Below, piece by piece: positions 1-64,000 of a DNA stretch of 64,000 nucleotides (its first letter is position 1; each line of letters begins with the position of its first letter). A program made the translations under genes and the position numbers. Origin of the DNA: Schizophyllum amplum. Taxonomy: Eukaryota > Basidiomycota > Agaricomycetes > Agaricales > Schizophyllaceae. The notes beneath the pieces are model-generated. The model was not told where the DNA came from. It saw only the letters and a list, made by a program, of their open reading frames with translations, and did no database searches. The stretch spans positions 1 through 64,000 of the forward strand of contig VDMD01000051.1 of assembly GCA_007026445.1 (NCBI GenBank). The letters are read 5' to 3'.

Positions 1-1
1 T

Positions 2-217
2 TCTGCGGCTGCTTCCTCTCGTGCGAGCCCGTTGGCGGGAATGCCGCAGCGGACGAACACGTACGCTGCGAGGCCTGTTGCGCGGGCGAACGAGGGTGTT
101 CCGGCGCCGTCGAATGTGCAGCTGCCGGCCTTCCCTGTCGCACCGACCTCGGCGCCTCAGACGTTTTCGTTGTATGCCCCGAGCGTACCGCAGGGTATAG
201 GGAGTGGCCTTGGATGA
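2..217 (+). CDS. 3' end of an unidentified protein-coding gene
   Basis: An open frame enters from the window edge and stops at 215-217. The 71 visible residues are rich in Ala, Pro, Ser and Val with no motif I recognise, so this looks like the low-complexity tail of a larger protein or a 3' exon. There is no start codon or splice acceptor to judge. It converges on the minus-strand NAA38-like gene, leaving about 130 bases between the two stops, consistent with the compact gene block that follows. Function unknown; that it is coding at all rests only on an uninterrupted frame in GC-rich DNA. Confidence 0.35.
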   Translation, partial: SAAASSRASPLAGMPQRTNTYAARPVARANEGVPAPSNVQLPAFPVAPTSAPQTFSLYAPSVPQGIGSGLG

Positions 218-344
218 GCCTAGGAAGGAGGCGGCGTTGATTGATCTGTAGGGATGGGTGTATCTTTTGTAGTGCTCGTACAATTGGCAATGTGGTGGCT
301 ATACATGCTTTACTTTCGTGGTGTGGAGATTCGGATGGATTGCT

Positions 345-1978
<1,634 letters not shown>

Positions 1979-2088
1979 CAGTGACGTCATGTGCACCTAT
2001 GAGGCAGCGGTTTGTCATCGATAGTAATACCTTCTTATTTATGGCTTCCCTGCTTCACTGAACTCTTTCCTCGACCACCACCACCACC

Positions 2089-2967
2089 ATGAGTTTACTA
2101 CAAGGCGTTCTGCGCTCGTCAGCGACCACCGCTGAGAAAGAAAACCACGTCGATGCTATTTGCCGAACCCCTCACGATAAGGACGGGGATTCTGATGAGG
2201 AATGGGTCAACGTCGTGCGTATTCGTCGTTCTTCCCCTCTTGCTCGAGTCTTACAAACCCCCTCAGGTCTCGCTTCCCGGCACGCCAGCTCGAACCCGCC
2301 CTCCGTCTCCAACTAGATCCGGCGCCGCATCTCGCCCAGCGCCCAAGGCGTTGCACTTCTCATCCAACAAGAACAACCGCGATCCCCTCAGAGCCCTGCC
2401 CACCGAAGTCTCCCAGCGCATATTCTCATCTCTACGCATCCGCGACCTCCTCCGATGTGCGCTAGTGTGCAAGAAGTGGTATAGAAGTCAGACGTTGAAT
2501 TATGGTGCGTTCTCGTATATCGTCCCTGGTGTGCCGTGGCTGACAGATTTCTCAGTCTGGTATCAACACTACCGTAAGGAGAACTACCGAGATGACAGCT
2601 TGCCGTCCGGGAAGTGGACGAAGCGCGAATCGAAGCAGAATTGGGTGCGTTCTCAGTACCAGCCGCCTTACATGTTGCTGACCGAGCTGGACAGCGGTTG
2701 ATGTACCTGAAGTCCGAGAATCACTCAGAGGGCGGCGCAGACTTCACCATAAGCTCCGGCTACGCATCACCCATGTCGGGTCAACGAACGCAGCGCGAGA
2801 TGCGTGAGGACAAGTGGCGGCAGGAGGCCGAAGTCTCTAGGCCAGGCAAGGTGGAGATGCGCGCGATGTATAAGGACTTGGGTGGGAGAAAGGCCAGGGG
2901 TAAGGGCAAGCTTGGCAGCACCAGTGTGAGGGACAAGGGTGGCTGGGATGCTGGAGGCGACGAGTGA
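2089..2967 (+). CDS. F-box protein
   Basis: The core LRALPTEVSQRIFSSLRIRD followed by LLRCALVCKKWYRSQTLNY is an F-box, the Skp1-binding module that brings substrates to SCF ubiquitin ligases. After an intron the protein continues VWYQHYRKENYRDDSLPSGK and WTKRESKQNW, and after another RLMYLKSENH to the stop at 2965-2967. There are no leucine-rich or WD repeats, so the substrate is unknown. The N-terminal 70 residues are a charged linker. Near 2260-2280 the frame moves by one base: either 2214-2265 is an intron joining EEWVNV to VSLPGTPART, or one C of a CCC run is extra. The start at 2089 follows a CCACCACCACC leader about 110 bases after the DPM1 stop. Confidence 0.75.
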
Positions 2968-3174
2968 GCATCTTGTGCCATCAAAACCGCGACGTAGACG
3001 TCGCTGTATTATTCGATAAATGTAATCAAGTGGAACTGTATGTTGTGCTTGAGTTCGAAGACTTCCAAGACTTGCTCGTGCTGCACGATCGCGTTAGCCC
3101 TTGTGGGGAACGGCTGTCTCGGCGTCAATTGATCGACGCTCTTGTTCTCTCCGCTCACCTTGACTTCCGACGAT

Positions 3175-4331
3175 ATGGCGTTGAGACCAGATCCTCGAGC
3201 TTCTCGTCCTGTCCTAGCATACGACGATATTAGCCTCCCATACGATGATGCGCATGCCTCTGGTGGACCAGCACCAACAGCAGAGGCACAGCGCAACGGC
3301 GGCGCGAGCGGAAAGCCCCCGCCAGCGAAGAAGCGCAAAGGACAGCACAAAAAGGCCCGTAACCAGCACTGGGATGATCCCGGCAATAGCACGACAGCGC
3401 CTCCGCCTGCGACTTCGTCGGCCCCAAGCAGAGAAGGAAACTCGTCAAGCGCGCTACCGCATGCTGTTTCCTCGTCCGCGCCGCCAGAAAACCGTGTACA
3501 GGATGTGGTCGAGGAAAGTCGAGAACTCACGTATGAGGAGATCTGGGACGACTCGGCCCTCATCGATGCTTGGGATGCGGCGAACCAGGAATATGAGGTG
3601 CGTTAGTCCGAGTGTCTCGAGAAGAATTCACGCTGATGTCGATTTCGCATTATCCTATCATCTGCTTGCTGCGCTCCTCTTATAGGCATACCACGGCAAA
3701 GGCAAGAGCTGGAAGGATGAGCCCATACGCAAGTCCGTTTTGTGCGCAAACATCGTTATCTGTGAAGCTGACCTGACGACGTTCTTCAGATGGTACAACG
3801 TACCGCCTGCGAAGTTGGAATCCCAGCCCACCACGCATGGTCCGACGACCGCTGCTGCTGCGGCTCACGGCGTTGCGCAAAACGGCTTGCAACCATTGAA
3901 TTACGACACCTTTGTGGCTTCTCATGACGCGTCGCTCGGCGAAGGCGACGAGCGACAGGACGGCGTCGATATTGTGACGCACCCTCCAGAAGCGGCAGAC
4001 GGCCTTGGACGTGTCTCGGACTCGATGTTCCCTGACACCGCGGCCCTTCGCGGACTTGGAGTCACTCAAGACGATGCCTTTTCGCGTGCCATGAACGCGA
4101 TGTACTGGACGGGGTACTGGACAGCGGTTTACCATGTGCGTGTCGCGTTCACCTCTTTCTCGGCCTCGCTGATAGACCTGGCAGAGTAATCGCGGCAGCC
4201 AGGCGGCCAAGACCGGTAAGAAGCGTGATGCGCAGGATATGGAAGAGGGGGAGGAAGAAGTTGACGAGGAGGTGAATGAAGAGGAAGCCATGGATGATGT
4301 GCAAGACGGGTTCGTCAGTTCGCAGAGGTAG
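3175..4331 (+). CDS. SMN1: SMN-like (survival motor neuron) protein
   Basis: Two SMN hallmarks are present. The N-terminal Gemin2-binding helix reads YEEIWDDSALIDAWDAANQ (about residues 120-140), followed by YHGKGKSWKDEPI and WYNVPP. A C-terminal YG-box-like helix reads AFSRAMNAMYWTGYWTAVYH, the oligomerisation element. As in fission yeast Smn1, no Tudor domain is seen between them. A basic stretch, PPPAKKRKGQHKKARNQHW, may direct nuclear import, and the tail is very acidic (EEGEEEVDEEVNEEEA). SMN oligomers with Gemin2 load Sm rings onto snRNAs, which suits an intron-rich genome. Introns by eye are 3598-3685, about 3738-3789 and about 4136-4186, and all frames join cleanly, so this copy is intact. 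Confidence 0.8.
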
Positions 4332-5124
4332 GCCGATGAGATCTGAGAGCCGGGTGCACGTTGAGCTATGCGCTGCAACGCTCATTCGTCAGTGCCCTTT
4401 TCTCTTGGTATGCTGATTAGCATTTCGGAGATCCTCGACTTGCGAGGGCGCGTATGTATGCCTGTAGATCACCGCTACCTAGTACTTGTGGCCGACATAC
4501 AATACTGGGGCCTTCGAACTGAACTGGGTACCTCACTCTCGAACGATATTCCTCTTATCTCGCTCATCTGTATGCTCGATAGCTGATGAACACAAGGTCA
4601 CCAGACCTGGGATTCAGTATTCCCCGGCGATTACTGCATGCTTACAGTGAGCATATTTTGAATCAGTGAAGGATAAAGACGGCGGGCCGATTGAAAGGGC
4701 ATACGGTGGCCCAGCCAATCGGAGGCCGTCCCGATCAATATGCCACCCAAAAGAACACAATGGACTCGCCGTCTTTATGCGTCGCTTATTCGGAGTAAGC
4801 TCACAGTACGCGTGCAGTATGCGCCGGGGAATATTGAATACCAATTCTGGTGGGTGAAGATGGTTGGCTGCCAGTCCATATGTCCAAGCTGACGGCTCGG
4901 GAATTCGGCGACTGATCCCACAGTCCCGCGGAAGTTCGCCGTTGAGCCGTCTCTGCAAACGTCGCCTTCATGCAGCTAGGTGCCGCCTCTCTCTACTGCC
5001 TCGGTCAAACCCCAAGTATAGAATGAAAATCAAGGGGGACAACGGAGCGGAAGGGTGGGTCGGCATGGGTTCCCCGCATATAAGATCGGATGCGCGATGA
5101 TCGAGTTCGACCACGGACCGACTC
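4332..5124. other. Intergenic, no gene recognised
   Basis: About 790 bases between the SMN stop and the PDX1 start. Short frames exist on both strands but none shows a domain, a plausible intron pattern or continuity with the flanking genes. A PDX1 promoter must lie in the distal part; I see no convincing TATA box. Confidence 0.5.
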
Positions 5125-6849
5125 ATGACCTCCCCCTCTTCCTCTCCACCTCCCGCGAACATGTCTTCGACTCCCATGGGCGCAGGTACCCCGACGATTC
5201 CTCCTGCTGCGGCACCATCGCGCTCTGCACAGCGTGCCGATGGAACCAGCAGCCTCGGGACGTTTGGGGTGAGTGTGGACTCCGGAAAGCCGCGCTGCGT
5301 CACTGAACAAGTTCAAGGTGAAATCTGGCTTGGCTCAGATGTTGAAGGTACTCCGGCAGTGGCTGAGGGATGACATTGCACCGAAGCTGACCTTCTTCCG
5401 TGCAGGGCGGTGTCATTATGGATGTCGGTGCGTGTCTTGCTGTCTGATTATGTCCTTTACTGAAGGATCTCGCATATCAGTGAATCCCGAGCAAGTGAGA
5501 ATCACTTTGCATCATCATAGTACGACGTGCTCAATACAGCGCTAGGCTCGTATTGCCGAAGAGGCGGGCGCTTGCGCCGTCATGGCCCTGGAACGCGTAC
5601 CCGCTGATATTCGCGCAGAGGGTGGCGTCGCGCGGATGGTGCGTGCTGTTGCTACCTACCTTTTGGCCTGCTTACTTACGCAGCCCGTGTAGAGCGACCC
5701 TCAGATGATCAAGTCCATCATCGACGCTGTCACCATCCCCGTCATGGCCAAAGTTCGCATCGGTCACTTTGTCGAGGCGCAGGTGAGACACGGCACGTTC
5801 TCGCTACTCGCCGTCCTCATGATATCACCGTAGATACTGCAAGCCGTCGGTGTCGACTATATTGATGAGTCCGAGGTGCGTTTCCGCGTCCTGCGTCTTC
5901 CATCTCGTTTGACCGTTTCCGTGAAGGTCTTGACACCAGCAGACGAAGAGCATCATATCAACAAGCATAACTTCAAGGTCTAACACAAATATTTCTCCAT
6001 CACAGGATCCTCACATCCTAGCAGGTCCCCTTCGTCTGTGGGTGCCGGAACCTAGGAGAAGCACTCCGTCGTATCTCCGAAGGTGCCGCTTTCATACGCA
6101 CGAAAGGCGAGGCTGGTACCGGCAACGTTGTAGAGGCTGTTCGCCACGAACGTGCTGTCATGAGCGATATTCGGTGAGTATCTATGGAACATCCGTTGTC
6201 GTTTCTGCTCATCATCTTGTACACAGCCGAGCGAGTGCTATGACTGAAGACGAGCTCTACGCGTTCGCAAAGGAGATCGGGGCACCGTTTCACTTGCTCA
6301 AGGAGACCGCCCGCCTCAAGCGTCTCCCTGTTGTTAACTTCGCAGCAGGCGGTATTGCAACGCCTGGTAAGTCAGACTTCTGGATCGTTTGCATCTTATG
6401 CCGACGCTGACTCGTTTCCAGCTGATGCCGCTCTTATGATGCAGTTGGGCTGTGATGGAGGTGCGTTAGTGCCACCAGTTGCCTTGTACGTTGACTGACT
6501 TCGATGACAGTGTTCGTCGGCTCTGGTATTTTCCATGTATGTCTGCTTAGTGCATATTTGACTTGACGAGCTGATGTCCCTCTTAGTCCGGCGACCCGGC
6601 CAAGCGTGCTCGCGCCATCGTCCAGGCTGTTCGTCCTCCTCTGATCTAAACCCATACCTCCGCTCAAACGTGTATCAGGTCACGCACTGCAACAATCCCA
6701 AAAAGCTGGCAGAAGTGTCCGAAGATCTGGGGGCCGCAATGGTCGGGCTGACGATGTACGTTGTCTTCCCCTTTAAACGTACATGATCCTGACGTGCCTT
6801 CAGAGACGAGAAGTTGAAGGGCGGGCAACTAGCGAAACGGGGGTGGTAA
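5125..6849 (+). CDS. PDX1: Pyridoxal 5'-phosphate synthase, PdxS/SNZ subunit
   Basis: TIM-barrel synthase that builds PLP from ribose 5-phosphate, glyceraldehyde 3-phosphate and ammonia supplied by the PDX2/SNO glutaminase. Signatures in order: [18 protein letters not shown] (with the catalytic-site Asp), [39 protein letters not shown] (the Lys that binds pentose is in MAKVRIGHF), [49 protein letters not shown] (second catalytic Lys), [20 protein letters not shown], and [16 protein letters not shown]. The C-terminus ends RGW. I see twelve introns, all GT-AG, and every exon joins in frame. The start at 5125 gives a Ser/Pro/Ala-rich leader typical of fungal PDX1. Intact, and the best evidence that the surrounding sequence is not generally decayed. 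Confidence 0.95.
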
Positions 6850-7096
6850 GGCGTCCCGCTGTAGATCCAGATACATGTACAAAGAGTTGACAGAAGTGTA
6901 CCAGTAAATACGAAACCAGGGTGCTCGCACGAGCCCTTGTATTTCCTCAGGCCCACCGCGGACCGATCATTGACATTCTTACGCCGCGGCCGGGCCGACA
7001 AAGCGTTCGGATCCTGCGCCCGGCGTTGTTCTCTTCTAACCTCATCGTTGCTGTGCTCCGGGCATTCGCTCTTGTATCCCGAGCAAAGACTTGAAC

Positions 7097-8494
7097 ATGA
7101 CGATCAAGGCCTTGGAGTTTTATAGCGGCATCGGTGTGTCACGATCATCGGCGAGGCCGTCTCTCTCACTCATGGACTTGCCTACCTCAGGCGGCCTCCA
7201 TCTCGCCCTAAAACGGAGCGCGGTTGACGGCGAAGTCGTGTGTGCGCTTGACTGGGATCAGGCGGCAGCGCAAGTCTACAAGGCAAACTTTCCTGCGACA
7301 CCGGTGCGACGAGTGCGTGATACGTTGTTCTACGATTACCTTCGCTGACATCGCCCGTTTAAGGTCGACATATCCACGCTCACGGCTTCAATATTGCAAG
7401 ATATCAGTCCTGATATCGATCTCTGGCTTCTCTCTCCCGCGTGCCAGCCGTATACGGTCCTGAACTCACACGGCAAGGGCGAACACGATCCTCGTGCTCG
7501 ATCGTTCCTGCACCTCATCCAGACCGTGCTGCCATCCCTCGTTCGAGATCATAAATCACCTGGACATTTGCTTGTAGAGAATGTAGGAGGCTTTGAGGTG
7601 TGTGCATCCCATGCATTCAATGTTCTATACTGACCGGTAGATACCAGCACTCGACTACACGGCAACTCTTGTTGTCCATCCTCCACGACTTGGGCTATAA
7701 CTGCATCGAATTTCTCTTGACTCCACTTCAATTCGGCATACCAAACTCCCGTCTGCGATACTATCTTCTTGCGAGGCACAAATCATTTGCTGCCATGGTA
7801 CCAGGTCAAAATGATATGATCATGCGATACATACCCGGACACGGGTCTGGCATGCCGTGGACGGATCCTCGTTCCTCAACTTGTGCATCTACATCATCCG
7901 GAATATCTAGTGTTGAAGTCAAACACATCCGGGAATTTCTTGACATAGAAGATGAGCCAGGCCTTCTGATCAGCAAATATGGAATTCCTGCTCAGGTTCT
8001 GATCAAGTGGGGATCCTTGTTTGATATAGTCCTTCCTGAGGATCAAAGGACATGTTGCTTCACCAGAGGTAAGTTATGAGCTCTTTGATGCAGACATATT
8101 TGTTCATTCATCTGATTAAGGTTATACAAAGCTGGTAGAACGGGCAGGATCTATCCTTCAAATGAATGAAGATATAGATGTGAGCTGTTCAGATATTGTA
8201 TTGTGATGATACTGATAACACAGCAGACCACTCAGGCTTTCAGAAAATATCAAGAAGCCTGCAGCAGCTTGAACCCTATCAATGCAGTACAACTGTTGCA
8301 ACCACTATGCTTGAGATACTTTACCCCAGAAGAACTGCTACGCCTCTTTTTTTAATGACTTGCCTACTCTTTGCTCAAATGAAGAATTTGCATGGCCTGT
8401 TGAGGTGTCACTTAGGACAAGATATAGACTGATAGGAAACAGCATAAATGTGCATGTAGTTCAATACTTACTTGACTATCTTTACAGTCAATAG
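7097..8494 (+). CDS. DNMT2: tRNA (cytosine-5)-methyltransferase DNMT2, one extra T
   Basis: DNMT2/TRDMT1 methylates C38 of tRNA-Asp with a DNA-methyltransferase fold. Motif I is LEFYSGIGGLHLALK; motif IV with the catalytic Cys is SPACQPYT (the family normally has PPCQPYT or PPCQPFT, so Ala replaces Pro); motif VI is LLVENVGGFE; GIPNSRLRYYLLAR and the family-specific CFT in DQRTCCFTRGY follow. The C-terminal YTKLVERAGSIL, LRYFTPEELLRLFF and RYRLIGNSINVHVVQYLL are also DNMT2-like. The T7 run at 8347-8353 creates a TAA at 8353-8355. With six T the frame continues to TAG at 8492-8494, so the break is one homopolymer base. Introns are about 50 nt. It is the last single-copy gene before the repeat-rich DNA. 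Confidence 0.9.
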
Positions 8495-9441
8495 CTATAT
8501 GATCAAACACCCTTTCTGTTTTGGCCTTCTAATATTTTTATACCAGCTCCCTGGAGAATACACAAGGTTCTACTTAAGTGTTATGTGCCACCATGCACTA
8601 ACACATATCCTCGCTGTGGGAGCCCTTTCGCTCTGACGAGGGTCTGGGGGATCTCACCAGTCGAGTGAGGGCTGCCGCAGAGTGGTTGCCCTTTGGCGAC
8701 TCATGTCAAAAGTGGTAGGTAGGCGGACGAGCCTGCCTTCAGCCCGACGCACTGTGTTACATCACACAGTGCATCTAAGTACCTTGCACCGTCACAATTC
8801 CTGATTAGGGAATTCTAACGCTTACTTTTATAGGGGCTCCGCCCTTTTCCACCCCTCAGTCTTTACCCTCACTGCAGGAAGACTGAGGGTGTGTCTTACG
8901 CTACATTCACTCTATCCTCAGCTAACAGTACCTTAGTCTTACGGCCCTGCGCATCCTTAGGTACGAATAGAGTCTTTACCCTCACTGCAGGAAGACTGAG
9001 GTCTTACGTATCCTGCGCATCCTTAGCTCGTAAAAACTCGGTAGCGGCTTATGGCCGCGCTCGAGGATGCAGTGCGTGTACGGCACGTGCTCGACTCCAA
9101 GGGGGTGCTGGGTTTGCAGAAAATGACCGCGGGTCCAAATTATTTGTAGACCAATTACCCCTCCCCCCCTCCCCTCTTCACGTGACAGCACGTGCATTTG
9201 GCAACTGCCGATTCGACGGTCCGTGCGTTGGCTGGGGGCATGGCGGTCCTTTATACCTTCACACTGCGCTATATAATGTCATTGACGGTGCTCTATAGCT
9301 GTTTGTGGCCAAGGGGGTCCCGGGATCGCAGAGAATGACCGCGGGTCGACTTTCAGCTTAAGGCCGTTACCCTCCCCCCCTCCCCCCTCCACATGACCCC
9401 CGGCAAGTGCCGGAACGCCACTGCATGCGTGGTACAGCCAC
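8495..9441. repeat. Non-genic stretch with two internal duplications
   Basis: No gene is recognised. A 29-base stem-loop with arms CAGTCTT/AAGACTG occurs at 8857-8885 and again near 8970-8998. A second, looser duplication pairs about 9090-9260 with 9290-9410; both contain AATGACCGCGGGTC followed by a pyrimidine tract of about ten C and an ACATGA/ACGTGA motif. This is the transition from single-copy genes to the repeat arrays. Confidence 0.5.
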
Positions 9442-10687
9442 CTGTAGACGTAGGCCTTTTGCAAAAGTACCTGGACTTTTCCGAGCAGCCTATTGCAAAA
9501 GCTAGGGACCCCTACCCCACACAGCCACAGCCCCCTCCCGGGGCTTCCGGCAGGGGCCCTGGCTCACGGTGGGCTGCCGGACCATCACCCCTAGGCAGCC
9601 CAAATAGGGCAGGGGCTCGCGGGTCGCCCGCCGCGCACGCCCGGCTCGCCCCCGCGCTTGCCTCGCGCCACGTGCACTCCGCGTTGCCTTCCCGTTTGGG
9701 CGATGCAGGTGATCGGCGTGCTCGGGGGCGTCGTGTGCCCGCGCCGCCGCCGCTTGCGCTCCCGGTCGCTCGCGAGTTGATAAAAAAAACGTATATTAGA
9801 ATAGTATCTACATATATAATGACTGTCAATATGGAGGGGAGGGGGAAATACTACAAAAACGCGTGAAAAGCGCTGCAAAAAAATTTCGCTGCCGTGTAGC
9901 ATGCTCGCTCGCTGGATTGGACGAGCGCACGTGCGGCATATTGAAGGAGGGAGGGGGAAGGGAGCGCTCTACCCAGAAAACGAGCTCTTGAGGAGCTCGT
10001 CTGTGAGCAGGACGTCGGGGTGCCGCGGCGCGGCTGCGCGTGCGCGGCAATCGCAGCTGCGGGCGGCGCAGGGGCGGGCGGCGCAGGGGCGGCGCGCGGC
10101 TGGCTGCGAGGGGAAGAGGGGGGGGGCTGAGATAGAGATAGAAGCGAGTGAGCCCCGGGGCGGGCTCGTCGCGCGGAATCGGGGAGTGGCGCGTTGGGTG
10201 GCGGGTGGGCGTGTGGCGCGGGCGCGGACGTGGGAGCAACGGTGGTAGGGGCAGCGGCGGGCAACGCGAACGCAGCCCATGCTCCTTGTGATGCTGTTTC
10301 CCCCAGCGGAGGGCGTGTTGTCGTGCCCAGGAGGGTGGTGCAGCGGGCTCGCGGGTCTTGGCGGGTACATACGCGCACCGCCCGCTGTTGCTTGCGGAGC
10401 GCGTCGCAAGCGCAGCACGTCCACGCTCACCTCCCCCTACCCGCTTCGTCCAAGCAGGACAAAGCGGAGGTAGGGATGAGCCGTCATACAGCGGGCGCTA
10501 GCCCGCCGACATGACGGCTACGGTGTGGGTGACGGTGGGCGACTGGGAGCGCACAGTGGCTGGTGCACGCAGCGGACGCGCTGGGGGGATGTTGAGGGTG
10601 GGTTTCCAACGCCTGCATGCGACGCGGATGCACGTTAATAGCTGCAGAGCGCAGAAAGTCTGCAGAGCGCAGAAAGTCTGCAGCCAC
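9442..10687 (-). repeat. R-type GC-rich repeat, minus orientation
   Basis: Copy of the R module. Its outward end is at 9442, where the minus strand has a 74 nt GT...AG segment (9515 to 9442) ending CTACAG. Inward come CACAGCCACAG, the GC-rich arm with CCCGTTTGGG (about 9690), an AT-rich TATA-like spacer (9780-9840) and an AAAATTTCGC box near 9880. The following 9900-10500 matches, in reverse, 52.6-53.3 kb, including a GAGCTC-rich hairpin at 9978-10000. Near 10640-10680 the unit CTGCAGAGCGCAGAAAGT is repeated. Long Ala/Arg/Pro-rich frames here are composition artefacts: the conserved DNA is read in different frames in different copies. Confidence 0.6.
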
Positions 10688-11165
10688 CTGTGCCCGTAGG
10701 TCTTTTGCAAAACATCCAAGCAACTGCTTGGCAGTGTATTGCAAAAATAGCAAATGAGTTATCTGCACAGCCACAGGCCCCTCCCGGGGCTTCCGGTGGG
10801 GGTCCCGGCTTCCGGGGGCGTGCCGGGCGATGCACGCGTGCTCGCCTTATTAGGCAGGGGGCGGCGCGCGGCTCGCGTCGCATGCCCAGCTCGCCCCGCG
10901 CGCGCTGGGCGGGATTGATGGCACTTCCGAAACGGGACGGGCGGTCGATCACCACCTCGGATGGACGCGCGCGCGCCGCCGCTGGCGGCGTCGTTGCCTG
11001 GGGCTTTGGAAATGACACATGTACCTTATATATCATATAATAATGTATGTTCACAACAATAGAGGGGTCACTGGGGAGCGAAAACGCAAAATCGAGCAAA
11101 AAAAAAAAATCACCCGCTGCGCGTCGCGCCCGCCTGGCGGGCGCGGAGCGAGCGAGCGAGCCCGA
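10688..11165 (-). repeat. R-type repeat with mutated donor, minus orientation
   Basis: The outward end at 10688 carries a 75 nt intron-like segment (10762 to 10688) closely matching those at 28150-28224 and 57148-57222. Its donor reads ATAACT instead of GTAAGT, so it should not splice. The internal palindrome CCAAGCAACTGCTTGG is intact. Beyond it are the usual GC-rich arm with a CCCGTTTcGG-like box and an AT-rich spacer with TATATATCAT near 11030. A 10-A run follows at about 11100. Confidence 0.6.
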
Positions 11166-11279
11166 CGTGTCGGGGGTGTACAGAAGAGGAAGTGCATCGA
11201 AGAGGAGGACGGCAGACGGCTTCGAAGCACGCCTGCCAACGCTGCGCGTCGCGAGCACCAGTGGTAGGGCCCAAAAGGC

Positions 11280-11530
11280 AAGTGACCCTGGCTCTAGCCA
11301 CTGAATACGAATGCATTTCACTTGACTCTAGCCATCAGTGGCTGGTGCCACAGAGCTCCCCCCAGAGGCAAAGCAAGCCATGTGAGCCACTCGGGTTTCC
11401 AAAGAGAGTTGGCTCAGGTGGCTCACTGTGAATGGCTCAGCCCTTAGACTGGCTCAGACTCGAGTTGATTTGAGCCTGGCTCAAAGTGAGTCAGTAGTGA
11501 TGAGCTCAAGTGTGGCTCGAAGCTGAATAG
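11280..11530. repeat. Dispersed repeat with AGCCACTG hairpins, copy 1
   Basis: Begins with CTCTAGCCACTGAA and contains several GTGGCT/AGCCAC words that can pair. An inverted partner with the same order of words (CTCTAGCCACTGAA, then ATGCATT, then CTTGAC) lies at about 25480-25625. No coding potential seen. It sits between the R repeats and the KDZ transposase 3' end, so it could be near an end of that transposon. Confidence 0.45.
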
Positions 11531-11549
11531 TACAATAGATATGAGGCTA

Positions 11550-14500
11550 CTACAATGATACTACTGCAGCACTATCCACCAATGCTGTCCTGCCCGACCC
11601 TGCTGACCACGTCGCGTAAAATGCGCCCTGCATCTGCTGCATAAGATGCGCCTGGCGCTTTGCATATGCCTGCACGCCTGCACGGCCAGCAGGATCAAGG
11701 TCGGCAAGAAATGTGGCGCGCGTCTCCCACCACACAGTGCGCCATTGCAGATAGCGCAGAACCCGTCGCATCTCCTCCTTCAGAATGTTCACCTCCTCAT
11801 GCCAGTGCTCCGAACGCGCACGTGCCTTTGCCCATTCCACACGAACAGCTGCACAGCGATCAGTTAGTACAATGAATGGGTGGAAGGCGGAGCTCGTACC
11901 ATCATGAACTTGAGCCTCCTCGCCCTGGTCGGGACCACCCAGCGCCGTCCATATCCAAGACGTCAGGTTGCGACGGGAGTCGGCGGCGCGCACGGACGCG
12001 ATTGTCCTGTCATGAGTGGACATCGCGGGACCGTCATTCTTGCGTGAGGCGCCGATTGCGCGACTTCCGCGGCCACCGGCGTTGTTGAGTTGCTCAGTGC
12101 TCGCACCATCGGCTTCACGGTCGTCGTCAATCGTGAGGTCACCATCCTTGAGTTCTTTGAACGCCGGGTAGTCGTCGGAAGGCTTGAGAGCAAAAAGCGC
12201 GCCCCGAGCGGCTCGGTATTTGTCAGCCAAGCGCACTATCCTCTCGTCTAGACGTGCGATCATGCTTCGTGCGCGCGTCGAATCCCGCTGCCCGACCACG
12301 TTTGCGTTGCGCTCGTTGATGAGGAAACGGCGCGCGTATATACGGTTGCGTATGTCTTTCAAAGTATCAGTGCATGCTGCAACGCGTAAACTCACTTCGA
12401 TGTCGGGCAGCCCTTCAACACATCCCTCGTCACGCTCCTCTCGTGTCAGGTCTGACGGTAGCCATATCTTGACGTTCTCGGCGTCGGGTGCCGGGACGTC
12501 CGCATCGCGGGCTTGCTCCGCTGCGAGAGCCTTGACAGCAGCGGCAGGCATGAATAGCTCTTGCAACGTGCGATAACGTGCAAGGCGCTTGAACCATGCA
12601 ATGCGCTGCTCCTGAAGCTTGCGATCGTGATCAAGGGGGGCAAGGGTTGCGTCTCGCGCCATGCTCGCAATGCGACGCCTGTCGAGTTGGTCAGCAACAC
12701 TGCAGAATGTAGAGAGAAGGTATGCACTGTTGTTCCTCCAGCTGCAGCCCAAGAACAACAAATGTCGCCTTGGCGGTAGCTCGCATGGGGGTTCGGCCCA
12801 GCCGGACGTCTTCAGCCTCATCGCGCACAAGCTGAGCCCTGACGGTCTGCTCGGAAGGGCCCTCTAAACTAGTTTGTCAGTAACGAGCTTGACAAACACA
12901 CATGATGTACTCACCTACGATGTGGGGCATGAAGGGATTGGCGAGAGTCTTGTTCCCCTCGAACGCCGTGTACATTGCGCGCCACGACCTCAAGGTGTCC
13001 GGATCCAGCGCGCTCTCGATGTCATAGAGCTCCTGCGTGCGCTGTATGCTCTGTGCATGTGCGATCTTCGTACGGTGCTCAAGGGTAGTCCCTAGTACCA
13101 TATGAGCGAGGCAAAGACAAAGCAAACACCTTACTCACGTTGGGCGACATTTTTTTGAGTATTGTGGTGAGCAGTCCATCCCTCAATGACGCCGTCACGA
13201 ACTCCTTCGCCCATTTCCTTCGTTGCACTCGCCATGCTGTTCATCGCTGCCCAGATGCGCTCCGGACCCTCTCCATCCGGTTTCCCCGCACCACCCGCGT
13301 AACGCATCGAGTTCGCCGTACGACAGGCAATCTCGTGCACGTTGCCGTGCCAGACCGGAAGGCGGACATCGATATTTGGTATGGGCTGGCCGTTGCGCAT
13401 AATGGGCTGATAGTCCTCTGGGAGCTTGAGGACGCGCGTGTAGAGGTTCTTCTTCCACTGACATCCGATGTCGTAGGTGAGCATGATGTTGTCGACTTTC
13501 TCGCCCTTGATAGCAGACCAGAGTATGAAGTCCATGTTTGCGTATCTACAATACGATCAGTACCGTAACATGATTACACGCGGGGCCGCACCTTTCGCCT
13601 TTCTGCAGGTCGCCGAGCCCGTTTGGACGGATAGTCTCATGTCGAGTACACGAACAGGCGCCGCAGCCGGACACGCGACAGCCAGTGGCTAGCTTCGTGT
13701 CCTTCTCTAGCAGCGCCGCAAAAGCTATACAAGTGCTAACCTATGAAGGACATCAGCTATTGTAGCGAGGGAATAGAAAAGAAACATACATCCTCTTCGT
13801 TGACATACCCTTTCAGGTGTTGCTTGTATTTTGAAGGCTCTACAACGGAGCCGGAGCCACCGGCCAGAGGCGCGTCTGATCGCGCATTCTTCCGGAAACG
13901 ATTCTTCAACCGAAAATTCGCGTCCATCGACAAGAACAGCTTGTGTATATACCTGTAGGGCATCAGATAGAGCATGCATACACCGGAGAGAGATGGACTT
14001 ACTGCCTGTCATCCTCACGCCAGGTAGGTGGCATGTTGACGCCATCTTGAGGGCAAGCCCAACATCGTACAGCAGCCTCGCCAGGGAGGGTGCCGGCGAT
14101 CCCGCGGGCGTCGTGCGCGCGACCCGCTCGCTTCATCCGATGCAGGAACGTCCATTGACGGGACATCGTACCGAACGCTCGGTAGCATTCCTGGATAACA
14201 TAGGTCAGAGGCGTCTCTCGTTGGTTCAACGTCAAACTTACCGGGGAAGACAAGAGGCGTAATGCGTTGCCTGAGCACTGCAAGGACGAAACGAAGTCTC
14301 GCACGTTGGTGTTGGCGATTACCGTGAGGAGGGCGAAGTGGTCGAGAGTCGTAAACAAAGCGCATGTGCTGGGCTCAATGACGGTTGCAGGAAACCATCC
14401 TTCTCGCAGTAGCTGCTGGACATTCGTTGCTCCCTCGCCGCGAGAGCATGCACAGTATCGAATCTTGAGGCGACAGATGTGTGTAGGGGCGATCACAGTC

Positions 14501-15295
14501 ATGGTATAGATGATGCCGCGGGGAGCGGGGCAAGCCAGACCGCCATGGCCGACTTGATACACAAGGCCGAGCTCCGTCAAGGAGGTCGACTTATCCCAGA
14601 AATCACCCGTCCAACGCTGTTTGTTGTTAGCTTTGAGTAAAGCCGCGGTCGCTGAAAACAACGCACCGAGATGTGATGGAGAGCGGCAGTTGTGTGACGT
14701 GCTAGACAGCAAGAGCGGCATTGGAGGAACACGCCACAATCTTCGCACTTGAAGAGGTATTCACCAGTAGGAGGTGATGATTTGCAGGTCGCACACAGGA
14801 CGTGGTCATGGCTGCTCCCAAGCCCCTCATGGCGCAGAAGTTCGTGGAGATACTTCTGCTCCAGAGGACGCCAACACGACATGGGATTGTCCTGCAAAGA
14901 TTGGTGAGAAGGTGTCTGACGAGCACAAAGACCCCACGCACCGATGCATATCGTTTGCGCTTCCCTGTACGCTCATCGACCACGTCCACCTCCTGGTCTT
15001 CACAGCTAACACCCTCCCCCATGAGAAAGAAGGGTAGGTAATCCTCGAAAGGATCCGTGGAGGATGTTGCAATTGTTGGCTCCCAGCGCGTGAGCGAGTC
15101 TTCGTCGTGGAAAATGCGCCGCCGACGAGCAACTGGAACGAGGACATCGTTGTGATTTGCGAGACGACGATTGTTCTCCGTGAATGTCGTCCCTCGGCTG
15201 ACTTGACTGTATTCCGTAGTCCTCGAGGATCCTGCACGCGTGAAGCTTCCAGAAACCATGCCGCCGCCAGTCTTCGAGCGTTTCGATTGGGTCAT
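11550..15295 (-). CDS. KDZ transposase with CxC2-type cysteine cluster
   Basis: N-terminus: about 110 polar residues, start at 15293-15295. Then the cysteine cluster: VLCATCKSSPPTGEYLFKCE, DCGVFLQCRSCCLARH, the GDFWDKSTSLTELGLVYQVG block with GHGGLACPAP, RLKIRYCACSRG, QLLREGWFPATVIEPSTCAL, and LHRMKRAGRAHDARGIAGTL to RCWACPQDGVN. The catalytic core follows: KLFLSMDANFRLK (first Asp), RHETIRPNGLGDLQKGERY, NIMLTYDIGCQWKKNLYTRV (second Asp), LPVWHGNVHEIAC and GPERIWAAMNSMASATKEMG (Glu). The C-terminal part is a helical, Arg-rich region ending near 11550. Introns are many and short. All three acidic residues are present and I see no stop inside recognisable exons, so the protein may be functional. 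One junction near 12700-12760 needs an unusually short intron or an indel. Confidence 0.85.
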
Positions 15296-15527
15296 CACAG
15301 CGAGATATCGAGTAAAAGAGTGTGGGGGAAAAGATTGTGTGGTGCGAAGTGCTGCTAGACGGTGGCGGCGGCGGCGCTGAGCGCGTGAACAGTGAGGGTC
15401 TGCGCTGGGTTCGTCGACAGAGGCTGTGCTATTGTTTACCTGAGCATCTATTCCTGGGACATATCTTTTCTCCTCGTCTTGTCACAAGTCCTCTTCACCT
15501 ATAGACAAGCAGAGGTGCATATATTCA

Positions 15528-18500
15528 CTACGTTATTTTCGATGTCATAAAGCGGAGCATAACTGTCAAGTCCCGTACAGCATCAAGCCAACGCTCGTTG
15601 AGACCGCTATATGCGGGCGACTCGCCCTCGACAGCGAGTCCCTCCTTCACCCACTTGAGTACGACGACGAGGTTAAATACCCCGTTGATTCCACAACACT
15701 CTAGCTTACCCATATGGTCCTGCATATCCTCGCAGCGCCTGAGGGTGCCATCACGTTCTGTGATCCTCCAGCCAGGGTTCAGCCGTCTATACCATTCCCA
15801 CCAGCCACGTAGTACGCGTTGAGCGAAAGCGAGGCTCTTCGGACCCGGCTCCCCGGTCTCCCCTCGCGTCCACCTTGCATGCGAGACCCATACCTGAACT
15901 TCCTTCGGACGTGTGTTGAGTGTAGGCAGTGTCTTCCCTCGCGCAAACGAGTTTGCTTCTTCCCAGAGACCGAAACTGACCAGCAACTCCAGCCATTCCG
16001 TTCCGAAGTCGTACGCGATGTACGGCCACGCATCAACAAGCCAGGCTCCCGTCGCAGTTGCTATTGCGCTGGCTGGAGGCTTGAGAGCGCGCTGCCGAAG
16101 CGCCATGTTTGGCGTTCCTGAAGGAGTGAGGGCCGACCTTGGCTGGGCGTCTGCTGGCACTGGCGGCACTATAGGTGGTTGAAGCAGTGACGAAGGTGCA
16201 GCGATGCGAGCTGGCTGAGCGAGGGCAGATGATGTAGATGGGACAGCTGCCGATGTTGGCGAGGGGCGTTGTAGGGGTATAACAGGCGTGGGCCTGGGCC
16301 GTGGAGCAGGACGGGGCGGTGGGAAACTGGATGCGGATGGCGGGATAGGAGGAGGCTGAGGCGTCAACATGCACGTCGAACTCGGTGCAGTATCCTGAAC
16401 GTATGCTGTAGGCGTACCACCCGGGCCTTTCTCCTGTGTGAGCGAGACGAAAGCACCCGTCTCTGAGTCGACATAGTGTGTTTCGCGCCACTCGCGCAGC
16501 AGCCGGTCGTACTCGGCCTTTTCCTGCGGGCCTTGCCAAACGAGGTCGACGATACTGTCCTCGTAATGCTGGAACTCCCAGGCGAGACGTAAGTTGCCCG
16601 ATTGAAGAGGAGGGGCGTGATCCTCGTTGAACGTCGCGTCAGCGCGGGTAGGGTCGAACTGCTGCAGCTGGGGATCGATAGGGGGTGTGATGCGTTCGGG
16701 AAGCGGCGAGTGCGTCGGCGCATCGGTGCGGGTAGGGTCGAGCTGCTGTAGCTGGGGATCGATAGGAGGTGTGGTGCGTTCTGGAGGTGGTGAGTGCGTC
16801 TTTGTCTTGGAAGCAGCCTTCGCCTTCGAAGTCGCCTTCGCCTTCGAAGCCACCGTCGCCTTCGAGACCGCTGTCGCCTTTGGCACGGCCTTCATCTTGG
16901 AAGTAGTCCCCTTGCGCTTCTTGCGTGCTGCACGGGCTGGCTCGTCGTCGCTCTCGTCGCCTGACTCTGAGTCTTCATCAAGGAGATCCATGGTGAAGTA
17001 CTCCTCCTCGTTGCTGTCGTCATCGCCAGCAATCTCCTGCTCCGAAAAGCGAGTGCGCCCGAGAGTACCAGATGCATCATCGACTTCCATTTGATCATCG
17101 TCCTTGCCGAGTGCAACAGCGGCGCGCTCTGCAGGCGCTATACACCATGTCAGTATGATATGCGACTTGTAGACGAGGTGACGCACTCCACACTGTCTCT
17201 AAGTAGTCGGCAAAGAACCCCAGAACATCGTTCTGGAAACGAGGTCGGTCCCAATGCGAGAATGGTAGGTTTTGCTTGTTTCTCCCCATGACAAAGCTAG
17301 TAAATCGTGAGTGCAATCCCAATAGGACAGCCGGCAAGAACGTACTGTCGCGTAATGGGTTCCCCATTTGCCTCGGGGCTGCGTCCGCCAACGAGAACCA
17401 CAACATTTGCGTCAAGGTGAGAAACGAGCCCGCGTAGGATGTGCTTGATAAAACCTTCAAGGTTCTTCCATGCGCTGGCATGACAGTGAGCGATGGAGCC
17501 GGCTTGCGAATTATAGACTCACGTATCAAGGGACTTCGCATCGCGTCTGGGCGGCGCTGTCAACAACCTCTCCCACTCCTCCTTGTTGGCCTGAGCCGCT
17601 GCTCGCGAGCGCTCGCCATATCCATCCCTCTCCTCTGGTGCGAGTGCATCGAAGGTCGGTTTAGCGTGGTCCATCACCCAGTTGACGGTCTTCTTGGTGA
17701 TGAACTTTTTCCGGAAGGGCACAGGACCTCCGCCGGCGAGTGCCTTCGCTTCCTCGAACGCCCTGGTGGCGGCCAGAACGACTTCCGGGGTTTCGATCAC
17801 GTACTGCTGAATCGGCTGAAGCGCCTTCTTCGTGCCCTTTGGGCTCAGACCAGTGAGCTTCATCATATAGCGATCGTAGGGATTTTGCGTGCTGGCGCGG
17901 TGGTGCTGACGATAGCCAGGCGCCTTTCGTGCGCGATAATGAAGCCAGCGGTGAATTGCCTGCCGGAGATGAGCACATCACTCAATGGTGTGAGTGCTAA
18001 ACGTACCACATTACGCTCCGTCAGTACAGAGGACCGCTTCTTCTCCTCTTCGTCAGTAAGCTCAGGCCAGACCGGTGGGTTCTTGGGGTCGTATGCCGGC
18101 AACGGCTCCTCCGGCTCCTCCCAGACGGGCATCCTCCATGGTATCTTGGCGTGGTACTCGGCGCAGACCTCAAGGACAATGTTCTGCACGTCTTCCCAGA
18201 CGCCTTTCGCCAGCGCGTCCTGGTATCGGGGCAAGTGAGGGAGAAGGATTGTCTCCCGAATGCCCTCGGCCCAGTTCTTGTTGTTCTGGCGGTCCTTCTT
18301 GTTCTTGGTGCGTCGCTTGCGCTTCCTGTCCGTTTGCGTTGATGTGGCCAGTTGCGAGTTTAGGGGTGCAGGACCGGGGGCGCTCGTTCCTAATGGCTGT
18401 TGAGGGATGTACGGTGCTGCTTCAGATGGCTGTCGAGGAACAGGCGGCGTTGGGTGCGGCAATGCTGGAGGAGGCGGCGGTGGGGGCAGTGGCTGCGGAA

Positions 18501-18768
18501 GGAGTGGAAGAGGTGCTTGCTGAAGAAGAGGCGGCGGTGTAGGCGACGTTTCTTCGGACACTGTCGGCAGACGCGGAAGCAGCGACGAGGACGACATCGA
18601 AGACGGCGCTCCCTCGGCATTGCCAGGGGGTTGCGCAAGCGCAGGCAGATACGGCGGCGGCGGGGCGGCGCTTGGGTAGATCTGCAATGCTGGCGTAGTA
18701 GGTAGCTCACTGGAGGAAGGAGGGTCAAAGCCGTAGCCAGCGTTGCCGGCTGTAAGCTTGTCAGACAT
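15528..18768 (-). CDS. KDZ-linked accessory protein of unknown function
   Basis: Start MSDKLTAGNAGYGF at 18766-18768. About 150 Pro/Ser/Ala-rich residues come first, then the basic RKRRTKNKKDRQNNKNW (likely nuclear signal), then RYQDALAKGVWEDV. After an intron a conserved-looking block reads IHRWLHYRARK, YMMKLTGLSPKGTKKALQPI, PFRKKFITKKTVNWVMDHAK. A third block reads NLEGFIKHILRGLVSHLDAN, WDRPRFQNDVLGFFADYLET. The last exon is acidic, then Lys/Ala-rich (KATVASKAKATSKAKAA), then Pro-rich, and ends in a Trp-rich domain (AWPYIAYDFGTEWLELLVSF, GWWEWYRRLNPGWRI, CCGINGVFNLVVVLKWVKEG). Similar multi-block proteins are recalled as common, repeated ORFs in Agaricomycetes, but I cannot assign an activity. 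Same strand as the transposase, 230 bases upstream of it. Confidence 0.65.
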
Positions 18769-20361
18769 GGCAAATGGGAGGAGGGGCAGGGAAGGGCAGC
18801 GTTTGGGTGAATGCTGACCTGACAACAGAATTTGTCCAAGCACGGAGCCGCTCAACGGCGCGCACGGACGTGCGGCATGATGGATATTGCCCTGAGATCT
18901 CGAGATTTACTGCCGTTGCACGTGAGGCAATGTTGAAGTTGGCGGAAGCAGAGTATCTGCAGGCTGAGTTAGGTCAGATTTGCAAGAGCAGCGTAGCATG
19001 CAAGTCTTAGAGCAGTAATCGGATATTGCAGATGTGCGCACGGATGGGATTAGCAGGATCTTCAGCGACATAGAGGCTGCAGTGAGATCAAACGAGGCAA
19101 CTCGCGTGCGGAACGATGTTGCGCACCGTACACCTTCAAGCTGTTCAGCCTAGCGTGGTTGATGTATCCTGGATGTGGGATCTCTGAAGAATGAAGCAGG
19201 AGCGCGTAAATGGGCTGTAACTTGCCCGGGGTTTACTTTGTCATGACTGTGGGAGAAGAGCATACACGAGCGAAAGCAACTCTCGACTCCGCAGATGAGA
19301 CGTCGGTGCCAGTCGATGTGATGCACTGTGCACGAGTGCCGTTCGTATCCTATGAGTGAGTGTGAGTTTTGTGAAAGCGTTGAGCGAGCAAGGGTGAGCT
19401 AGCTCGAAAACTGGGTAAGAACATCGGCGACATACTGTACCGGCATGACCGCATGTTCACATAACGCGTAACGGGGGCCTCTGAACTGAACCTAAGCCGG
19501 TTCCGTAACGCGTAACGGCGGGTTTTTTGAGACGCCACATGGCTTAAATAATCGCATTTTAGCTCAAAATTTCATTTTTTTTGTTCATTCGAGCGCTAAA
19601 CACATTGTTTTGCTCTTCTGAGTACGTTAGGCCCTCCAAATATGTCAATTTTTGCTTTATAACGCGTTGGAAGGCCGGTCCGGGCCTCCGTGAACTACGT
19701 TCGGGAGTTGTTCACAGCGTAACGCGTAACGCCCAGTGAACTTACGGTCATGCCGGTACAGTACCTTGTGGTGCTAGTTGGCAAGACTCAAGAGTTCAAG
19801 ATCAGACGTGCAATAATGATTTCGCTCTTTGCACTCGACTGGTGTAGTGCTCTGCCTACGTATCTGTTTCGTGAGCTCAAATGCTATGAGAGCTGTTTGA
19901 AAGGTGAACGGACTGAGGATAGCTGAGAATAACTCAGAGACATTCTCGACGTACATTGCAGCGCTTGAGAGTCGCGACTAGAGAGTCGCGACTAGTGAGA
20001 CTCGAGTTCCTGATCTCGTTCATATCCTTGGGTCATGTACTCATATAATATGGCACACCTCTATCCAAGGGTGCAGCTATCTTGTTATGCTCCGGAGCTG
20101 TAGAGTCTGTGTACCCAGACACAAACCAAGTTCGACCGTGCAAGTCTCGTCGGCCGCGTGATGCCACGCCGCTCCCGACGTCGATTGCGCAAATATCGTG
20201 CATGAGAGATTGAACCACATAAAGATTTAGCAAGAGACACTTATACTTGCCTTGCCGCCTTTGCTCAGTACTCTGCGATGAGTTGGAAGACTTTAAGACA
20301 CGGCATGCATTCAAGAACGACATAGTACATGCATTTCATCCACAGATTCATCAACTACCTC
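18769..20361. other. Spacer inside the KDZ region
   Basis: No gene is recognised in these 1.6 kb. They contain the MITE at 19435-19761 and a 15-base direct duplication of AGAGTCGCGACTAG-like sequence at about 19968-19994. A 97-codon minus frame at 20033-20323 has no recognisable motif and is not called. Confidence 0.5.
19435..19761. mobile_element. Tc1/mariner-type MITE, copy 1
   Basis: 327 bp element flanked by TA on both sides (19433-19434 and 19762-19763). Left end CTGTACCGGCATGACCG; the right end read inward on the other strand starts the same way. Next to both ends lie GTTACGCG/CGCGTAAC words. The interior is AT-rich with no ORF. The end pattern CTGTA....GACCGTARGTTCA is shared with the elements at 29346-29725 and 57591-57740. 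Confidence 0.8.
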
Positions 20362-21914
20362 TTATTCGCCCTCGTCCTCTAACGGCGTCAACTCAGACAG
20401 GTCAGAGTCATCAGCGTCCGTGTTACCCCGGGCGTCACCCATTGCCAGACGACGTAGCTCGTCAAGCGTAGAGTATAGCGCAAGACCCTCGCGGTAACGC
20501 GTCTTTGCCCGCGCCTCCTCCCGACAGCGCTCTTTTCGGGAAAGGGATGCCCAAAAGACATCCTTCTTGCGGCATCCCTGGTCAAGCCATTGTATGAGGC
20601 CACCCGCCGTGTACTGGGTGATGGAGAATCGCCGCTCATGGCGGCCGATGGCGACGTTGGAATGGGTAAGTACGCTCGAGGGGACGATGATGGTAGAGCC
20701 GGGGGGGAACTCAATGACGAGGCGTAGCTCCCAAAGAATTAGATGCCCGCCGCGTCGTGGGTTGAAGCGGCCCAGCGCCGTTATGGGACACCAACCCCAT
20801 GGGACGTTCGAGAAATCGCGATGGGGAAGCGTGATAGTGCGGGGTCCGTAGTTGATCGTGATCGCCGCCCAGGCAGAGTGGCGAAAGTTCTTCCTCAAAT
20901 ATGGATGTTTGGCCTGAACACCGCGCCCGTACTTGCGGTAGAACTTGATAAGGCGGGGGCCCCAGCAAGCGGCAACACCATTTGCGAAGCCAGATAACCT
21001 CTCCATGGCGGGGTGCTTGAGCAACGCCTAGAAGTGCGCGGTGTTCGCGGGCTTCTCAGCAATATTCAAGGGCTCCCGCTGGCCGCCGCCAAAGGAGTAG
21101 CCGTGCGCTGTTGCGGGGAAGGGGCCACGTCGGTGGCGTCGTTGGCCGGGGTTGAGGGAGAGGCGGGACGAGGTGGTCTCGATTGCGTCGGCGAGTTCCT
21201 GCATAGAACCACCCCAGTCCGGTGCCTTGTCCGGGCAGCCGGCAAGCACAGCGAAAACACGGTCTTCTTTATCAACAAGGGGGACGGTCTTCCTGCAGGG
21301 CATGTAAGCGCTTTGGCACAAATGAGGCACAAGGTCCGCACGCACCGACCATCCCACTCATACAGCTCGAACTTGTATTGCGATTTGGGGCCGACGAGGT
21401 CCTGCAGCTGGTACGTGCGGTGTTTCTGCTTGCCCGACTTCGCATCCCGCATGGCCGTGTAGCCTGTTTTCGTGACGCGAAGGTTTTGCAGGGAGATGTT
21501 GCGTGCAATTGGTTCCGCGGCGGCGACGTGTTTCCGTCGCGCTGACAGTCGGACGTTCGGCTCGAGGTCGTCAGAGTCGGCCCCCGAGCAGGCGCTCAAC
21601 CTCTGCCGCTTGCGCACGGCCTTGGAGCGCTGACGGTTGTGGCGTTTGCGATTGTGGGGGAGCGTGGATGATGCGCCCGACGCCCTGACGGCCGACGGGA
21701 TATGGATGGACGCGTCTTCCTCGGCGTCGGTAGACCAGTCGGTGTCGGATGCTTCACAGAGTTCATAATCATTGTCCTCGTCCGACTGTTCGTCGCGCTC
21801 GTCGTCAACGCTCTGCCGAACAAGGTCCGCGAGGTCGAATTGGGGATCGACGACCGTGATCGCGCTGCCGTCCCATGCGCCAAAGGTGGCGCCAGAGCGT
21901 AGAGTGCGCCGCAT
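20362..21914 (-). pseudogene. TET/JBP-like 2OG-Fe(II) dioxygenase, one amber stop
   Basis: Oxygenase of the TET/JBP group, which oxidises methylated bases in DNA. The N-terminal half (start 21912-21914) is acidic then basic; TVPLVDKEDRVFAVLAGCPD follows an intron. The catalytic domain has HRD in ITLPHRDFSNVPWGWCPITA (iron ligands His and Asp), GGHLILWELRLVIEFPPGS, the distal His in IIVPSSVLTHSNVAIG, and the 2-oxoglutarate-binding Arg in HERRFSITQYTAGGLIQW. All ligands are intact. One TAG at 21028-21030 interrupts the frame between EKPANTAHF and ALLKHPAMERLSGFANG, with no frame change. CAG to TAG would explain it. It lies in the KDZ region on the transposase strand, so it is probably transposon cargo that acts on the element's own DNA or that of the host. 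A splice event removing the stop cannot be excluded. Confidence 0.85.
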
Positions 21915-22297
21915 CACTGGGATGGTCAAATTAGTCGTCAGGGCAAGGGTGCGGAAGCAGAATGAAGAACAGGTAATTTCGAAAAGGCCAATTGTGCCGC
22001 CGCGCCTCAGCCTCCGGTGTCCCAGGCTTGAGAATCGCGTATCGCCTCAGCGCGACGGCAAAAAGGAGAAGAAAGAGGAATCAAAGCGGCACAAAGACAA
22101 ACGTACCATGCAGGTTCAGGTCAAGACGCGTCTTCGGCAGCTCGACGCACGTGAGTCAACAAAAGATCCCGCTCAAGTCACGAGAAGATCACATGATAAA
22201 TGTTGAAATTAGTGGCAGGTGTTATCGCTCGTTCCACGCGGCGCAATGGCAGGAGTGAAATAAATACCACACACTGGGGAAGAGCTGCCAGAAGGCC

Positions 22298-22948
22298 ATG
22301 CCCGCCCACACTTTCGTAACCCTGAATGACGCGGGTCAGAAATGCTATTGGTATTATCCCAGGCCACCCCCGCGCCGCGGCCCGCATCGCTCTTCCAACG
22401 AGCGTACAGACCTCCTAGTAAGCAAGAGTCACACTGTATATACTCAATCCTTACAAATTTCTATAGAATCGTCTATTCCCCATTCCTGCAGCGCCAAGTG
22501 CTGCTGACTTCAATAATGCCGAAGATGTGTCGGAAACCCGCCGCCTCCGAGCTATCGAGTACCTGATTTGGGACTTGAAAGCTTCGGTCCATGATAAGTG
22601 CGATCCGAGCCTTTTCAGGAACTACGAGGGCGACAACGCGTACGACCCAGTGATTGACTACGAGCATCTTAGAGGCGAGCCTTTCGTATTTGCAGTGTAT
22701 ACAACGCTTCGCTTACACTCTGATTAGATTCACTCAAATGTGTTCGGGACGCCAAGTGGCGCGCTAACGGTGATCCGGAGATGGAAGACGAGGCGGACGT
22801 GTGGTTGTACGAGGCCCCCTTCAATTGGGCAGCGCAGGACGCGCTTCACGCAGAGATTTCCCGCGACGACGTGCATATGCAGGAGCATCTTGCACGCGGT
22901 GGGGACCCTAAGCCGGTAGCGCGCATACGATACGTTGATATAGATTAG
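22298..22948 (+). CDS. Hypothetical protein, at least three exons
   Basis: Start ATG at 22298. Exon 1 (to 22417) reads MPAHTFVTLNDAGQKCYWYY then an Arg/Pro-rich run; a GT-AG intron (22418-22466) joins in phase to LFPIPAAPSAADFNNAEDVS, RRLRAIEYLIWDLKASVHDK and DYEHLRGEPF. The last exon, ending at 22946-22948, reads CVRDAKWRANGDPEMEDEAD, VWLYEAPFNWAAQDALHAEI. The intron at about 22690-22731 does not join these two frames in phase, so a one-base error or an unrecognised donor is likely. No known domain. It starts about 380 bases upstream of, and divergent from, the dioxygenase gene. Confidence 0.5.
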
Positions 22949-25479
22949 GCGACACCATTGGATGTAGAAGGAAGTTAATACATAGAGCGAGTACCAATTC
23001 ATGTACGTGGATATCGGAGGAGCGTGCGCTGGCATGCGCAGAAAGGTGACGGGCCGTAGGGCTATGCAAAGAGCGGTACGTAAACTGCGTGTCTAAAGAT
23101 TGAGATGTCAGCGGTTTATACGACGGGCAGCAGGGGTGACGCACAACAGAAATCGGGCATAAAGCCAGGATCGGCTGAGCTGCCAGAGGCCAGAACTTGG
23201 GGGCGCGTCAAGTCGGCGTGCGGGGGCGCAGTGCAGAAGGGCGGGTAAGACGGTGTCGGACGCGGTAGTGGGCCGGGGGGGGGGGAGTCGTAGAGGCGGT
23301 GGACTTGACTGAGGCACGAGCGCGGCACACGCAATGAGGCAGGCCATGCAGAGTGCGGGTGAAGCAAGCAGGGGCGCGGTGCTGGTAAGGGGATAGCGTA
23401 GCGGGGTGGAATAGCCGGATGGAGGACGCGTAGACGCGCGCGGGGGCCGGACATTGGGGCAGAGCGAACGGGGGTGCGAGGTGTTGAGGCGCTGATTGTA
23501 TGGATGAGGGTGCGCGGGTGCGGTTGAGGGGGGTGCGAGGGCGTGGGTGAGGTAGCGAGGGTGACGCCGAGGTGCCGACGGTGAACTTGAAGGTGAGGCG
23601 AACGTCGGCGGATGATCGGGGGGATTGGGTACTTGAAGACGAGGTTGAACGGGCTGGAAACGAGTAAGCGAGGGTGCAATACAGAAGGCGAGGGGCTTAC
23701 CTCAAGACGCGCGTCCTCGTCTTTGCGCAGACGGGCTTGACAACGTCGATGTGCACAAGGGAGAGTGCACGGCAGCCGTCAAGGCAGAGCGCGGGAGCAG
23801 CCCTTGGGCACGGGGCGCATCTTGAAGACGATACGCAACTGTGAAGTGCGTCAGCGTGGGGCGCGGGTGAGATGGGAGTGTACTGGGAGAGGCAGGCTCG
23901 TCCTGCTGCAGGACGAGATCGCCCGAAAAGGAAACCGCGCTGAGCGGCCCGCCGCGCCGTTGTAGAGGCTGGCTTATACATCGTCCTCAGCGGATGTATA
24001 AGTCAGCCTCTACAACGGCGCGGCGGGCCGCCAGTGACGCGTAACGCACAAGATCCGAGCGCGCGTCGCCGGCATCGTTGCCGCGCCGCTCGCGTTCACT
24101 GCTGCACATAGCAGCTGCAGACTCTTGTAGGATATGTCGTGCTGAATTCATGTATTTACTACGAACATTATAGGTGATTATAACTCAAAGAACAGGGCGT
24201 GATGTCAGGAAGCGCCTTGGGCGTGCAATGTGTCTGCGCGCGGCAGCAGCAACAGTATATGTACGGGATCGACGGGTGGGGCGGGGAAGGAGGAACGGCC
24301 GTGGTGGAGGGCACAACGCGCTGGCCAAGTCCGATCGCTTGTCTTCTTGTAGCTAAGCTCGACACGCAGGCGTCGCCCTGAGGTGAGTTGAACAGATCAT
24401 GATGCCAACTAGTGAGCAAAGACAGCCTCCGGGACGCACCTGCGACAGCATCCATATCGAAAATGCCCTGCACGCGCTTCGAGGGCACGGTTGACGCTGC
24501 CTTAAGGGCGTCGCCGGCATGATGTTAAGCGTGTCGTCCCCGTCGTCTTGAGCGCATCGCCATGGTCTTCAGCACACGGCCGACAGCCAGTGTCGTCCTC
24601 AGCATGGTCGGCATCGTCTTCTAGGTGCAATCGCCGTCTTGAAAGCATTGTCCCCATCGTATAGAGCATGCCCTTCCCGTCGTCCTGAGTACGTCCTTGC
24701 TGTTGCACGGAGCCCGTCATTGCGTAGTCTTCAGTGCCCTGTCGTCGTACTCGTGGTAGGATCGTCGTGAGGTCGACACCATTCCCTGAAGCGCAGCGTT
24801 ACTGTCCGGAACGTGTCGGTATTGGTCTGAGTGCGCTGCCGTTGCCCCTCGCACCATGTGCTGATCCGGAGACGGTAAGGGGAGTCGATTGGGCTAGATG
24901 ATACGGAGGACAGTTCATGCAAGTCTGAGGATGGTCTGTGGGCAGGTGAGCAGCAGATATGGCATACGGCCACGGCAACGCACCAAAGGTAGAAAGGAAC
25001 AACAGGGCAAGGAAGTGGGTGTGGTGTGTGACGCACGACCCAACCACCCGTTTTCTTCGACATTTGATGACTAGCGTCCAGGGAAAGCAGTCAGTAGGTA
25101 TAGATAGGGAGTGCATAGATACGCACCTAGCCATCACGCCCCTTCTGGCAGTCGCAGCTGCATACGCGACAATGTTTCGCAATCACCGTCGCGCTGGGTC
25201 ATCTTCCATGGACCGACAAGGTGGCCATACTATTCCGTGTGTGTGTGTCTAGCCAGTCGTTCTGCTGTACATTAAATCGTGAAGCGAGGAGGCAGGGATG
25301 GTGAGAGGAGCGGGCAGGGCGTGGCGGCAGCGAGCAAGGATTACGGGCGTACCCGATCAATCCGTGCTGATCAATCCGTGCCCAATATGGCGGCGGAAGC
25401 GCAGGCGCGAGCTGGGCACGAGCTGCTGTGGACGAGCACGGTCTGAGCCAGCAGCCTAGAGGGCAGCTCATGACCTGGT
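22949..25479. other. Non-genic, GC-skewed stretch
   Basis: No gene recognised in 2.5 kb. 23.1-23.7 kb is very purine-rich on the plus strand, including an 11-G run near 23276-23287, and yields long but compositionally trivial Pro/Arg frames on the minus strand. A large hairpin lies at 23944-24031. Imperfect repeats of CATCGTCTT/GTCGTCCTGAG words occur at 24480-24780. Confidence 0.5.
23944..24031. repeat. 39-base perfect-but-one inverted repeat (hairpin)
   Basis: Left arm 23944-23982 and right arm 23993-24031 are complementary except for one position; the loop is 10 bases. The arm runs from a CG-only base (GCGGCCCGCCGCGCC) through GTTGTAGAGGCT to a TTATACATC tip. Either a very small foldback element or the precursor of a small RNA. 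No flanking duplication is evident. Confidence 0.85.
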
Positions 25480-25625
25480 GGGCCCGAAAGCCAGCCCAAG
25501 GCCAGTGAACCAGCACAATCTGGTTGGACATGGTATGTGGGAGAGGCAGTGGAACTAGCCACTGGTGGCTGCTGTCAAGCCCAATGCATCCACCTTCAGT
25601 GGCTAGAGCCATGTACATTAGGCTG
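25480..25625 (-). repeat. Dispersed repeat with AGCCACTG hairpins, copy 2
   Basis: Inverted partner of 11280-11530: on the minus strand it reads CTCTAGCCACTGAA, ATGCATT, CTTGACAGC in the same order. A perfect AGCCACTGGTGGCT palindrome is present at about 25557-25570. Confidence 0.5.
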
Positions 25626-26186
25626 GTATATACTACTACGGCTCTCGCGAGCGCGAGCTCGTACGCGTGAGCGCGGCGGCCTCCCCACGCCCACTGTGTA
25701 CGTGTCGTCGCCCCCCAACGCGTTTTTCAACGCAACTGAGTTGCGAGATGCAGCGCACAGCAACGTCAGCGCTCTTAGAGCTGCTGACGCGCAGGCGCGT
25801 GCACAAGCGCGGGGGCGGGGACCGACATGCGGCAGGGGCTGCGCTGGTGTGGAACGCGACGCGCGGCGAGAGGAGGGGCGCGGGCAGGGCGTGCCTGCGG
25901 GAAATGTGGTGGTAGGCGAGGACTTGCTGAGGGCCTTATCGACGCGTCCCCGGCCAAGAGCAGAGCGCCGGAAGTCCCGGTGCAATGAGTCCTCGACGGG
26001 CTCTGCTCTTGGTGGAGGGGACGCGCGAGAGCGCAAGGAGGGGGGGTGACTGCTTGAGGACATGACGAGCGAGCGCCTGACGCGCTTGACGCGCGTCCGG
26101 CGAGCTGCTCGTCGTGGGTGCTCGGTTGTGAGCAGCGCGCAGCTGGCGCGGAAGCGGCGTTGTGCGCGCGTCCTATTCAATGGGGC
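25626..26186. repeat. R-type GC-rich sequence with a long hairpin
   Basis: GC-rich R-family DNA without an R terminus I can place. It holds an inverted repeat with arms 25943-25966 and 26000-26025 (core CCAAGAGCAGAGC paired with GCTCTGCTCTTGG, then GGGGACGCG), loop about 33 bases. No gene. Confidence 0.5.
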
Positions 26187-27177
26187 CTGTTCATAAGTTA
26201 TATATCAGTAAGGAACGGGTTGCAGGGCGTAGTAACGCACCTGCAGCGCATGCGCGCCCTCCCATCTTCTACGTCGTCCGCTTTGGCGGGCTTGCTACGA
26301 CGCGTCTAACCGGTTGAAATTTTTCTTGTCGCTATATTGAGGTACGGAGGTCGACGGGCAAGGAAGGGGGAGGGCCGAGGGCAGCTGCGGCATCGGAATC
26401 GTTGTGGTTGAGAGTTGAGAGGTGGTGATTGCGAACGCGCGGGAGGTCCGGACCAGATTGCCGGTCTTCGCCGCCGACGCGCAAAGCGACCGCGGCGGGA
26501 TTTCGGAGGCCTCGGAGAAGGGATTTGAAAGCGGGACCGTGTAGAGTAAGGTTTCTAGTCGTGAATTCGAAAAACAGGCGTGAAATTCCGCTCAAAAATG
26601 AGCTCATAATATGTGTAAGTTCTGTTACAGTTCAGCTCATATTTCACTTCTGCAGAACTACATGTGTGGACCTTTCTGAGCTCCCACTTGAAGGTCTCTT
26701 CACAGTCAAAGTTGGAGCAGGTATCTGCATAGGTACTGAATAGACTACAGGTATCTAGAGGCTCTGAACTCGCTTGTATAAATCAGAGATGCATGTTTAC
26801 TGGCCTGGAGGAGTGATCTCTGAGCACTGCTAGACCATTGGGGTATGTTTCTGGTATGGATGCAGTACAGTGAGCCCACATACAATTACAATATGCTATA
26901 TCACGCTAACCTACAACATTTGAAGGCAATCGAACGAGGCGATGAGCAAGCATCGCGTCTTGTCTCGCCCCGAACGCGCTCGAAATGAGCGTGTTCGTGA
27001 CGTGACGTAACGCGTCAAGCTCGCCTCCCGCCGTCATCCGCGCCGCGCCCCCCGCTCAATAGCGGGTCGATGGGCGCTGTTTCTTCAAAAAATAGGGGTG
27101 CGGGGGACTCAAGGGAGTCCCCCTCAGGTGCGTGTGCTTAAAAATGAGCTGAACTCTCGCTGATTGTGTATCTAGAA
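26187..27177 (-). repeat. S repeat, full-length copy (minus orientation)
   Basis: 991 bp. Each end is an outward-pointing GT...AG segment: 26240 to 26187 on the minus strand (GTGCGT...AACAG) and 27128 to 27177 on the plus strand (CAG then GTGCGTG, branch-like GCTGATT, ATCTAG). Inside the second is the GGGGGACTC/GAGTCCCC stem. The 27-base palindrome with arms CGAACGCGCTC/GAGCGYGTTCG lies at 26971-26997, 180 bases from that end, as in the other copies. The middle is AT-rich and non-conserved; the far third is GC-rich. Confidence 0.7.
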
Positions 27178-28224
27178 ATGGCTGCAGCGTGCTGAGCGCG
27201 CTACAGCCATTTGTGTGCATGCGCCTCGTCTCCAGACGTCGCTAGCGAGGACATAAGCCGCCCCCCTCCCCCAACACGTCTCGGCGCGCCAGCGCGCTCT
27301 CCCAACGGCCCCCCATCATCAACCCCCACATGCGTGGCAGAGGACGCGCTTCCGCGCCGTCCGCTACGCCGCCGCGTGCCTCTGCGCCTATACAGTAGGC
27401 GTTGGGTACTGTGCACTATGCGCTGGCGGCGTCGGCGTGCGCGGGGGGCAAGAGACGGTGGCGCGATCGCGCGTTACGCAGCCACCCGCGCCACTGTCTC
27501 TCGAACCCCCTCCCACCCTCCCTGGCGCTTCACGCCCGTGCAAGCGCCCTCCTCTGCCTGCATTGGTCCCCCAGCCGTCAAGTACCATCCGCGCAGCGGC
27601 TGCGGCGCCGCTCGCGTCCTCCCGCTGCCGACAGCGCTACCCGCGCGCGCCCTCCGCATTCCCCTTTCATACGACGAAGCCTTCCCCGGGCTAGTCGGAT
27701 ATCTCCTATTACCTTCCCTCACCCTGGCATATACACACCACCCACGCACGGTCTTTTACGTGCCGTGCGCGCGCCTCCGAGTGCTGGCGAAAATTTTCGT
27801 CGCGCTTTAGGCGCTTTTTTTGCCGTATTATCTAAATATTGGGCCATTACATACTTTGTCACCCTTATATACACTCAATATATACGATCTTTATGACCTA
27901 CGAGCAGCCAGAGGCGGCACCAGCGGTGGGCGGGGTGCGCGCGCAAACCCGCGCGGGTGGCGATCGACTGTCTTTCCCAAACGGGAAGGGCCATCAATCC
28001 CGCCCAGCGCGCGCGGAGGCGAGCCGGGCACGCGACGCGAGCCGCGCGCCACCCCCTGCCTGATTAGGCGACCACGCGCGCACCGCCCGGCACGCCCCCG
28101 AAGGCCGGGACCCCACCGGAAGCCCTGGGAGGGGCCTGTGGCTGTGCGAGTAAGTCATTCACTATTTTTGCAATACACTGCCAAGCAGTTGCTTGGGTGT
28201 TTTGCAATAACCTTACGAGCACAG
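27178..28224 (+). repeat. R-type repeat, plus orientation
   Basis: The outward end is at 28224. A 75 nt GTAAGT...CACAG segment (28150-28224) contains the palindrome CAAGCAGTTGCTTG. Upstream come CTGTGGCTGTG, the GC arm with CCCAAACGGGA, the AT-rich spacer with TATATACGATC, and GGCGAAAATTTTCG at 27787. 27178-27480 matches the reverse complement of about 58380-58680 and begins with a hairpin AAATGGCTGCAGCG/CGCTACAGCCATTT. The TA at 27730-27731 is the empty site for the MITE at 57591-57740. Confidence 0.65.
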
Positions 28225-28233
28225 CTGCTGCAG

Positions 28234-29174
28234 CTACCGTATCTACACTGTATTCAGCTAAATGCTAAGGTTTTGAAAGTGAACACACCTGAGGGAGACT
28301 CCCCAGAGTCCCCCACGCCCCTTTATTGAAGAACCGGTGTCGATCGACGCGCTATTGAGCGCGCGGCGCGTCGAGGATGGCGGGCAAAGGAGGGTGCGAC
28401 ACGTTATGTCACGTCACGAACGCGCTCATTTCGAGCGTGTCCGGGGCGCGACATAACACGATATCCACGCATCGGGGACTTCGATCGCCCTAAAGCATGC
28501 TGATATCGTCTTATAAGACTTCATGACAAGTCTATGAGCCTTGAAATGGCAGCCAGAACCTCAAATTAGCTGGTGAACTCAAGAGCTACAAGAGTAGTGA
28601 GCTCTACAGCTCATCTATGGCTGAATCTCATCCATCTAGAGTAGACAAAGGTCAATTAACAGCTGTACTAGGCCTCATTATACTGTAAAGATCCATCCCA
28701 ATTTTGACTGTATCTCCTGGAAGATGTATAAGACCTGAACTGGTCAGTTCTTCGCTTAAGAACGAGTGGAATCTGGCACATACCTGACTGGCAAAGAACA
28801 GCCTTCATGACCTCAATTTTGAACGGAATCTTGTCGTATTTTCTTGTAAACAAGTCTTCCAATACTACTGTAGACGCACCGCTAGTCAAAATTGCGCCAG
28901 AACTCCTCTGAAAACACACCGGCAACGTGAAGTGCGTCGCCGGCAAGCGTCGGAGATCGGCCCGGAATGCCGAGCGACAGCGATCAGCGCCGTCGCGCCT
29001 TCCCCCATGGCCACGACGACCTCCTCAACACCCCCGCCTCCGTCTTCCATCAGGCACACCCGCGACGCCTCAAAACACGTCAAGGCGAATTTCAACGGCA
29101 GATACACGCTCTCGCGCACGGAATAGAAGTTGAAGCGCGGGATGCGCGCTGCGTGCGCGATCCCGGGAGGGACA
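28234..29174 (+). repeat. S repeat, truncated at its right end
   Basis: Starts with the minus-strand 55 nt segment (28288 to 28234; donor GTGTGT) next to the GGGAGACTCCCC stem, and has the palindrome at 28417-28443, 183 bases in (two mismatches). It keeps the terminal GC hairpin at about 29136-29166 but is cut by the R end at 29175 before the terminal intron-like segment. A minus-strand frame at about 28667-28860 resembles those in two other S copies. Confidence 0.65.
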
Positions 29175-29345
29175 GCTTGTGCTGTACCACGGTTTATAAA
29201 CCACCCCGACAATTTACATAACCCATCTTGCAATCTGTACGTGAACTTCACAGGGCCGGCAGATGCCGATCCGCGAGCCCGCCGCTGTCCTCCGGGGTGC
29301 CGGGCGATGCCCAAAACAGGCACCGACGGCTGATAAAGCCAGATA

Positions 29346-29725
29346 CTGTACTGTTTCGACCGTAGGTTCATCCCATGTAACACGTTACGCTTTGAACTGA
29401 CCCCGATCCCAGTTCACGGGCCCGAAGGGCCCGTTACTGTCCGAAATTTTAGTTCATATATATTTAATTATGCTGCAAAATTTACTCTTTTACTGTACTT
29501 TTGACGGCCTGGGAGGTAATATATGGCTCAGAACAGGAGTAAATGTATCAAAATATGTCCCAAAACGACTTGAATGTGAGTAGGAAAAAAATGTCAAAAA
29601 TACGCGAAAAAATGAATATTCTGGACAGTGTTCACCGAGCGGCGTTATGCGTTACGCTGAGTGATTTAGTTCAGTTCAAAGGCCAATGTTACGTGTAACG
29701 TGAACTTATGGTCGAAACAGTACAG
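29346..29725. mobile_element. Tc1/mariner-type MITE, copy 2
   Basis: 380 bp, ends CTGTACTGTTTCGACC, TA duplicated at 29344-29345 and 29726-29727. The paralogous site at 52466-52467 lacks the element and has a single TA between the same flanks (GGCTGATAAAGCCAGA and ACCGCGGCGCGTGGCC), so the insertion is defined to the base. Interior AT-rich with a small ACGGGCCC/GGGCCCGT stem; no ORF. Confidence 0.95.
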
Positions 29726-30577
29726 TAACCGCGGCGCGTGGCCTTCCCGACGCGTCTGGAGGCTCACGCGCCGCGCTGATGCGCTGTCGGGTGACGTCAC
29801 ACCGACGCTCCGGCGTGTGCGCGTCGCGCCTGCCACCGCCGCCGCCGCCGCGCGTCGTTGGGGGCGTGTTAAATCAGAATAAATGTATATTATGTTACAT
29901 ATGAATGATCTAGTATTGTATATGTGGACGGGAAGGGGTGAGGAGAAGAGAAAAGCCAGGAAAAGGGTAGACGAAAATTTTCGCCTGCCCTCGCGGCACT
30001 CGAGCTCTTCGGGAGGGGAGACGGTGCTCATTGGTACATGATAGGCGATAGGGAGGGGTCCATATATGCTGGGAATCTGTTGCCGCATCCCTAGACATGT
30101 GCGGGGCTCGATGGGCAGCGCGATCGGAGGAGACGGTGCGTGCACGTCGCTCGGACGAGCCAGCGAGCATGGGTGGTGCAACAAGCGCAGTGCTCTTGAA
30201 GCGTAAACGCTCCCGCTTGCAGCGCATCCAGGCGCGTACGTGCGCGCCGGGCGCGACTGTGCGCAGCGCGATCGGCCTCCGCAGTGCAGGCTGCAAGCGC
30301 ATCTGCTCGCACCCAGCCCACGCGTACCCGGTGTTCAGCGTCATGAGGGAGACTCCTCAGCGCCGAGGGTAGCGTAATCGTGCATGGGTGCAATCTGCGT
30401 TTCACACCACGCGCCGAGTCGCGCTGTCGTGCGTACACGCATCGACAACGGGCAGAGCGACGGTGTCATGAGATGGAGCGGGGTGGGGGATGGGGAGCGG
30501 TGTTGAATAGGCCCAAGCTGCTGTAGCCGCAGCATTGCGAGCACTGTGAGGTGGGAGGAGGCGAACGCCGTCTGCGC

Positions 30578-30598
30578 GGGGGGGGGGGGGGGGGGGGG
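30578..30598. repeat. 21-G homopolymer
   Basis: An uninterrupted run of 21 G on the plus strand between two copies of the word GCCGTCTG. Could form G-quadruplexes; its length is also where a sequence assembly is least reliable. Confidence 0.95.
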
Positions 30599-30607
30599 CG
30601 CCGTCTG

Positions 30608-31698
30608 CTGATGTTGTTAGCGCTTGTTCTTAAGAAAGGGTATGATACAACGCACCTTTGGGGGGGCTCAGCAGGGCCCCATGTCCCCTGAGTTTACCCT
30701 TCTTCGCGTTGAGACTCGAGAGTTGATGACCTTGAGGACAGCAAGGGTGAAAGCGCGAGAAGGGGAGGGGACAGCGGGCGTGGCATTACGATCACGCGCG
30801 ACGCGCGTCGCTGTCCCCTGCGCGATGCGCACGGAGTCGTAGAAGAGAAGGGGAGGGGCACGGCGGCGGTGGGGGCACACAATGGGTCGTTGGTGGTGGC
30901 GATGGGTATGCGGTGTTCTTCGGGACCGCAAAAGGTGTTCTTTGGGACCGCACGGATGCCGGTCCGGGCCTCGGACCGACATCCGAGAGCCGTCCTCGTC
31001 GCCTTCGACGGTCTTGGGAACACCCCGTGATGTGCCTGATGATATTCTGAGACCTGTATCATGTCTAGATTAGACTAAATACCCACCTTGTAAATTTTGA
31101 AGGGAATCGAACGGTGGGAAGGGGGTGATGTAGTGAACGAGTTGGATAGAGGGAGTATTCCAGCTCTTTTGCACGTTAGGCGTCTCGAGCGAGGAGCCAT
31201 TCTCAATCATTCCCTGCAGGCCTTTCCCTTCCAACTTTTACAGACTCATAGCTGATTTAGGTATGCATATACTGCATGTACCATGGCTGTACTAAGGGGC
31301 TTAGATGTGTAAGATCAAGCATGTTAGCCAGGAGGCTACACTGAATCTGCCCTATGTAATCGTCTCAGGTCTGTATACTACATTTCAAGTTCATCCAAGA
31401 CCAATGGTTGACTATATAGTAAGTTATACACTTACTGGATACCTATCTCTAGTGATTATGGTAGTCGATGGGCCACATCGCCCGCCCGCGCCACCGAACG
31501 CGCTCATTCGGACGCGTTCGTGACGTGACGGTCACGACCATCCTCCTCCTTGACCTCTATCCCGCCGCCGCCGGGTCGCCACAAAACGCGCCAAAGGTCA
31601 GGAATACGAAGGGAATTGGGCCTAGGGGCCCCATAGGTGCGTTGACTAGCTATATGGCGCGTTGATAATGCTGATATTTTGCCTTTTTCGGTGTGCAG
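30608..31698 (-). repeat. S repeat, full-length divergent copy (minus orientation)
   Basis: 1,091 bp. Outward segments are 30655 to 30608 (minus strand, GTGCGT...CATCAG, 48 nt) and 31637-31698 (plus strand, ATAG then GTGCGTTG, end GTGCAG, 62 nt). The palindrome at 31495-31520 is degraded by one base in the loop but lies 178 bases from the right end as in other copies. Contains a TGTTCTTYGGGACCGCA direct repeat near 30910-30955. Confidence 0.55.
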
Positions 31699-32379
31699 AC
31701 CTGAGCGGCCGCGCACGCGTTTGCGCCGCCTCAGAGAGCCCCTCCACCGTGGCCTCTACCATCTTCGCCCACAGTGAGGTAGGGGACAACGCTGAGGGGC
31801 CCACTGAGGCGATGTGAACGCGCGCGCAGCCACCTTCGAGCTGCACAACGCGGACAGACGTCAAGGCCGCAAGGCGCTGGCAGCGTCCCCATCCCTCCCC
31901 AATGGGCGCTCACAAATCGCTCCATGCCCCCCCCCCATACCCAACCCACTCATCAACCGCCGCGCGCGCCCTCATCCGCATCACCTACTCGCATACACGC
32001 GCGACGAGGCTAGTGACGCGCCCAGCGCATCTCAGCCCCCCTCAAACGTTTGTGCGACCCCTCGGGTCGCACAACGTATGCGTTGGTATGGCCAGTATGC
32101 GAGAGTCGCAGTGACGGCTACGACTGCGGTGGCGGTAGCGCGAGCGGCGCCGCGTGCATACCCGTGCACGACGGGCACGTCACCTTCACGCTTCGGCGTG
32201 GAGTCTGGCGCGGCGCGCGTGTGCTCTCGTGCTGGCTGCTACCGCAGCGCTAGCTACTTGTCCGGCCGCACGCGTGCCAGCCGACACGCCCAACGGCACT
32301 CTCCCGCCCCTGCCCCGATCACGCCGCCCATGCGCAGTGCATGTGTCTTGCGGCACAGCAATGTGTTTTTCTCGCGCAC
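31699..32379. repeat. R-like GC-rich flank
   Basis: GC-rich sequence with the family's compositional look but no R terminus I can place; no gene. It ends abruptly at 32379 where the 1,940 bp inverted repeat begins. Confidence 0.4.
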
Positions 32380-34319
32380 ACTACACGCGAGACACAAAAA
32401 GCTGACCCTGTTTTTTGTAAACTGATAGAAAAAGCTAACATAATTTAGTATCACAAAAAACCCAGCAGCCAGTAGGTTTTTGTGATGGATGCTGCTATTA
32501 CCTTTAAACTTACCAGCCTATAATATTCAGCAAAGGGCTTAAATGATAATATTCTCAAGGCCTTACAGGGAGTTTCAACTGCCTTGTTAACCATATATAT
32601 CTGTATATAAACATCTATATTTGTATCACAATATATAGACTGACTTAACAAAAAGCTTGATTCCATTACAAAAATCCTTTGATAATTATAAAAAGCAACT
32701 ACTTTTCACAGTGCTAGTTTATTGTAATAGAAAAATGTTTAGCACTCACAAAAAACTGGTTTACAAGCTAAAGCTTTTGATAAGGACAATCATGTTTTTG
32801 TAAAACTGACTGAGGATTTTGTGAATAGCTCTCAGTATATTGTAAAGGGCTATTTGCTTTTTGTGATTGTATATGAGGTTTTCGTAAGTAGTCCTCAGAG
32901 TTTTGTAAGGCATGATGAGCTTTTCCTTAAGATATGCCAGTTTATTTTATTGCTATGCTGGATTTTTGTGTCATACTAGTTGTGTATTGCATGTTTCATT
33001 ATACTCACTCAAGCCTAAGCCTTGGTTAAGCTTTCACATGCTCAAGTGCAGGGCAAGGTTTCTTGGTAATTTCCGAAAGGTTGCATAGGCACCTTGTTAG
33101 GTCTGCTGGATGATGGTGGAGTGCTGTGGCAAGCATGATTAATCAGCACACAATGCAGCAGCAGAAGTGGGACAGATGCTATCTCATTAGCTCTAGAAAT
33201 ATAATAGATACAAGCTTAGATCATGTTGACAGCTCATTGACCATAAACTGCAGCTTATTGACAAAGATACACTACCCTGATAATGCTACACCAGATGTTC
33301 TTAGCAGTAGGACAGAACAGCAAGATATCAAAAATCGAGCCCGTGCTTCAAGCCCTCTTAAGCCCTATCTAGGTGGCCAGTTGCCAATTGATGTTTACCA
33401 CCTGACAATTGCCAATTGCCAACTGTCGATTGCCGCTTGACAGTTGCCACTGACAATTGACGTTTGTCAAGTGACAATTGACGTTTGTCAAGTGACAATT
33501 AATGTTTGTCAAGTGACAATTGACATTTGTCAAGTGACAATTAATGTTTGACACTTGCCAATTGACATCTTCTACTTGCCAATGACCAGTTGTCAATTGC
33601 CAATTGCCAATTATGTCAATTGCCAATTGCCAATTGACAATTGTCAGTTGCAGCCCGTGCCCGTGCCCGTGGTCCTTGGCCCTCGCATGGTTTGTGTCTT
33701 GTGATAGACCGAGCTCAAATGTATTATAGATAGTGAGCGGACTGGAAACATCTGTGGTATAGGTCAGAAAAGGTGCCCGGGCCCAGGGAGTCTGGGGCAG
33801 GGAACCAGTCAAGCAGGAGCGGAGACGCAAGGGACGAGAGCGGGAGCGGGAGCAGGAGCGCACGCAGGAGCTAACAAACGAGCGTAAGTATAATATCTGG
33901 AGCAACGTCAGTAAGGTAAAGAGACTGTAGGCAGACGGGCACATACTCCTCAGTGGTGGTTAGACACTGAGGAGTTGCGTCATCGATCGGTAACAAATAT
34001 AGAAGTACAGTAAACAACAGTAAACTACGCATGTCCTTGTCCCAAACGGGTATAGTAAGTACAATGGCCGTCAGTCTCTACAGGGAGTCCCAGAATGTCG
34101 AATTGGGAAGGTCGCTGATCATCAGCGGTGGCAGTGTCGGGTGTCCAAAAATTTTCTTTGTCAGTGTCTCATCCGTGTTCTTGTCTTGTCTCAATCAGGT
34201 GAGAATGCAACCTTCACTCAGCTGCAGGGTCTTGGATCCCGCCCACTTCTTGTCCTCTCTGCTGCTCTGTCAGCATGACTAATGATCTGTGTAAACGACC
34301 ATGTAAGAGGCTCCGCTGT
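32380..34319 (+). repeat. 1,940 bp inverted repeat, left arm (element E)
   Basis: Reverse complement of 36919-38858; both arms have exactly the same length and all compared segments are identical. The outer end is ACTACACGCGAGACAC. The first 600 bases carry about 14 scattered TTTTTGTRA or TCACAAAAA words, like the subterminal transposase-binding repeats of some DNA transposons. Then come a CAATTG-rich minisatellite and, near 33970-34200, sequence with no ORF above background. No terminal inverted repeat or target duplication was found. Confidence 0.85.
33373..33653. repeat. CAATTG minisatellite, left
   Basis: About 280 bases with 13 CAATTG palindromes. The middle is a tandem 21-mer (TTGTCAAGTGACAATTGACGT and one-base variants, five copies from about 33465); the ends are shorter TTGCCAA/TTGTCAA words. 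Each unit is itself a near-palindrome. Confidence 0.9.
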
Positions 34320-34959
34320 GCGTGCTCTTTGACTTGTTGGCAATAGAGGGTAGGTGGTGCACGATGGATGGAGGAGAGGTTTGCTGTCTCTTATCATTGT
34401 GGGGAGGGAGGGGAGATGTCTGCCGATTGCATTGGCTCCATCAGCCCTATCTTCCACTAGCCGGCTGGAATGGCTAGGATCCGTTTGTGTATATGTGTCG
34501 TGTGCCAGTGGCAGCCACGAGTCCAGCAAGACTAAGGATGTATTCCGGTTGTCCTGTATAGTGGTACGAGGACAAGCGGATAGAGTAAACTATAATAAAC
34601 ATAGGAACAAAGCATTCCCAATTAGGGGATGACTAAGCATGTGCGGTGCTCACCAACCCCATATTTGACACTTACATACAACAAACCCTTAAGCATGGTT
34701 GTGTATGCAGATTATTAGTTGCACCAGCGGAGCGGTAGAGGCCCTAGATGTGGGCGGATCTGAGATTCTGCAGCTTAATGCAGGTTGCATTCTCACCCAA
34801 TAAGACATGATAAGTAACACACTATAAGGGCAATCTGTCAATTGTCATTGTCATTGTCATTTGCCAATTGCTAATTGCCAATTGTCAAGACATCATTATT
34901 GTCTTAAGGACCTTCTTAACCTGGGCAGCAATGACTGGGCAGACCATCTCCCCATCATC
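34320..34959. other. Spacer between E and the copia remnant
   Basis: No gene. 34765-34815 (CTGCAGCTTAATGCAGGTTGC then ATTCTCACC) resembles part of the E arm near 37013-37040. 34838-34890 has the CAATTG/TGTCATTG words of the minisatellite. A 5' LTR for the copia remnant would be expected here but none is seen. Confidence 0.4.
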
Positions 34960-35796
34960 ATGACCGACTCCACCTCTGAATCTACGGCTCGCTTCCCCAA
35001 GCTCAACGAAGCCGTCCTCACCCGTGCCAGTCTCTGGACCAACATTGTGGAGGTCCAGGCAACTGTAACTGCCTCAGATGGTGTCAAGCGCCCATAGGAC
35101 GAGATTGATGCAGAGCTTGTGAAGAAGATGCAGAAGCAATCAGCGACCGGGATGGCCAAAGCACGCGCGCTGCTCATTCTGGCTGTTGAGCTGAGCCAGC
35201 TGGTCCACATGCGCGACAGAAACCCACTTGCTGTCTGGCAAGACTTGCAGGCTGTTCATCGCGTGCGCGGCTTCGCGACTGTCCTATAGCTGCGCCGGAA
35301 GTTCTACATAATGAAGAAGAAGACAACGAAGAAGATGTCCGCTTAGCTCGGCAATGTGAAGGTGCAGGTCTTTGAGATGCAGGAAGCCGGTGTTGAGCTC
35401 ACCAATCTCGACATCATCCTCGCCATCACGATGGGCCTTCCCGCATCATATGATTCCCTCATCATTTCCCTCAATGATACCGCCCTCAATCAGCTCACCC
35501 TTGATCAGCTCACCCTTGACTATGTCATTGGGTGCCTGCTCAACGAGGAGACGCGTTAGCTCTCTCGGCTGTCGCGCACATCCACCGAGGACGTGGCCTC
35601 ACCCGTTCTCCTTACTCAAACGGTGGACACCGAACGTGTGACGTGTCACTAATGTAACAAGAAGGGCCATTACAAGTTGGACTGCCTGGAGTGCATGGCG
35701 TGGGAGGTCTCCAAGGCGATGAAGACGGCCAAGGAGGCAAACTACGCTGGCAAGGAGGAGGACGAGACGGTTGGTGATGTCGACTTTATTTATTGA
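34960..35796 (+). pseudogene. Ty1/copia-type Gag with five in-frame stops
   Basis: Reads MTDSTSESTARFPKLNEAVL from 34960 and stays in one frame for 278 codons to TGA at 35794-35796. The capsid-like part has WTNIVEVQATV and LDIILAITMGLPASYDSLII; a CCHC knuckle of pattern CX2CX4HX4C is near 35644-35685 (CH.CNKKGHYKLDC). Five stops (TAG at 35095, 35287, 35344, 35557; TAA at 35650) are each one transition from Gln or Trp codons and there are no indels. No protease, integrase or reverse transcriptase follows: sequence ending 120 bases later looks like a 3' LTR. So this may be a gag-only element too. Inactive as read. Confidence 0.8.
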
Positions 35797-35918
35797 TTTT
35801 GGACCATTTTCAGCTTGTGGAGTGCGCATTTTTACATGTGTTTCTACTAGAGGGGCCCCCTGCCTTCCCTTTTAGGCCAGCGTGGACAGTCTTCGCTTGT
35901 GCTCAGACTGTGGGGGTG

Positions 35919-36155
35919 TGTTGGATTATCAGTCCTAGCGCTCGCACTGGTACACGCTGGATACCCGGTGGCAAGTCATTATTGTTCATACTATCAAGAT
36001 TATTATCTGTTACTATATATAGTCAGTAGAATATACGGGATCCTCGTGCGCTTGCCGAGGTTGCCTGCCTCTCCAGATCCCGTTGACTTCCCTGTTTACC
36101 CGGCAAATCTGACAAAGTGTTCGTATCGAGACATTGTTACTGAGACGCTCATGTG
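35919..36155 (+). mobile_element. Possible 3' LTR of the copia remnant
   Basis: TGTTGGATTATCAGTCC follows directly on a purine-rich GTGGGGGTG tract, as at a polypurine tract/LTR junction. CTATATATAG near 36015 could be its TATA box. The right limit is a guess because no second copy exists in the window. Confidence 0.35.
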
Positions 36156-36593
36156 AACCTTCTTCCCATCTCATTGAGCCAAGCCCGGTCCACCTCACCG
36201 CAATCCCGTACTCGCCTCAAGTTGCCATCTTGTCAGGAGGAGCAAAGGTAATATGTCTGATGGAGGTGCTATTGTAGTATACAAAGGACATGGCAAGGTT
36301 TGTGTCCGTGTGCCAGCAGGAGAGATCCAGATGTCTATCCTTGCACACCATAGCCCACAAGATCAGGGTGATGGCCTCTCTGCTTCTCACCTGCTCACAC
36401 ACAGCTATCAGATTATTCTGTCCTCTTGCAAACCTTGTATCTTGCTTTCACTCATCTTTGTGAGACTTCATCTAGAAAAGCACCTGCACTATAGTATGCT
36501 ATGGTAGGATACGGCTACTAGGTAGATCTACGTAGGAGACATGATCCTGTCCAACCTATATAGCTGGCATAGTACATATAGCTCTCTGTGAAA
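36156..36593. other. Non-genic stretch
   Basis: Mixed-composition sequence between the LTR-like end and a partial E copy. One open frame at 36253-36507 (+) has no motif I recognise and is not called. Confidence 0.4.
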
Positions 36594-36917
36594 AGTAGTT
36601 GCTTTTTATAATAATAAAAGGATTTTTGTAATGGAATCAAGCTTTTTGTTAAGTCAGTCTATATATTGTGATACAAATATAGATGTTTATATACAGATAT
36701 ATATGGTTAACAAGGCAGTTGAAACTCCCTGTAAGGCCTTGAGAATATTATCATTTAAGCCCTTTGCTGAATATTATAGGCTGGTAAGTTTAAAGGTAAT
36801 AGCAGCATCCATCACAAAAACCTACTGGCTGCTGGGTTTTTTGTGATACTAAATTATGTTAGCTTTTTCTATCAGTTTACAAAAAACAGGGTCAGCTTTT
36901 TGTGTCTCGCGTGTAGT
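36594..36917 (-). repeat. Partial third copy of the E terminus
   Basis: Repeats the terminal 324 bases of E in the same orientation as the right arm (compare 38535-38858), including the end CTCGCGTGTAGT, with a few differences near 36620. It abuts the inner end of the right arm with one G between them, so E ends have been joined tail to tail. Confidence 0.85.
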
Positions 36918-36918
36918 G

Positions 36919-38858
36919 ACAGCGGAGCCTCTTACATGGTCGTTTACACAGATCATTAGTCATGCTGACAGAGCAGCAGAGAGGACAAGAAGTGGGCGGG
37001 ATCCAAGACCCTGCAGCTGAGTGAAGGTTGCATTCTCACCTGATTGAGACAAGACAAGAACACGGATGAGACACTGACAAAGAAAATTTTTGGACACCCG
37101 ACACTGCCACCGCTGATGATCAGCGACCTTCCCAATTCGACATTCTGGGACTCCCTGTAGAGACTGACGGCCATTGTACTTACTATACCCGTTTGGGACA
37201 AGGACATGCGTAGTTTACTGTTGTTTACTGTACTTCTATATTTGTTACCGATCGATGACGCAACTCCTCAGTGTCTAACCACCACTGAGGAGTATGTGCC
37301 CGTCTGCCTACAGTCTCTTTACCTTACTGACGTTGCTCCAGATATTATACTTACGCTCGTTTGTTAGCTCCTGCGTGCGCTCCTGCTCCCGCTCCCGCTC
37401 TCGTCCCTTGCGTCTCCGCTCCTGCTTGACTGGTTCCCTGCCCCAGACTCCCTGGGCCCGGGCACCTTTTCTGACCTATACCACAGATGTTTCCAGTCCG
37501 CTCACTATCTATAATACATTTGAGCTCGGTCTATCACAAGACACAAACCATGCGAGGGCCAAGGACCACGGGCACGGGCACGGGCTGCAACTGACAATTG
37601 TCAATTGGCAATTGGCAATTGACATAATTGGCAATTGGCAATTGACAACTGGTCATTGGCAAGTAGAAGATGTCAATTGGCAAGTGTCAAACATTAATTG
37701 TCACTTGACAAATGTCAATTGTCACTTGACAAACATTAATTGTCACTTGACAAACGTCAATTGTCACTTGACAAACGTCAATTGTCAGTGGCAACTGTCA
37801 AGCGGCAATCGACAGTTGGCAATTGGCAATTGTCAGGTGGTAAACATCAATTGGCAACTGGCCACCTAGATAGGGCTTAAGAGGGCTTGAAGCACGGGCT
37901 CGATTTTTGATATCTTGCTGTTCTGTCCTACTGCTAAGAACATCTGGTGTAGCATTATCAGGGTAGTGTATCTTTGTCAATAAGCTGCAGTTTATGGTCA
38001 ATGAGCTGTCAACATGATCTAAGCTTGTATCTATTATATTTCTAGAGCTAATGAGATAGCATCTGTCCCACTTCTGCTGCTGCATTGTGTGCTGATTAAT
38101 CATGCTTGCCACAGCACTCCACCATCATCCAGCAGACCTAACAAGGTGCCTATGCAACCTTTCGGAAATTACCAAGAAACCTTGCCCTGCACTTGAGCAT
38201 GTGAAAGCTTAACCAAGGCTTAGGCTTGAGTGAGTATAATGAAACATGCAATACACAACTAGTATGACACAAAAATCCAGCATAGCAATAAAATAAACTG
38301 GCATATCTTAAGGAAAAGCTCATCATGCCTTACAAAACTCTGAGGACTACTTACGAAAACCTCATATACAATCACAAAAAGCAAATAGCCCTTTACAATA
38401 TACTGAGAGCTATTCACAAAATCCTCAGTCAGTTTTACAAAAACATGATTGTCCTTATCAAAAGCTTTAGCTTGTAAACCAGTTTTTTGTGAGTGCTAAA
38501 CATTTTTCTATTACAATAAACTAGCACTGTGAAAAGTAGTTGCTTTTTATAATTATCAAAGGATTTTTGTAATGGAATCAAGCTTTTTGTTAAGTCAGTC
38601 TATATATTGTGATACAAATATAGATGTTTATATACAGATATATATGGTTAACAAGGCAGTTGAAACTCCCTGTAAGGCCTTGAGAATATTATCATTTAAG
38701 CCCTTTGCTGAATATTATAGGCTGGTAAGTTTAAAGGTAATAGCAGCATCCATCACAAAAACCTACTGGCTGCTGGGTTTTTTGTGATACTAAATTATGT
38801 TAGCTTTTTCTATCAGTTTACAAAAAACAGGGTCAGCTTTTTGTGTCTCGCGTGTAGT
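36919..38858 (-). repeat. 1,940 bp inverted repeat, right arm (element E)
   Basis: Mirror of 32380-34319: a position x on the left maps to 71238 minus x. No difference was seen in any compared segment, so either the duplication is very recent, gene conversion is active, or the arm is an assembly duplication. The outer end TGTAGT is followed by GGCAGGAGC, not by the left flank. Confidence 0.85.
37585..37865. repeat. CAATTG minisatellite, right
   Basis: Mirror copy of the array at 33373-33653 within the right E arm; same unit order and sequence. Confidence 0.9.
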
Positions 38859-39082
38859 GGCAGGAGCTCCCATTATACTACGTTCCTCATCTCAGCAAGC
38901 CCCCTCCCCTCCCCCGAGCAACGCAAGCGCATCAGAGGCGAGCAAAAATTTTCGCTCGCCTTTTTTTGTGCTTTGTAGTGTTCTCCCTCCCTCCATACAC
39001 CTATATACGGTACTATGTACTTACTATATACATAATATGTGTTCCTTTTGATTTTACGTGCACCCGACGATGCGCGGCACAG

Positions 39083-40094
39083 CTGAGGCGGTAAGGTATA
39101 TGCAAACACGCTGGACAGTTGTCCGTCAGGTAGTTGAAAAGTCCTCGGATCACTTACCTACACAGCCACAGCCCCCGGCGGCCTTCCGGCAGGGGCTCCG
39201 GGCTCGGGGGACATCCCGAGCGCACCACCCGTTTAGGCAGGGGCCCGCGGGCAGCTCGCCTGGCATGCCCGGCTTGCTCCCGCGCCCGCCGCCCGCCGCA
39301 CGCGGCCTCGACCACCTTCCCGTTTGGGCAGGGCGGTCGATCGGTGTGCTCGGGGCCTTCGCGCGCGCGCGCTCCCGCCTGCCCCCGTGTCTCGTTGTTC
39401 ACTGGGCGATACAAAAACTGATATAGAATAAAATATTCGCTTCAATAAGTATCTACGGGCGACGGACACACGGGAAAAAGCACCCGAAACGCGGCGAAAA
39501 ATTTTCACGGACGCGTCGCGTGCAGCGCGCGCGGGTGGAATCGCGTCAGCGCGCGTCGGCGTGGACGGGGGGTGGGGGGTGGGGGTAGGTGTTATAAATG
39601 CTCCCATCCGGGGAGCTCGTTGCGGTGGAAGGGCTGCGCACGTGCGCGCGGCACGAGAGGCGGGTGCGGCAGCACGGGGGGTCGGGCGCGGTGCGGGGTT
39701 GGGTGCGGCAAGGGGCGCGCAGCGTGGTGAGCGGTGGTGGTGTCTGTGCTGACGGGCGCGCGTTGGGCGACGGAGGCGCAGGGAGGGTGAGGAGGGTGAA
39801 TGGAGGTGGGGAGATGGGCGGCGGATGATGGGTGCCCGATCGTGTCGCGTGCCCTCGCGTGTAGGGGTCCCGGCGTCCTTTGCGGGCATCAGGTGGTCCT
39901 CCCCTACCTGCGCAGGTGCTGTTCAAGCACAGCGCATGCGGCCGGGGACACGTCAGCAGGCGGGCTAACGCCCGACTGCAAGACGAGGGAGGGGCGGGTG
40001 CGCGGGTGCGCGGGAGCGCGAGCGGCGCGCGCATGTCTTCAAGGTGTTCTTGCGTATCTGTCCCCCGCGCAGGGACAGCGCAGACGTAGGAAAT
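39083..40094 (-). repeat. R-type repeat, minus orientation
   Basis: The outward end at 39083 has a 75 nt segment (39157 to 39083; GTAAGTGATCC, end GCCTCAG) with the palindrome GGACAGTTGTCC. Inward: CACAGCCACAG, the CCCGTTTGGGCAG arm, an AT spacer (39410-39450) and CGAAAAATTTTC (39499). 39120-39360 is close to the reverse of 52060-52320. GC-rich DNA with long Arg/Ala frames follows. Confidence 0.65.
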
Positions 40095-40127
40095 AGCTTC
40101 AGGGCGCTGTAGAGCGCCCTGAAGCTA

Positions 40128-41112
40128 CTATACCTATGTCAAAGTTACTATGATATATACTGATTTGATGACCACGCACCTGGAGGGGACTCTGGCGAGT
40201 CCCCTTTCCCTTATTCTCCAAAAGAATCCGTTTATTGAGCCGCTGTTGAGCGGCGGATGCATCGCGGATGGTGGCGAGAGGAGGATAAGGCGCGTCACGT
40301 CACGTCACGAACGCGCTCATTTCGAGCGCGTTCGGGACGAGACACGGCGCGATTATGTCGCATACAGGCCTCAGATGGATGTGATTCTTTATAGATCTAT
40401 GTGATTACATGTACTAAACAATAATATGTTGCCACTTTCAAGTCATGAGGTCAGCAATATACTAGAATGGCAGCATACAATCCAAAGATCACTCTCCCGA
40501 CTTACTGTTCAGCTCAATTTGTTTCATCTAAGATAACTCAGGCCCTCAAACAACCTGTATATAGTACAAAGAAGGTGCCTACATATGCCCCAACTTTGAC
40601 TGTATCTCTGCTACCAGATGGGAGCTCAGAATGACCTGGTCTATACCTTAAGAAACAGTGAAAACTGAGCAAACCTGGGGCAGAACTTTCAATGAATAAA
40701 ACAATGATTTTGGTCCCTATTCATGTTTTCTCTTCATAATTTGAGATAATTATGAGTAAGGTAGTGGACACAGGCTTTAAATTCGCGCCGGAATGCCTCC
40801 GAGACGTGGCCGCGGTCGTCGAGCGCGTCGGCGGCGAGCCTCGGAGATCGGACCGGGACGCCGAACGCGCGCGCACAACAACTTCTCACCACCGACGCTC
40901 CCCGGCTGCCCCCACCGCCCCCGTGTCCCTCCACCGCTCACTAAGCAAATATTTGCTTACACTACCCCATTAGTTACGACATTTTACGCTGAATCGGGCT
41001 GCTCGCAGCGAGAAGGACTCGAGCGCGGGAGGCGGGCTGCGCGCCCGCTCCCGCGCTGCAGGTGCGTGTTGACGCCTCAGCGCGCGTTCTGTTTTGACTG
41101 ACACGTATCAAG
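40128..41112 (+). repeat. S repeat, full-length copy
   Basis: 985 bp. The left outward segment is 40179 to 40128 (minus, 52 nt, GTGCGTGG...GTATAG); the right one is 41062-41112 (plus, 51 nt, GTGCGTG, TGACTGAC, TCAAG). Just inside the left one is the GGGGACTCtggcGAGTCCCC stem; just inside the right one a 16 bp GC hairpin at about 41021-41056. The palindrome is perfect at 40308-40334. A separate hairpin (GCTTCAGGGCGC/GCGCCCTGAAGC) sits outside the left end at 40095-40127. Confidence 0.75.
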
Positions 41113-41283
41113 ACTACCTCGCATCCGCGTTCGCGGCTAAGAACCGTGCGGGCAAACGCGCACTGACTTCAAGCGCCCCGACAACGCCTACGTCGCCTCC
41201 ACAGATGTGAACGAGGGCGGAATCGGCCGCTTTGGGAGGCGGCTGGCGCCGCCCCTCACCCACGCCAGGACCCAATAACCCAG

Positions 41284-42193
41284 CTGATGTCGTAAAGCTT
41301 TTGCAAAAAAATATGGACTTTATTGGGGCTCGAATTGCAAATCCTATGGACCTCAGCCCGGCCGTATTCAAAAGCAATGGGAGGGTTTACCCACACAGCC
41401 ACCTACCCCTCCCGGGCCTTCCGGAGGGGGTACTGGCTCACGGGGGGCTTGCCGAGCCACGAGCCGTGGGCAGCCCTATTAGGCAGGGGCCTGCGGGTCG
41501 CTCGCCGCACACCCGGCTCACTGCCACGCCTCGCGTGCACTGCTGACCGCCTTCCCGTTTAGGCGATCAGCGCGTTCGGGGCGTCGCGCGCGCGCGCGCC
41601 GCAGCCGCTAGCGCTGGTGCTGGTCGCGGTCACTGTGGGTGCTTGTATGTCGATAAATCTTGTATATTACCTGAAATATGCATAGATAATATGTATGTAA
41701 GGGGAGATATGCGAAAAAAACACGTAAAAACGCAATAAAAATGTCGCCGGCGCGCGGCGTGCTCGTTGAGTGAACGAGGGCCGCGCGAGCGGACCTGCGC
41801 ATGTGCAAGGTGAGGAGGGGGTGTGTAAGGCCGTACCCGCCACCCAAGGATACCGAGGTGGCGGTCACCGCGGCGAGAGGGCGGTGGCGCGATCGGCGGC
41901 GCGAGCAGCTCTGCGCGAGTGCCAGAGATTGCTTGCGACGCTTCTGCAAGAGCGCTGCTGGGCGCATTGCAGCTCGTCTACCGTTCGACCGAGCCGCGCG
42001 TGCCCCGCCGTCGTGACCCGAGGGGGTTGGGTGTGGGTATGCGCTGGTCGGCTCGCCGGGTTTGCGCCGCGGGGATGCATCCTTGTGTTCACCTTCTTCA
42101 TAGGCATTTGGAGGTGGTAGGGGGCGAAGGGGTGACCCAGCGGATAGCGCGCGCGTCGCACAAGAAGGCACGAGTTCCCGGTCAGCTGATGTC
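41284..42193 (-). repeat. R-type repeat, minus orientation, long terminal segment
   Basis: The outward end is 41284 (minus strand ...TTTACGACATCAG). The matching donor is probably GTAAAC at 41390, giving 107 nt rather than about 75. The GC arm carries CCCGTTTAGGC; the AT spacer and a degenerate AAAAATGTCGCC box follow at 41650-41745. 170 bases of unmatched DNA lie between the S end at 41112 and this end. Confidence 0.55.
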
Positions 42194-42768
42194 GTACCCC
42201 TATTGTAATACATCCCGGCCACTATCGGGGGGCTTATTGCAACACTTACGGTAAGGTCATCGGGCCCGGCAAACTCCGGTCTGCCAGCGAGCGCGGGTGT
42301 TCAGGGCCTTCCGGATTAGGATACGGCTCGCGGAGGGCTGCCGGGCGAGCACCCACGTGCATCCCGTTTGGGCAGGAGCACGCGGGTCGCCCGCCGCGCG
42401 CTCCGAGCGCCTTCGCGCGCGTTGGGCGGGATTGATGGCGCGTCCCGATTGGGAAGGGCGGGTGATCGGCGGGCTCGAGAGCGCCGCGCGCGCACGCCGC
42501 CGCTGCCGCTGTCGCTCCTGGGCGCTCGTAGGCGGAAGAATTCGATAATATTATGAACTATATACAGATAATGTAGGTATGCAGGGGGGGAAAGGGCGCA
42601 TATACGGAAAAAGCGCTGAAAAGCGCGCACAAAAAATTTTCGCGATCGCGCAACGCCCTCGCTGGCTGGGCGAGCACGCGTACGCGTCATTGGGAAGGGG
42701 AAGATGGTGAGGGGGGGGTGTTTGAAACAGCAAGCGAGCTTGCAAGGAGCTCACTGCGCGGCGCGCGC
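42194..42768 (-). repeat. 575 bp inverted repeat within R, left arm
   Basis: R-type copy nearly identical to the reverse complement of 45108-45680. It contains AAAAAATTTTCGCGATCGCG and an AT spacer around 42545-42580. Differences seen are one C/T (42292 region) and an 8-versus-9 G run near 42711. Confidence 0.85.
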
Positions 42769-43398
42769 GCGCGGATGGCGCGGCGGAGCATTTGCGCGGC
42801 GGCGATCGGGCGGCGGCGGACGGCGGACGGCGGACGGGAGCGCGGGCGATCGATGCATAGTGGCGTGTAATGGATGGTGTACGAGCTCAGGAGAAAGCTC
42901 GTTGTGCGAGATGGGGAAGGGCGCAGCAAGCGGGGTGTGGGGTGTGGGGTGTAGCGCGGCGGAGGCGCGGGCACAGCGATGGCGGCGGGGCAGCGGCATG
43001 AAGCGCCGGCAGCTATGCGCCCGCTGCCCTCGTCATGCCGCTGATTGACTTGAGGCGCGCGGCGTGGTGGGTGGCGCGGGTACTGGCAAGTACGTAGGTG
43101 ATCGCCACGCCCGCCCTCGCTTGCAGAGGGACCCGCCGACGCTGCAAGCCGGCCCATACCTTTCCCTACCCGCCTCAGTCCTCGAAGGACAAGCGGATGG
43201 CGAGATATGCGTCAGAAGGCGAGCTAATGCTCGCCTTCATGACGGGTATGGGGTGGGCGACGGTGTGCGCGCGGCGCGCTTGCGATTGCGCTCGTGGGTG
43301 GGGGGATGGGTCTTGTAATACGCCCGGGTAGTCGTACATCTCCTATGAACGATGTTTGAATGCAAGAGTAGCTGCAGAGCGCTTGTGGCGCTCTGCAG
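42769..43398. repeat. R-type GC-rich body and hairpin
   Basis: GC-rich continuation with the CTACCCGCYTCRGTCC..AAGCGGA block also seen at 10430 and 49700. It ends in a 16 bp hairpin CTGCAGAGCGC/GCGCTCTGCAG at about 43371-43398 which abuts the next S copy. Confidence 0.5.
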
Positions 43399-44392
43399 CT
43401 ACTCGCTCTACGTTGTTTTTAGCTTTTTTAAACGATGCTGTCAATAAAGACGCACCTGAAAGGGACTCCCCTGAGTCCCCGCGCCCCATCGCCGAAGGAA
43501 TGGCGTCCATCGAAGCGCTATTGAGCGCGGCGTGCGTCGCGGATGACGGTGGCAAGGGAGACGATCGCGTTATGTCACGTCACGAACGCGCTCATTTCGA
43601 GCGCGTTCGTGGCGAGCCATAACGCGATTCCCGGGCATCGAGGGCCCCGATCGCCCTCAGACTGCGTAGATCTACATCGGTATATCATGTTTATTAGTAC
43701 ATGTGGTTTATGTCAGGCTAATGGGCTGGGAATATACCAGAATGTCACTAAGATACTCAAAGGACACTCTCCTCACTTGTAATTCAGCTTCATTTGTCTC
43801 GTCTGAAAGAATAAAGACATAAAACAGGTCTGTATATACTTCATAAGAGCTATCTAGATATGCTCCACTACTGACTGTATCTGAGGCCTCAGATGGTGGC
43901 CCAGAAACCCTTGACCTCTCCCTTATGAACTAGAGAAATCTACACATGAGCCTACACACATTTTCACTTCATATCTGTATGAGTTCATGTTCAATCCATT
44001 TTTCGCTTCAGGGATCTATAAGTTCAACATCCCCCATCACACTAAAGGTCTTCAATTGGACTCGGAAGTCCTCCGGACTGACGAGGACGTCGCCCAACGC
44101 GTCGGCGGCGAGGGTCGGCAGCCCGGCCCGGCTCGCCGCCGGTGCGCGATCGCCACCTCTCGACCTCTGACCACCACCATCCCGACCCCGCGGCTGCCCC
44201 CTCCCCCTCCCCATCCCTCACTTCGACCCCCGCGTACCTCAATCAACGTGAAATTCAGATATCACCGGCTGTGCGATGCATGACGAGCCCAACGACGCGG
44301 ATGGCAATGCAGGAGGGGACTGCGCACGGACGCGCCGCAGGTGCGTGACTACGCCCTGCGCTACTTTCATTACTGACTTATATATGTTACAG
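43399..44392 (+). repeat. S repeat, full-length copy
   Basis: 994 bp. Left outward segment 43455 to 43399 (minus, 57 nt), right outward segment 44341-44392 (plus, 52 nt: GCAG then GTGCGTGAC, TTACTGACTT branch-like, GTTACAG). The palindrome at 43583-43609 is perfect and extends imperfectly to a TTATG/CATAA base. The GACTCCCCTGAGTCCC stem lies just inside the left segment. Confidence 0.75.
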
Positions 44393-45107
44393 ATGTCGAT
44401 AATTTGCTCGGTGAGCGCGTCGCGGCGGTCGTGCGAGCGATCGGCGCCCGCGCTCGCTCCTCCACCACTGATCAACCACGCCCCGCGCGACATAGGCTAC
44501 GCGCGGCGCGTCCAACCGCTGCTGAGCAGCCATGAGCTCCCGCCCTCCGCCCCTCCCTCCCCTCTCCCCACATTGCCCGCTGAGCGCCCCGGCGCCCTCC
44601 AACAAGGGTAACACCGCTTGAGGTCTCACCGCACTGGGACCTCGCGGTGCAGACCTTACTTGGGGTCAGAGCACCTCAGCGGGCTCTACAAGGGAGCGGG
44701 ATGAGCGTGCTGCTGGCGCGCGGCGCCGGCGCCGACTGCGAACGCAGCGTAGTGGAGCAGCAGGCGTGTGGCGCGCGTACGCGCCACATCGCCTTCGCCC
44801 TCCACCGCGCCCCTGCTATTCAAGATGACCATACTCGGCATCGGAGCACGGGGCGTCGACGGCAGCGCGCTAGGACACGTCCTGCAGCGTCCGTCGCGCG
44901 ACCCAGCCCGTCGACCATTTGCTACAGCCGCGCCACCCGCCTGCTGCGCACCCCCCAGCCCCCATGCTGCGCGACGAGCCCTATCGCGGGCTCGTCTCCG
45001 CCTACATCGATTTTGAACGCCCCGCACCATTCTCGAATGGCGCAGCCCCCCGCGCGCCCGCGCGCCAACCGCAATCGGCAATTGCGCCCCCACCCCACCA
45101 TCCCGCG
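44393..45107. repeat. GC-rich DNA between S and R copies
   Basis: About 700 bases of GC-rich sequence without a recognisable gene or module end. Long frames exist on both strands and reflect composition. Confidence 0.4.
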
Positions 45108-45688
45108 CGCGCCGCGCAGTGAGCTCCTTGCAAGCTCGCTTGCTGTTTCAAACACCCCCCCCCTCACCATCTTCCCCTTCCCAATGACGCGTACGCGTGC
45201 TCGCCCAGCCAGCGAGGGCGTTGCGCGATCGCGAAAATTTTTTGTGCGCGCTTTTCAGCGCTTTTTCCGTATATGCGCCCTTTCCCCCCCTGCATACCTA
45301 CATTATCTGTATATAGTTCATAATATTATCGAATTCTTCCGCCTACGAGCGCCCAGGAGCGACAGCGGCAGCGGCGGCGTGCGCGCGCGGCGCTCTCGAG
45401 CCCGCCGATCACCCGCCCTTCCCAATCGGGACGCGCCATCAATCCCGCCCAACGCGCGCGAAGGCGCTCGGAGCGCGCGGCGGGCGACCCGCGTGCTCCT
45501 GCCCAAACGGGATGCACGTGGGTGCTCGCCCGGCAGCCCTCCGCGAGCCGTATCCTAATCCGGAAGGCCCTGAACACCCGCACTCGCTGGCAGACCGGAG
45601 TTTGCCGGGCCCGATGACCTTACCGTAAGTGTTGCAATAAGCCCCCCGATAGTGGCCGGGATGTATTACAATAGGGGTACAGCATAAG
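45108..45688 (+). repeat. 575 bp inverted repeat within R, right arm, with R end
   Basis: Mirror of 42194-42768 (identity ends at 45680), followed by an outward end ...GCATAAG at 45688. A GTAAGTG donor at 45625 would give a 64 nt segment. Then unmatched DNA runs to the S copy at 45955. Confidence 0.75.
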
Positions 45689-45954
45689 GTGTCCCGGTGC
45701 AAGGGGTACTCGAGCGCCTCTTTGTACGGCGGCTCACGCGTCTGCTGGGTGCTGGGCACGTGGATAGAAAGGGACGGGGCGTGGCGGGGGGTGTCTTTAG
45801 GGCGTTCCAGACGCGCTTGGCCTCGAGCGGGCGGCGCGCGTACGCCCGGTCGTCGTTCAAGGGACGTGGGTGCGGGGGCGGGTGCCGTAGGTGCCTGACG
45901 CGTTTGAAGCGCGGCGAGGCCCCCGCCCCCGCCCCGTTCGTGTTCTAGATAGTT

Positions 45955-46944
45955 CTATAACATATATTAGTCAAATACAAGATGCAGCGCATCAGCACGC
46001 ACCTGCTGCGCGGGATCGCGCACGCAGCACGCATCCCGCGCTCCCGTTCTTCCCCCGCGTGTTGCAGCGCGATTTTCGAGACAGTCAAGCGCTGTAAAGC
46101 CTTTTAATGGCTCGTTCATGGACTTGGAGAAGGACAGGAGGCGGCGGGGGCAACCGAAAGGCCGTGGTGGCTGAGGGGAAGGGCGAGAGGACGTTGATCG
46201 CATCTGTTCGGTGCCTCGGACCGATCGCCGAGGCTCGCCGGTGACGCGCTCGACGTCCCCAGCGTGTTTTTGGAGGTGTTTGGGACCTATTTTGACGCAA
46301 AGTTTGTGTAGAGTACAGTATACATGCTTGATTACAAGAAAGAATGGCGAAATTCCATTCAAAATCGAGGTCATAAGTGCCGTTTTCAATGGGACAGGTA
46401 TGTCGAATATTCTTCTTGTTCTTCAGGCATACACCCTCCATATCACCCTTTATATATCAAGTAGGAGATACAGTCAAAGCTGGTATAGATCTGTCTATGT
46501 TAGCTATGGTATATAGAGGTACTTTAAGGACAGGAAATGGCATAGATGAATAGGATTAGAGCTCACAGTCATTGGGTGGCTGGCTATGCTTGAGAGTTAT
46601 GAGGTTTGGGCCCTTACTTTACATACTGGCTGCTCAGTAGAAGCTGATCTACATTATTTCAGATGTATTATAGCGTTATAGAGTATTTCCAAGGCGATCG
46701 CGCCCCCCGATGCGTGAGCATCGCGTTGCGTCTCGCCGCGAACGCGCTCGAAATGAGCGCGTTCGTGACGTGACGTAACGCGATCTGCTCTCCTTCCGCC
46801 GCCATCCACAACACGCCCGCCGCTCAACAGCGGCTCGATGGGCCCCGTTTCTTCAGGGGTACTGGCGGGGGACTCTAGGAAAGTCCCCCATAGGTGCGTC
46901 GCTATTGACAGCGCCAAAAACAGCTAAAAACAAGTGGGATATAG
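45955..46944 (-). repeat. S repeat, full-length copy (minus orientation)
   Basis: 990 bp. Outward segments: 46002 to 45955 (minus, 48 nt) beside a long GC hairpin at 46003-46052, and 46894-46944 (plus, 51 nt: ATAG then GTGCGTCG, GCTAAAAAC, GATATAG). Perfect palindrome 46739-46765, 179 bases from the right end. Outside the right end is the hairpin CTGCAGGGCGC/GCGCCCTGCAG (46948-46975). A plus-strand frame at about 46330-46500 (IPFKIEVISAV, SSRRYSQSW) parallels the minus frames at 28.7 and 50.4 kb. Confidence 0.75.
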
Positions 46945-48319
46945 CAGCTGCAGGGCGCACATCGCGCCCTGCAGCGTTATCTGCGGGTTTTCAGCGCCCC
47001 AAGTGCCGGGAAAACGCACTACGACACTATACCAAAGCCCCCGCTGCGCGCGCCCACGGCCCCGCCGTCGCCATCGCTTGCCGCCATCCACCCCATGCGC
47101 GTTGGGCAGGTGGTCTTGCGCCCGCCTTCTGGCATGCCCCCTCCCCCCCGCCACGTCCGTATAGGACCTCCGCATGTGGGGAGGATGTACGCTGGCCGTT
47201 AGCGATGGCGAAGCCCTCTGCAAGCGAGGGCCCGTGCAACGATCGCGTGCGCACACCACCCGCGCCACCCGCTCCCCCTCCCGCCATCGTCGTTATGCTG
47301 CCGCTGCATGCCTCGCGCAGCGTCCCAGCATGGCGACTGAGGTGTGCGTGTACGCGCCAAGGCCATGCGCCGCTGTCGCTGTCGCTGTCACCGCCGCGCC
47401 TGCACCCGCACCATACCCCCGCCCCCGGCCCCGGTCCCCCTTCCCGCGCGGCAAGCCCTCTCGCGGGCTCATTCGCTATCCATCTCCCCCTACGGACGTC
47501 ACCACCTGCGTAGACCAGCGATGCGCCACGCACACGCTCTCCGCCGCCGTCGCCACCGCTGCCGCCGGGCCCGTACGTGTGGCACAGCCACCCGCGCCGA
47601 TCCCGCGTCCCGCGCGACGGGCCCTCTATTGGGCTCGTCCGCTCGACATCTCGCCCCAGCACACCCCCACCTCTCTAGAACAGCGACGCGCGTGCGCTTT
47701 CCCCCACCCGCGGCGATCGGCCCGCACGCACGCCGCGCCGCGCCGCCCACCCGCTCGCTTCCAGCACGACGAGCTCCTCGGCGAGCTTGTCTGCTGGTAG
47801 TATATATCCCCTCCCCACCCCCTCTCTATGCAACGACGCGTTCAGGCGCTCGCGCGGCCCCCGTACACCGAGCGAGCGCCCGACGCACTGGCGAAAATTT
47901 TTAATGCGCTTTTCGCGCCTTTTTTGTATATATTACCCACACTATGCCTGTATATACACATTATATATACAATACATACTTTTTGATTGAGCTGCAAGCG
48001 ACCGAGAGCGCCAGCGGCGGCGGCGCAGTGCGCGCGCAGCGCCCCCGAGCACGCTGATTGCCCGCCCTGCCTAAACGGGAAGGCGGTCAGCATCGCACGC
48101 ACTGCGTGGCGGCGAGCCGGGCGTGCGAGGCGAGCCACCCGTGGATACCTGCCTAATCAGGCTGCCTAGGGGTGGTGGCCCAGTGAGCCCCCCGTGAGCC
48201 AGTGCCCCCTACGGCACGCCCGGGAGGGGCAGGTGGCTGTGTGGGGAGGTGGTCCATAGGATTTGCAATTCAAGCCCCAGGCAAGTCCATCATCTTTTGC
48301 AAAAGGGCTACTGCTACAG
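46945..48319 (+). repeat. R-type repeat, plus orientation
   Basis: GC-rich body, GCGAAAATTTTT box at 47892, AT spacer with TATATATAC near 47930-47985, CCTAAACGGGA arm, CTGTGGCTGTGTGG-like block near 48230, outward end CTACAG at 48319. The donor has decayed (no clear GT at the expected position about 75 nt upstream). Confidence 0.55.
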
Positions 48320-48888
48320 GTGAATAACCAACATAAACCCCCCCTGCATTGCCCTCGCACGTGCATACGCGCGTCGGGGGGAAAGCCGCTTCGAGTACCC
48401 ATTGCACCGGGAATTCGCGGCTCTCCCCTCGGCAAGCGTGTATGCGTAGGCGCTCTCCCGGCACTCGAACGCGCACAGGCAAGCTGTGCAGACCATCGGC
48501 ACACTGGGGCAAACCCCACAGGCCCCCCCGCCTCCACACCTCCCTCTACGCCCCCACGTTGCAGCGTGTAGGCACTGTTGCGCGTAGCGCAGGAGCCGGC
48601 GCAAGGGCGCTTGGTATCTGGGGCGCGTGCGCGCTTACGCGCTCGGGAGCCACGCCACAGCCCATAGATACACCATCCCCGCCTCCTTCATGTACCTAGT
48701 ATTGTCTGCACACCCACACGCGAATTGCAGTGCATGCATAGTATCAATGTACGCGCACCCACCACGCCAACAAAAAAATTTCGTCGCGCTTTCTGCGCAT
48801 TTTTTCGTGTATTAAACCCACCCCAACATTAAATACATGTCTCGCCCTAATTACATCATTTTCACAACCCGCCAGCAGCGAGAGGCAG
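48320..48888. repeat. DNA between two R ends
   Basis: About 570 bases bounded by inward-facing R ends at 48319 and 48889. GC-rich, with one AAAAAATTTCGTCGCG box at 48772. No gene. Confidence 0.4.
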
Positions 48889-49912
48889 CTGATGTGGTAA
48901 GACAATTTAAAAGGAACCCGATAACTGACTGACGGTCAGTTGAAAAGGAAGCGACAAGCTCACCACACAGCCACCGGCCCCTTCCGGGCCTTCGGGTGGG
49001 GGTCCGGCTCACCGGCGGCGTGGTGAGCCATCGCCCGTAAACGGCAGGGGCACGCGGGCCACCCACCGCACACGCCCGGCTCGCCCTCGCGCCCGCCGCG
49101 CGCCTTCCCGTTATGGCAGGGCGGTTGATCGGCGCGCTCGGGGGCGCTGCGCGCCACCGCCGCCGCTGCCGTCTTCCCCGTTGCTCGCCTCTAGGTGTAT
49201 AAAACGGTTATATATAAGGTGAATAGCATGTACATAATGTAGATAAATGTAAAAAGGCTGTAAAAAGAAGAGGAAAAGCGCGTGAAAGCGCCGCGAAAAT
49301 TTTCGCGGTTGCTTTGGGGCAGCGCGCGAGATGTGCAGGTGGATGCGCGGGTAAAGGGTACGTATGGGGAATAGGCTAGGTGTAGGGAAATGGAAGGCGA
49401 GCCTGTAAATGGGCTCGTCACTGCGGATTGGGGGTGGCGCGGCAGGGTGGCGCGGCGCGGGGATGGCGGAGAACGGCGGGCGGTGGGCGGCGAGGCGCGT
49501 GCGCGTCCTGCAGCGTCAGCGTCAGGCCTTGATGACGCTGGTCCCATGAAGGGAAAGCGGTGGGTGCCGTATTGACGGCGCGGTGGGGCAGACGAGGAGG
49601 TGGCGTGAGTGGCGCGGGTAGCCGTTGCGCACCCAATCGTAGTGCCCATCCTCGTTTGCAGAGGGTGCGAGCAACGCTGATGCCTAGCGCATACTCCCCC
49701 CTACCCATTCCGAGCCCGCTAGGATGCTCTTAGAGGCGGGGGAGCGCGCGCTAGCCAAACAGGCGCGCGGACGGGGACGGCGGGGGTTGATGGATGCGCG
49801 GCTGTGTGCGTGGGTAGCGGTCGTATCGAGGGCGCTTGAGACTTGATCCTGGGGTGCCTGGAGGTAGCCGTGAGATGTTGGATATGCCTGCAGAGCGCGC
49901 GCGCGCTCTGCA
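48889..49912 (-). repeat. R-type repeat, minus orientation
   Basis: Outward segment 48963 to 48889, 75 nt, GTGAGC...CCACATCAG, with palindrome ACTGACTGACGGTCAGT. Then the usual arm (CCCGTTATGGCAG), AT spacer (49195-49250), GCGAAAATTTTCGCGG (49292), GC-rich body, and a hairpin TGCAGAGCGCGCGCGCGCTCTGCA at 49889-49912 abutting the next S copy. Confidence 0.65.
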
Positions 49913-50901
49913 CTGTAGAAACATATTTAGCATGTCTGTTTTGTGCCGTCAATGACCACGCACCTATGGGGGACTCCCCCAGAGTCCCCACTTCCCGGCA
50001 ACGACAGAACTACGCCATTTCGCTCGCTTTTGAGCAAGCGGCGCGTTGATCTCGACGGCGAGAGAGAGAGCGACGCGTTACGTCACGTCACGAATGCGCT
50101 CATTTCGAGCGCGTTCGGGACGCGACATAGCGCGTTCCTCACCTGCTGCCACCTCAGATCGCTTCGTATCTCCTATATACCACTAGGTTACACTGAGAAG
50201 TAGTCATAATGTCCTTTACTAGACGGCCAATGCTTCACAGACACTGTAAAGTGCAAAGACTACCGAAATTTTGAGCCACATCAGCAATCTATGTCTATAT
50301 CTGGTTCATCTAGAGAGCTCCATGGCTCACAAGTACCTGTAATAAGCCTTAATACAATGTATATACTCATCCCAGCTTTGACTGTATTCCCTCCAGGTAG
50401 TATAAGGCCCGATATGGCTCCAGTATTCGTTATGAACAAGTGGAATATTGACCATCCCTTTCCCAAGAATAATGGCACTTATAGTCTCAGATACGAACGG
50501 AATTCCCTGTTTCTTTCCTGTAATCTCGACTAAATACATGTACTCTACTAGCTCCTCAAGACAAAAATGCGCCTAGGTGCTTCCGAAAACCCGCCGGCAA
50601 CGTCTAGCGCATTGGCGGCGAGCGTCGGAGATCGGCCCGACATGCCGAGCGCGCACAATCAGCGCGCTTTTATCTCGAACCTCGACCACCACAGTCGTCC
50701 GGTTGCCCCCGCCGCCTCGCCGCCCTTGACAGCCCGTCGCGCAAGCCATTGCGCTCCTCATCCTCAAACTTTCGCCGGAAACCTCAAGCTTAAGGCGATA
50801 TATTCGAAGCAGAGCGCGGGATGCGCGTTGCGCACGCGATCCCGCGCTGCAGGTGCGTGGCTACGTCCAACAGTCTGCGTGATTACTGACTATTACTTTA
50901 G
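49913..50901 (+). repeat. S repeat, full-length copy
   Basis: 989 bp. Left outward segment 49963 to 49913 (minus, 51 nt, ATAG then GTGCGTGG, CATGCTAAAT, TTTCTACAG). Right outward segment 50853-50901 (plus, 49 nt, CAG then GTGCGTGG, TTACTGACT, CTTTAG) beside a GC hairpin at about 50814-50846. Palindrome at 50091-50117 with one mismatch. GGGGGACTCCCCCAGAGTCCCC stem inside the left end. Confidence 0.75.
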
Positions 50902-53804
50902 CGTATCTACGCTACTGTGGGGCGGGTGCGAACAGCGCCTACCGTGTCATAGACGCGGTAGGCGCTTTCACGCCCGCCCTGCCCCTACACCCACGACCGG
51001 ACGCCGCGTACAAGCCACGCAGGCGCAAACGCGCCCAGCGCGTCCTCAAGAGTCATCTCGGCCGCATCGCTACCACCACCATCTCCTCCTCCCCATCTCC
51101 ATCCCAGGTCGCAGCTGCGTGCGCAGGCGTCGTGCGAGGGTACGCTTGAGTACCCCTTGCACCGGCGAACTCGCGGCCCCGAGCGCGACGCCCCGCAAGC
51201 CTCTGTAGCCTGGACTCGCCCTTCATCGTCCGCCACGCCTATCAAGCATCGGGGCAGCAAGACGCGGCTTTCCCGGTGCAGACACGCTGGCCCGCCCACG
51301 TCCCCTGCTCCCGCCGCATACAGAGCACACACAGCCAGATTGAGCAATCAACTGGCTGCTATGTTGTGTTGCGCCAGCGCGTTCGCCGTCCGGGGCGGCG
51401 CTTACAGGGCCAGCGATCGCACGGGGGCCGCATGCGTCATTGCCGCGCCGCCTCCTGCGCTGCTACCCTGACCAGCGACGAGCCCTTCCCTGGGCTCGCC
51501 AAGGGCGGAAATTCTCTACCACCACGCCCATGCACCCTTCCCCGTTCCTTTTCGCTTGCCCGTTCGCGCGCCGCCCGTCCCACGGACGCGCCGCGGGCGC
51601 GTAAAATTTCATTCCACACCCCTTCTTCAAACACTTTCCTCCCCTTGCATTTGTACATACACCCTACATATAATCTACTTAATTTACATCTTTTCTTTGA
51701 CCTATGAGCGATGAGCGGCGGTGGCAGCAGCAGCGGCGGCGGTGGCGTGCGCGCGCGAGCACACCGATCGCGCCCGTGCCCAAAACGGGAAGGCGATTAG
51801 GTGCACACGCGGGCACGAGGGCGAGCCGGGCGTGCGCGGCGAGTAGCCTGCGGGTCCCTGCCTGTTTAGGGGCGATGGCTCGGCAGTCACCCGTGAGCCA
51901 GAGCCCCCTCCGGGATGCCCGGGAGGGGTCTGTGGCTGTGTGGTGGGCCTGTCGCTACCTTTTCAACTGACTGTCGGACAGTTATCGGGTTCCATTTAAA
52001 ATGTCTTACCGCACCAGGTGCGAGAGGAGGGGCAACGGCAGCGCGCGCGCGCACACAACGTCCCCCGAGCACGCCGATTGACCGCCGTGCCCAAACGGGA
52101 AGGCGGTCGAGGCCGCATGCGGCGGGCGGCGGGCACGGGAGCGAGCCGGGCACGCCAGGCGAGCCGCCCGCGGGCCCCTGCCTAAACGGGCGGTGCGCTC
52201 GGGATGTCCCCCGAGCCCGGAGCCCCTGCCGGAAGGCCGCCGGGGGGCTGTGGCTGTGTAGGTAAGTGATCCGAGGACTTTTCAACTACTTGATGGACAA
52301 CTGTCCAGGGTCTTTGAAAAGACCCTACCGCCACAGGTGCGCGGCGGCGGTGGCGGCAGGCGCGACGCGCCCCGCACGAGTTGGTGCGTCGGTGTGATGT
52401 CACCCGACAGCGCATCAGCGGGCACGCGAGCCTCCCGACGCGTCGGGAAGGCCACGCGCCGCGGTTATCTGGCTTTATCAGCCGTCGGTGCCCATTTTGG
52501 GCATCGCCCGGCACCCCGGAGGACAGCGGCGGGCTCGCGGATCGGCATCTGCCGACCCCGTGAAGTTCACGTACAGATTGCAAGATGGGTTATGTAAATC
52601 CGGGGTACAGCAAAAGGTGGGCGGGAGGTGCATACCGACCCCTTGCACATCGTTACTTTACTAACATAATCAAAGGACTGCGTAACATACATAGGGGCAA
52701 GTGTGGGGGCAACACCACGCTTCAAACGCGGCGGACATCGACTGCCTGTCCCACCCCCCTTCGACAATGCCGGTATGCGCGTGCGCAAACCGCGAGGAGC
52801 CGTACGCCATAGTAGGCGCGTACGCAAGAGGTCCTACCACCACCCTCCCTCCAACCCTTTCCATTTACTCCAGCACCCAGCAGCGCGCAAGGCGCTGTGC
52901 AGGAGGGCGCTCGAGTACCCCTTGCACCGGGAACTTGTGCCCTCTTGCGCGGCATCCGTGCGTTCTGCTGGGTCCTTTTCCCCATTTCCCATCGCCCCCC
53001 ATGTACCATGGCTATTCCGCTTTACACACCACTACCTGCCGACGCCGCGCTCGCACCTCTATTACACGTGCCTCCCGCGCCGTCTTCTTGTTCCGCACGA
53101 CGAGCCCTTCCCCGGGCTCGTCCGCTCCTACCATGACCTCAGGCCCCCCCTCCCTCTCGCAGGCAGCCGCACGCTGCCACTGCGCCATCCGTAGCCGCTG
53201 CGATCGCCGCGCACGCGCAACCACGCCGGGTCTCGCCCCCCTCCCTCCTGCTCGCAGACGAGCCCTTCGAGAGCTCGTTTCTTGAGTAGAGCGCTCCCCT
53301 CCCTCCCTCCCTTCACTGTGACGCACACACGCACGCTCGCCCAGCGCAGCGCGCCAGCGAAAAATTTCGCAGCGCTTTTTGCGGGTTTATCGTGTATTTC
53401 CCCCTCCCCTCCCTCTGATTAGCTATTACATATGTAGATACTGTCCAATACACGTGTTTTTACCAACCCCCGAGTGACCGGGAGCGCTAGCGACGGCGGC
53501 GGCGGGTGCGCACGACGCCCCCGGGCACGCCGATCGCCCGCGAAGCCCAAACGGGAAGGCGATGCGGACTGCACGTGGTGCACGGCAAGTGCGAGGGCGA
53601 GCCGGGCGTGCGCGGCGGGTGACCCGTGAGCCCCTGCCCTATTTGGGCTGCCTAGGGGTGATGGCTCGGCAGCTCGCCGTGAGCCAGGGCCCCTGCCGGA
53701 AGCCCCGGGAGGGGGGTGTGGCTGTGTGGGGTAGGGGTCCCTGGCTTTTGCAATTCGTTGCTCGGAAAAGTCCAGGTACTTTTGCAAAAGCTTTACTGCA
53801 TCAG
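50902..53804 (+). repeat. Tandem R-type repeats, plus orientation
   Basis: Four R ends follow one another: 52017 (segment 51942-52017, 76 nt), 52336 (52262-52336, 75 nt), 52616 (variant, donor GTACAG at 52571) and 53804 (53731-53804, 74 nt, donor GTAGGG). Each except the first starts with GTG directly after the preceding CAG. The unit 52018-52336 is only 319 bp and resembles 39083-39420 in reverse. The unit 52337-52616 contains the empty TA site (52466-52467) of the MITE at 29346-29725. AAATTTCGC boxes lie at about 51602 and 53360. Confidence 0.65.
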
Positions 53805-54558
53805 CTGAGGATTCGGATGAGCCCCTGTCCGCACGCTTCCAGGCCCTGGGGGACCCTCGTCGCCGCACACGCTATGTGGACGGTTTCTCAGACCGCCTTC
53901 CAGTTTACGAGCTGGTGATGGCCGGAGCAGTCAGGCGGCGCCTGGTGACCGGGTCGGTCCTCGTAATGCTCACCGATTGGGGGACGACCTGGGGCGAGTA
54001 CTTCATCCTTGAGCAGCTGACGGTGCGCGGGCCTCACGCGCTTGTGCTGGGATACCACGTCCAAGTGTTGGGATTGGTGTGCTTGGACCGGCCCAATGGG
54101 GAAGTCCGCCGGATTAGGTAGTCATTGTTCCTATTGTACTCTCTCGTCCTGAACCATCACCCTTTGTGTTCGTGTTTGTGTTTGTGCCCCCTCTCTTCAC
54201 TCAATACCAAGGGCACACGTCAATTGCAGTGGTGGTGCGCATCCCTCGCCAACTCTCCTCGGTTCTCTTGCGTGAAGAAATCTTCCGTATTTTCACGCTC
54301 AACCTCCATCCTTGCCTCGCGCTCGAGCACATCCTCGGCCGCTCACTTACCCCACAGCACTGGGCTGCGTTGTGCGCGCATATGCGCATCTACACACTGG
54401 AGATGTTCTTGCGAGAGAAGGGGCACGAGGACGTTCTGAGTCGGATACCCGAGGACATCTGGGGAGTGCTGGTTGCGCCGCCTGAATCTCAGAATTTCGC
54501 CACCCACCTCCTGTTCGCTGCATCTGTGCCACCGCTCGGGCCCACTCATCCGCGCTAG
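53805..54558 (+). pseudogene. Unknown ORF, 5'-truncated and split by a solo LTR
   Basis: Starts abruptly after an R end and reads DEPLSARFQALGDPRRRTRY, DRLPVYELVMAGAVRRRLVT, DWGTTWGEYFILEQL up to 54065. Omitting one target-site copy and the LTR (54066-54206) the same frame continues GHTSIAVVVRIPRQLSSVLL, LALEHILGRSLTPQHWAALC to TAG at 54556-54558. So the LTR hit a coding region. Sequence seems globular with Trp and aromatic residues, but I recognise no domain. It precedes a KDZ fragment on the same strand and could be part of the same old element. Confidence 0.6.
54066..54206 (+). mobile_element. Solo LTR of the copia-type family, diverged
   Basis: 141 bp, begins TGTTGGGATTGGTGTGCTTG and GACCGGCCCAAT like the LTRs at 60-61.7 kb, ends TCAATA. 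Five-base target duplication CCAAG at 54061-54065 and 54207-54211. Older than the other copies judging by divergence. Confidence 0.85.
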
Positions 54559-55985
54559 GAAACGATGCACCGAGAAGGGCTCAGGCGTGGGACTTGTACT
54601 CTCGTTATGTGTGGACTAATGTTTTTGATCCTTTTATATACATACCTTACACAATCGTTCTCTCTTGGACTCGGACTCGCACACGTATACCGCCTTTCTT
54701 GACATCTGACTATGCACCCCTCCTACCTGTAATGCATTGTTTTTTGCTCGATTCCGAGATGCTCGCCATCAAGGACGATGGAATCTCTCGTCCCCCGCAG
54801 ATGTCGTGCGGGAAATCGGTATGCATATCGCGCTCAGCACCAAGCGAAAAGCATGACCTTGTCATGACGCGCCCGTAACCCCTATGTCTTTTCCTTTTCC
54901 GTTTATTCCTTTTCCTCTATTTTCCCTTGTTATTACCGGGCTCTGCCGACTTCCCCTTTTGGACTTCTCTTCTTATCTGCCGTACCGTGTGGTTGAACAC
55001 TGCTCGCTTACATTCTTGCTTACATTCCTTGCACCTGACCTGTATTCCTGACTCATTCCTCCTTCTTACTTACTCAGCCTTGATATAGCCACCAGTAGTA
55101 TATATACCCGACCCCGGCGCACACCTAGTTCCCCATCTTGACCTCTTGGTCTTTGGGACTAGGTGAGCCTTACTTACTATCTGCCTGCCAATGCTAAACT
55201 TGGTCTTTGGGACTAGCTTGCACAACGCGCGCCCCTTGTCGATCTGTGCTCTATGCCGTCGACGCCAGTCAGGATCCCCATCCCTCTCTACTGCCCTGCA
55301 CGTGCCGATCACGTGTGGTGTTGACTCTCCGTTGTTTGTTGGTGTTGTGTAGTCGCTCCGGGTCTCGACACCTCAGACCTGTGACCTGTTTCGGGAAGCC
55401 CCGAAATAACCCCGTGACCTGACTCGGGAAGTTCGGAAGTCGAACTCGGAGAGCGCCTGAACCATTAGCCCTACGGAAGGGCGGTGACACGTCCCCGCCC
55501 TGGCGGACTATATAAAGTAGTTACCTGTAGAATAGGTTCCTTATCCAACTTGTTTCCTGCAGTCTCGTCCCCCGTCCCGCCGCTGAACTCACCAAATCAC
55601 CCGCCGCCGTGCTGAAAACCGCCCACGTTAGCTGAGTACCACACCCTCTGAACGTTATCCACTGACCTTGACCGATCCGTACTGACCGCCGCAGCCTCCA
55701 GATTCCCTGTCCTGCCGACCGCCCTCCCGATCAACAACCGCCCGCCCTGCACGACTCAGATTTCCCGTAGATTACACTGTACTGCCTTGCCCCGTCTCCA
55801 TCCTACTTACACAGTTCATACGTCTCGCGCTACTGTTAGACTTTGTATTCCATTCTCCTTACTATTCTCTATCTACTCACACTATATTTGTGGTCGTCGA
55901 ACGCGAAGCCTACCACCTCGCTAAGAATTCGTATTTTTGATTAAAGGCTTTTTATTTTTTTTCCACACTTCAAACCTTTTTCAAG
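54559..55985. other. Non-genic stretch, possibly old LTR sequence
   Basis: No ORF or domain. CTTGGTCTTTGGGACTAG is repeated at about 55144 and 55200. GGACTATATAAAG at 55505-55517 is a good TATA box upstream of a C-rich tract, which may be a retroelement promoter, but no second copy is present to define LTR ends. Confidence 0.35.
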
Positions 55986-57147
55986 CCTGACAGCGGCCAA
56001 GATGGATCGTTGTGGGCGGTATCAGTGCAAAAGGGAGCGCACCGTGGCTCATTGGCGCACAAAGTCATTTCCGTGCTGCGCGCACCGCTGATGCACTTGC
56101 GTGAGGAGACTTCTGGCATGCGCTATCCTCCAAAGCGCACTACGCCGAAGAGGAGGGCATGTACATGCGGGGGGCGTTTTCGCCGGCACCTGTTGGTCAC
56201 GGTCTTGAGGCAAATGAGTGAGTGTTTGTCTAGAGGTGCACGGTGGCGATTAACGGCACTCATAGGTGTTGACCATCTGGATCTTGACTCTTGCCATTGT
56301 CAACCCACGTCGCGGCAGATTGTTCCCTTGCGCACCCCATCGCCCCACCCTGGCTGTAGATATAAACATCCTCGATTTCACCCGCTTGTTGTTCTTGAAT
56401 ATTTCACCCAACGTCACGGCTTGGTGCAAAGCGACGGAGGTGTTTCTGTTGACTAGGCAGCACAAGCTTAATTATACAGTGTGTTTTCATCACCTCGTGG
56501 AGGACTCGTCGCTGACAGTTCCTCAGGATAACCTGCGCAAACGGTTCGCTTATGCGTTGCAGTGGTACACGCACTTGCATGCGCTGGTCGAGCAGCATAT
56601 TGAGAATGTCATCGACTTAGCACGCTGCAGTGCTGCGGACGGATCGGCGGCATCACATGGTGTGGGCCGTCTCGAAGAAGACAAAGGCGTCCCTTTTCCC
56701 TCTTCGCCCACCCACGTCCCGCTAGCCGACCCTGATGCGGATGAGGCACTGCCGTTGGTCTCCAGCGCGGAGGCAAATGCAGAATGCGAGGCACGGGAGG
56801 CTCCCTGTCGAGAGAAGAACACACAAACACAGACACAAACACACAAAATGACGGTTGAAGACAAAGCTTAAGTGACAGGTGTAACTTGTAACTAAGTGTG
56901 ACTATCCCAATCGGGCCGGTCCAAGCACACCAACTCCAACACTGCCAACCCGCCGGGGGTGCCTGCCCCGACGGAGTACCTCCAATCACGTTGCCCCGCA
57001 TGCTTCGGGAGTTCGAGGCGCTTCACCAGGGCAAACGATAGCGCCACCAACTGCGTCGTAGCATTGGACGCCTGTTTCACGCAGAAACACAATAAACAGC
57101 AGAGGGACCCCGCGTTCACATACCCCCGTCAGATCATGCTGGTGCAG
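55986..57147 (+). pseudogene. KDZ-type gene, N-terminal part, truncated (copy 2)
   Basis: Exons read GMYMRGAFSPAPVGHGLEAN; then after an intron VDINILDFTRLLFLNISPNV with TAWCKATEVFLL; DNLRKRFAYALQWYTHLHAL; an acidic linker; and, beyond a solo LTR, EYLQSRCPACFG and NCVVALDACFTQKHNK. The RCPxCFG and VALDAxF words mark the entry to a KDZ transposase core with its first catalytic Asp; the SPN.TAW.KA..FL..(R)RRF..AL.WY block is as in CxC1-type KDZ proteins as I recall them. The gene is cut at 57147 by an R end, so DDE residues two and three are missing. Earlier stops (a TGA near 56100) also break it. It differs from the CxC2-type transposase at 11.5-15.3 kb. Confidence 0.65.
56806..56941 (-). mobile_element. 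Solo LTR of the copia-type family
   Basis: 136 bp, minus orientation, ends TGTTGGAGTTGGTGTGC and TCTCTCGACA. Flanks CTCCC (56801-56805) and CTGCC (56942-56946) are an imperfect target duplication. Omitting the LTR and one duplicate keeps the KDZ frame (141 bases is divisible by three). Confidence 0.8.
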
Positions 57148-57935
57148 CTGTGCTCGTAGGGTTATTGCAAAACATCCAAGCAACTGCTTGGCAGTGAATT
57201 GCAAAAATAGCAAATGACTTACCTGCACAGCCGGGCGGTGCGCGCGTGGTCACCTTATTAGGCAGGGGGCGGCACGCGGCTCGCGTCGCGTGCCTGGCTC
57301 GCCTCCGCGCGCGCTGAGCGGGATTGATGGCCCTTCCCAAACGGGAAGGCGGTCGATCACCACCCGCGCGGGGTTGCGTACGCGCGCCGCCCACCGCTGG
57401 CGCCGCCTCTGGCTGCTCGTAGGTCGTATAGATTGTGTATTTAGAGTATATAAATGTGAACAAAGTATGTGATGGCCAAAAATATCTAGATAATACAGCA
57501 AAAAAGCGCCTCAAGCGCGGCGAAAATTTTCGCCAGCACTCGGGGGCGCGAGCACGGCATGTAGAAGGCCGTGCGTGGGGGGTGGGTATACTGTAGCATT
57601 TCGACTGTAGGTTCATCAATTATGATGTAAAATTTATCCGAGAATTCTCCAAAAACCCGATAAATCGAAAGAAAATTATTGGCAGGGTTCCCGGAAAACG
57701 GTCGTGACGCGTGACTGAACCTACGGTCGAAATGCTACAGTATGCCAGGGTGGGGGAAACATATAGATGATATACGACCAGCCTGGGGAAGGGAACATTG
57801 TGTTATGAAAGGGGAACGCGGCGGGCGCACGCAGGTAGCGCTGTCGGTAGCAGGAGGAAGCGAGCGGGGCCGCTGCTGCTGTGCGGCTGGTATTCGACGG
57901 GCTGGGAGACTATACGAGTGGGGCAGGGCACTTCC
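57148..57935 (-). repeat. R-type repeat, minus orientation, carrying a MITE
   Basis: Outward segment 57222 to 57148, 75 nt, GTAAGTCATTTGC...GAGCACAG. Then the CCCAAACGGGA arm (57336-57348), AT spacer with GTATATAAATG, GGCGAAAATTTTCGCC at 57519. Closely related in reverse to 27.7-28.2 kb except that this copy holds the MITE at 57591-57740. Confidence 0.7.
57591..57740. mobile_element. Tc1/mariner-type MITE, copy 3 (short)
   Basis: 150 bp with ends CTGTAGCATTTCGACYGTAG, TA at 57589-57590 and 57741-57742. The related site at 27730-27731 has a single TA with the same flanks (GTGCGTGG...GTA and TGCCAGGGTG), confirming both ends and the 2-base duplication. Confidence 0.9.
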
Positions 57936-57953
57936 TGTTGAGAGACTAAAAGT

Positions 57954-58024
57954 GACCTGACCTGGGTTTGAACCAAGGACCTCCACCTCTCGATGGTGAC
58001 GCTCTACCACTGAGCTATCGGGTC
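57954..58024 (-). tRNA. tRNA-like sequence in the 3' LTR of the TRIM
   Basis: 71 nt on the minus strand fold as a class I tRNA: acceptor GACCCGA/TCAGGTC (one mismatch), D arm GCTC...GAGC, anticodon arm TCACC-ATCGAGA-GGTGG, five-base variable loop, T arm CTTGG-TTCAAAC-CCAGG. Internal A box TAGCTCAGTGG and B box GGTTCAAACCC could serve RNA polymerase III. The loop places CGA at the anticodon (UCG, Ser), yet tRNA-Ser normally has a long variable arm, so this is probably a tRNA-derived module, not a working tRNA. Confidence 0.55.
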
Positions 58025-58207
58025 TTAGGTTACTGAGTGGTCGAGCACACATCAACACACTCCCCTGATCGGCCACCTCAGTCAATCTCAAAGCAGCATT
58101 GTCGCAAGCCCCCAGTCAGTTGTGACGTGGCCAACATCACCGCCGGGGGGAGCAACTTTGCAAGCAGATCAGGCGCGGGGCTCATAACCTGTTGAGAGAC
58201 TAAAAGT

Positions 58208-58278
58208 GACTCGACCTGGGTTTGAACCAAGGACCTCCACCTCTCGATGGTGACGCTCTACCACTGAGCTATCGGGTC
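58208..58278 (-). tRNA. tRNA-like sequence in the 5' LTR of the TRIM
   Basis: Same 71 nt fold as in the other LTR. The acceptor 3' strand reads TCGAGTC, mismatched at the neighbouring position. Both variants are one transition away from TCGGGTC, which would pair perfectly with GACCCGA, so the source element probably had a perfect acceptor stem. Confidence 0.55.
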
Positions 58279-58311
58279 TTAGGTTACTGAGTGGTCGAGC
58301 ACACATCAACA

Positions 58312-59328
58312 CTTCCACGGGGCGGAAAGCGCCAGGGAAGGTGGGAGGGGGGTACAAGAGACGGTGGTGCGGTTAGCTGTCTAGCGCGTCATCGCACCGC
58401 CGTCTCCTGCTTCCCGCAAGCGCCGACGCCGCCAGCGCATAATGTGCAGCACCCTACACCTACTGTGTAGGCGTAGAGGCATGCGGCGGCGTAGAGAGCA
58501 GCACTGGAGGCGAGCACATTCTCCGCTTTTGTGCATGGGGGGGGTGATCAACGCGGCTAACAGCGAGAGCGCGCCGGCACGCGGAGACATCGTGGAGAAA
58601 GGGGGAGTAGTACCGGGCCTTGCTAGCGAGATTTGGTGGTGACGCATATACCAACAAATGGCTGCAGCGCGCTGAGCGTGTTGGGATTGGTGTTCTAGCA
58701 TGCTGTCGTGCTTATAGTATTTTCCTGTGATTTCTCCTGATTTTTCGCGTGCCGTTATCGCTACTTATGCGCGCACTACGCCTTACGCTGTGCACCACAT
58801 ATGGCGGTTACATTGCACATTTAATATAAGAGACTAATTTGCGCTTTTTTGACCATTTTGCACTCTAAGTTACTTGCACAACGCCTAATTTCTCCTTCAA
58901 AACATAGTGTCAAAGGCCAGATAATTACAACACAATTAAGCCCTTTCTGCAAAAGTTTGGACTGGCCTTTTTGGTGGCGCTACAAAGTTTTAAAAGCCTT
59001 TCGAGAAGGCACGCAACTTACCTGACTCCATCTCAAACAAGACAGAAGAAGCGATACATTTCATGACCCTGGCGATACTATCTGAGGTCCATAGGCTGGT
59101 ACGACACTTTCCCATGCTCAGTCCTGCATGTCCCCGATATGGCCACACTTACCCTGACTGCCTGTGGCGACACTTTCCCTGGACTGCAGGCTAGACGACA
59201 CTTTCTGAGGGGCATGGCGACACTTTGCAGTTTGCAAGGGCTGAAGTGGCAGCAGGTTAATGGGTAGGCCAGGCCAGGCCGCTATTAGAATTAAGTAACT
59301 ATAAGAAGGCGTTGGTATAAGTAAAGCT
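58312..59328. other. R-derived flank, then spacer with GACACTTT words
   Basis: 58380-58680 matches 27180-27480 in reverse (R family). 58690-59100 is AT-richer with no gene. 59100-59230 carries five GACACTTTC/CACACTTAC words at irregular spacing, reminiscent of subterminal transposon repeats; they lie just beyond the 3' end of the TET/JBP-like gene. Confidence 0.45.
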
Positions 59329-62300
59329 CTATAGGGTGGGCTGGGGCTGCCCCTTATCTCCCATGATCTTGGCGAAGACCAGGCTATCCAGGAAGGCCTG
59401 GTTGTCACAAGTGGCATCCAGTCCTTGGCTTATAGCCTGCTTGATTGTGTCTACACCAATCTCTGCAGTCTGCCACATGCTGGCCTGATTAAACCAGACG
59501 CAGGAGCCTCGCCCTGAAGCCCCGCCATCTAGACGCCTAGAGTTCTGGGGTGTCGGGAAGTCTGCGCCGTCGGTAACGCAAACCTCAAGGTCTGCAAGAG
59601 ATCAGCTTGAGGAAGAAGGATAAGGGTAAAAAGCGAGATGCTTACTGGATATATCAAAGTTGAAGTGGTAAAAAAGAGCGGAAGGGTAGGCCACAAACAC
59701 GCCTGGCGGGATTTGGAGAATAATGCCAGCCTCCCACATCACCAACCAGCACTTTTCTTTGTGGTTAAATTCTCCTGCCTCTCTGTTAGCCCATGTTGTA
59801 AGGGAAGCCAGCTTGCTCACCATAGACAAATACAACGCAAACCGCCAGTGCCAGGTTCTTGTAGTCTGCATGAGGTAGGCAGTGTAGGCGATCAACCTGT
59901 CCTGGCCTAGACACATTCAAACAGAAATTGAAGAAAAGCCCATACATGGCCTTCACTCCATAGCGTTCATCAATCAAGGCGATGCCCTTCTGGAATCGCT
60001 GCGCCACGCCTGGGAAGTAAATCTCCACAAAGGAGCTTGTGCATTGATGGCGCAATAAGAACCAGCGATCACGCACCTGATGCGCGACATGGGGCTTCCT
60101 TTGCGGAAAAACTAGTTGATAGCTTCCTCATTATTCTTATGGAACTTTGAAAGTATCAAGAGAAGAATGCGCAAACACTGACACAAACACCCAAGATGAC
60201 GGTCGAAGACAAAGCTTAAGTGACAGGGGTGACATGTAACTAGATGTGACTATCCCAATCGGGCCGGTCCAAGCACACCAACTCCAACACTCCCACCTGT
60301 GCGCCAGACCGCAGGGAAACTCCTACCTAACCATGCAACTCCCACCTAATCCTGCAGCTCCCACCAAATCCTGCAACTCCATGGATCACGAGAACAGAGG
60401 GCTCACACCATGAGCGTGCCCGGCACCGCGGGAGGAGGCCGAAGAGGACACGGGCGACGGGGCGCGGTACGGCGAAGGCGAACGGTGACGGGGAGGGGAG
60501 GACTGACGATGAGGGATGACGTACGTGCCGTAAGCCTGGTGAACCTGGTAGGCCTGCTCCACCTCTGCATCCATCTCCGCCACTGATTGGGCCATGTTTG
60601 CATTGAGGTGGACCTTGTCCATGATCCTCTGCTTGATCGCCTCCGGCATGGAGAACATGCAGAAGGCAGCGATATGACCGGGGTGCCCGCACCGATGACA
60701 GTCGCTGCTGTTGACGTCGCACCAGCGGTAGCCCTTGTCATCCATCCAGGATGCGCTGAGGTCCAACGCGCGACCACCAGAGCGAGGCTCCACATCCTTC
60801 CGCTGGGGACGCCCAGAGCGAGCGGCATTCGCGGCTAGGAGCCGCGAAGTATCCTCCTCCTCCGTCTTGACGAAGTCGTAGTTGAGCGCAGGGGACGAGG
60901 TGAGGGTGCCGATGGCGCTCGTGAGGGTGGGTTCGGTGGACTGGGAGAGGAGGGTGGTGCGGACGGTGAAGAAAGCCGGGTGGATGTTCATGAGGATGAC
61001 GTCCAGGATCTCGGTGTCCGCAACGGAGATCCCCATGTCAGTGAGGACACGGGCCTTGTCCTGAACAGTGGTGATGAACTGCTCGAGGGACTGGGTGGGG
61101 AAGTCATGAGAGCACTGGTAGAAAGCCTTGCGCGCTGCAACGCGTCTAGCCATGGTCGACTTTGTGTACTTCGCCTTCAGCGTTGCGTACATCTCCCAGC
61201 CTCCATACTTGTCCTTCACGACCGCCTCCACATCCCTCTCTAGCCTCGTAGCAAGAACAAAGCCGATGGCATTGTCTAGAGCGACATCGGCATCAGCCAC
61301 CTTGGTGGTCTTGTCGCTGGTGACCCAGGTGGCGTTGATGCCGCGGCAGAACCTGACGATGTTCTCCTCGAAGGCGTACCAGTTCTCCTCCCCCCGGAGC
61401 TTCTCCTTGTCCATAAGACTGTTGACAGCATAGCTGGGGATCGACATAGTGGGTAGATGGTGCAGATAAGGGTGATCGATGGGGGCGAAAATTTACAGAG
61501 GATGAAAAAGCGAGTTTTTGAGCGTCAAAAAGCGAGTTTGGGGGTTGGGGGATATGATTAGAGCGCGGGGCTCATAACCTATCAAGAGAAGAATGCGCAA
61601 ACACTGACACAAACACGCAAGATGACGGTCGAAGACAAAGCTTAAGTGACAGGGGTGACATGTAACTAGATGTGACTATCCCAATCGGGCCGGTCCAAGC
61701 ACACCAACTCCAACAGAAAGCGCTGGCATCTAAGCCTTTTAAGCCAAGGAAGGTAGGGAGATCTTGCATAAGAGACTCACCGTCTTGTTGTTCCGGTCAT
61801 GGCCACAAATAGAGAACCAGTGGGAGCCCCTCGAGTTTTGCTGCATGGCCTGTAAGTCGAAGGGTTGCTGACACTTCTGAACAAAGAGAGAGGCTTCCTC
61901 AATAAATTGAAGCATGAGGTCTAACTGCCAGCACGCGATCTGGCTCCAGGCAATGACAACCCTCCCAAGCTGGTCGGCAATAAATGTGGGCGCCTGCGCA
62001 AGCAAGCTAGTAAGGTGGGGTCGTCAGCAATCCTTTTGCTGCCAGTAACGCTTAGGACTCACTCATCTGCATAAGGGACGTGTCGGAAATTCTGCAGCGC
62101 ACGCCCTGTAAGAGGCTTTAGCGAAATTCTATAGTCAAGCTAGAAAGCAACTTACCAATAGTCTCCTGCTTGAAGAGCTTGACAAGATGGCGTCCTTGAT
62201 TGTTACGATTCATGTTGGTACCCATCCAGCCAGTAGTCGCAATGGAGAGGTCAGTCGCAAGGAAGCCAGAGCCTTCAACGCTATGCAGGACCTGCTTTGG

Positions 62301-63588
62301 CTGCTCAAGCTGATGGGCTCTTCGCCTAGCGCTGCTTCTTAGTTTGCTGATCTCCCTTCAGTACTCTTGTGTGCCACACGCTGAAGCCTTTACAGCCCCT
62401 CTGGTCTGTGAAAACATAGAGGATAGGGGTGGGGTGGGCGTATCAAGAAGGGAGCTGATGGTTAGAAGGTTGAGAGGGATGAGGAGTATAAAACCAGCGG
62501 AATACGTACTAGCTCTTCTTATAAAGCTTTGCGTCTGGCGTAAGGTCCTCCAGTGCCAAAGTCCTTGATTGTTTGGCAGGGTGTCTGATGGTTTAAGTCT
62601 AAAGAATGGTCTAGGAAGGAAAAGGGTGCTCACCTTGGAGGGCGATTAGTTGGCTTCTTGATTTGGGTGGGGCCTGGCTGCTCAGAGTAGCCAAGGGCTT
62701 CCGCATGAAATTGAGCGGCCAAGTCAAAGAAAGAGCCTGGGATTTGGATATGGCCTTCCTCACCCTTTATAGGGGCTGGGCTGCCCGGGAACCTAGGTCA
62801 CAGTCAAGATGAGGCCAAGTTTGACGACGCAAAAGGCCAACTAACCATCTTTCCCACATGTCTAGCAACCATTAGGGACTTTCACAGTAGAGTTGGGTGA
62901 CGGTTGGGTGAGAAGTTGGGTGAAATGTTGGGTAGTGGTTTGGACCAGTTTCTCTGTCCAGTTGAGCGCAACCCAACTTTGACAGTCCCGGTTTCACAAC
63001 CGGCCAAGCGTTCGAAACTTGCCACAAATTGAGGTTCGGCAGGGCCGGCCTCCGGCAAGGCCTGAGGAGTCGCCCAATTTTGGCCACCTGAGCGAACCTT
63101 GTCCCCACTGGAAGTTCGCAAAGCATAGCAAGCCTCGCCAAAAGCGAGCCAGTAACACCTCGGCAGGCGGGAAAGGGCAAGAGAGCCCTCAAGTGTTGAC
63201 GCGGCAGTTGCGGCCGTGCGCACTTTCAAACTCCGCCGTGTGGCGTTTATGCAACAGGTGCGAGTTGCGCTGAGTTGCACAAGCGGGCCCACCCAATTTT
63301 TGAAATGCAACTGGTCCGGATTATTACCCAAAATTCCACCCAACTTCTCACCCAACCGTCGTCACCCAACTCTACTGTGAAAGTCCCTATTGCTCTTGTG
63401 CCTCAGCAAGCCTCCTAGTCACTGGGCCAGCACGGCAGAGGGAAGCCGGTAGAACAGGAGGAGTACCTTCCTCTCCTTTAAGTCAAGCCATGGTATCCCA
63501 TAATTATCTCCTCACCAGTATTAAGGTGTTTATGGTCAGCTCTATCCTCCGAGTCCAATCCTCTTCTTCTCTTCTTACTGCTACTCAT
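59329..63588 (-). CDS. Second TET/JBP-like dioxygenase gene, with two TE insertions
   Basis: Exons on the minus strand: a possible first exon MSSSKKRRRGLDSEDRADHK (from 63588); GEEGHIQIPGSFFDLAAQFH near 62.7 kb; GSGFLATDLSIATTGWMGTN and NRNNQGRHLVKLFKQETI; then FIADQLGRVVIAWSQIACWQ, SHWFSICGHDRNNKT; after the inserted retroelement VAHQVRDRWFLLRHQCTSSF, YGVKAMYGLFFNFCLNVSRP, HCLPHADYKNLALAVCVVFV; EFNHKEKCWLVMWEAGIILQ, PPGVFVAYPSALFYHFNFDI; last GRGSCVWFNQASMWQTAEIG to TAG at 59329-59331. HAD (metal ligands), the distal His in LFYHFN and an Arg in GRGSCVWF parallel the motifs of the first dioxygenase, so the same superfamily is inferred. The gag-only element lies in what looks like an intron, though the flanking exon phases do not match as I read them. 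A MITE lies in the first intron, if exon 1 is right. Confidence 0.6.
60154..61715 (-). mobile_element. Complete gag-only LTR retrotransposon (TR-GAG type)
   Basis: 1,562 bp with 136 bp LTRs (5' LTR 61580-61715, 3' LTR 60154-60289) that start TGTTGGAGTTGG, end CTCTTGATA and differ at one base (CGCAAG versus CCCAAG). Target duplication GAAAG at 60149-60153 and 61716-61720. The primer-binding site GGTTATGAGCCCCGCGC follows the 5' LTR and a GGTGGGAG purine tract precedes the 3' LTR. It encodes only Gag: no protease, integrase, RT or RNase H. Recent insertion, non-autonomous. Confidence 0.97.
60386..61447 (-). CDS. Copia-type Gag of the gag-only element
   Basis: 353 residues, intact, no intron. 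N-terminal helical capsid-like region (LRGEENWYAFEENIVRFCRG, YGGWEMYATLKAKYTKSTMA, HDFPTQSLEQFITTVQDKAR, PEFF-like turn, LTSAIGTLTSSPAL), then a CCHC zinc knuckle CHRCGHPGHIAAFC, then a Ser/Pro/Arg-rich tail. Gag would coat the element's RNA and form the particle; the enzymes must come in trans from an autonomous copia. The ORF is far better preserved than the gag at 35 kb, in line with near-identical LTRs. Confidence 0.93.
   Translation of the reverse strand: MSIPSYAVNSLMDKEKLRGEENWYAFEENIVRFCRGINATWVTSDKTTKVADADVALDNAIGFVLATRLERDVEAVVKDKYGGWEMYATLKAKYTKSTMARRVAARKAFYQCSHDFPTQSLEQFITTVQDKARVLTDMGISVADTEILDVILMNIHPAFFTVRTTLLSQSTEPTLTSAIGTLTSSPALNYDFVKTEEEDTSRLLAANAARSGRPQRKDVEPRSGGRALDLSASWMDDKGYRWCDVNSSDCHRCGHPGHIAAFCMFSMPEAIKQRIMDKVHLNANMAQSVAEMDAEVEQAYQVHQAYGTYVIPHRQSSPPRHRSPSPYRAPSPVSSSASSRGAGHAHGVSPLFS
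62875..63387. mobile_element. MITE with long terminal inverted repeats
   Basis: 513 bp flanked by TA (62873-62874 and 63388-63389). About 45 bases of inverted repeat beginning GGGACTTTCACAGTAGAGTT, with GTTGGGTGA words iterated inside both ends. No ORF. The flanks also fit a 3-base ATT duplication if the leading A is counted into the element, so the superfamily is not certain. Confidence 0.9.
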
Positions 63589-64000
63589 AGAGGCAGGCAG
63601 CAGTTCAGGCGGAATCAGAGTGGTGGTGGTCAGAAAAAGCGATGAGGAGGCTGTGCCTGCCATCAATAATTTAATCATGTGACCGTGTATATTCATGTGA
63701 CCACTTGTTTCCCAGCTCTTTCCCACAAAGCCTCTTCACCCAGCTCTGTGCCAAGTCTGGGGGCATAATTTACAAGATTAAGGTAGCCCGGTTGTTTTCT
63801 TGCTCTAATCCCAGTCCTTCCAGCCTTTTATTACAACAGGCTTTGAACACAGTCCTGTCACAGTCACCAACACGATCACATGATATAACCAACATGTAGT
63901 AAGCTAGTAAGCTTGAGCGGGCTCCAGCTAGGGATGGAAGGAGTGGGCAGCGGAGAAAGGAAAGCGGATGGACAGGGTTGTAGAGGGGGTTACGCCTGAG
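63589..64000. other. Window end, no gene recognised
   Basis: About 410 bases upstream of the putative first exon of the second dioxygenase gene. ATCATGTGACCGTG and TTCATGTGACCA near 63674-63705 repeat a CATGTGAC word that could be a basic helix-loop-helix site (CACGTG-like). Nothing else supportable. Confidence 0.4.

Follow-up and report, generated by a model that had tools for sequence, protein, structure and literature searches.

S repeats at the locus

The window, that is, the whole 64,000-nucleotide stretch of Schizophyllum amplum DNA analysed here, holds a series of nested transposable elements and seven copies of a repeat, S, one of them truncated (Table 1); searched with Rfam at gathering score, it returned two tRNAs and no other family. 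A sequence-only reading had described six full-length S copies with outward-facing, intron-like segments at their ends. All six are present, with GT...AG segments at both ends, and their limits stand as given except at the right end of S26187, where the AG ends at 27175 and not at 27177. Each of the 12 outward segments in these copies starts as AG/GTGCGT and ends in AG, while the donor of the truncated copy (28283 to about 29020) is GTGTGT rather than GTGCGT. The 49.7-Mb genome contains about 80 copies of S. A pattern combining the hairpin and donor of one side of the repeat (the A side; the other is termed B) occurs at 76 places genome-wide, compared with 0 for a reversed control. All 33 S interiors tested fit one profile, and the median pairwise identity of the cores is 57%.

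Table 1 Elements, S cores and predicted features in the window
Feature	Position	Strand	Basis or remark
S-element, core S26187, about 3.1 kb without insert, interrupted by 11256-25644	10685..28227	.	Target duplication CTGCAGC 7/7
Nested KDZ element, separate from the S-element	11256..25644	-	Target duplication TCGCGAG; breakpoints and 7-bp overlap
Predicted B-side intron of S26187	26187..26240	-	Donor/AG
Predicted A-side intron of S26187	27128..27175	+	Donor/AG and strict test
Truncated S copy	28283..29022 (end approx.)	-	Element 10685-28227 sits within or next to the A hairpin of this copy
Diverged S copy S30608	30608..31698	.	Both intron-like segments; no terminal repeats recognised
Outer S-element, core S40128, hosting nested 41281-48322 and 48886-52020	39080..52339	.	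Target duplication CGCGGCA/CGCGGCG 6/7; TIR 90% over 312 bp
Predicted A-side intron of S40128	40128..40179	-	Fails strict CTRAY test
Predicted B-side intron of S40128	41062..41112	+	Donor/AG and strict test
S-element, core S45955, split by nested 42183-45691	41281..48322	.	Target duplication AATAACC 7/7; CAGCTG/CACCTG ends; TIR only 68%
Complete S-element, 3509 bp, core S43399	42183..45691	.	Target duplication TCCCGGT 7/7; TIR about 650 bp, 95.7%
CTGCAG hairpin at A acceptor of S43399, start of predicted exon 2	43368..43402	-	Covariation across 27 copies
S core of element 42183-45691 (S43399)	43399..44392	.	Copy comparison
Predicted A-side intron of S43399, 57 nt	43399..43455	-	GTGCGT, GCTAAA, terminal AG; fails strict CTRAY
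Near-invariant promoter-like block GAGCGCGTTCGTGACGTGACATAACG of S43399	43568..43593	-	90 places genome-wide, control 0
Predicted B-side intron of S43399, 52 nt	44341..44392	+	GTGCGT, TACTGAC, TTACAG
Predicted B-side intron of S45955	45955..46002	-	Donor/AG and strict test
Predicted A-side intron of S45955	46894..46944	+	Fails strict CTRAY test
Complete S-element, 3135 bp, core S49913	48886..52020	.	Target duplication CGAGAGG 7/7; TIR 79% over 297 bp
Predicted A-side intron of S49913	49913..49963	-	Fails strict CTRAY test
Predicted B-side intron of S49913	50853..50901	+	Donor/AG and strict test

Transposon boundaries and KDZ partner elements

S had been read as an element that ends at its two acceptors and whose leader, on outward transcription, would be joined directly to flanking DNA. 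Neither part of that reading holds: similarity between copies continues for about 1 kb each way, up to terminal repeats. These flanks, homologous between copies, are the element's own arms, and a predicted leader would therefore join an arm of the element and not host DNA. Target duplications, which the same reading had proposed to look for, lie at the element ends about 1 kb beyond the acceptors. Among 32 S-type end pairs, 29 match at 7/7 positions and 31 at 6/7 or more, the exception being the pair C223, which has no duplication; control pairings of mismatched ends gave 7/7 in 0 of 992 and 6/7 in 2. Every one of the 32 pairs has one CAGCTG terminus and one CACCTG (30) or CACCTT (2) terminus. 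The terminal inverted repeats (TIRs) span about 240-650 bp, the elements mostly measure 3.1-3.6 kb, and an S block lies inside all 23 adjacent (simple) end pairs, which are spaced 3.1-4.5 kb, at 38-64% of element length. Pairing 9439 with 53807 as one outer element was rejected (target duplication 1/7).

The S-elements have no transposase of their own, and in the single subfamily examined for it the arms show no coding signal. There, six diverged comparisons gave 2 to 7 arm gaps in multiples of three among 22-32, with no clear codon-phase bias, and protein-coding arms were rejected for this subfamily on gap lengths and codon phase. Another subfamily, with four copies, has the S core and the CAGCTG end together with subterminal sequence that differs from the other repeats, and at the sequence level S is shown to be more widely shared than the element ends.

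Two transposase-bearing elements have the same ends as the S-elements: C280:114453-127454 (13.0 kb) and C121:9334-26044 (16.7 kb). Their TIRs measure 278 and 271 bp (96-97% identity), both have 7/7 target duplications, equal in length (7 bp) to those of the 29 S-type pairs, and their exons match KDZ (E = 1.3e-32 and 8.8e-33) and CxC2 (E = 5e-38 and 1.6e-38). The hAT7 group also makes 7-bp target duplications, but the partner elements carry KDZ and CxC2, and for the nine ORFs submitted Pfam listed no hAT domain, so the elements do not qualify as hAT7. The 13-kb C280 has no S core, so S is not required in an autonomous element; a comparison of the S26187-type core with C280 gave no similarity at E 1e-5. 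Distances of 10-13 kb between S and KDZ domains were considered as linkage and discarded, as the S-element at C266:760909-764030 is complete, with the KDZ domain, near 749 kb, lying apart from it. At C266:221-239 kb, a further candidate for KDZ linkage, terminal repeats were not found.

Within the window, the KDZ element at 11256-25644 contains CxC2/KDZ transposase exons (KDZ domain at 13161-13547; CxC2 E = 1.1e-25) and a weakly TET/JBP-like ORF (Tet_JBP E = 0.19). Matching ends and a target duplication had made the interval 10685-28227 a candidate for a single 17.5-kb autonomous KDZ/TET element containing S, but an uninterrupted 3144-bp copy of the S26187-type element, 99% identical, lies at C257:88247-91390. 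This copy, free of the KDZ region, shows that the region is a separate nested insertion, one with its own 7-bp duplication. From their ends, their target duplications, the central position of S and the ends shared with KDZ-exon elements, the sequences identify S as the core of KDZ-type transposons that are non-autonomous and, in several cases within the window, nested in one another.

Predicted introns, hairpins and a promoter-like block

When ends were chosen by the interior alone, a GT donor was found at 33/33 A-ends and 29/29 B-ends, the B donor of copy L013 being otherwise disrupted. The strict arrangement of CTRAY followed by AG in intron geometry occurs at 14 of 29 non-redundant A-ends and 20 of 25 B-ends, against means of 3.8 and 2.6 (maxima 11 and 9) in 1000 shuffles; since the S copies are mutually related, these shuffles overstate independence. 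With a looser branch word the counts rise to 23/29 and 24/25 (shuffled 8.5 and 5.8), and the branch A of the strict word lies 33-40 nt from the donor at 13/29 A-ends and 20/25 B-ends (shuffled 0.8 and 0.6). Donor, branch word and acceptor thus keep their order and spacing across cores of such low identity, in line with the intron-like character first proposed; the strict test was nevertheless failed by 15 A-ends and 5 B-ends, and the relaxed test by 6 and 1. The AG or part of the donor is lost in some copies (B sides of L016 and L013). As a family, the segments carry spliceosomal-intron signals far above shuffled expectation. No intron-less version of S was found with two exact patterns. A possible second intron across the terminal repeat, with GTAAGT in some copies and CAG at the very end, was dropped because its donor is not kept between copies.

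The GAGTCCCC stem reported beside one donor is found genome-wide next to the donor of the A side, in nearly all of the 33 copies compared; S30608 lacks it and has different hairpins at its donors. The GC-rich hairpin reported at the other (B) donor is strong in 11 of 29 copies only. A second hairpin, CTGCAG..CTGCAG, which the sequence-only reading lacks, begins at the A acceptor. It shows 39 two-sided changes, compared with 13.2 (s.d. 2.7) after shuffling and at most 10 when the pairing is slid; further pair types are not raised (18 versus 17.5 shuffled). This covariation suggests ongoing selection or repair, and the S palindromes could act as DNA.

Within the core, a 44-bp block containing TGACGT repeats is almost invariant: 43 of 44 columns are at least 90% conserved and one at least 80%, figures biased in favour of conservation in that copies were collected partly via a stretch holding this block. 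The conserved block had no exact match in viral or prokaryote collections.

Discussion

S is the conserved centre of non-autonomous KDZ-type DNA transposons, and most likely it acts as a two-way promoter, with two outward, apparently non-coding RNAs predicted to lose one short intron each and then run through the element's own arms to the terminal repeats. The element limits, 7-bp duplications, central S, ends common to KDZ-exon elements, splice signals, covarying hairpin and non-coding arms (one subfamily) are read from the sequence; transcription from the TGACGT block, splicing itself and its purpose are what we infer. Transcription would start in both directions from the block, and each RNA would lose its intron between exons made of the element's own core and arm. 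Splice sites close to the promoter may sustain transcription both ways, which would keep both terminal repeats transcribed and open to a transposase presumably supplied in trans by KDZ elements. As the repeats are inverted, each outward RNA would contain one copy in the same sense and no long double-stranded RNA would form.

The core might be a relic without present function, left over from the gene pair of an ancestral KDZ element, whose divergent promoter and first introns it would have been, and surviving only through descent and recent amplification of the copies. The KDZ and TET-like ORFs of both autonomous relatives do run divergently, with a short common intergenic stretch between them that holds several TGACG words in C280 and few in C121, and the loss of splice signals in some copies would fit such decay. 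However, divergence of the cores has spared the donor, the spacing of the branch word, the hairpins of the A side and the 44-bp block, the covarying hairpin suggests selection or repair that continues, and the S26187-type core does not resemble C280 at the threshold used; we regard a relic as unlikely. Alternatively, the end segments and hairpins could be signals at the DNA level, binding sites for a transposase or replication factor, with an incidental likeness to introns. The palindromes formed by the hairpins are almost perfect, a nested element with the target duplication CTGCAGC is placed within or next to a hairpin of this kind, and the donor octamer AGGTGCGT could itself be a binding site. 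Yet the branch word, its spacing and the AG are kept while much of the intervening sequence has changed, a contrast that is clearest at the A-ends, and about 1 kb of the element separates the segments from the ends that a transposase would bind; the autonomous C280 also does without the core. This explanation seems to us quite improbable.

An independent mobile S, ending at its acceptors and splicing a leader onto flanking DNA, is scarcely credible. The copies in the window do stop looking alike exactly at the acceptors, but flanks homologous out to the terminal repeats, the 7-bp duplications found there and the inclusion of S in every simple end pair all contradict it, and by eye the flanks of the window copies share no duplication at the acceptors. 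A further-reaching proposal, possible though doubtful, is that these transposons are organised around a selected RNA cassette that spreads itself and consists of a two-way promoter with promoter-proximal introns. Its two same-sense spliced non-coding RNAs, running through the inverted ends, would hold these open for a borrowed transposase and avoid a silencing-triggering hairpin RNA; subfamilies that differ in their ends would have the cassette, and not their terminal repeats, as the constant part handed from one to another.

The usual picture of a non-autonomous DNA transposon is of two ends separated by filler. The S-elements instead have a conserved middle, common even to a subfamily with other subterminal sequence, which bears splice signals on both sides, a hairpin that covaries and a promoter-like block. 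If the RNAs exist, they would offer a testable case of selected transposon transcription in an element seemingly without a protein product, and would bear on the ways in which elements with inverted repeats might escape forming double-stranded RNA.

Introners, or introner-like elements, are mobile DNA with splice signals, as are the S-elements. An introner is itself the intron and is spliced out of a host gene, whereas the two intron-like segments of S face outward within the middle of a transposon, and the exons would be supplied by that transposon's core and arms. MITEs and other internal-deletion derivatives are non-coding, are moved in trans by a transposase and usually conserve mainly their ends. 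The S-elements resemble them in being non-coding and in sharing terminal repeats with transposase-bearing elements, but differ in that their centre is conserved too, even where the subterminal sequence is not. Helitrons make no target duplication and end in a 3' CTRR after a hairpin, unlike the S-elements with their 7-bp duplications and TIRs.

The claim that no such fungal repeat was known stands for the core, of which we found no description in the portions of the literature available, but not for the terminal repeats, which are common to elements with KDZ transposase. In Cryptococcus neoformans, the KDZ/CxC elements KDZ1, KDZ2 and KDZ3 are 9-11 kb long with TIRs of 139-241 bp and target duplications of 8 bp (KDZ1) or 4-8 bp (KDZ2 and KDZ3) (PMC12810828). 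The 13.0-kb C280 with its 278-bp TIRs is comparable to these, while S-type target duplications are 7 bp; the available part of that account describes no non-autonomous relative with an S-like core (PMC12810828). The Kyakuja DNA transposons of Agaricomycetes (KDZ superfamily) have 7-bp target duplications and 5'-CA..TG-3' termini (PMC12730594), as do the S-elements. The genome that holds the S-elements also contains elements in which a KDZ transposase is accompanied by an ORF weakly like TET/JBP, and two of these have the S-element terminal repeats. As excerpted, the Kyakuja description includes no conserved core of the kind found in the transposase-less S-elements, and two Laccaria families are said to be without TIRs (PMC12730594). 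With their boundaries corrected, the S-elements are KDZ-type elements that combine 7-bp duplications with long TIRs, unlike those two families, and because TIRs are present we class them as KDZ-type rather than as Kyakuja proper.

S lies at the centre of a transposon

All six S copies described by the sequence-only reading are present in the window, as is the truncated one, and both ends of the six carry, outward, AG|GTGCGT followed by a terminal AG 48–62 nt further on. We refer to the end adjoining GGGGACTC..GAGTCCCC as the A end and to the opposite end as the B end. The hairpin stem that had been placed at one donor holds as a general rule, S30608 (the copy starting at 30608) having other hairpins at its donors. 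The GC-rich hairpin proposed as a shared design at the other donor does not generalize, since a strong one is present at just 11 of 29 B ends.

Pattern searches of the 49.65-Mb assembly (309 contigs; the window is bases 1–64000 of C257) placed the A hairpin plus donor at 76 sites and the near-invariant inner block of S at 90, with 0 matches genome-wide to reversed controls of either. Hairpin and donor were found 60–180 nt outward of the block in 71 of the 90 places, nearly all at 111–119 nt. Four of the other 19 are the palindrome read backwards, each 31 nt away from a block listed on the opposite strand, and several more are S copies whose hairpin spacing falls outside the fixed pattern. One genomic S core (C266, 236 kb), situated 12 kb from a KDZ domain, has the hairpin, donor and AG of the A side but lacks recognisable terminal repeats.

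Similarity between copies continues for ~1 kb on either side of S and stops at a second repeat, a terminal inverted repeat (TIR) whose outermost bases read CAGCTG on one side of the element and CACCTG on the opposite side. Using an end profile, an end-pattern search and flank comparison, we obtained 32 end pairs. A 7-bp target duplication is perfect in 29 of them and 6/7 in two, and one (C223) fails; among 992 mismatched pairings, none reached 7/7 and two reached 6/7. Polarity is identical in all 32, with one CAGCTG and one CACCTG end (CACCTT in two). Twenty pairs were fetched for the duplication test, two outer ones being chosen as likely nested (C57:52270-58457 and C1:2148381-2154840). The window pair 9439-53807, outside the set of 32, fails with 1/7. 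On visual inspection, subfamilies differ in how S is oriented with respect to end polarity.

The end-pattern search returned 101 places (control, 10), of which the 100 listed were used. Among these, all 23 adjacent left-right pairs 3.1–4.5 kb apart hold the S block, 38–64% along, and 21 of the 23 span 3.1–3.6 kb, so S forms the middle of a transposon that mostly measures 3.1–3.6 kb. The cluster of S copies in the window, read from these ends, is a nest of such S-elements.

S-elements and KDZ-bearing elements delimited by their ends (window coordinates unless a contig is named)
Feature	Position	Remarks
Innermost S-element	42183-45691	nested within 41281-48322
S-element	41281-48322	nested within 39080-52339
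S-element	48886-52020	nested within 39080-52339
S-element	10685-28227	in or beside A hairpin of truncated S copy
Nested KDZ element	11256-25644	14.4 kb; CxC2/KDZ exons, weak TET/JBP-like ORF 20362-21027
KDZ-bearing element	C280:114453-127454	13,002 bp; target duplication CATGGAG; KDZ + CxC2 exons
KDZ-bearing element	C121:9334-26044	16,711 bp; target duplication CATAAGT; KDZ + CxC2 exons

S-elements share their ends with KDZ-bearing elements

The KDZ transposase family gave 77 matches genome-wide, many of them exon pieces, which makes a basidiomycete source very likely given the Agaricomycete KDZ elements with TET/JBP genes cited below. A KDZ/CxC2 gene lies within the 17.5-kb interval occupied by S-element 10685-28227. 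An uninterrupted 3144-bp copy (C257:88247-91390), 99% identical to the two outer parts of this interval with a 7-bp overlap, rules out the gene as part of that S-element: the KDZ region is an independent insertion nested within it, flanked by the target duplication TCGCGAG. The left terminus of this insertion is CACCAGTGG, the right is not TG, and the ends are alike only subterminally; the Tet_JBP match of its ORF is weak (E 0.19).

The C280 and C121 elements have the same ends as S-elements, with TIRs of 278 and 271 bp (96–97%). Their TET/JBP-like ORFs resemble the one in the window's KDZ element, and Pfam at 0.01 listed nothing for them. No S core was found in the C280 element, and the C121 element holds one S-like stretch at ~12.8 kb, native or nested. 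Because these two elements share the S-element ends and carry KDZ and CxC2 exons, S-elements are non-autonomous KDZ-type elements.

Core and arms

The S core has a median pairwise identity of 0.57 (34 aligned segments, 33 copies). A 44-bp block with a palindrome and TGACGTGACGTAACG nevertheless hardly varies, 43 of its columns reaching at least 90% and the remaining one at least 80%, a conservation favoured by the copies having been collected partly via a stretch holding it. The block lies on the inner side of the A hairpin, slightly more than 110 nt from it. Words like those in TGACGTGACGTAACG are bound by bZIP factors. The arms gave no coding signal in the one subfamily tested: 2 to 7 of 22–32 gaps were multiples of three and mismatches fell about evenly across the three phases. 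Four copies (L013, L016, L018 and L030) form a long-armed subfamily with an A arm of ~1.4 kb ending in GCAGCAGCTG and subterminal sequence unlike other terminal repeats, so the core has a wider distribution among copies than the terminal repeats have.

Intron-like ends and hairpins

With A ends picked by an interior-only profile that left the donor out of selection, GT was present in 33 of 33 distinct ends (27 GTGCGT, 4 GTGTGT, 2 GTGCGC). Donors of the 29 B ends, picked by core profile, comprised 26 GTGCGT, 1 GTACGT, 1 GTGTGT and 1 disrupted (GTCGCA). A strict intron test (CTRAY, then first AG 6–28 nt past the branch A; overall length 38–75) was passed by 20/25 non-redundant B ends (shuffled mean 2.6, sd 1.5, maximum 9; 1000 sets) and 14/29 A ends (mean 3.8, sd 1.8, maximum 11; 1000 sets), figures best read, like those that follow, as likeness to introns and not as a probability because the shuffles take no account of kinship among copies. 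With a relaxed branch word, 24/25 B and 23/29 A ends passed (shuffled 5.8 and 8.5); with the strict word, the branch A lay 33–40 nt from the donor in 20/25 and 13/29 (shuffled 0.6 and 0.8). Some copies, including B of L016 and of L013, have lost one of the signals. At the B end of one C121 copy (L014), a KDZ-bearing element is inserted at the 3′ end of the predicted intron, where its terminal CAG would replace the displaced acceptor.

In almost every one of 33 copies, the A-side exon-1 hairpin stops immediately before the donor; a second hairpin, CTGCAGNGCGC..GCGCNCTGCAG, starts at the A acceptor. Across 27 aligned copies, 89.4% of cells in this acceptor hairpin are paired and 10 of 15 pairs have changed on both sides. 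Two-sided changes numbered 39, against 13.2 (sd 2.7) with shuffled and at most 10 with slid partners; further pair types showed no excess in these copies (18 versus 17.5 shuffled).

A two-way promoter as the proposed role of S

The S-element consists of a core, two arms and TIRs; its transcription, splicing and purpose we infer. S would be a two-way promoter with promoter-proximal introns, from which two non-coding RNAs would run outward through the arms as far as the terminal repeats. Their purpose would be to maintain transcription at both ends and keep these accessible to a transposase from another source. With the terminal repeats inverted, the outward RNAs would carry them in one sense only, avoiding the hairpin RNA expected of a single through-transcript. 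Two rival explanations are that S is a relic promoter and that its features are DNA-level signals; the two-way promoter is the reading we propose.

Other features of the window

A 1941-bp inverted repeat (32379-34319 and 36919-38859; 100% identity, 2.6 kb between copies) looks very recent, and a further 333-bp copy lies at 36586-36918. Short inverted-repeat insertions at 29346-29725 and ~19430-19790, with ends like GTACTGTTTCGACC / GTACTGTACCGGCATGACC, are probably MITEs; the former splits a segment with an inverted copy at 52341-52599. The A arm and terminal repeat of S26187 type occur a second time at 57145-58677, a segment that includes two tRNA-Ser(CGA) genes (57952-58278) in a 98% identical tandem duplication. 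A CGCGAAAATTTTCGCG-like palindrome, resembling cell-cycle (SCB/E2F-like) sites, recurs at the inner borders of terminal repeats (for example, 42630-42660 and 45230-45270), several hundred bp in from either end; GCGC..TTTTT and AT-rich sequence come after it. A Copia-type gag ORF (60386-61492; PF14223, E 3.2e-9) is accompanied by short repeats at 56804, 60156 and 61578.

Comparison with known systems

PMC8290104 recognises non-autonomous elements from their duplications and structural features when transposition domains are absent and, for those with a known autonomous family, uses the TIR and duplication of that family; we judged S-elements on this basis. Titles and abstract openings on Kyakuja/Dileera/Zisupton and KDZ contained no S-like core, subscription papers and Repbase/Dfam being outside this scope. 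For Agaricomycetes, PMC12730594 reports KDZ elements that carry TET/JBP genes. S-elements share with Kyakuja, as delimited there, 7-bp duplications and CA..TG termini, but they have TIRs, and we do not call them Kyakuja proper because the two Laccaria families described in that paper are said to lack them. KDZ elements with 139–241-bp TIRs are known from Cryptococcus (PMC12810828).
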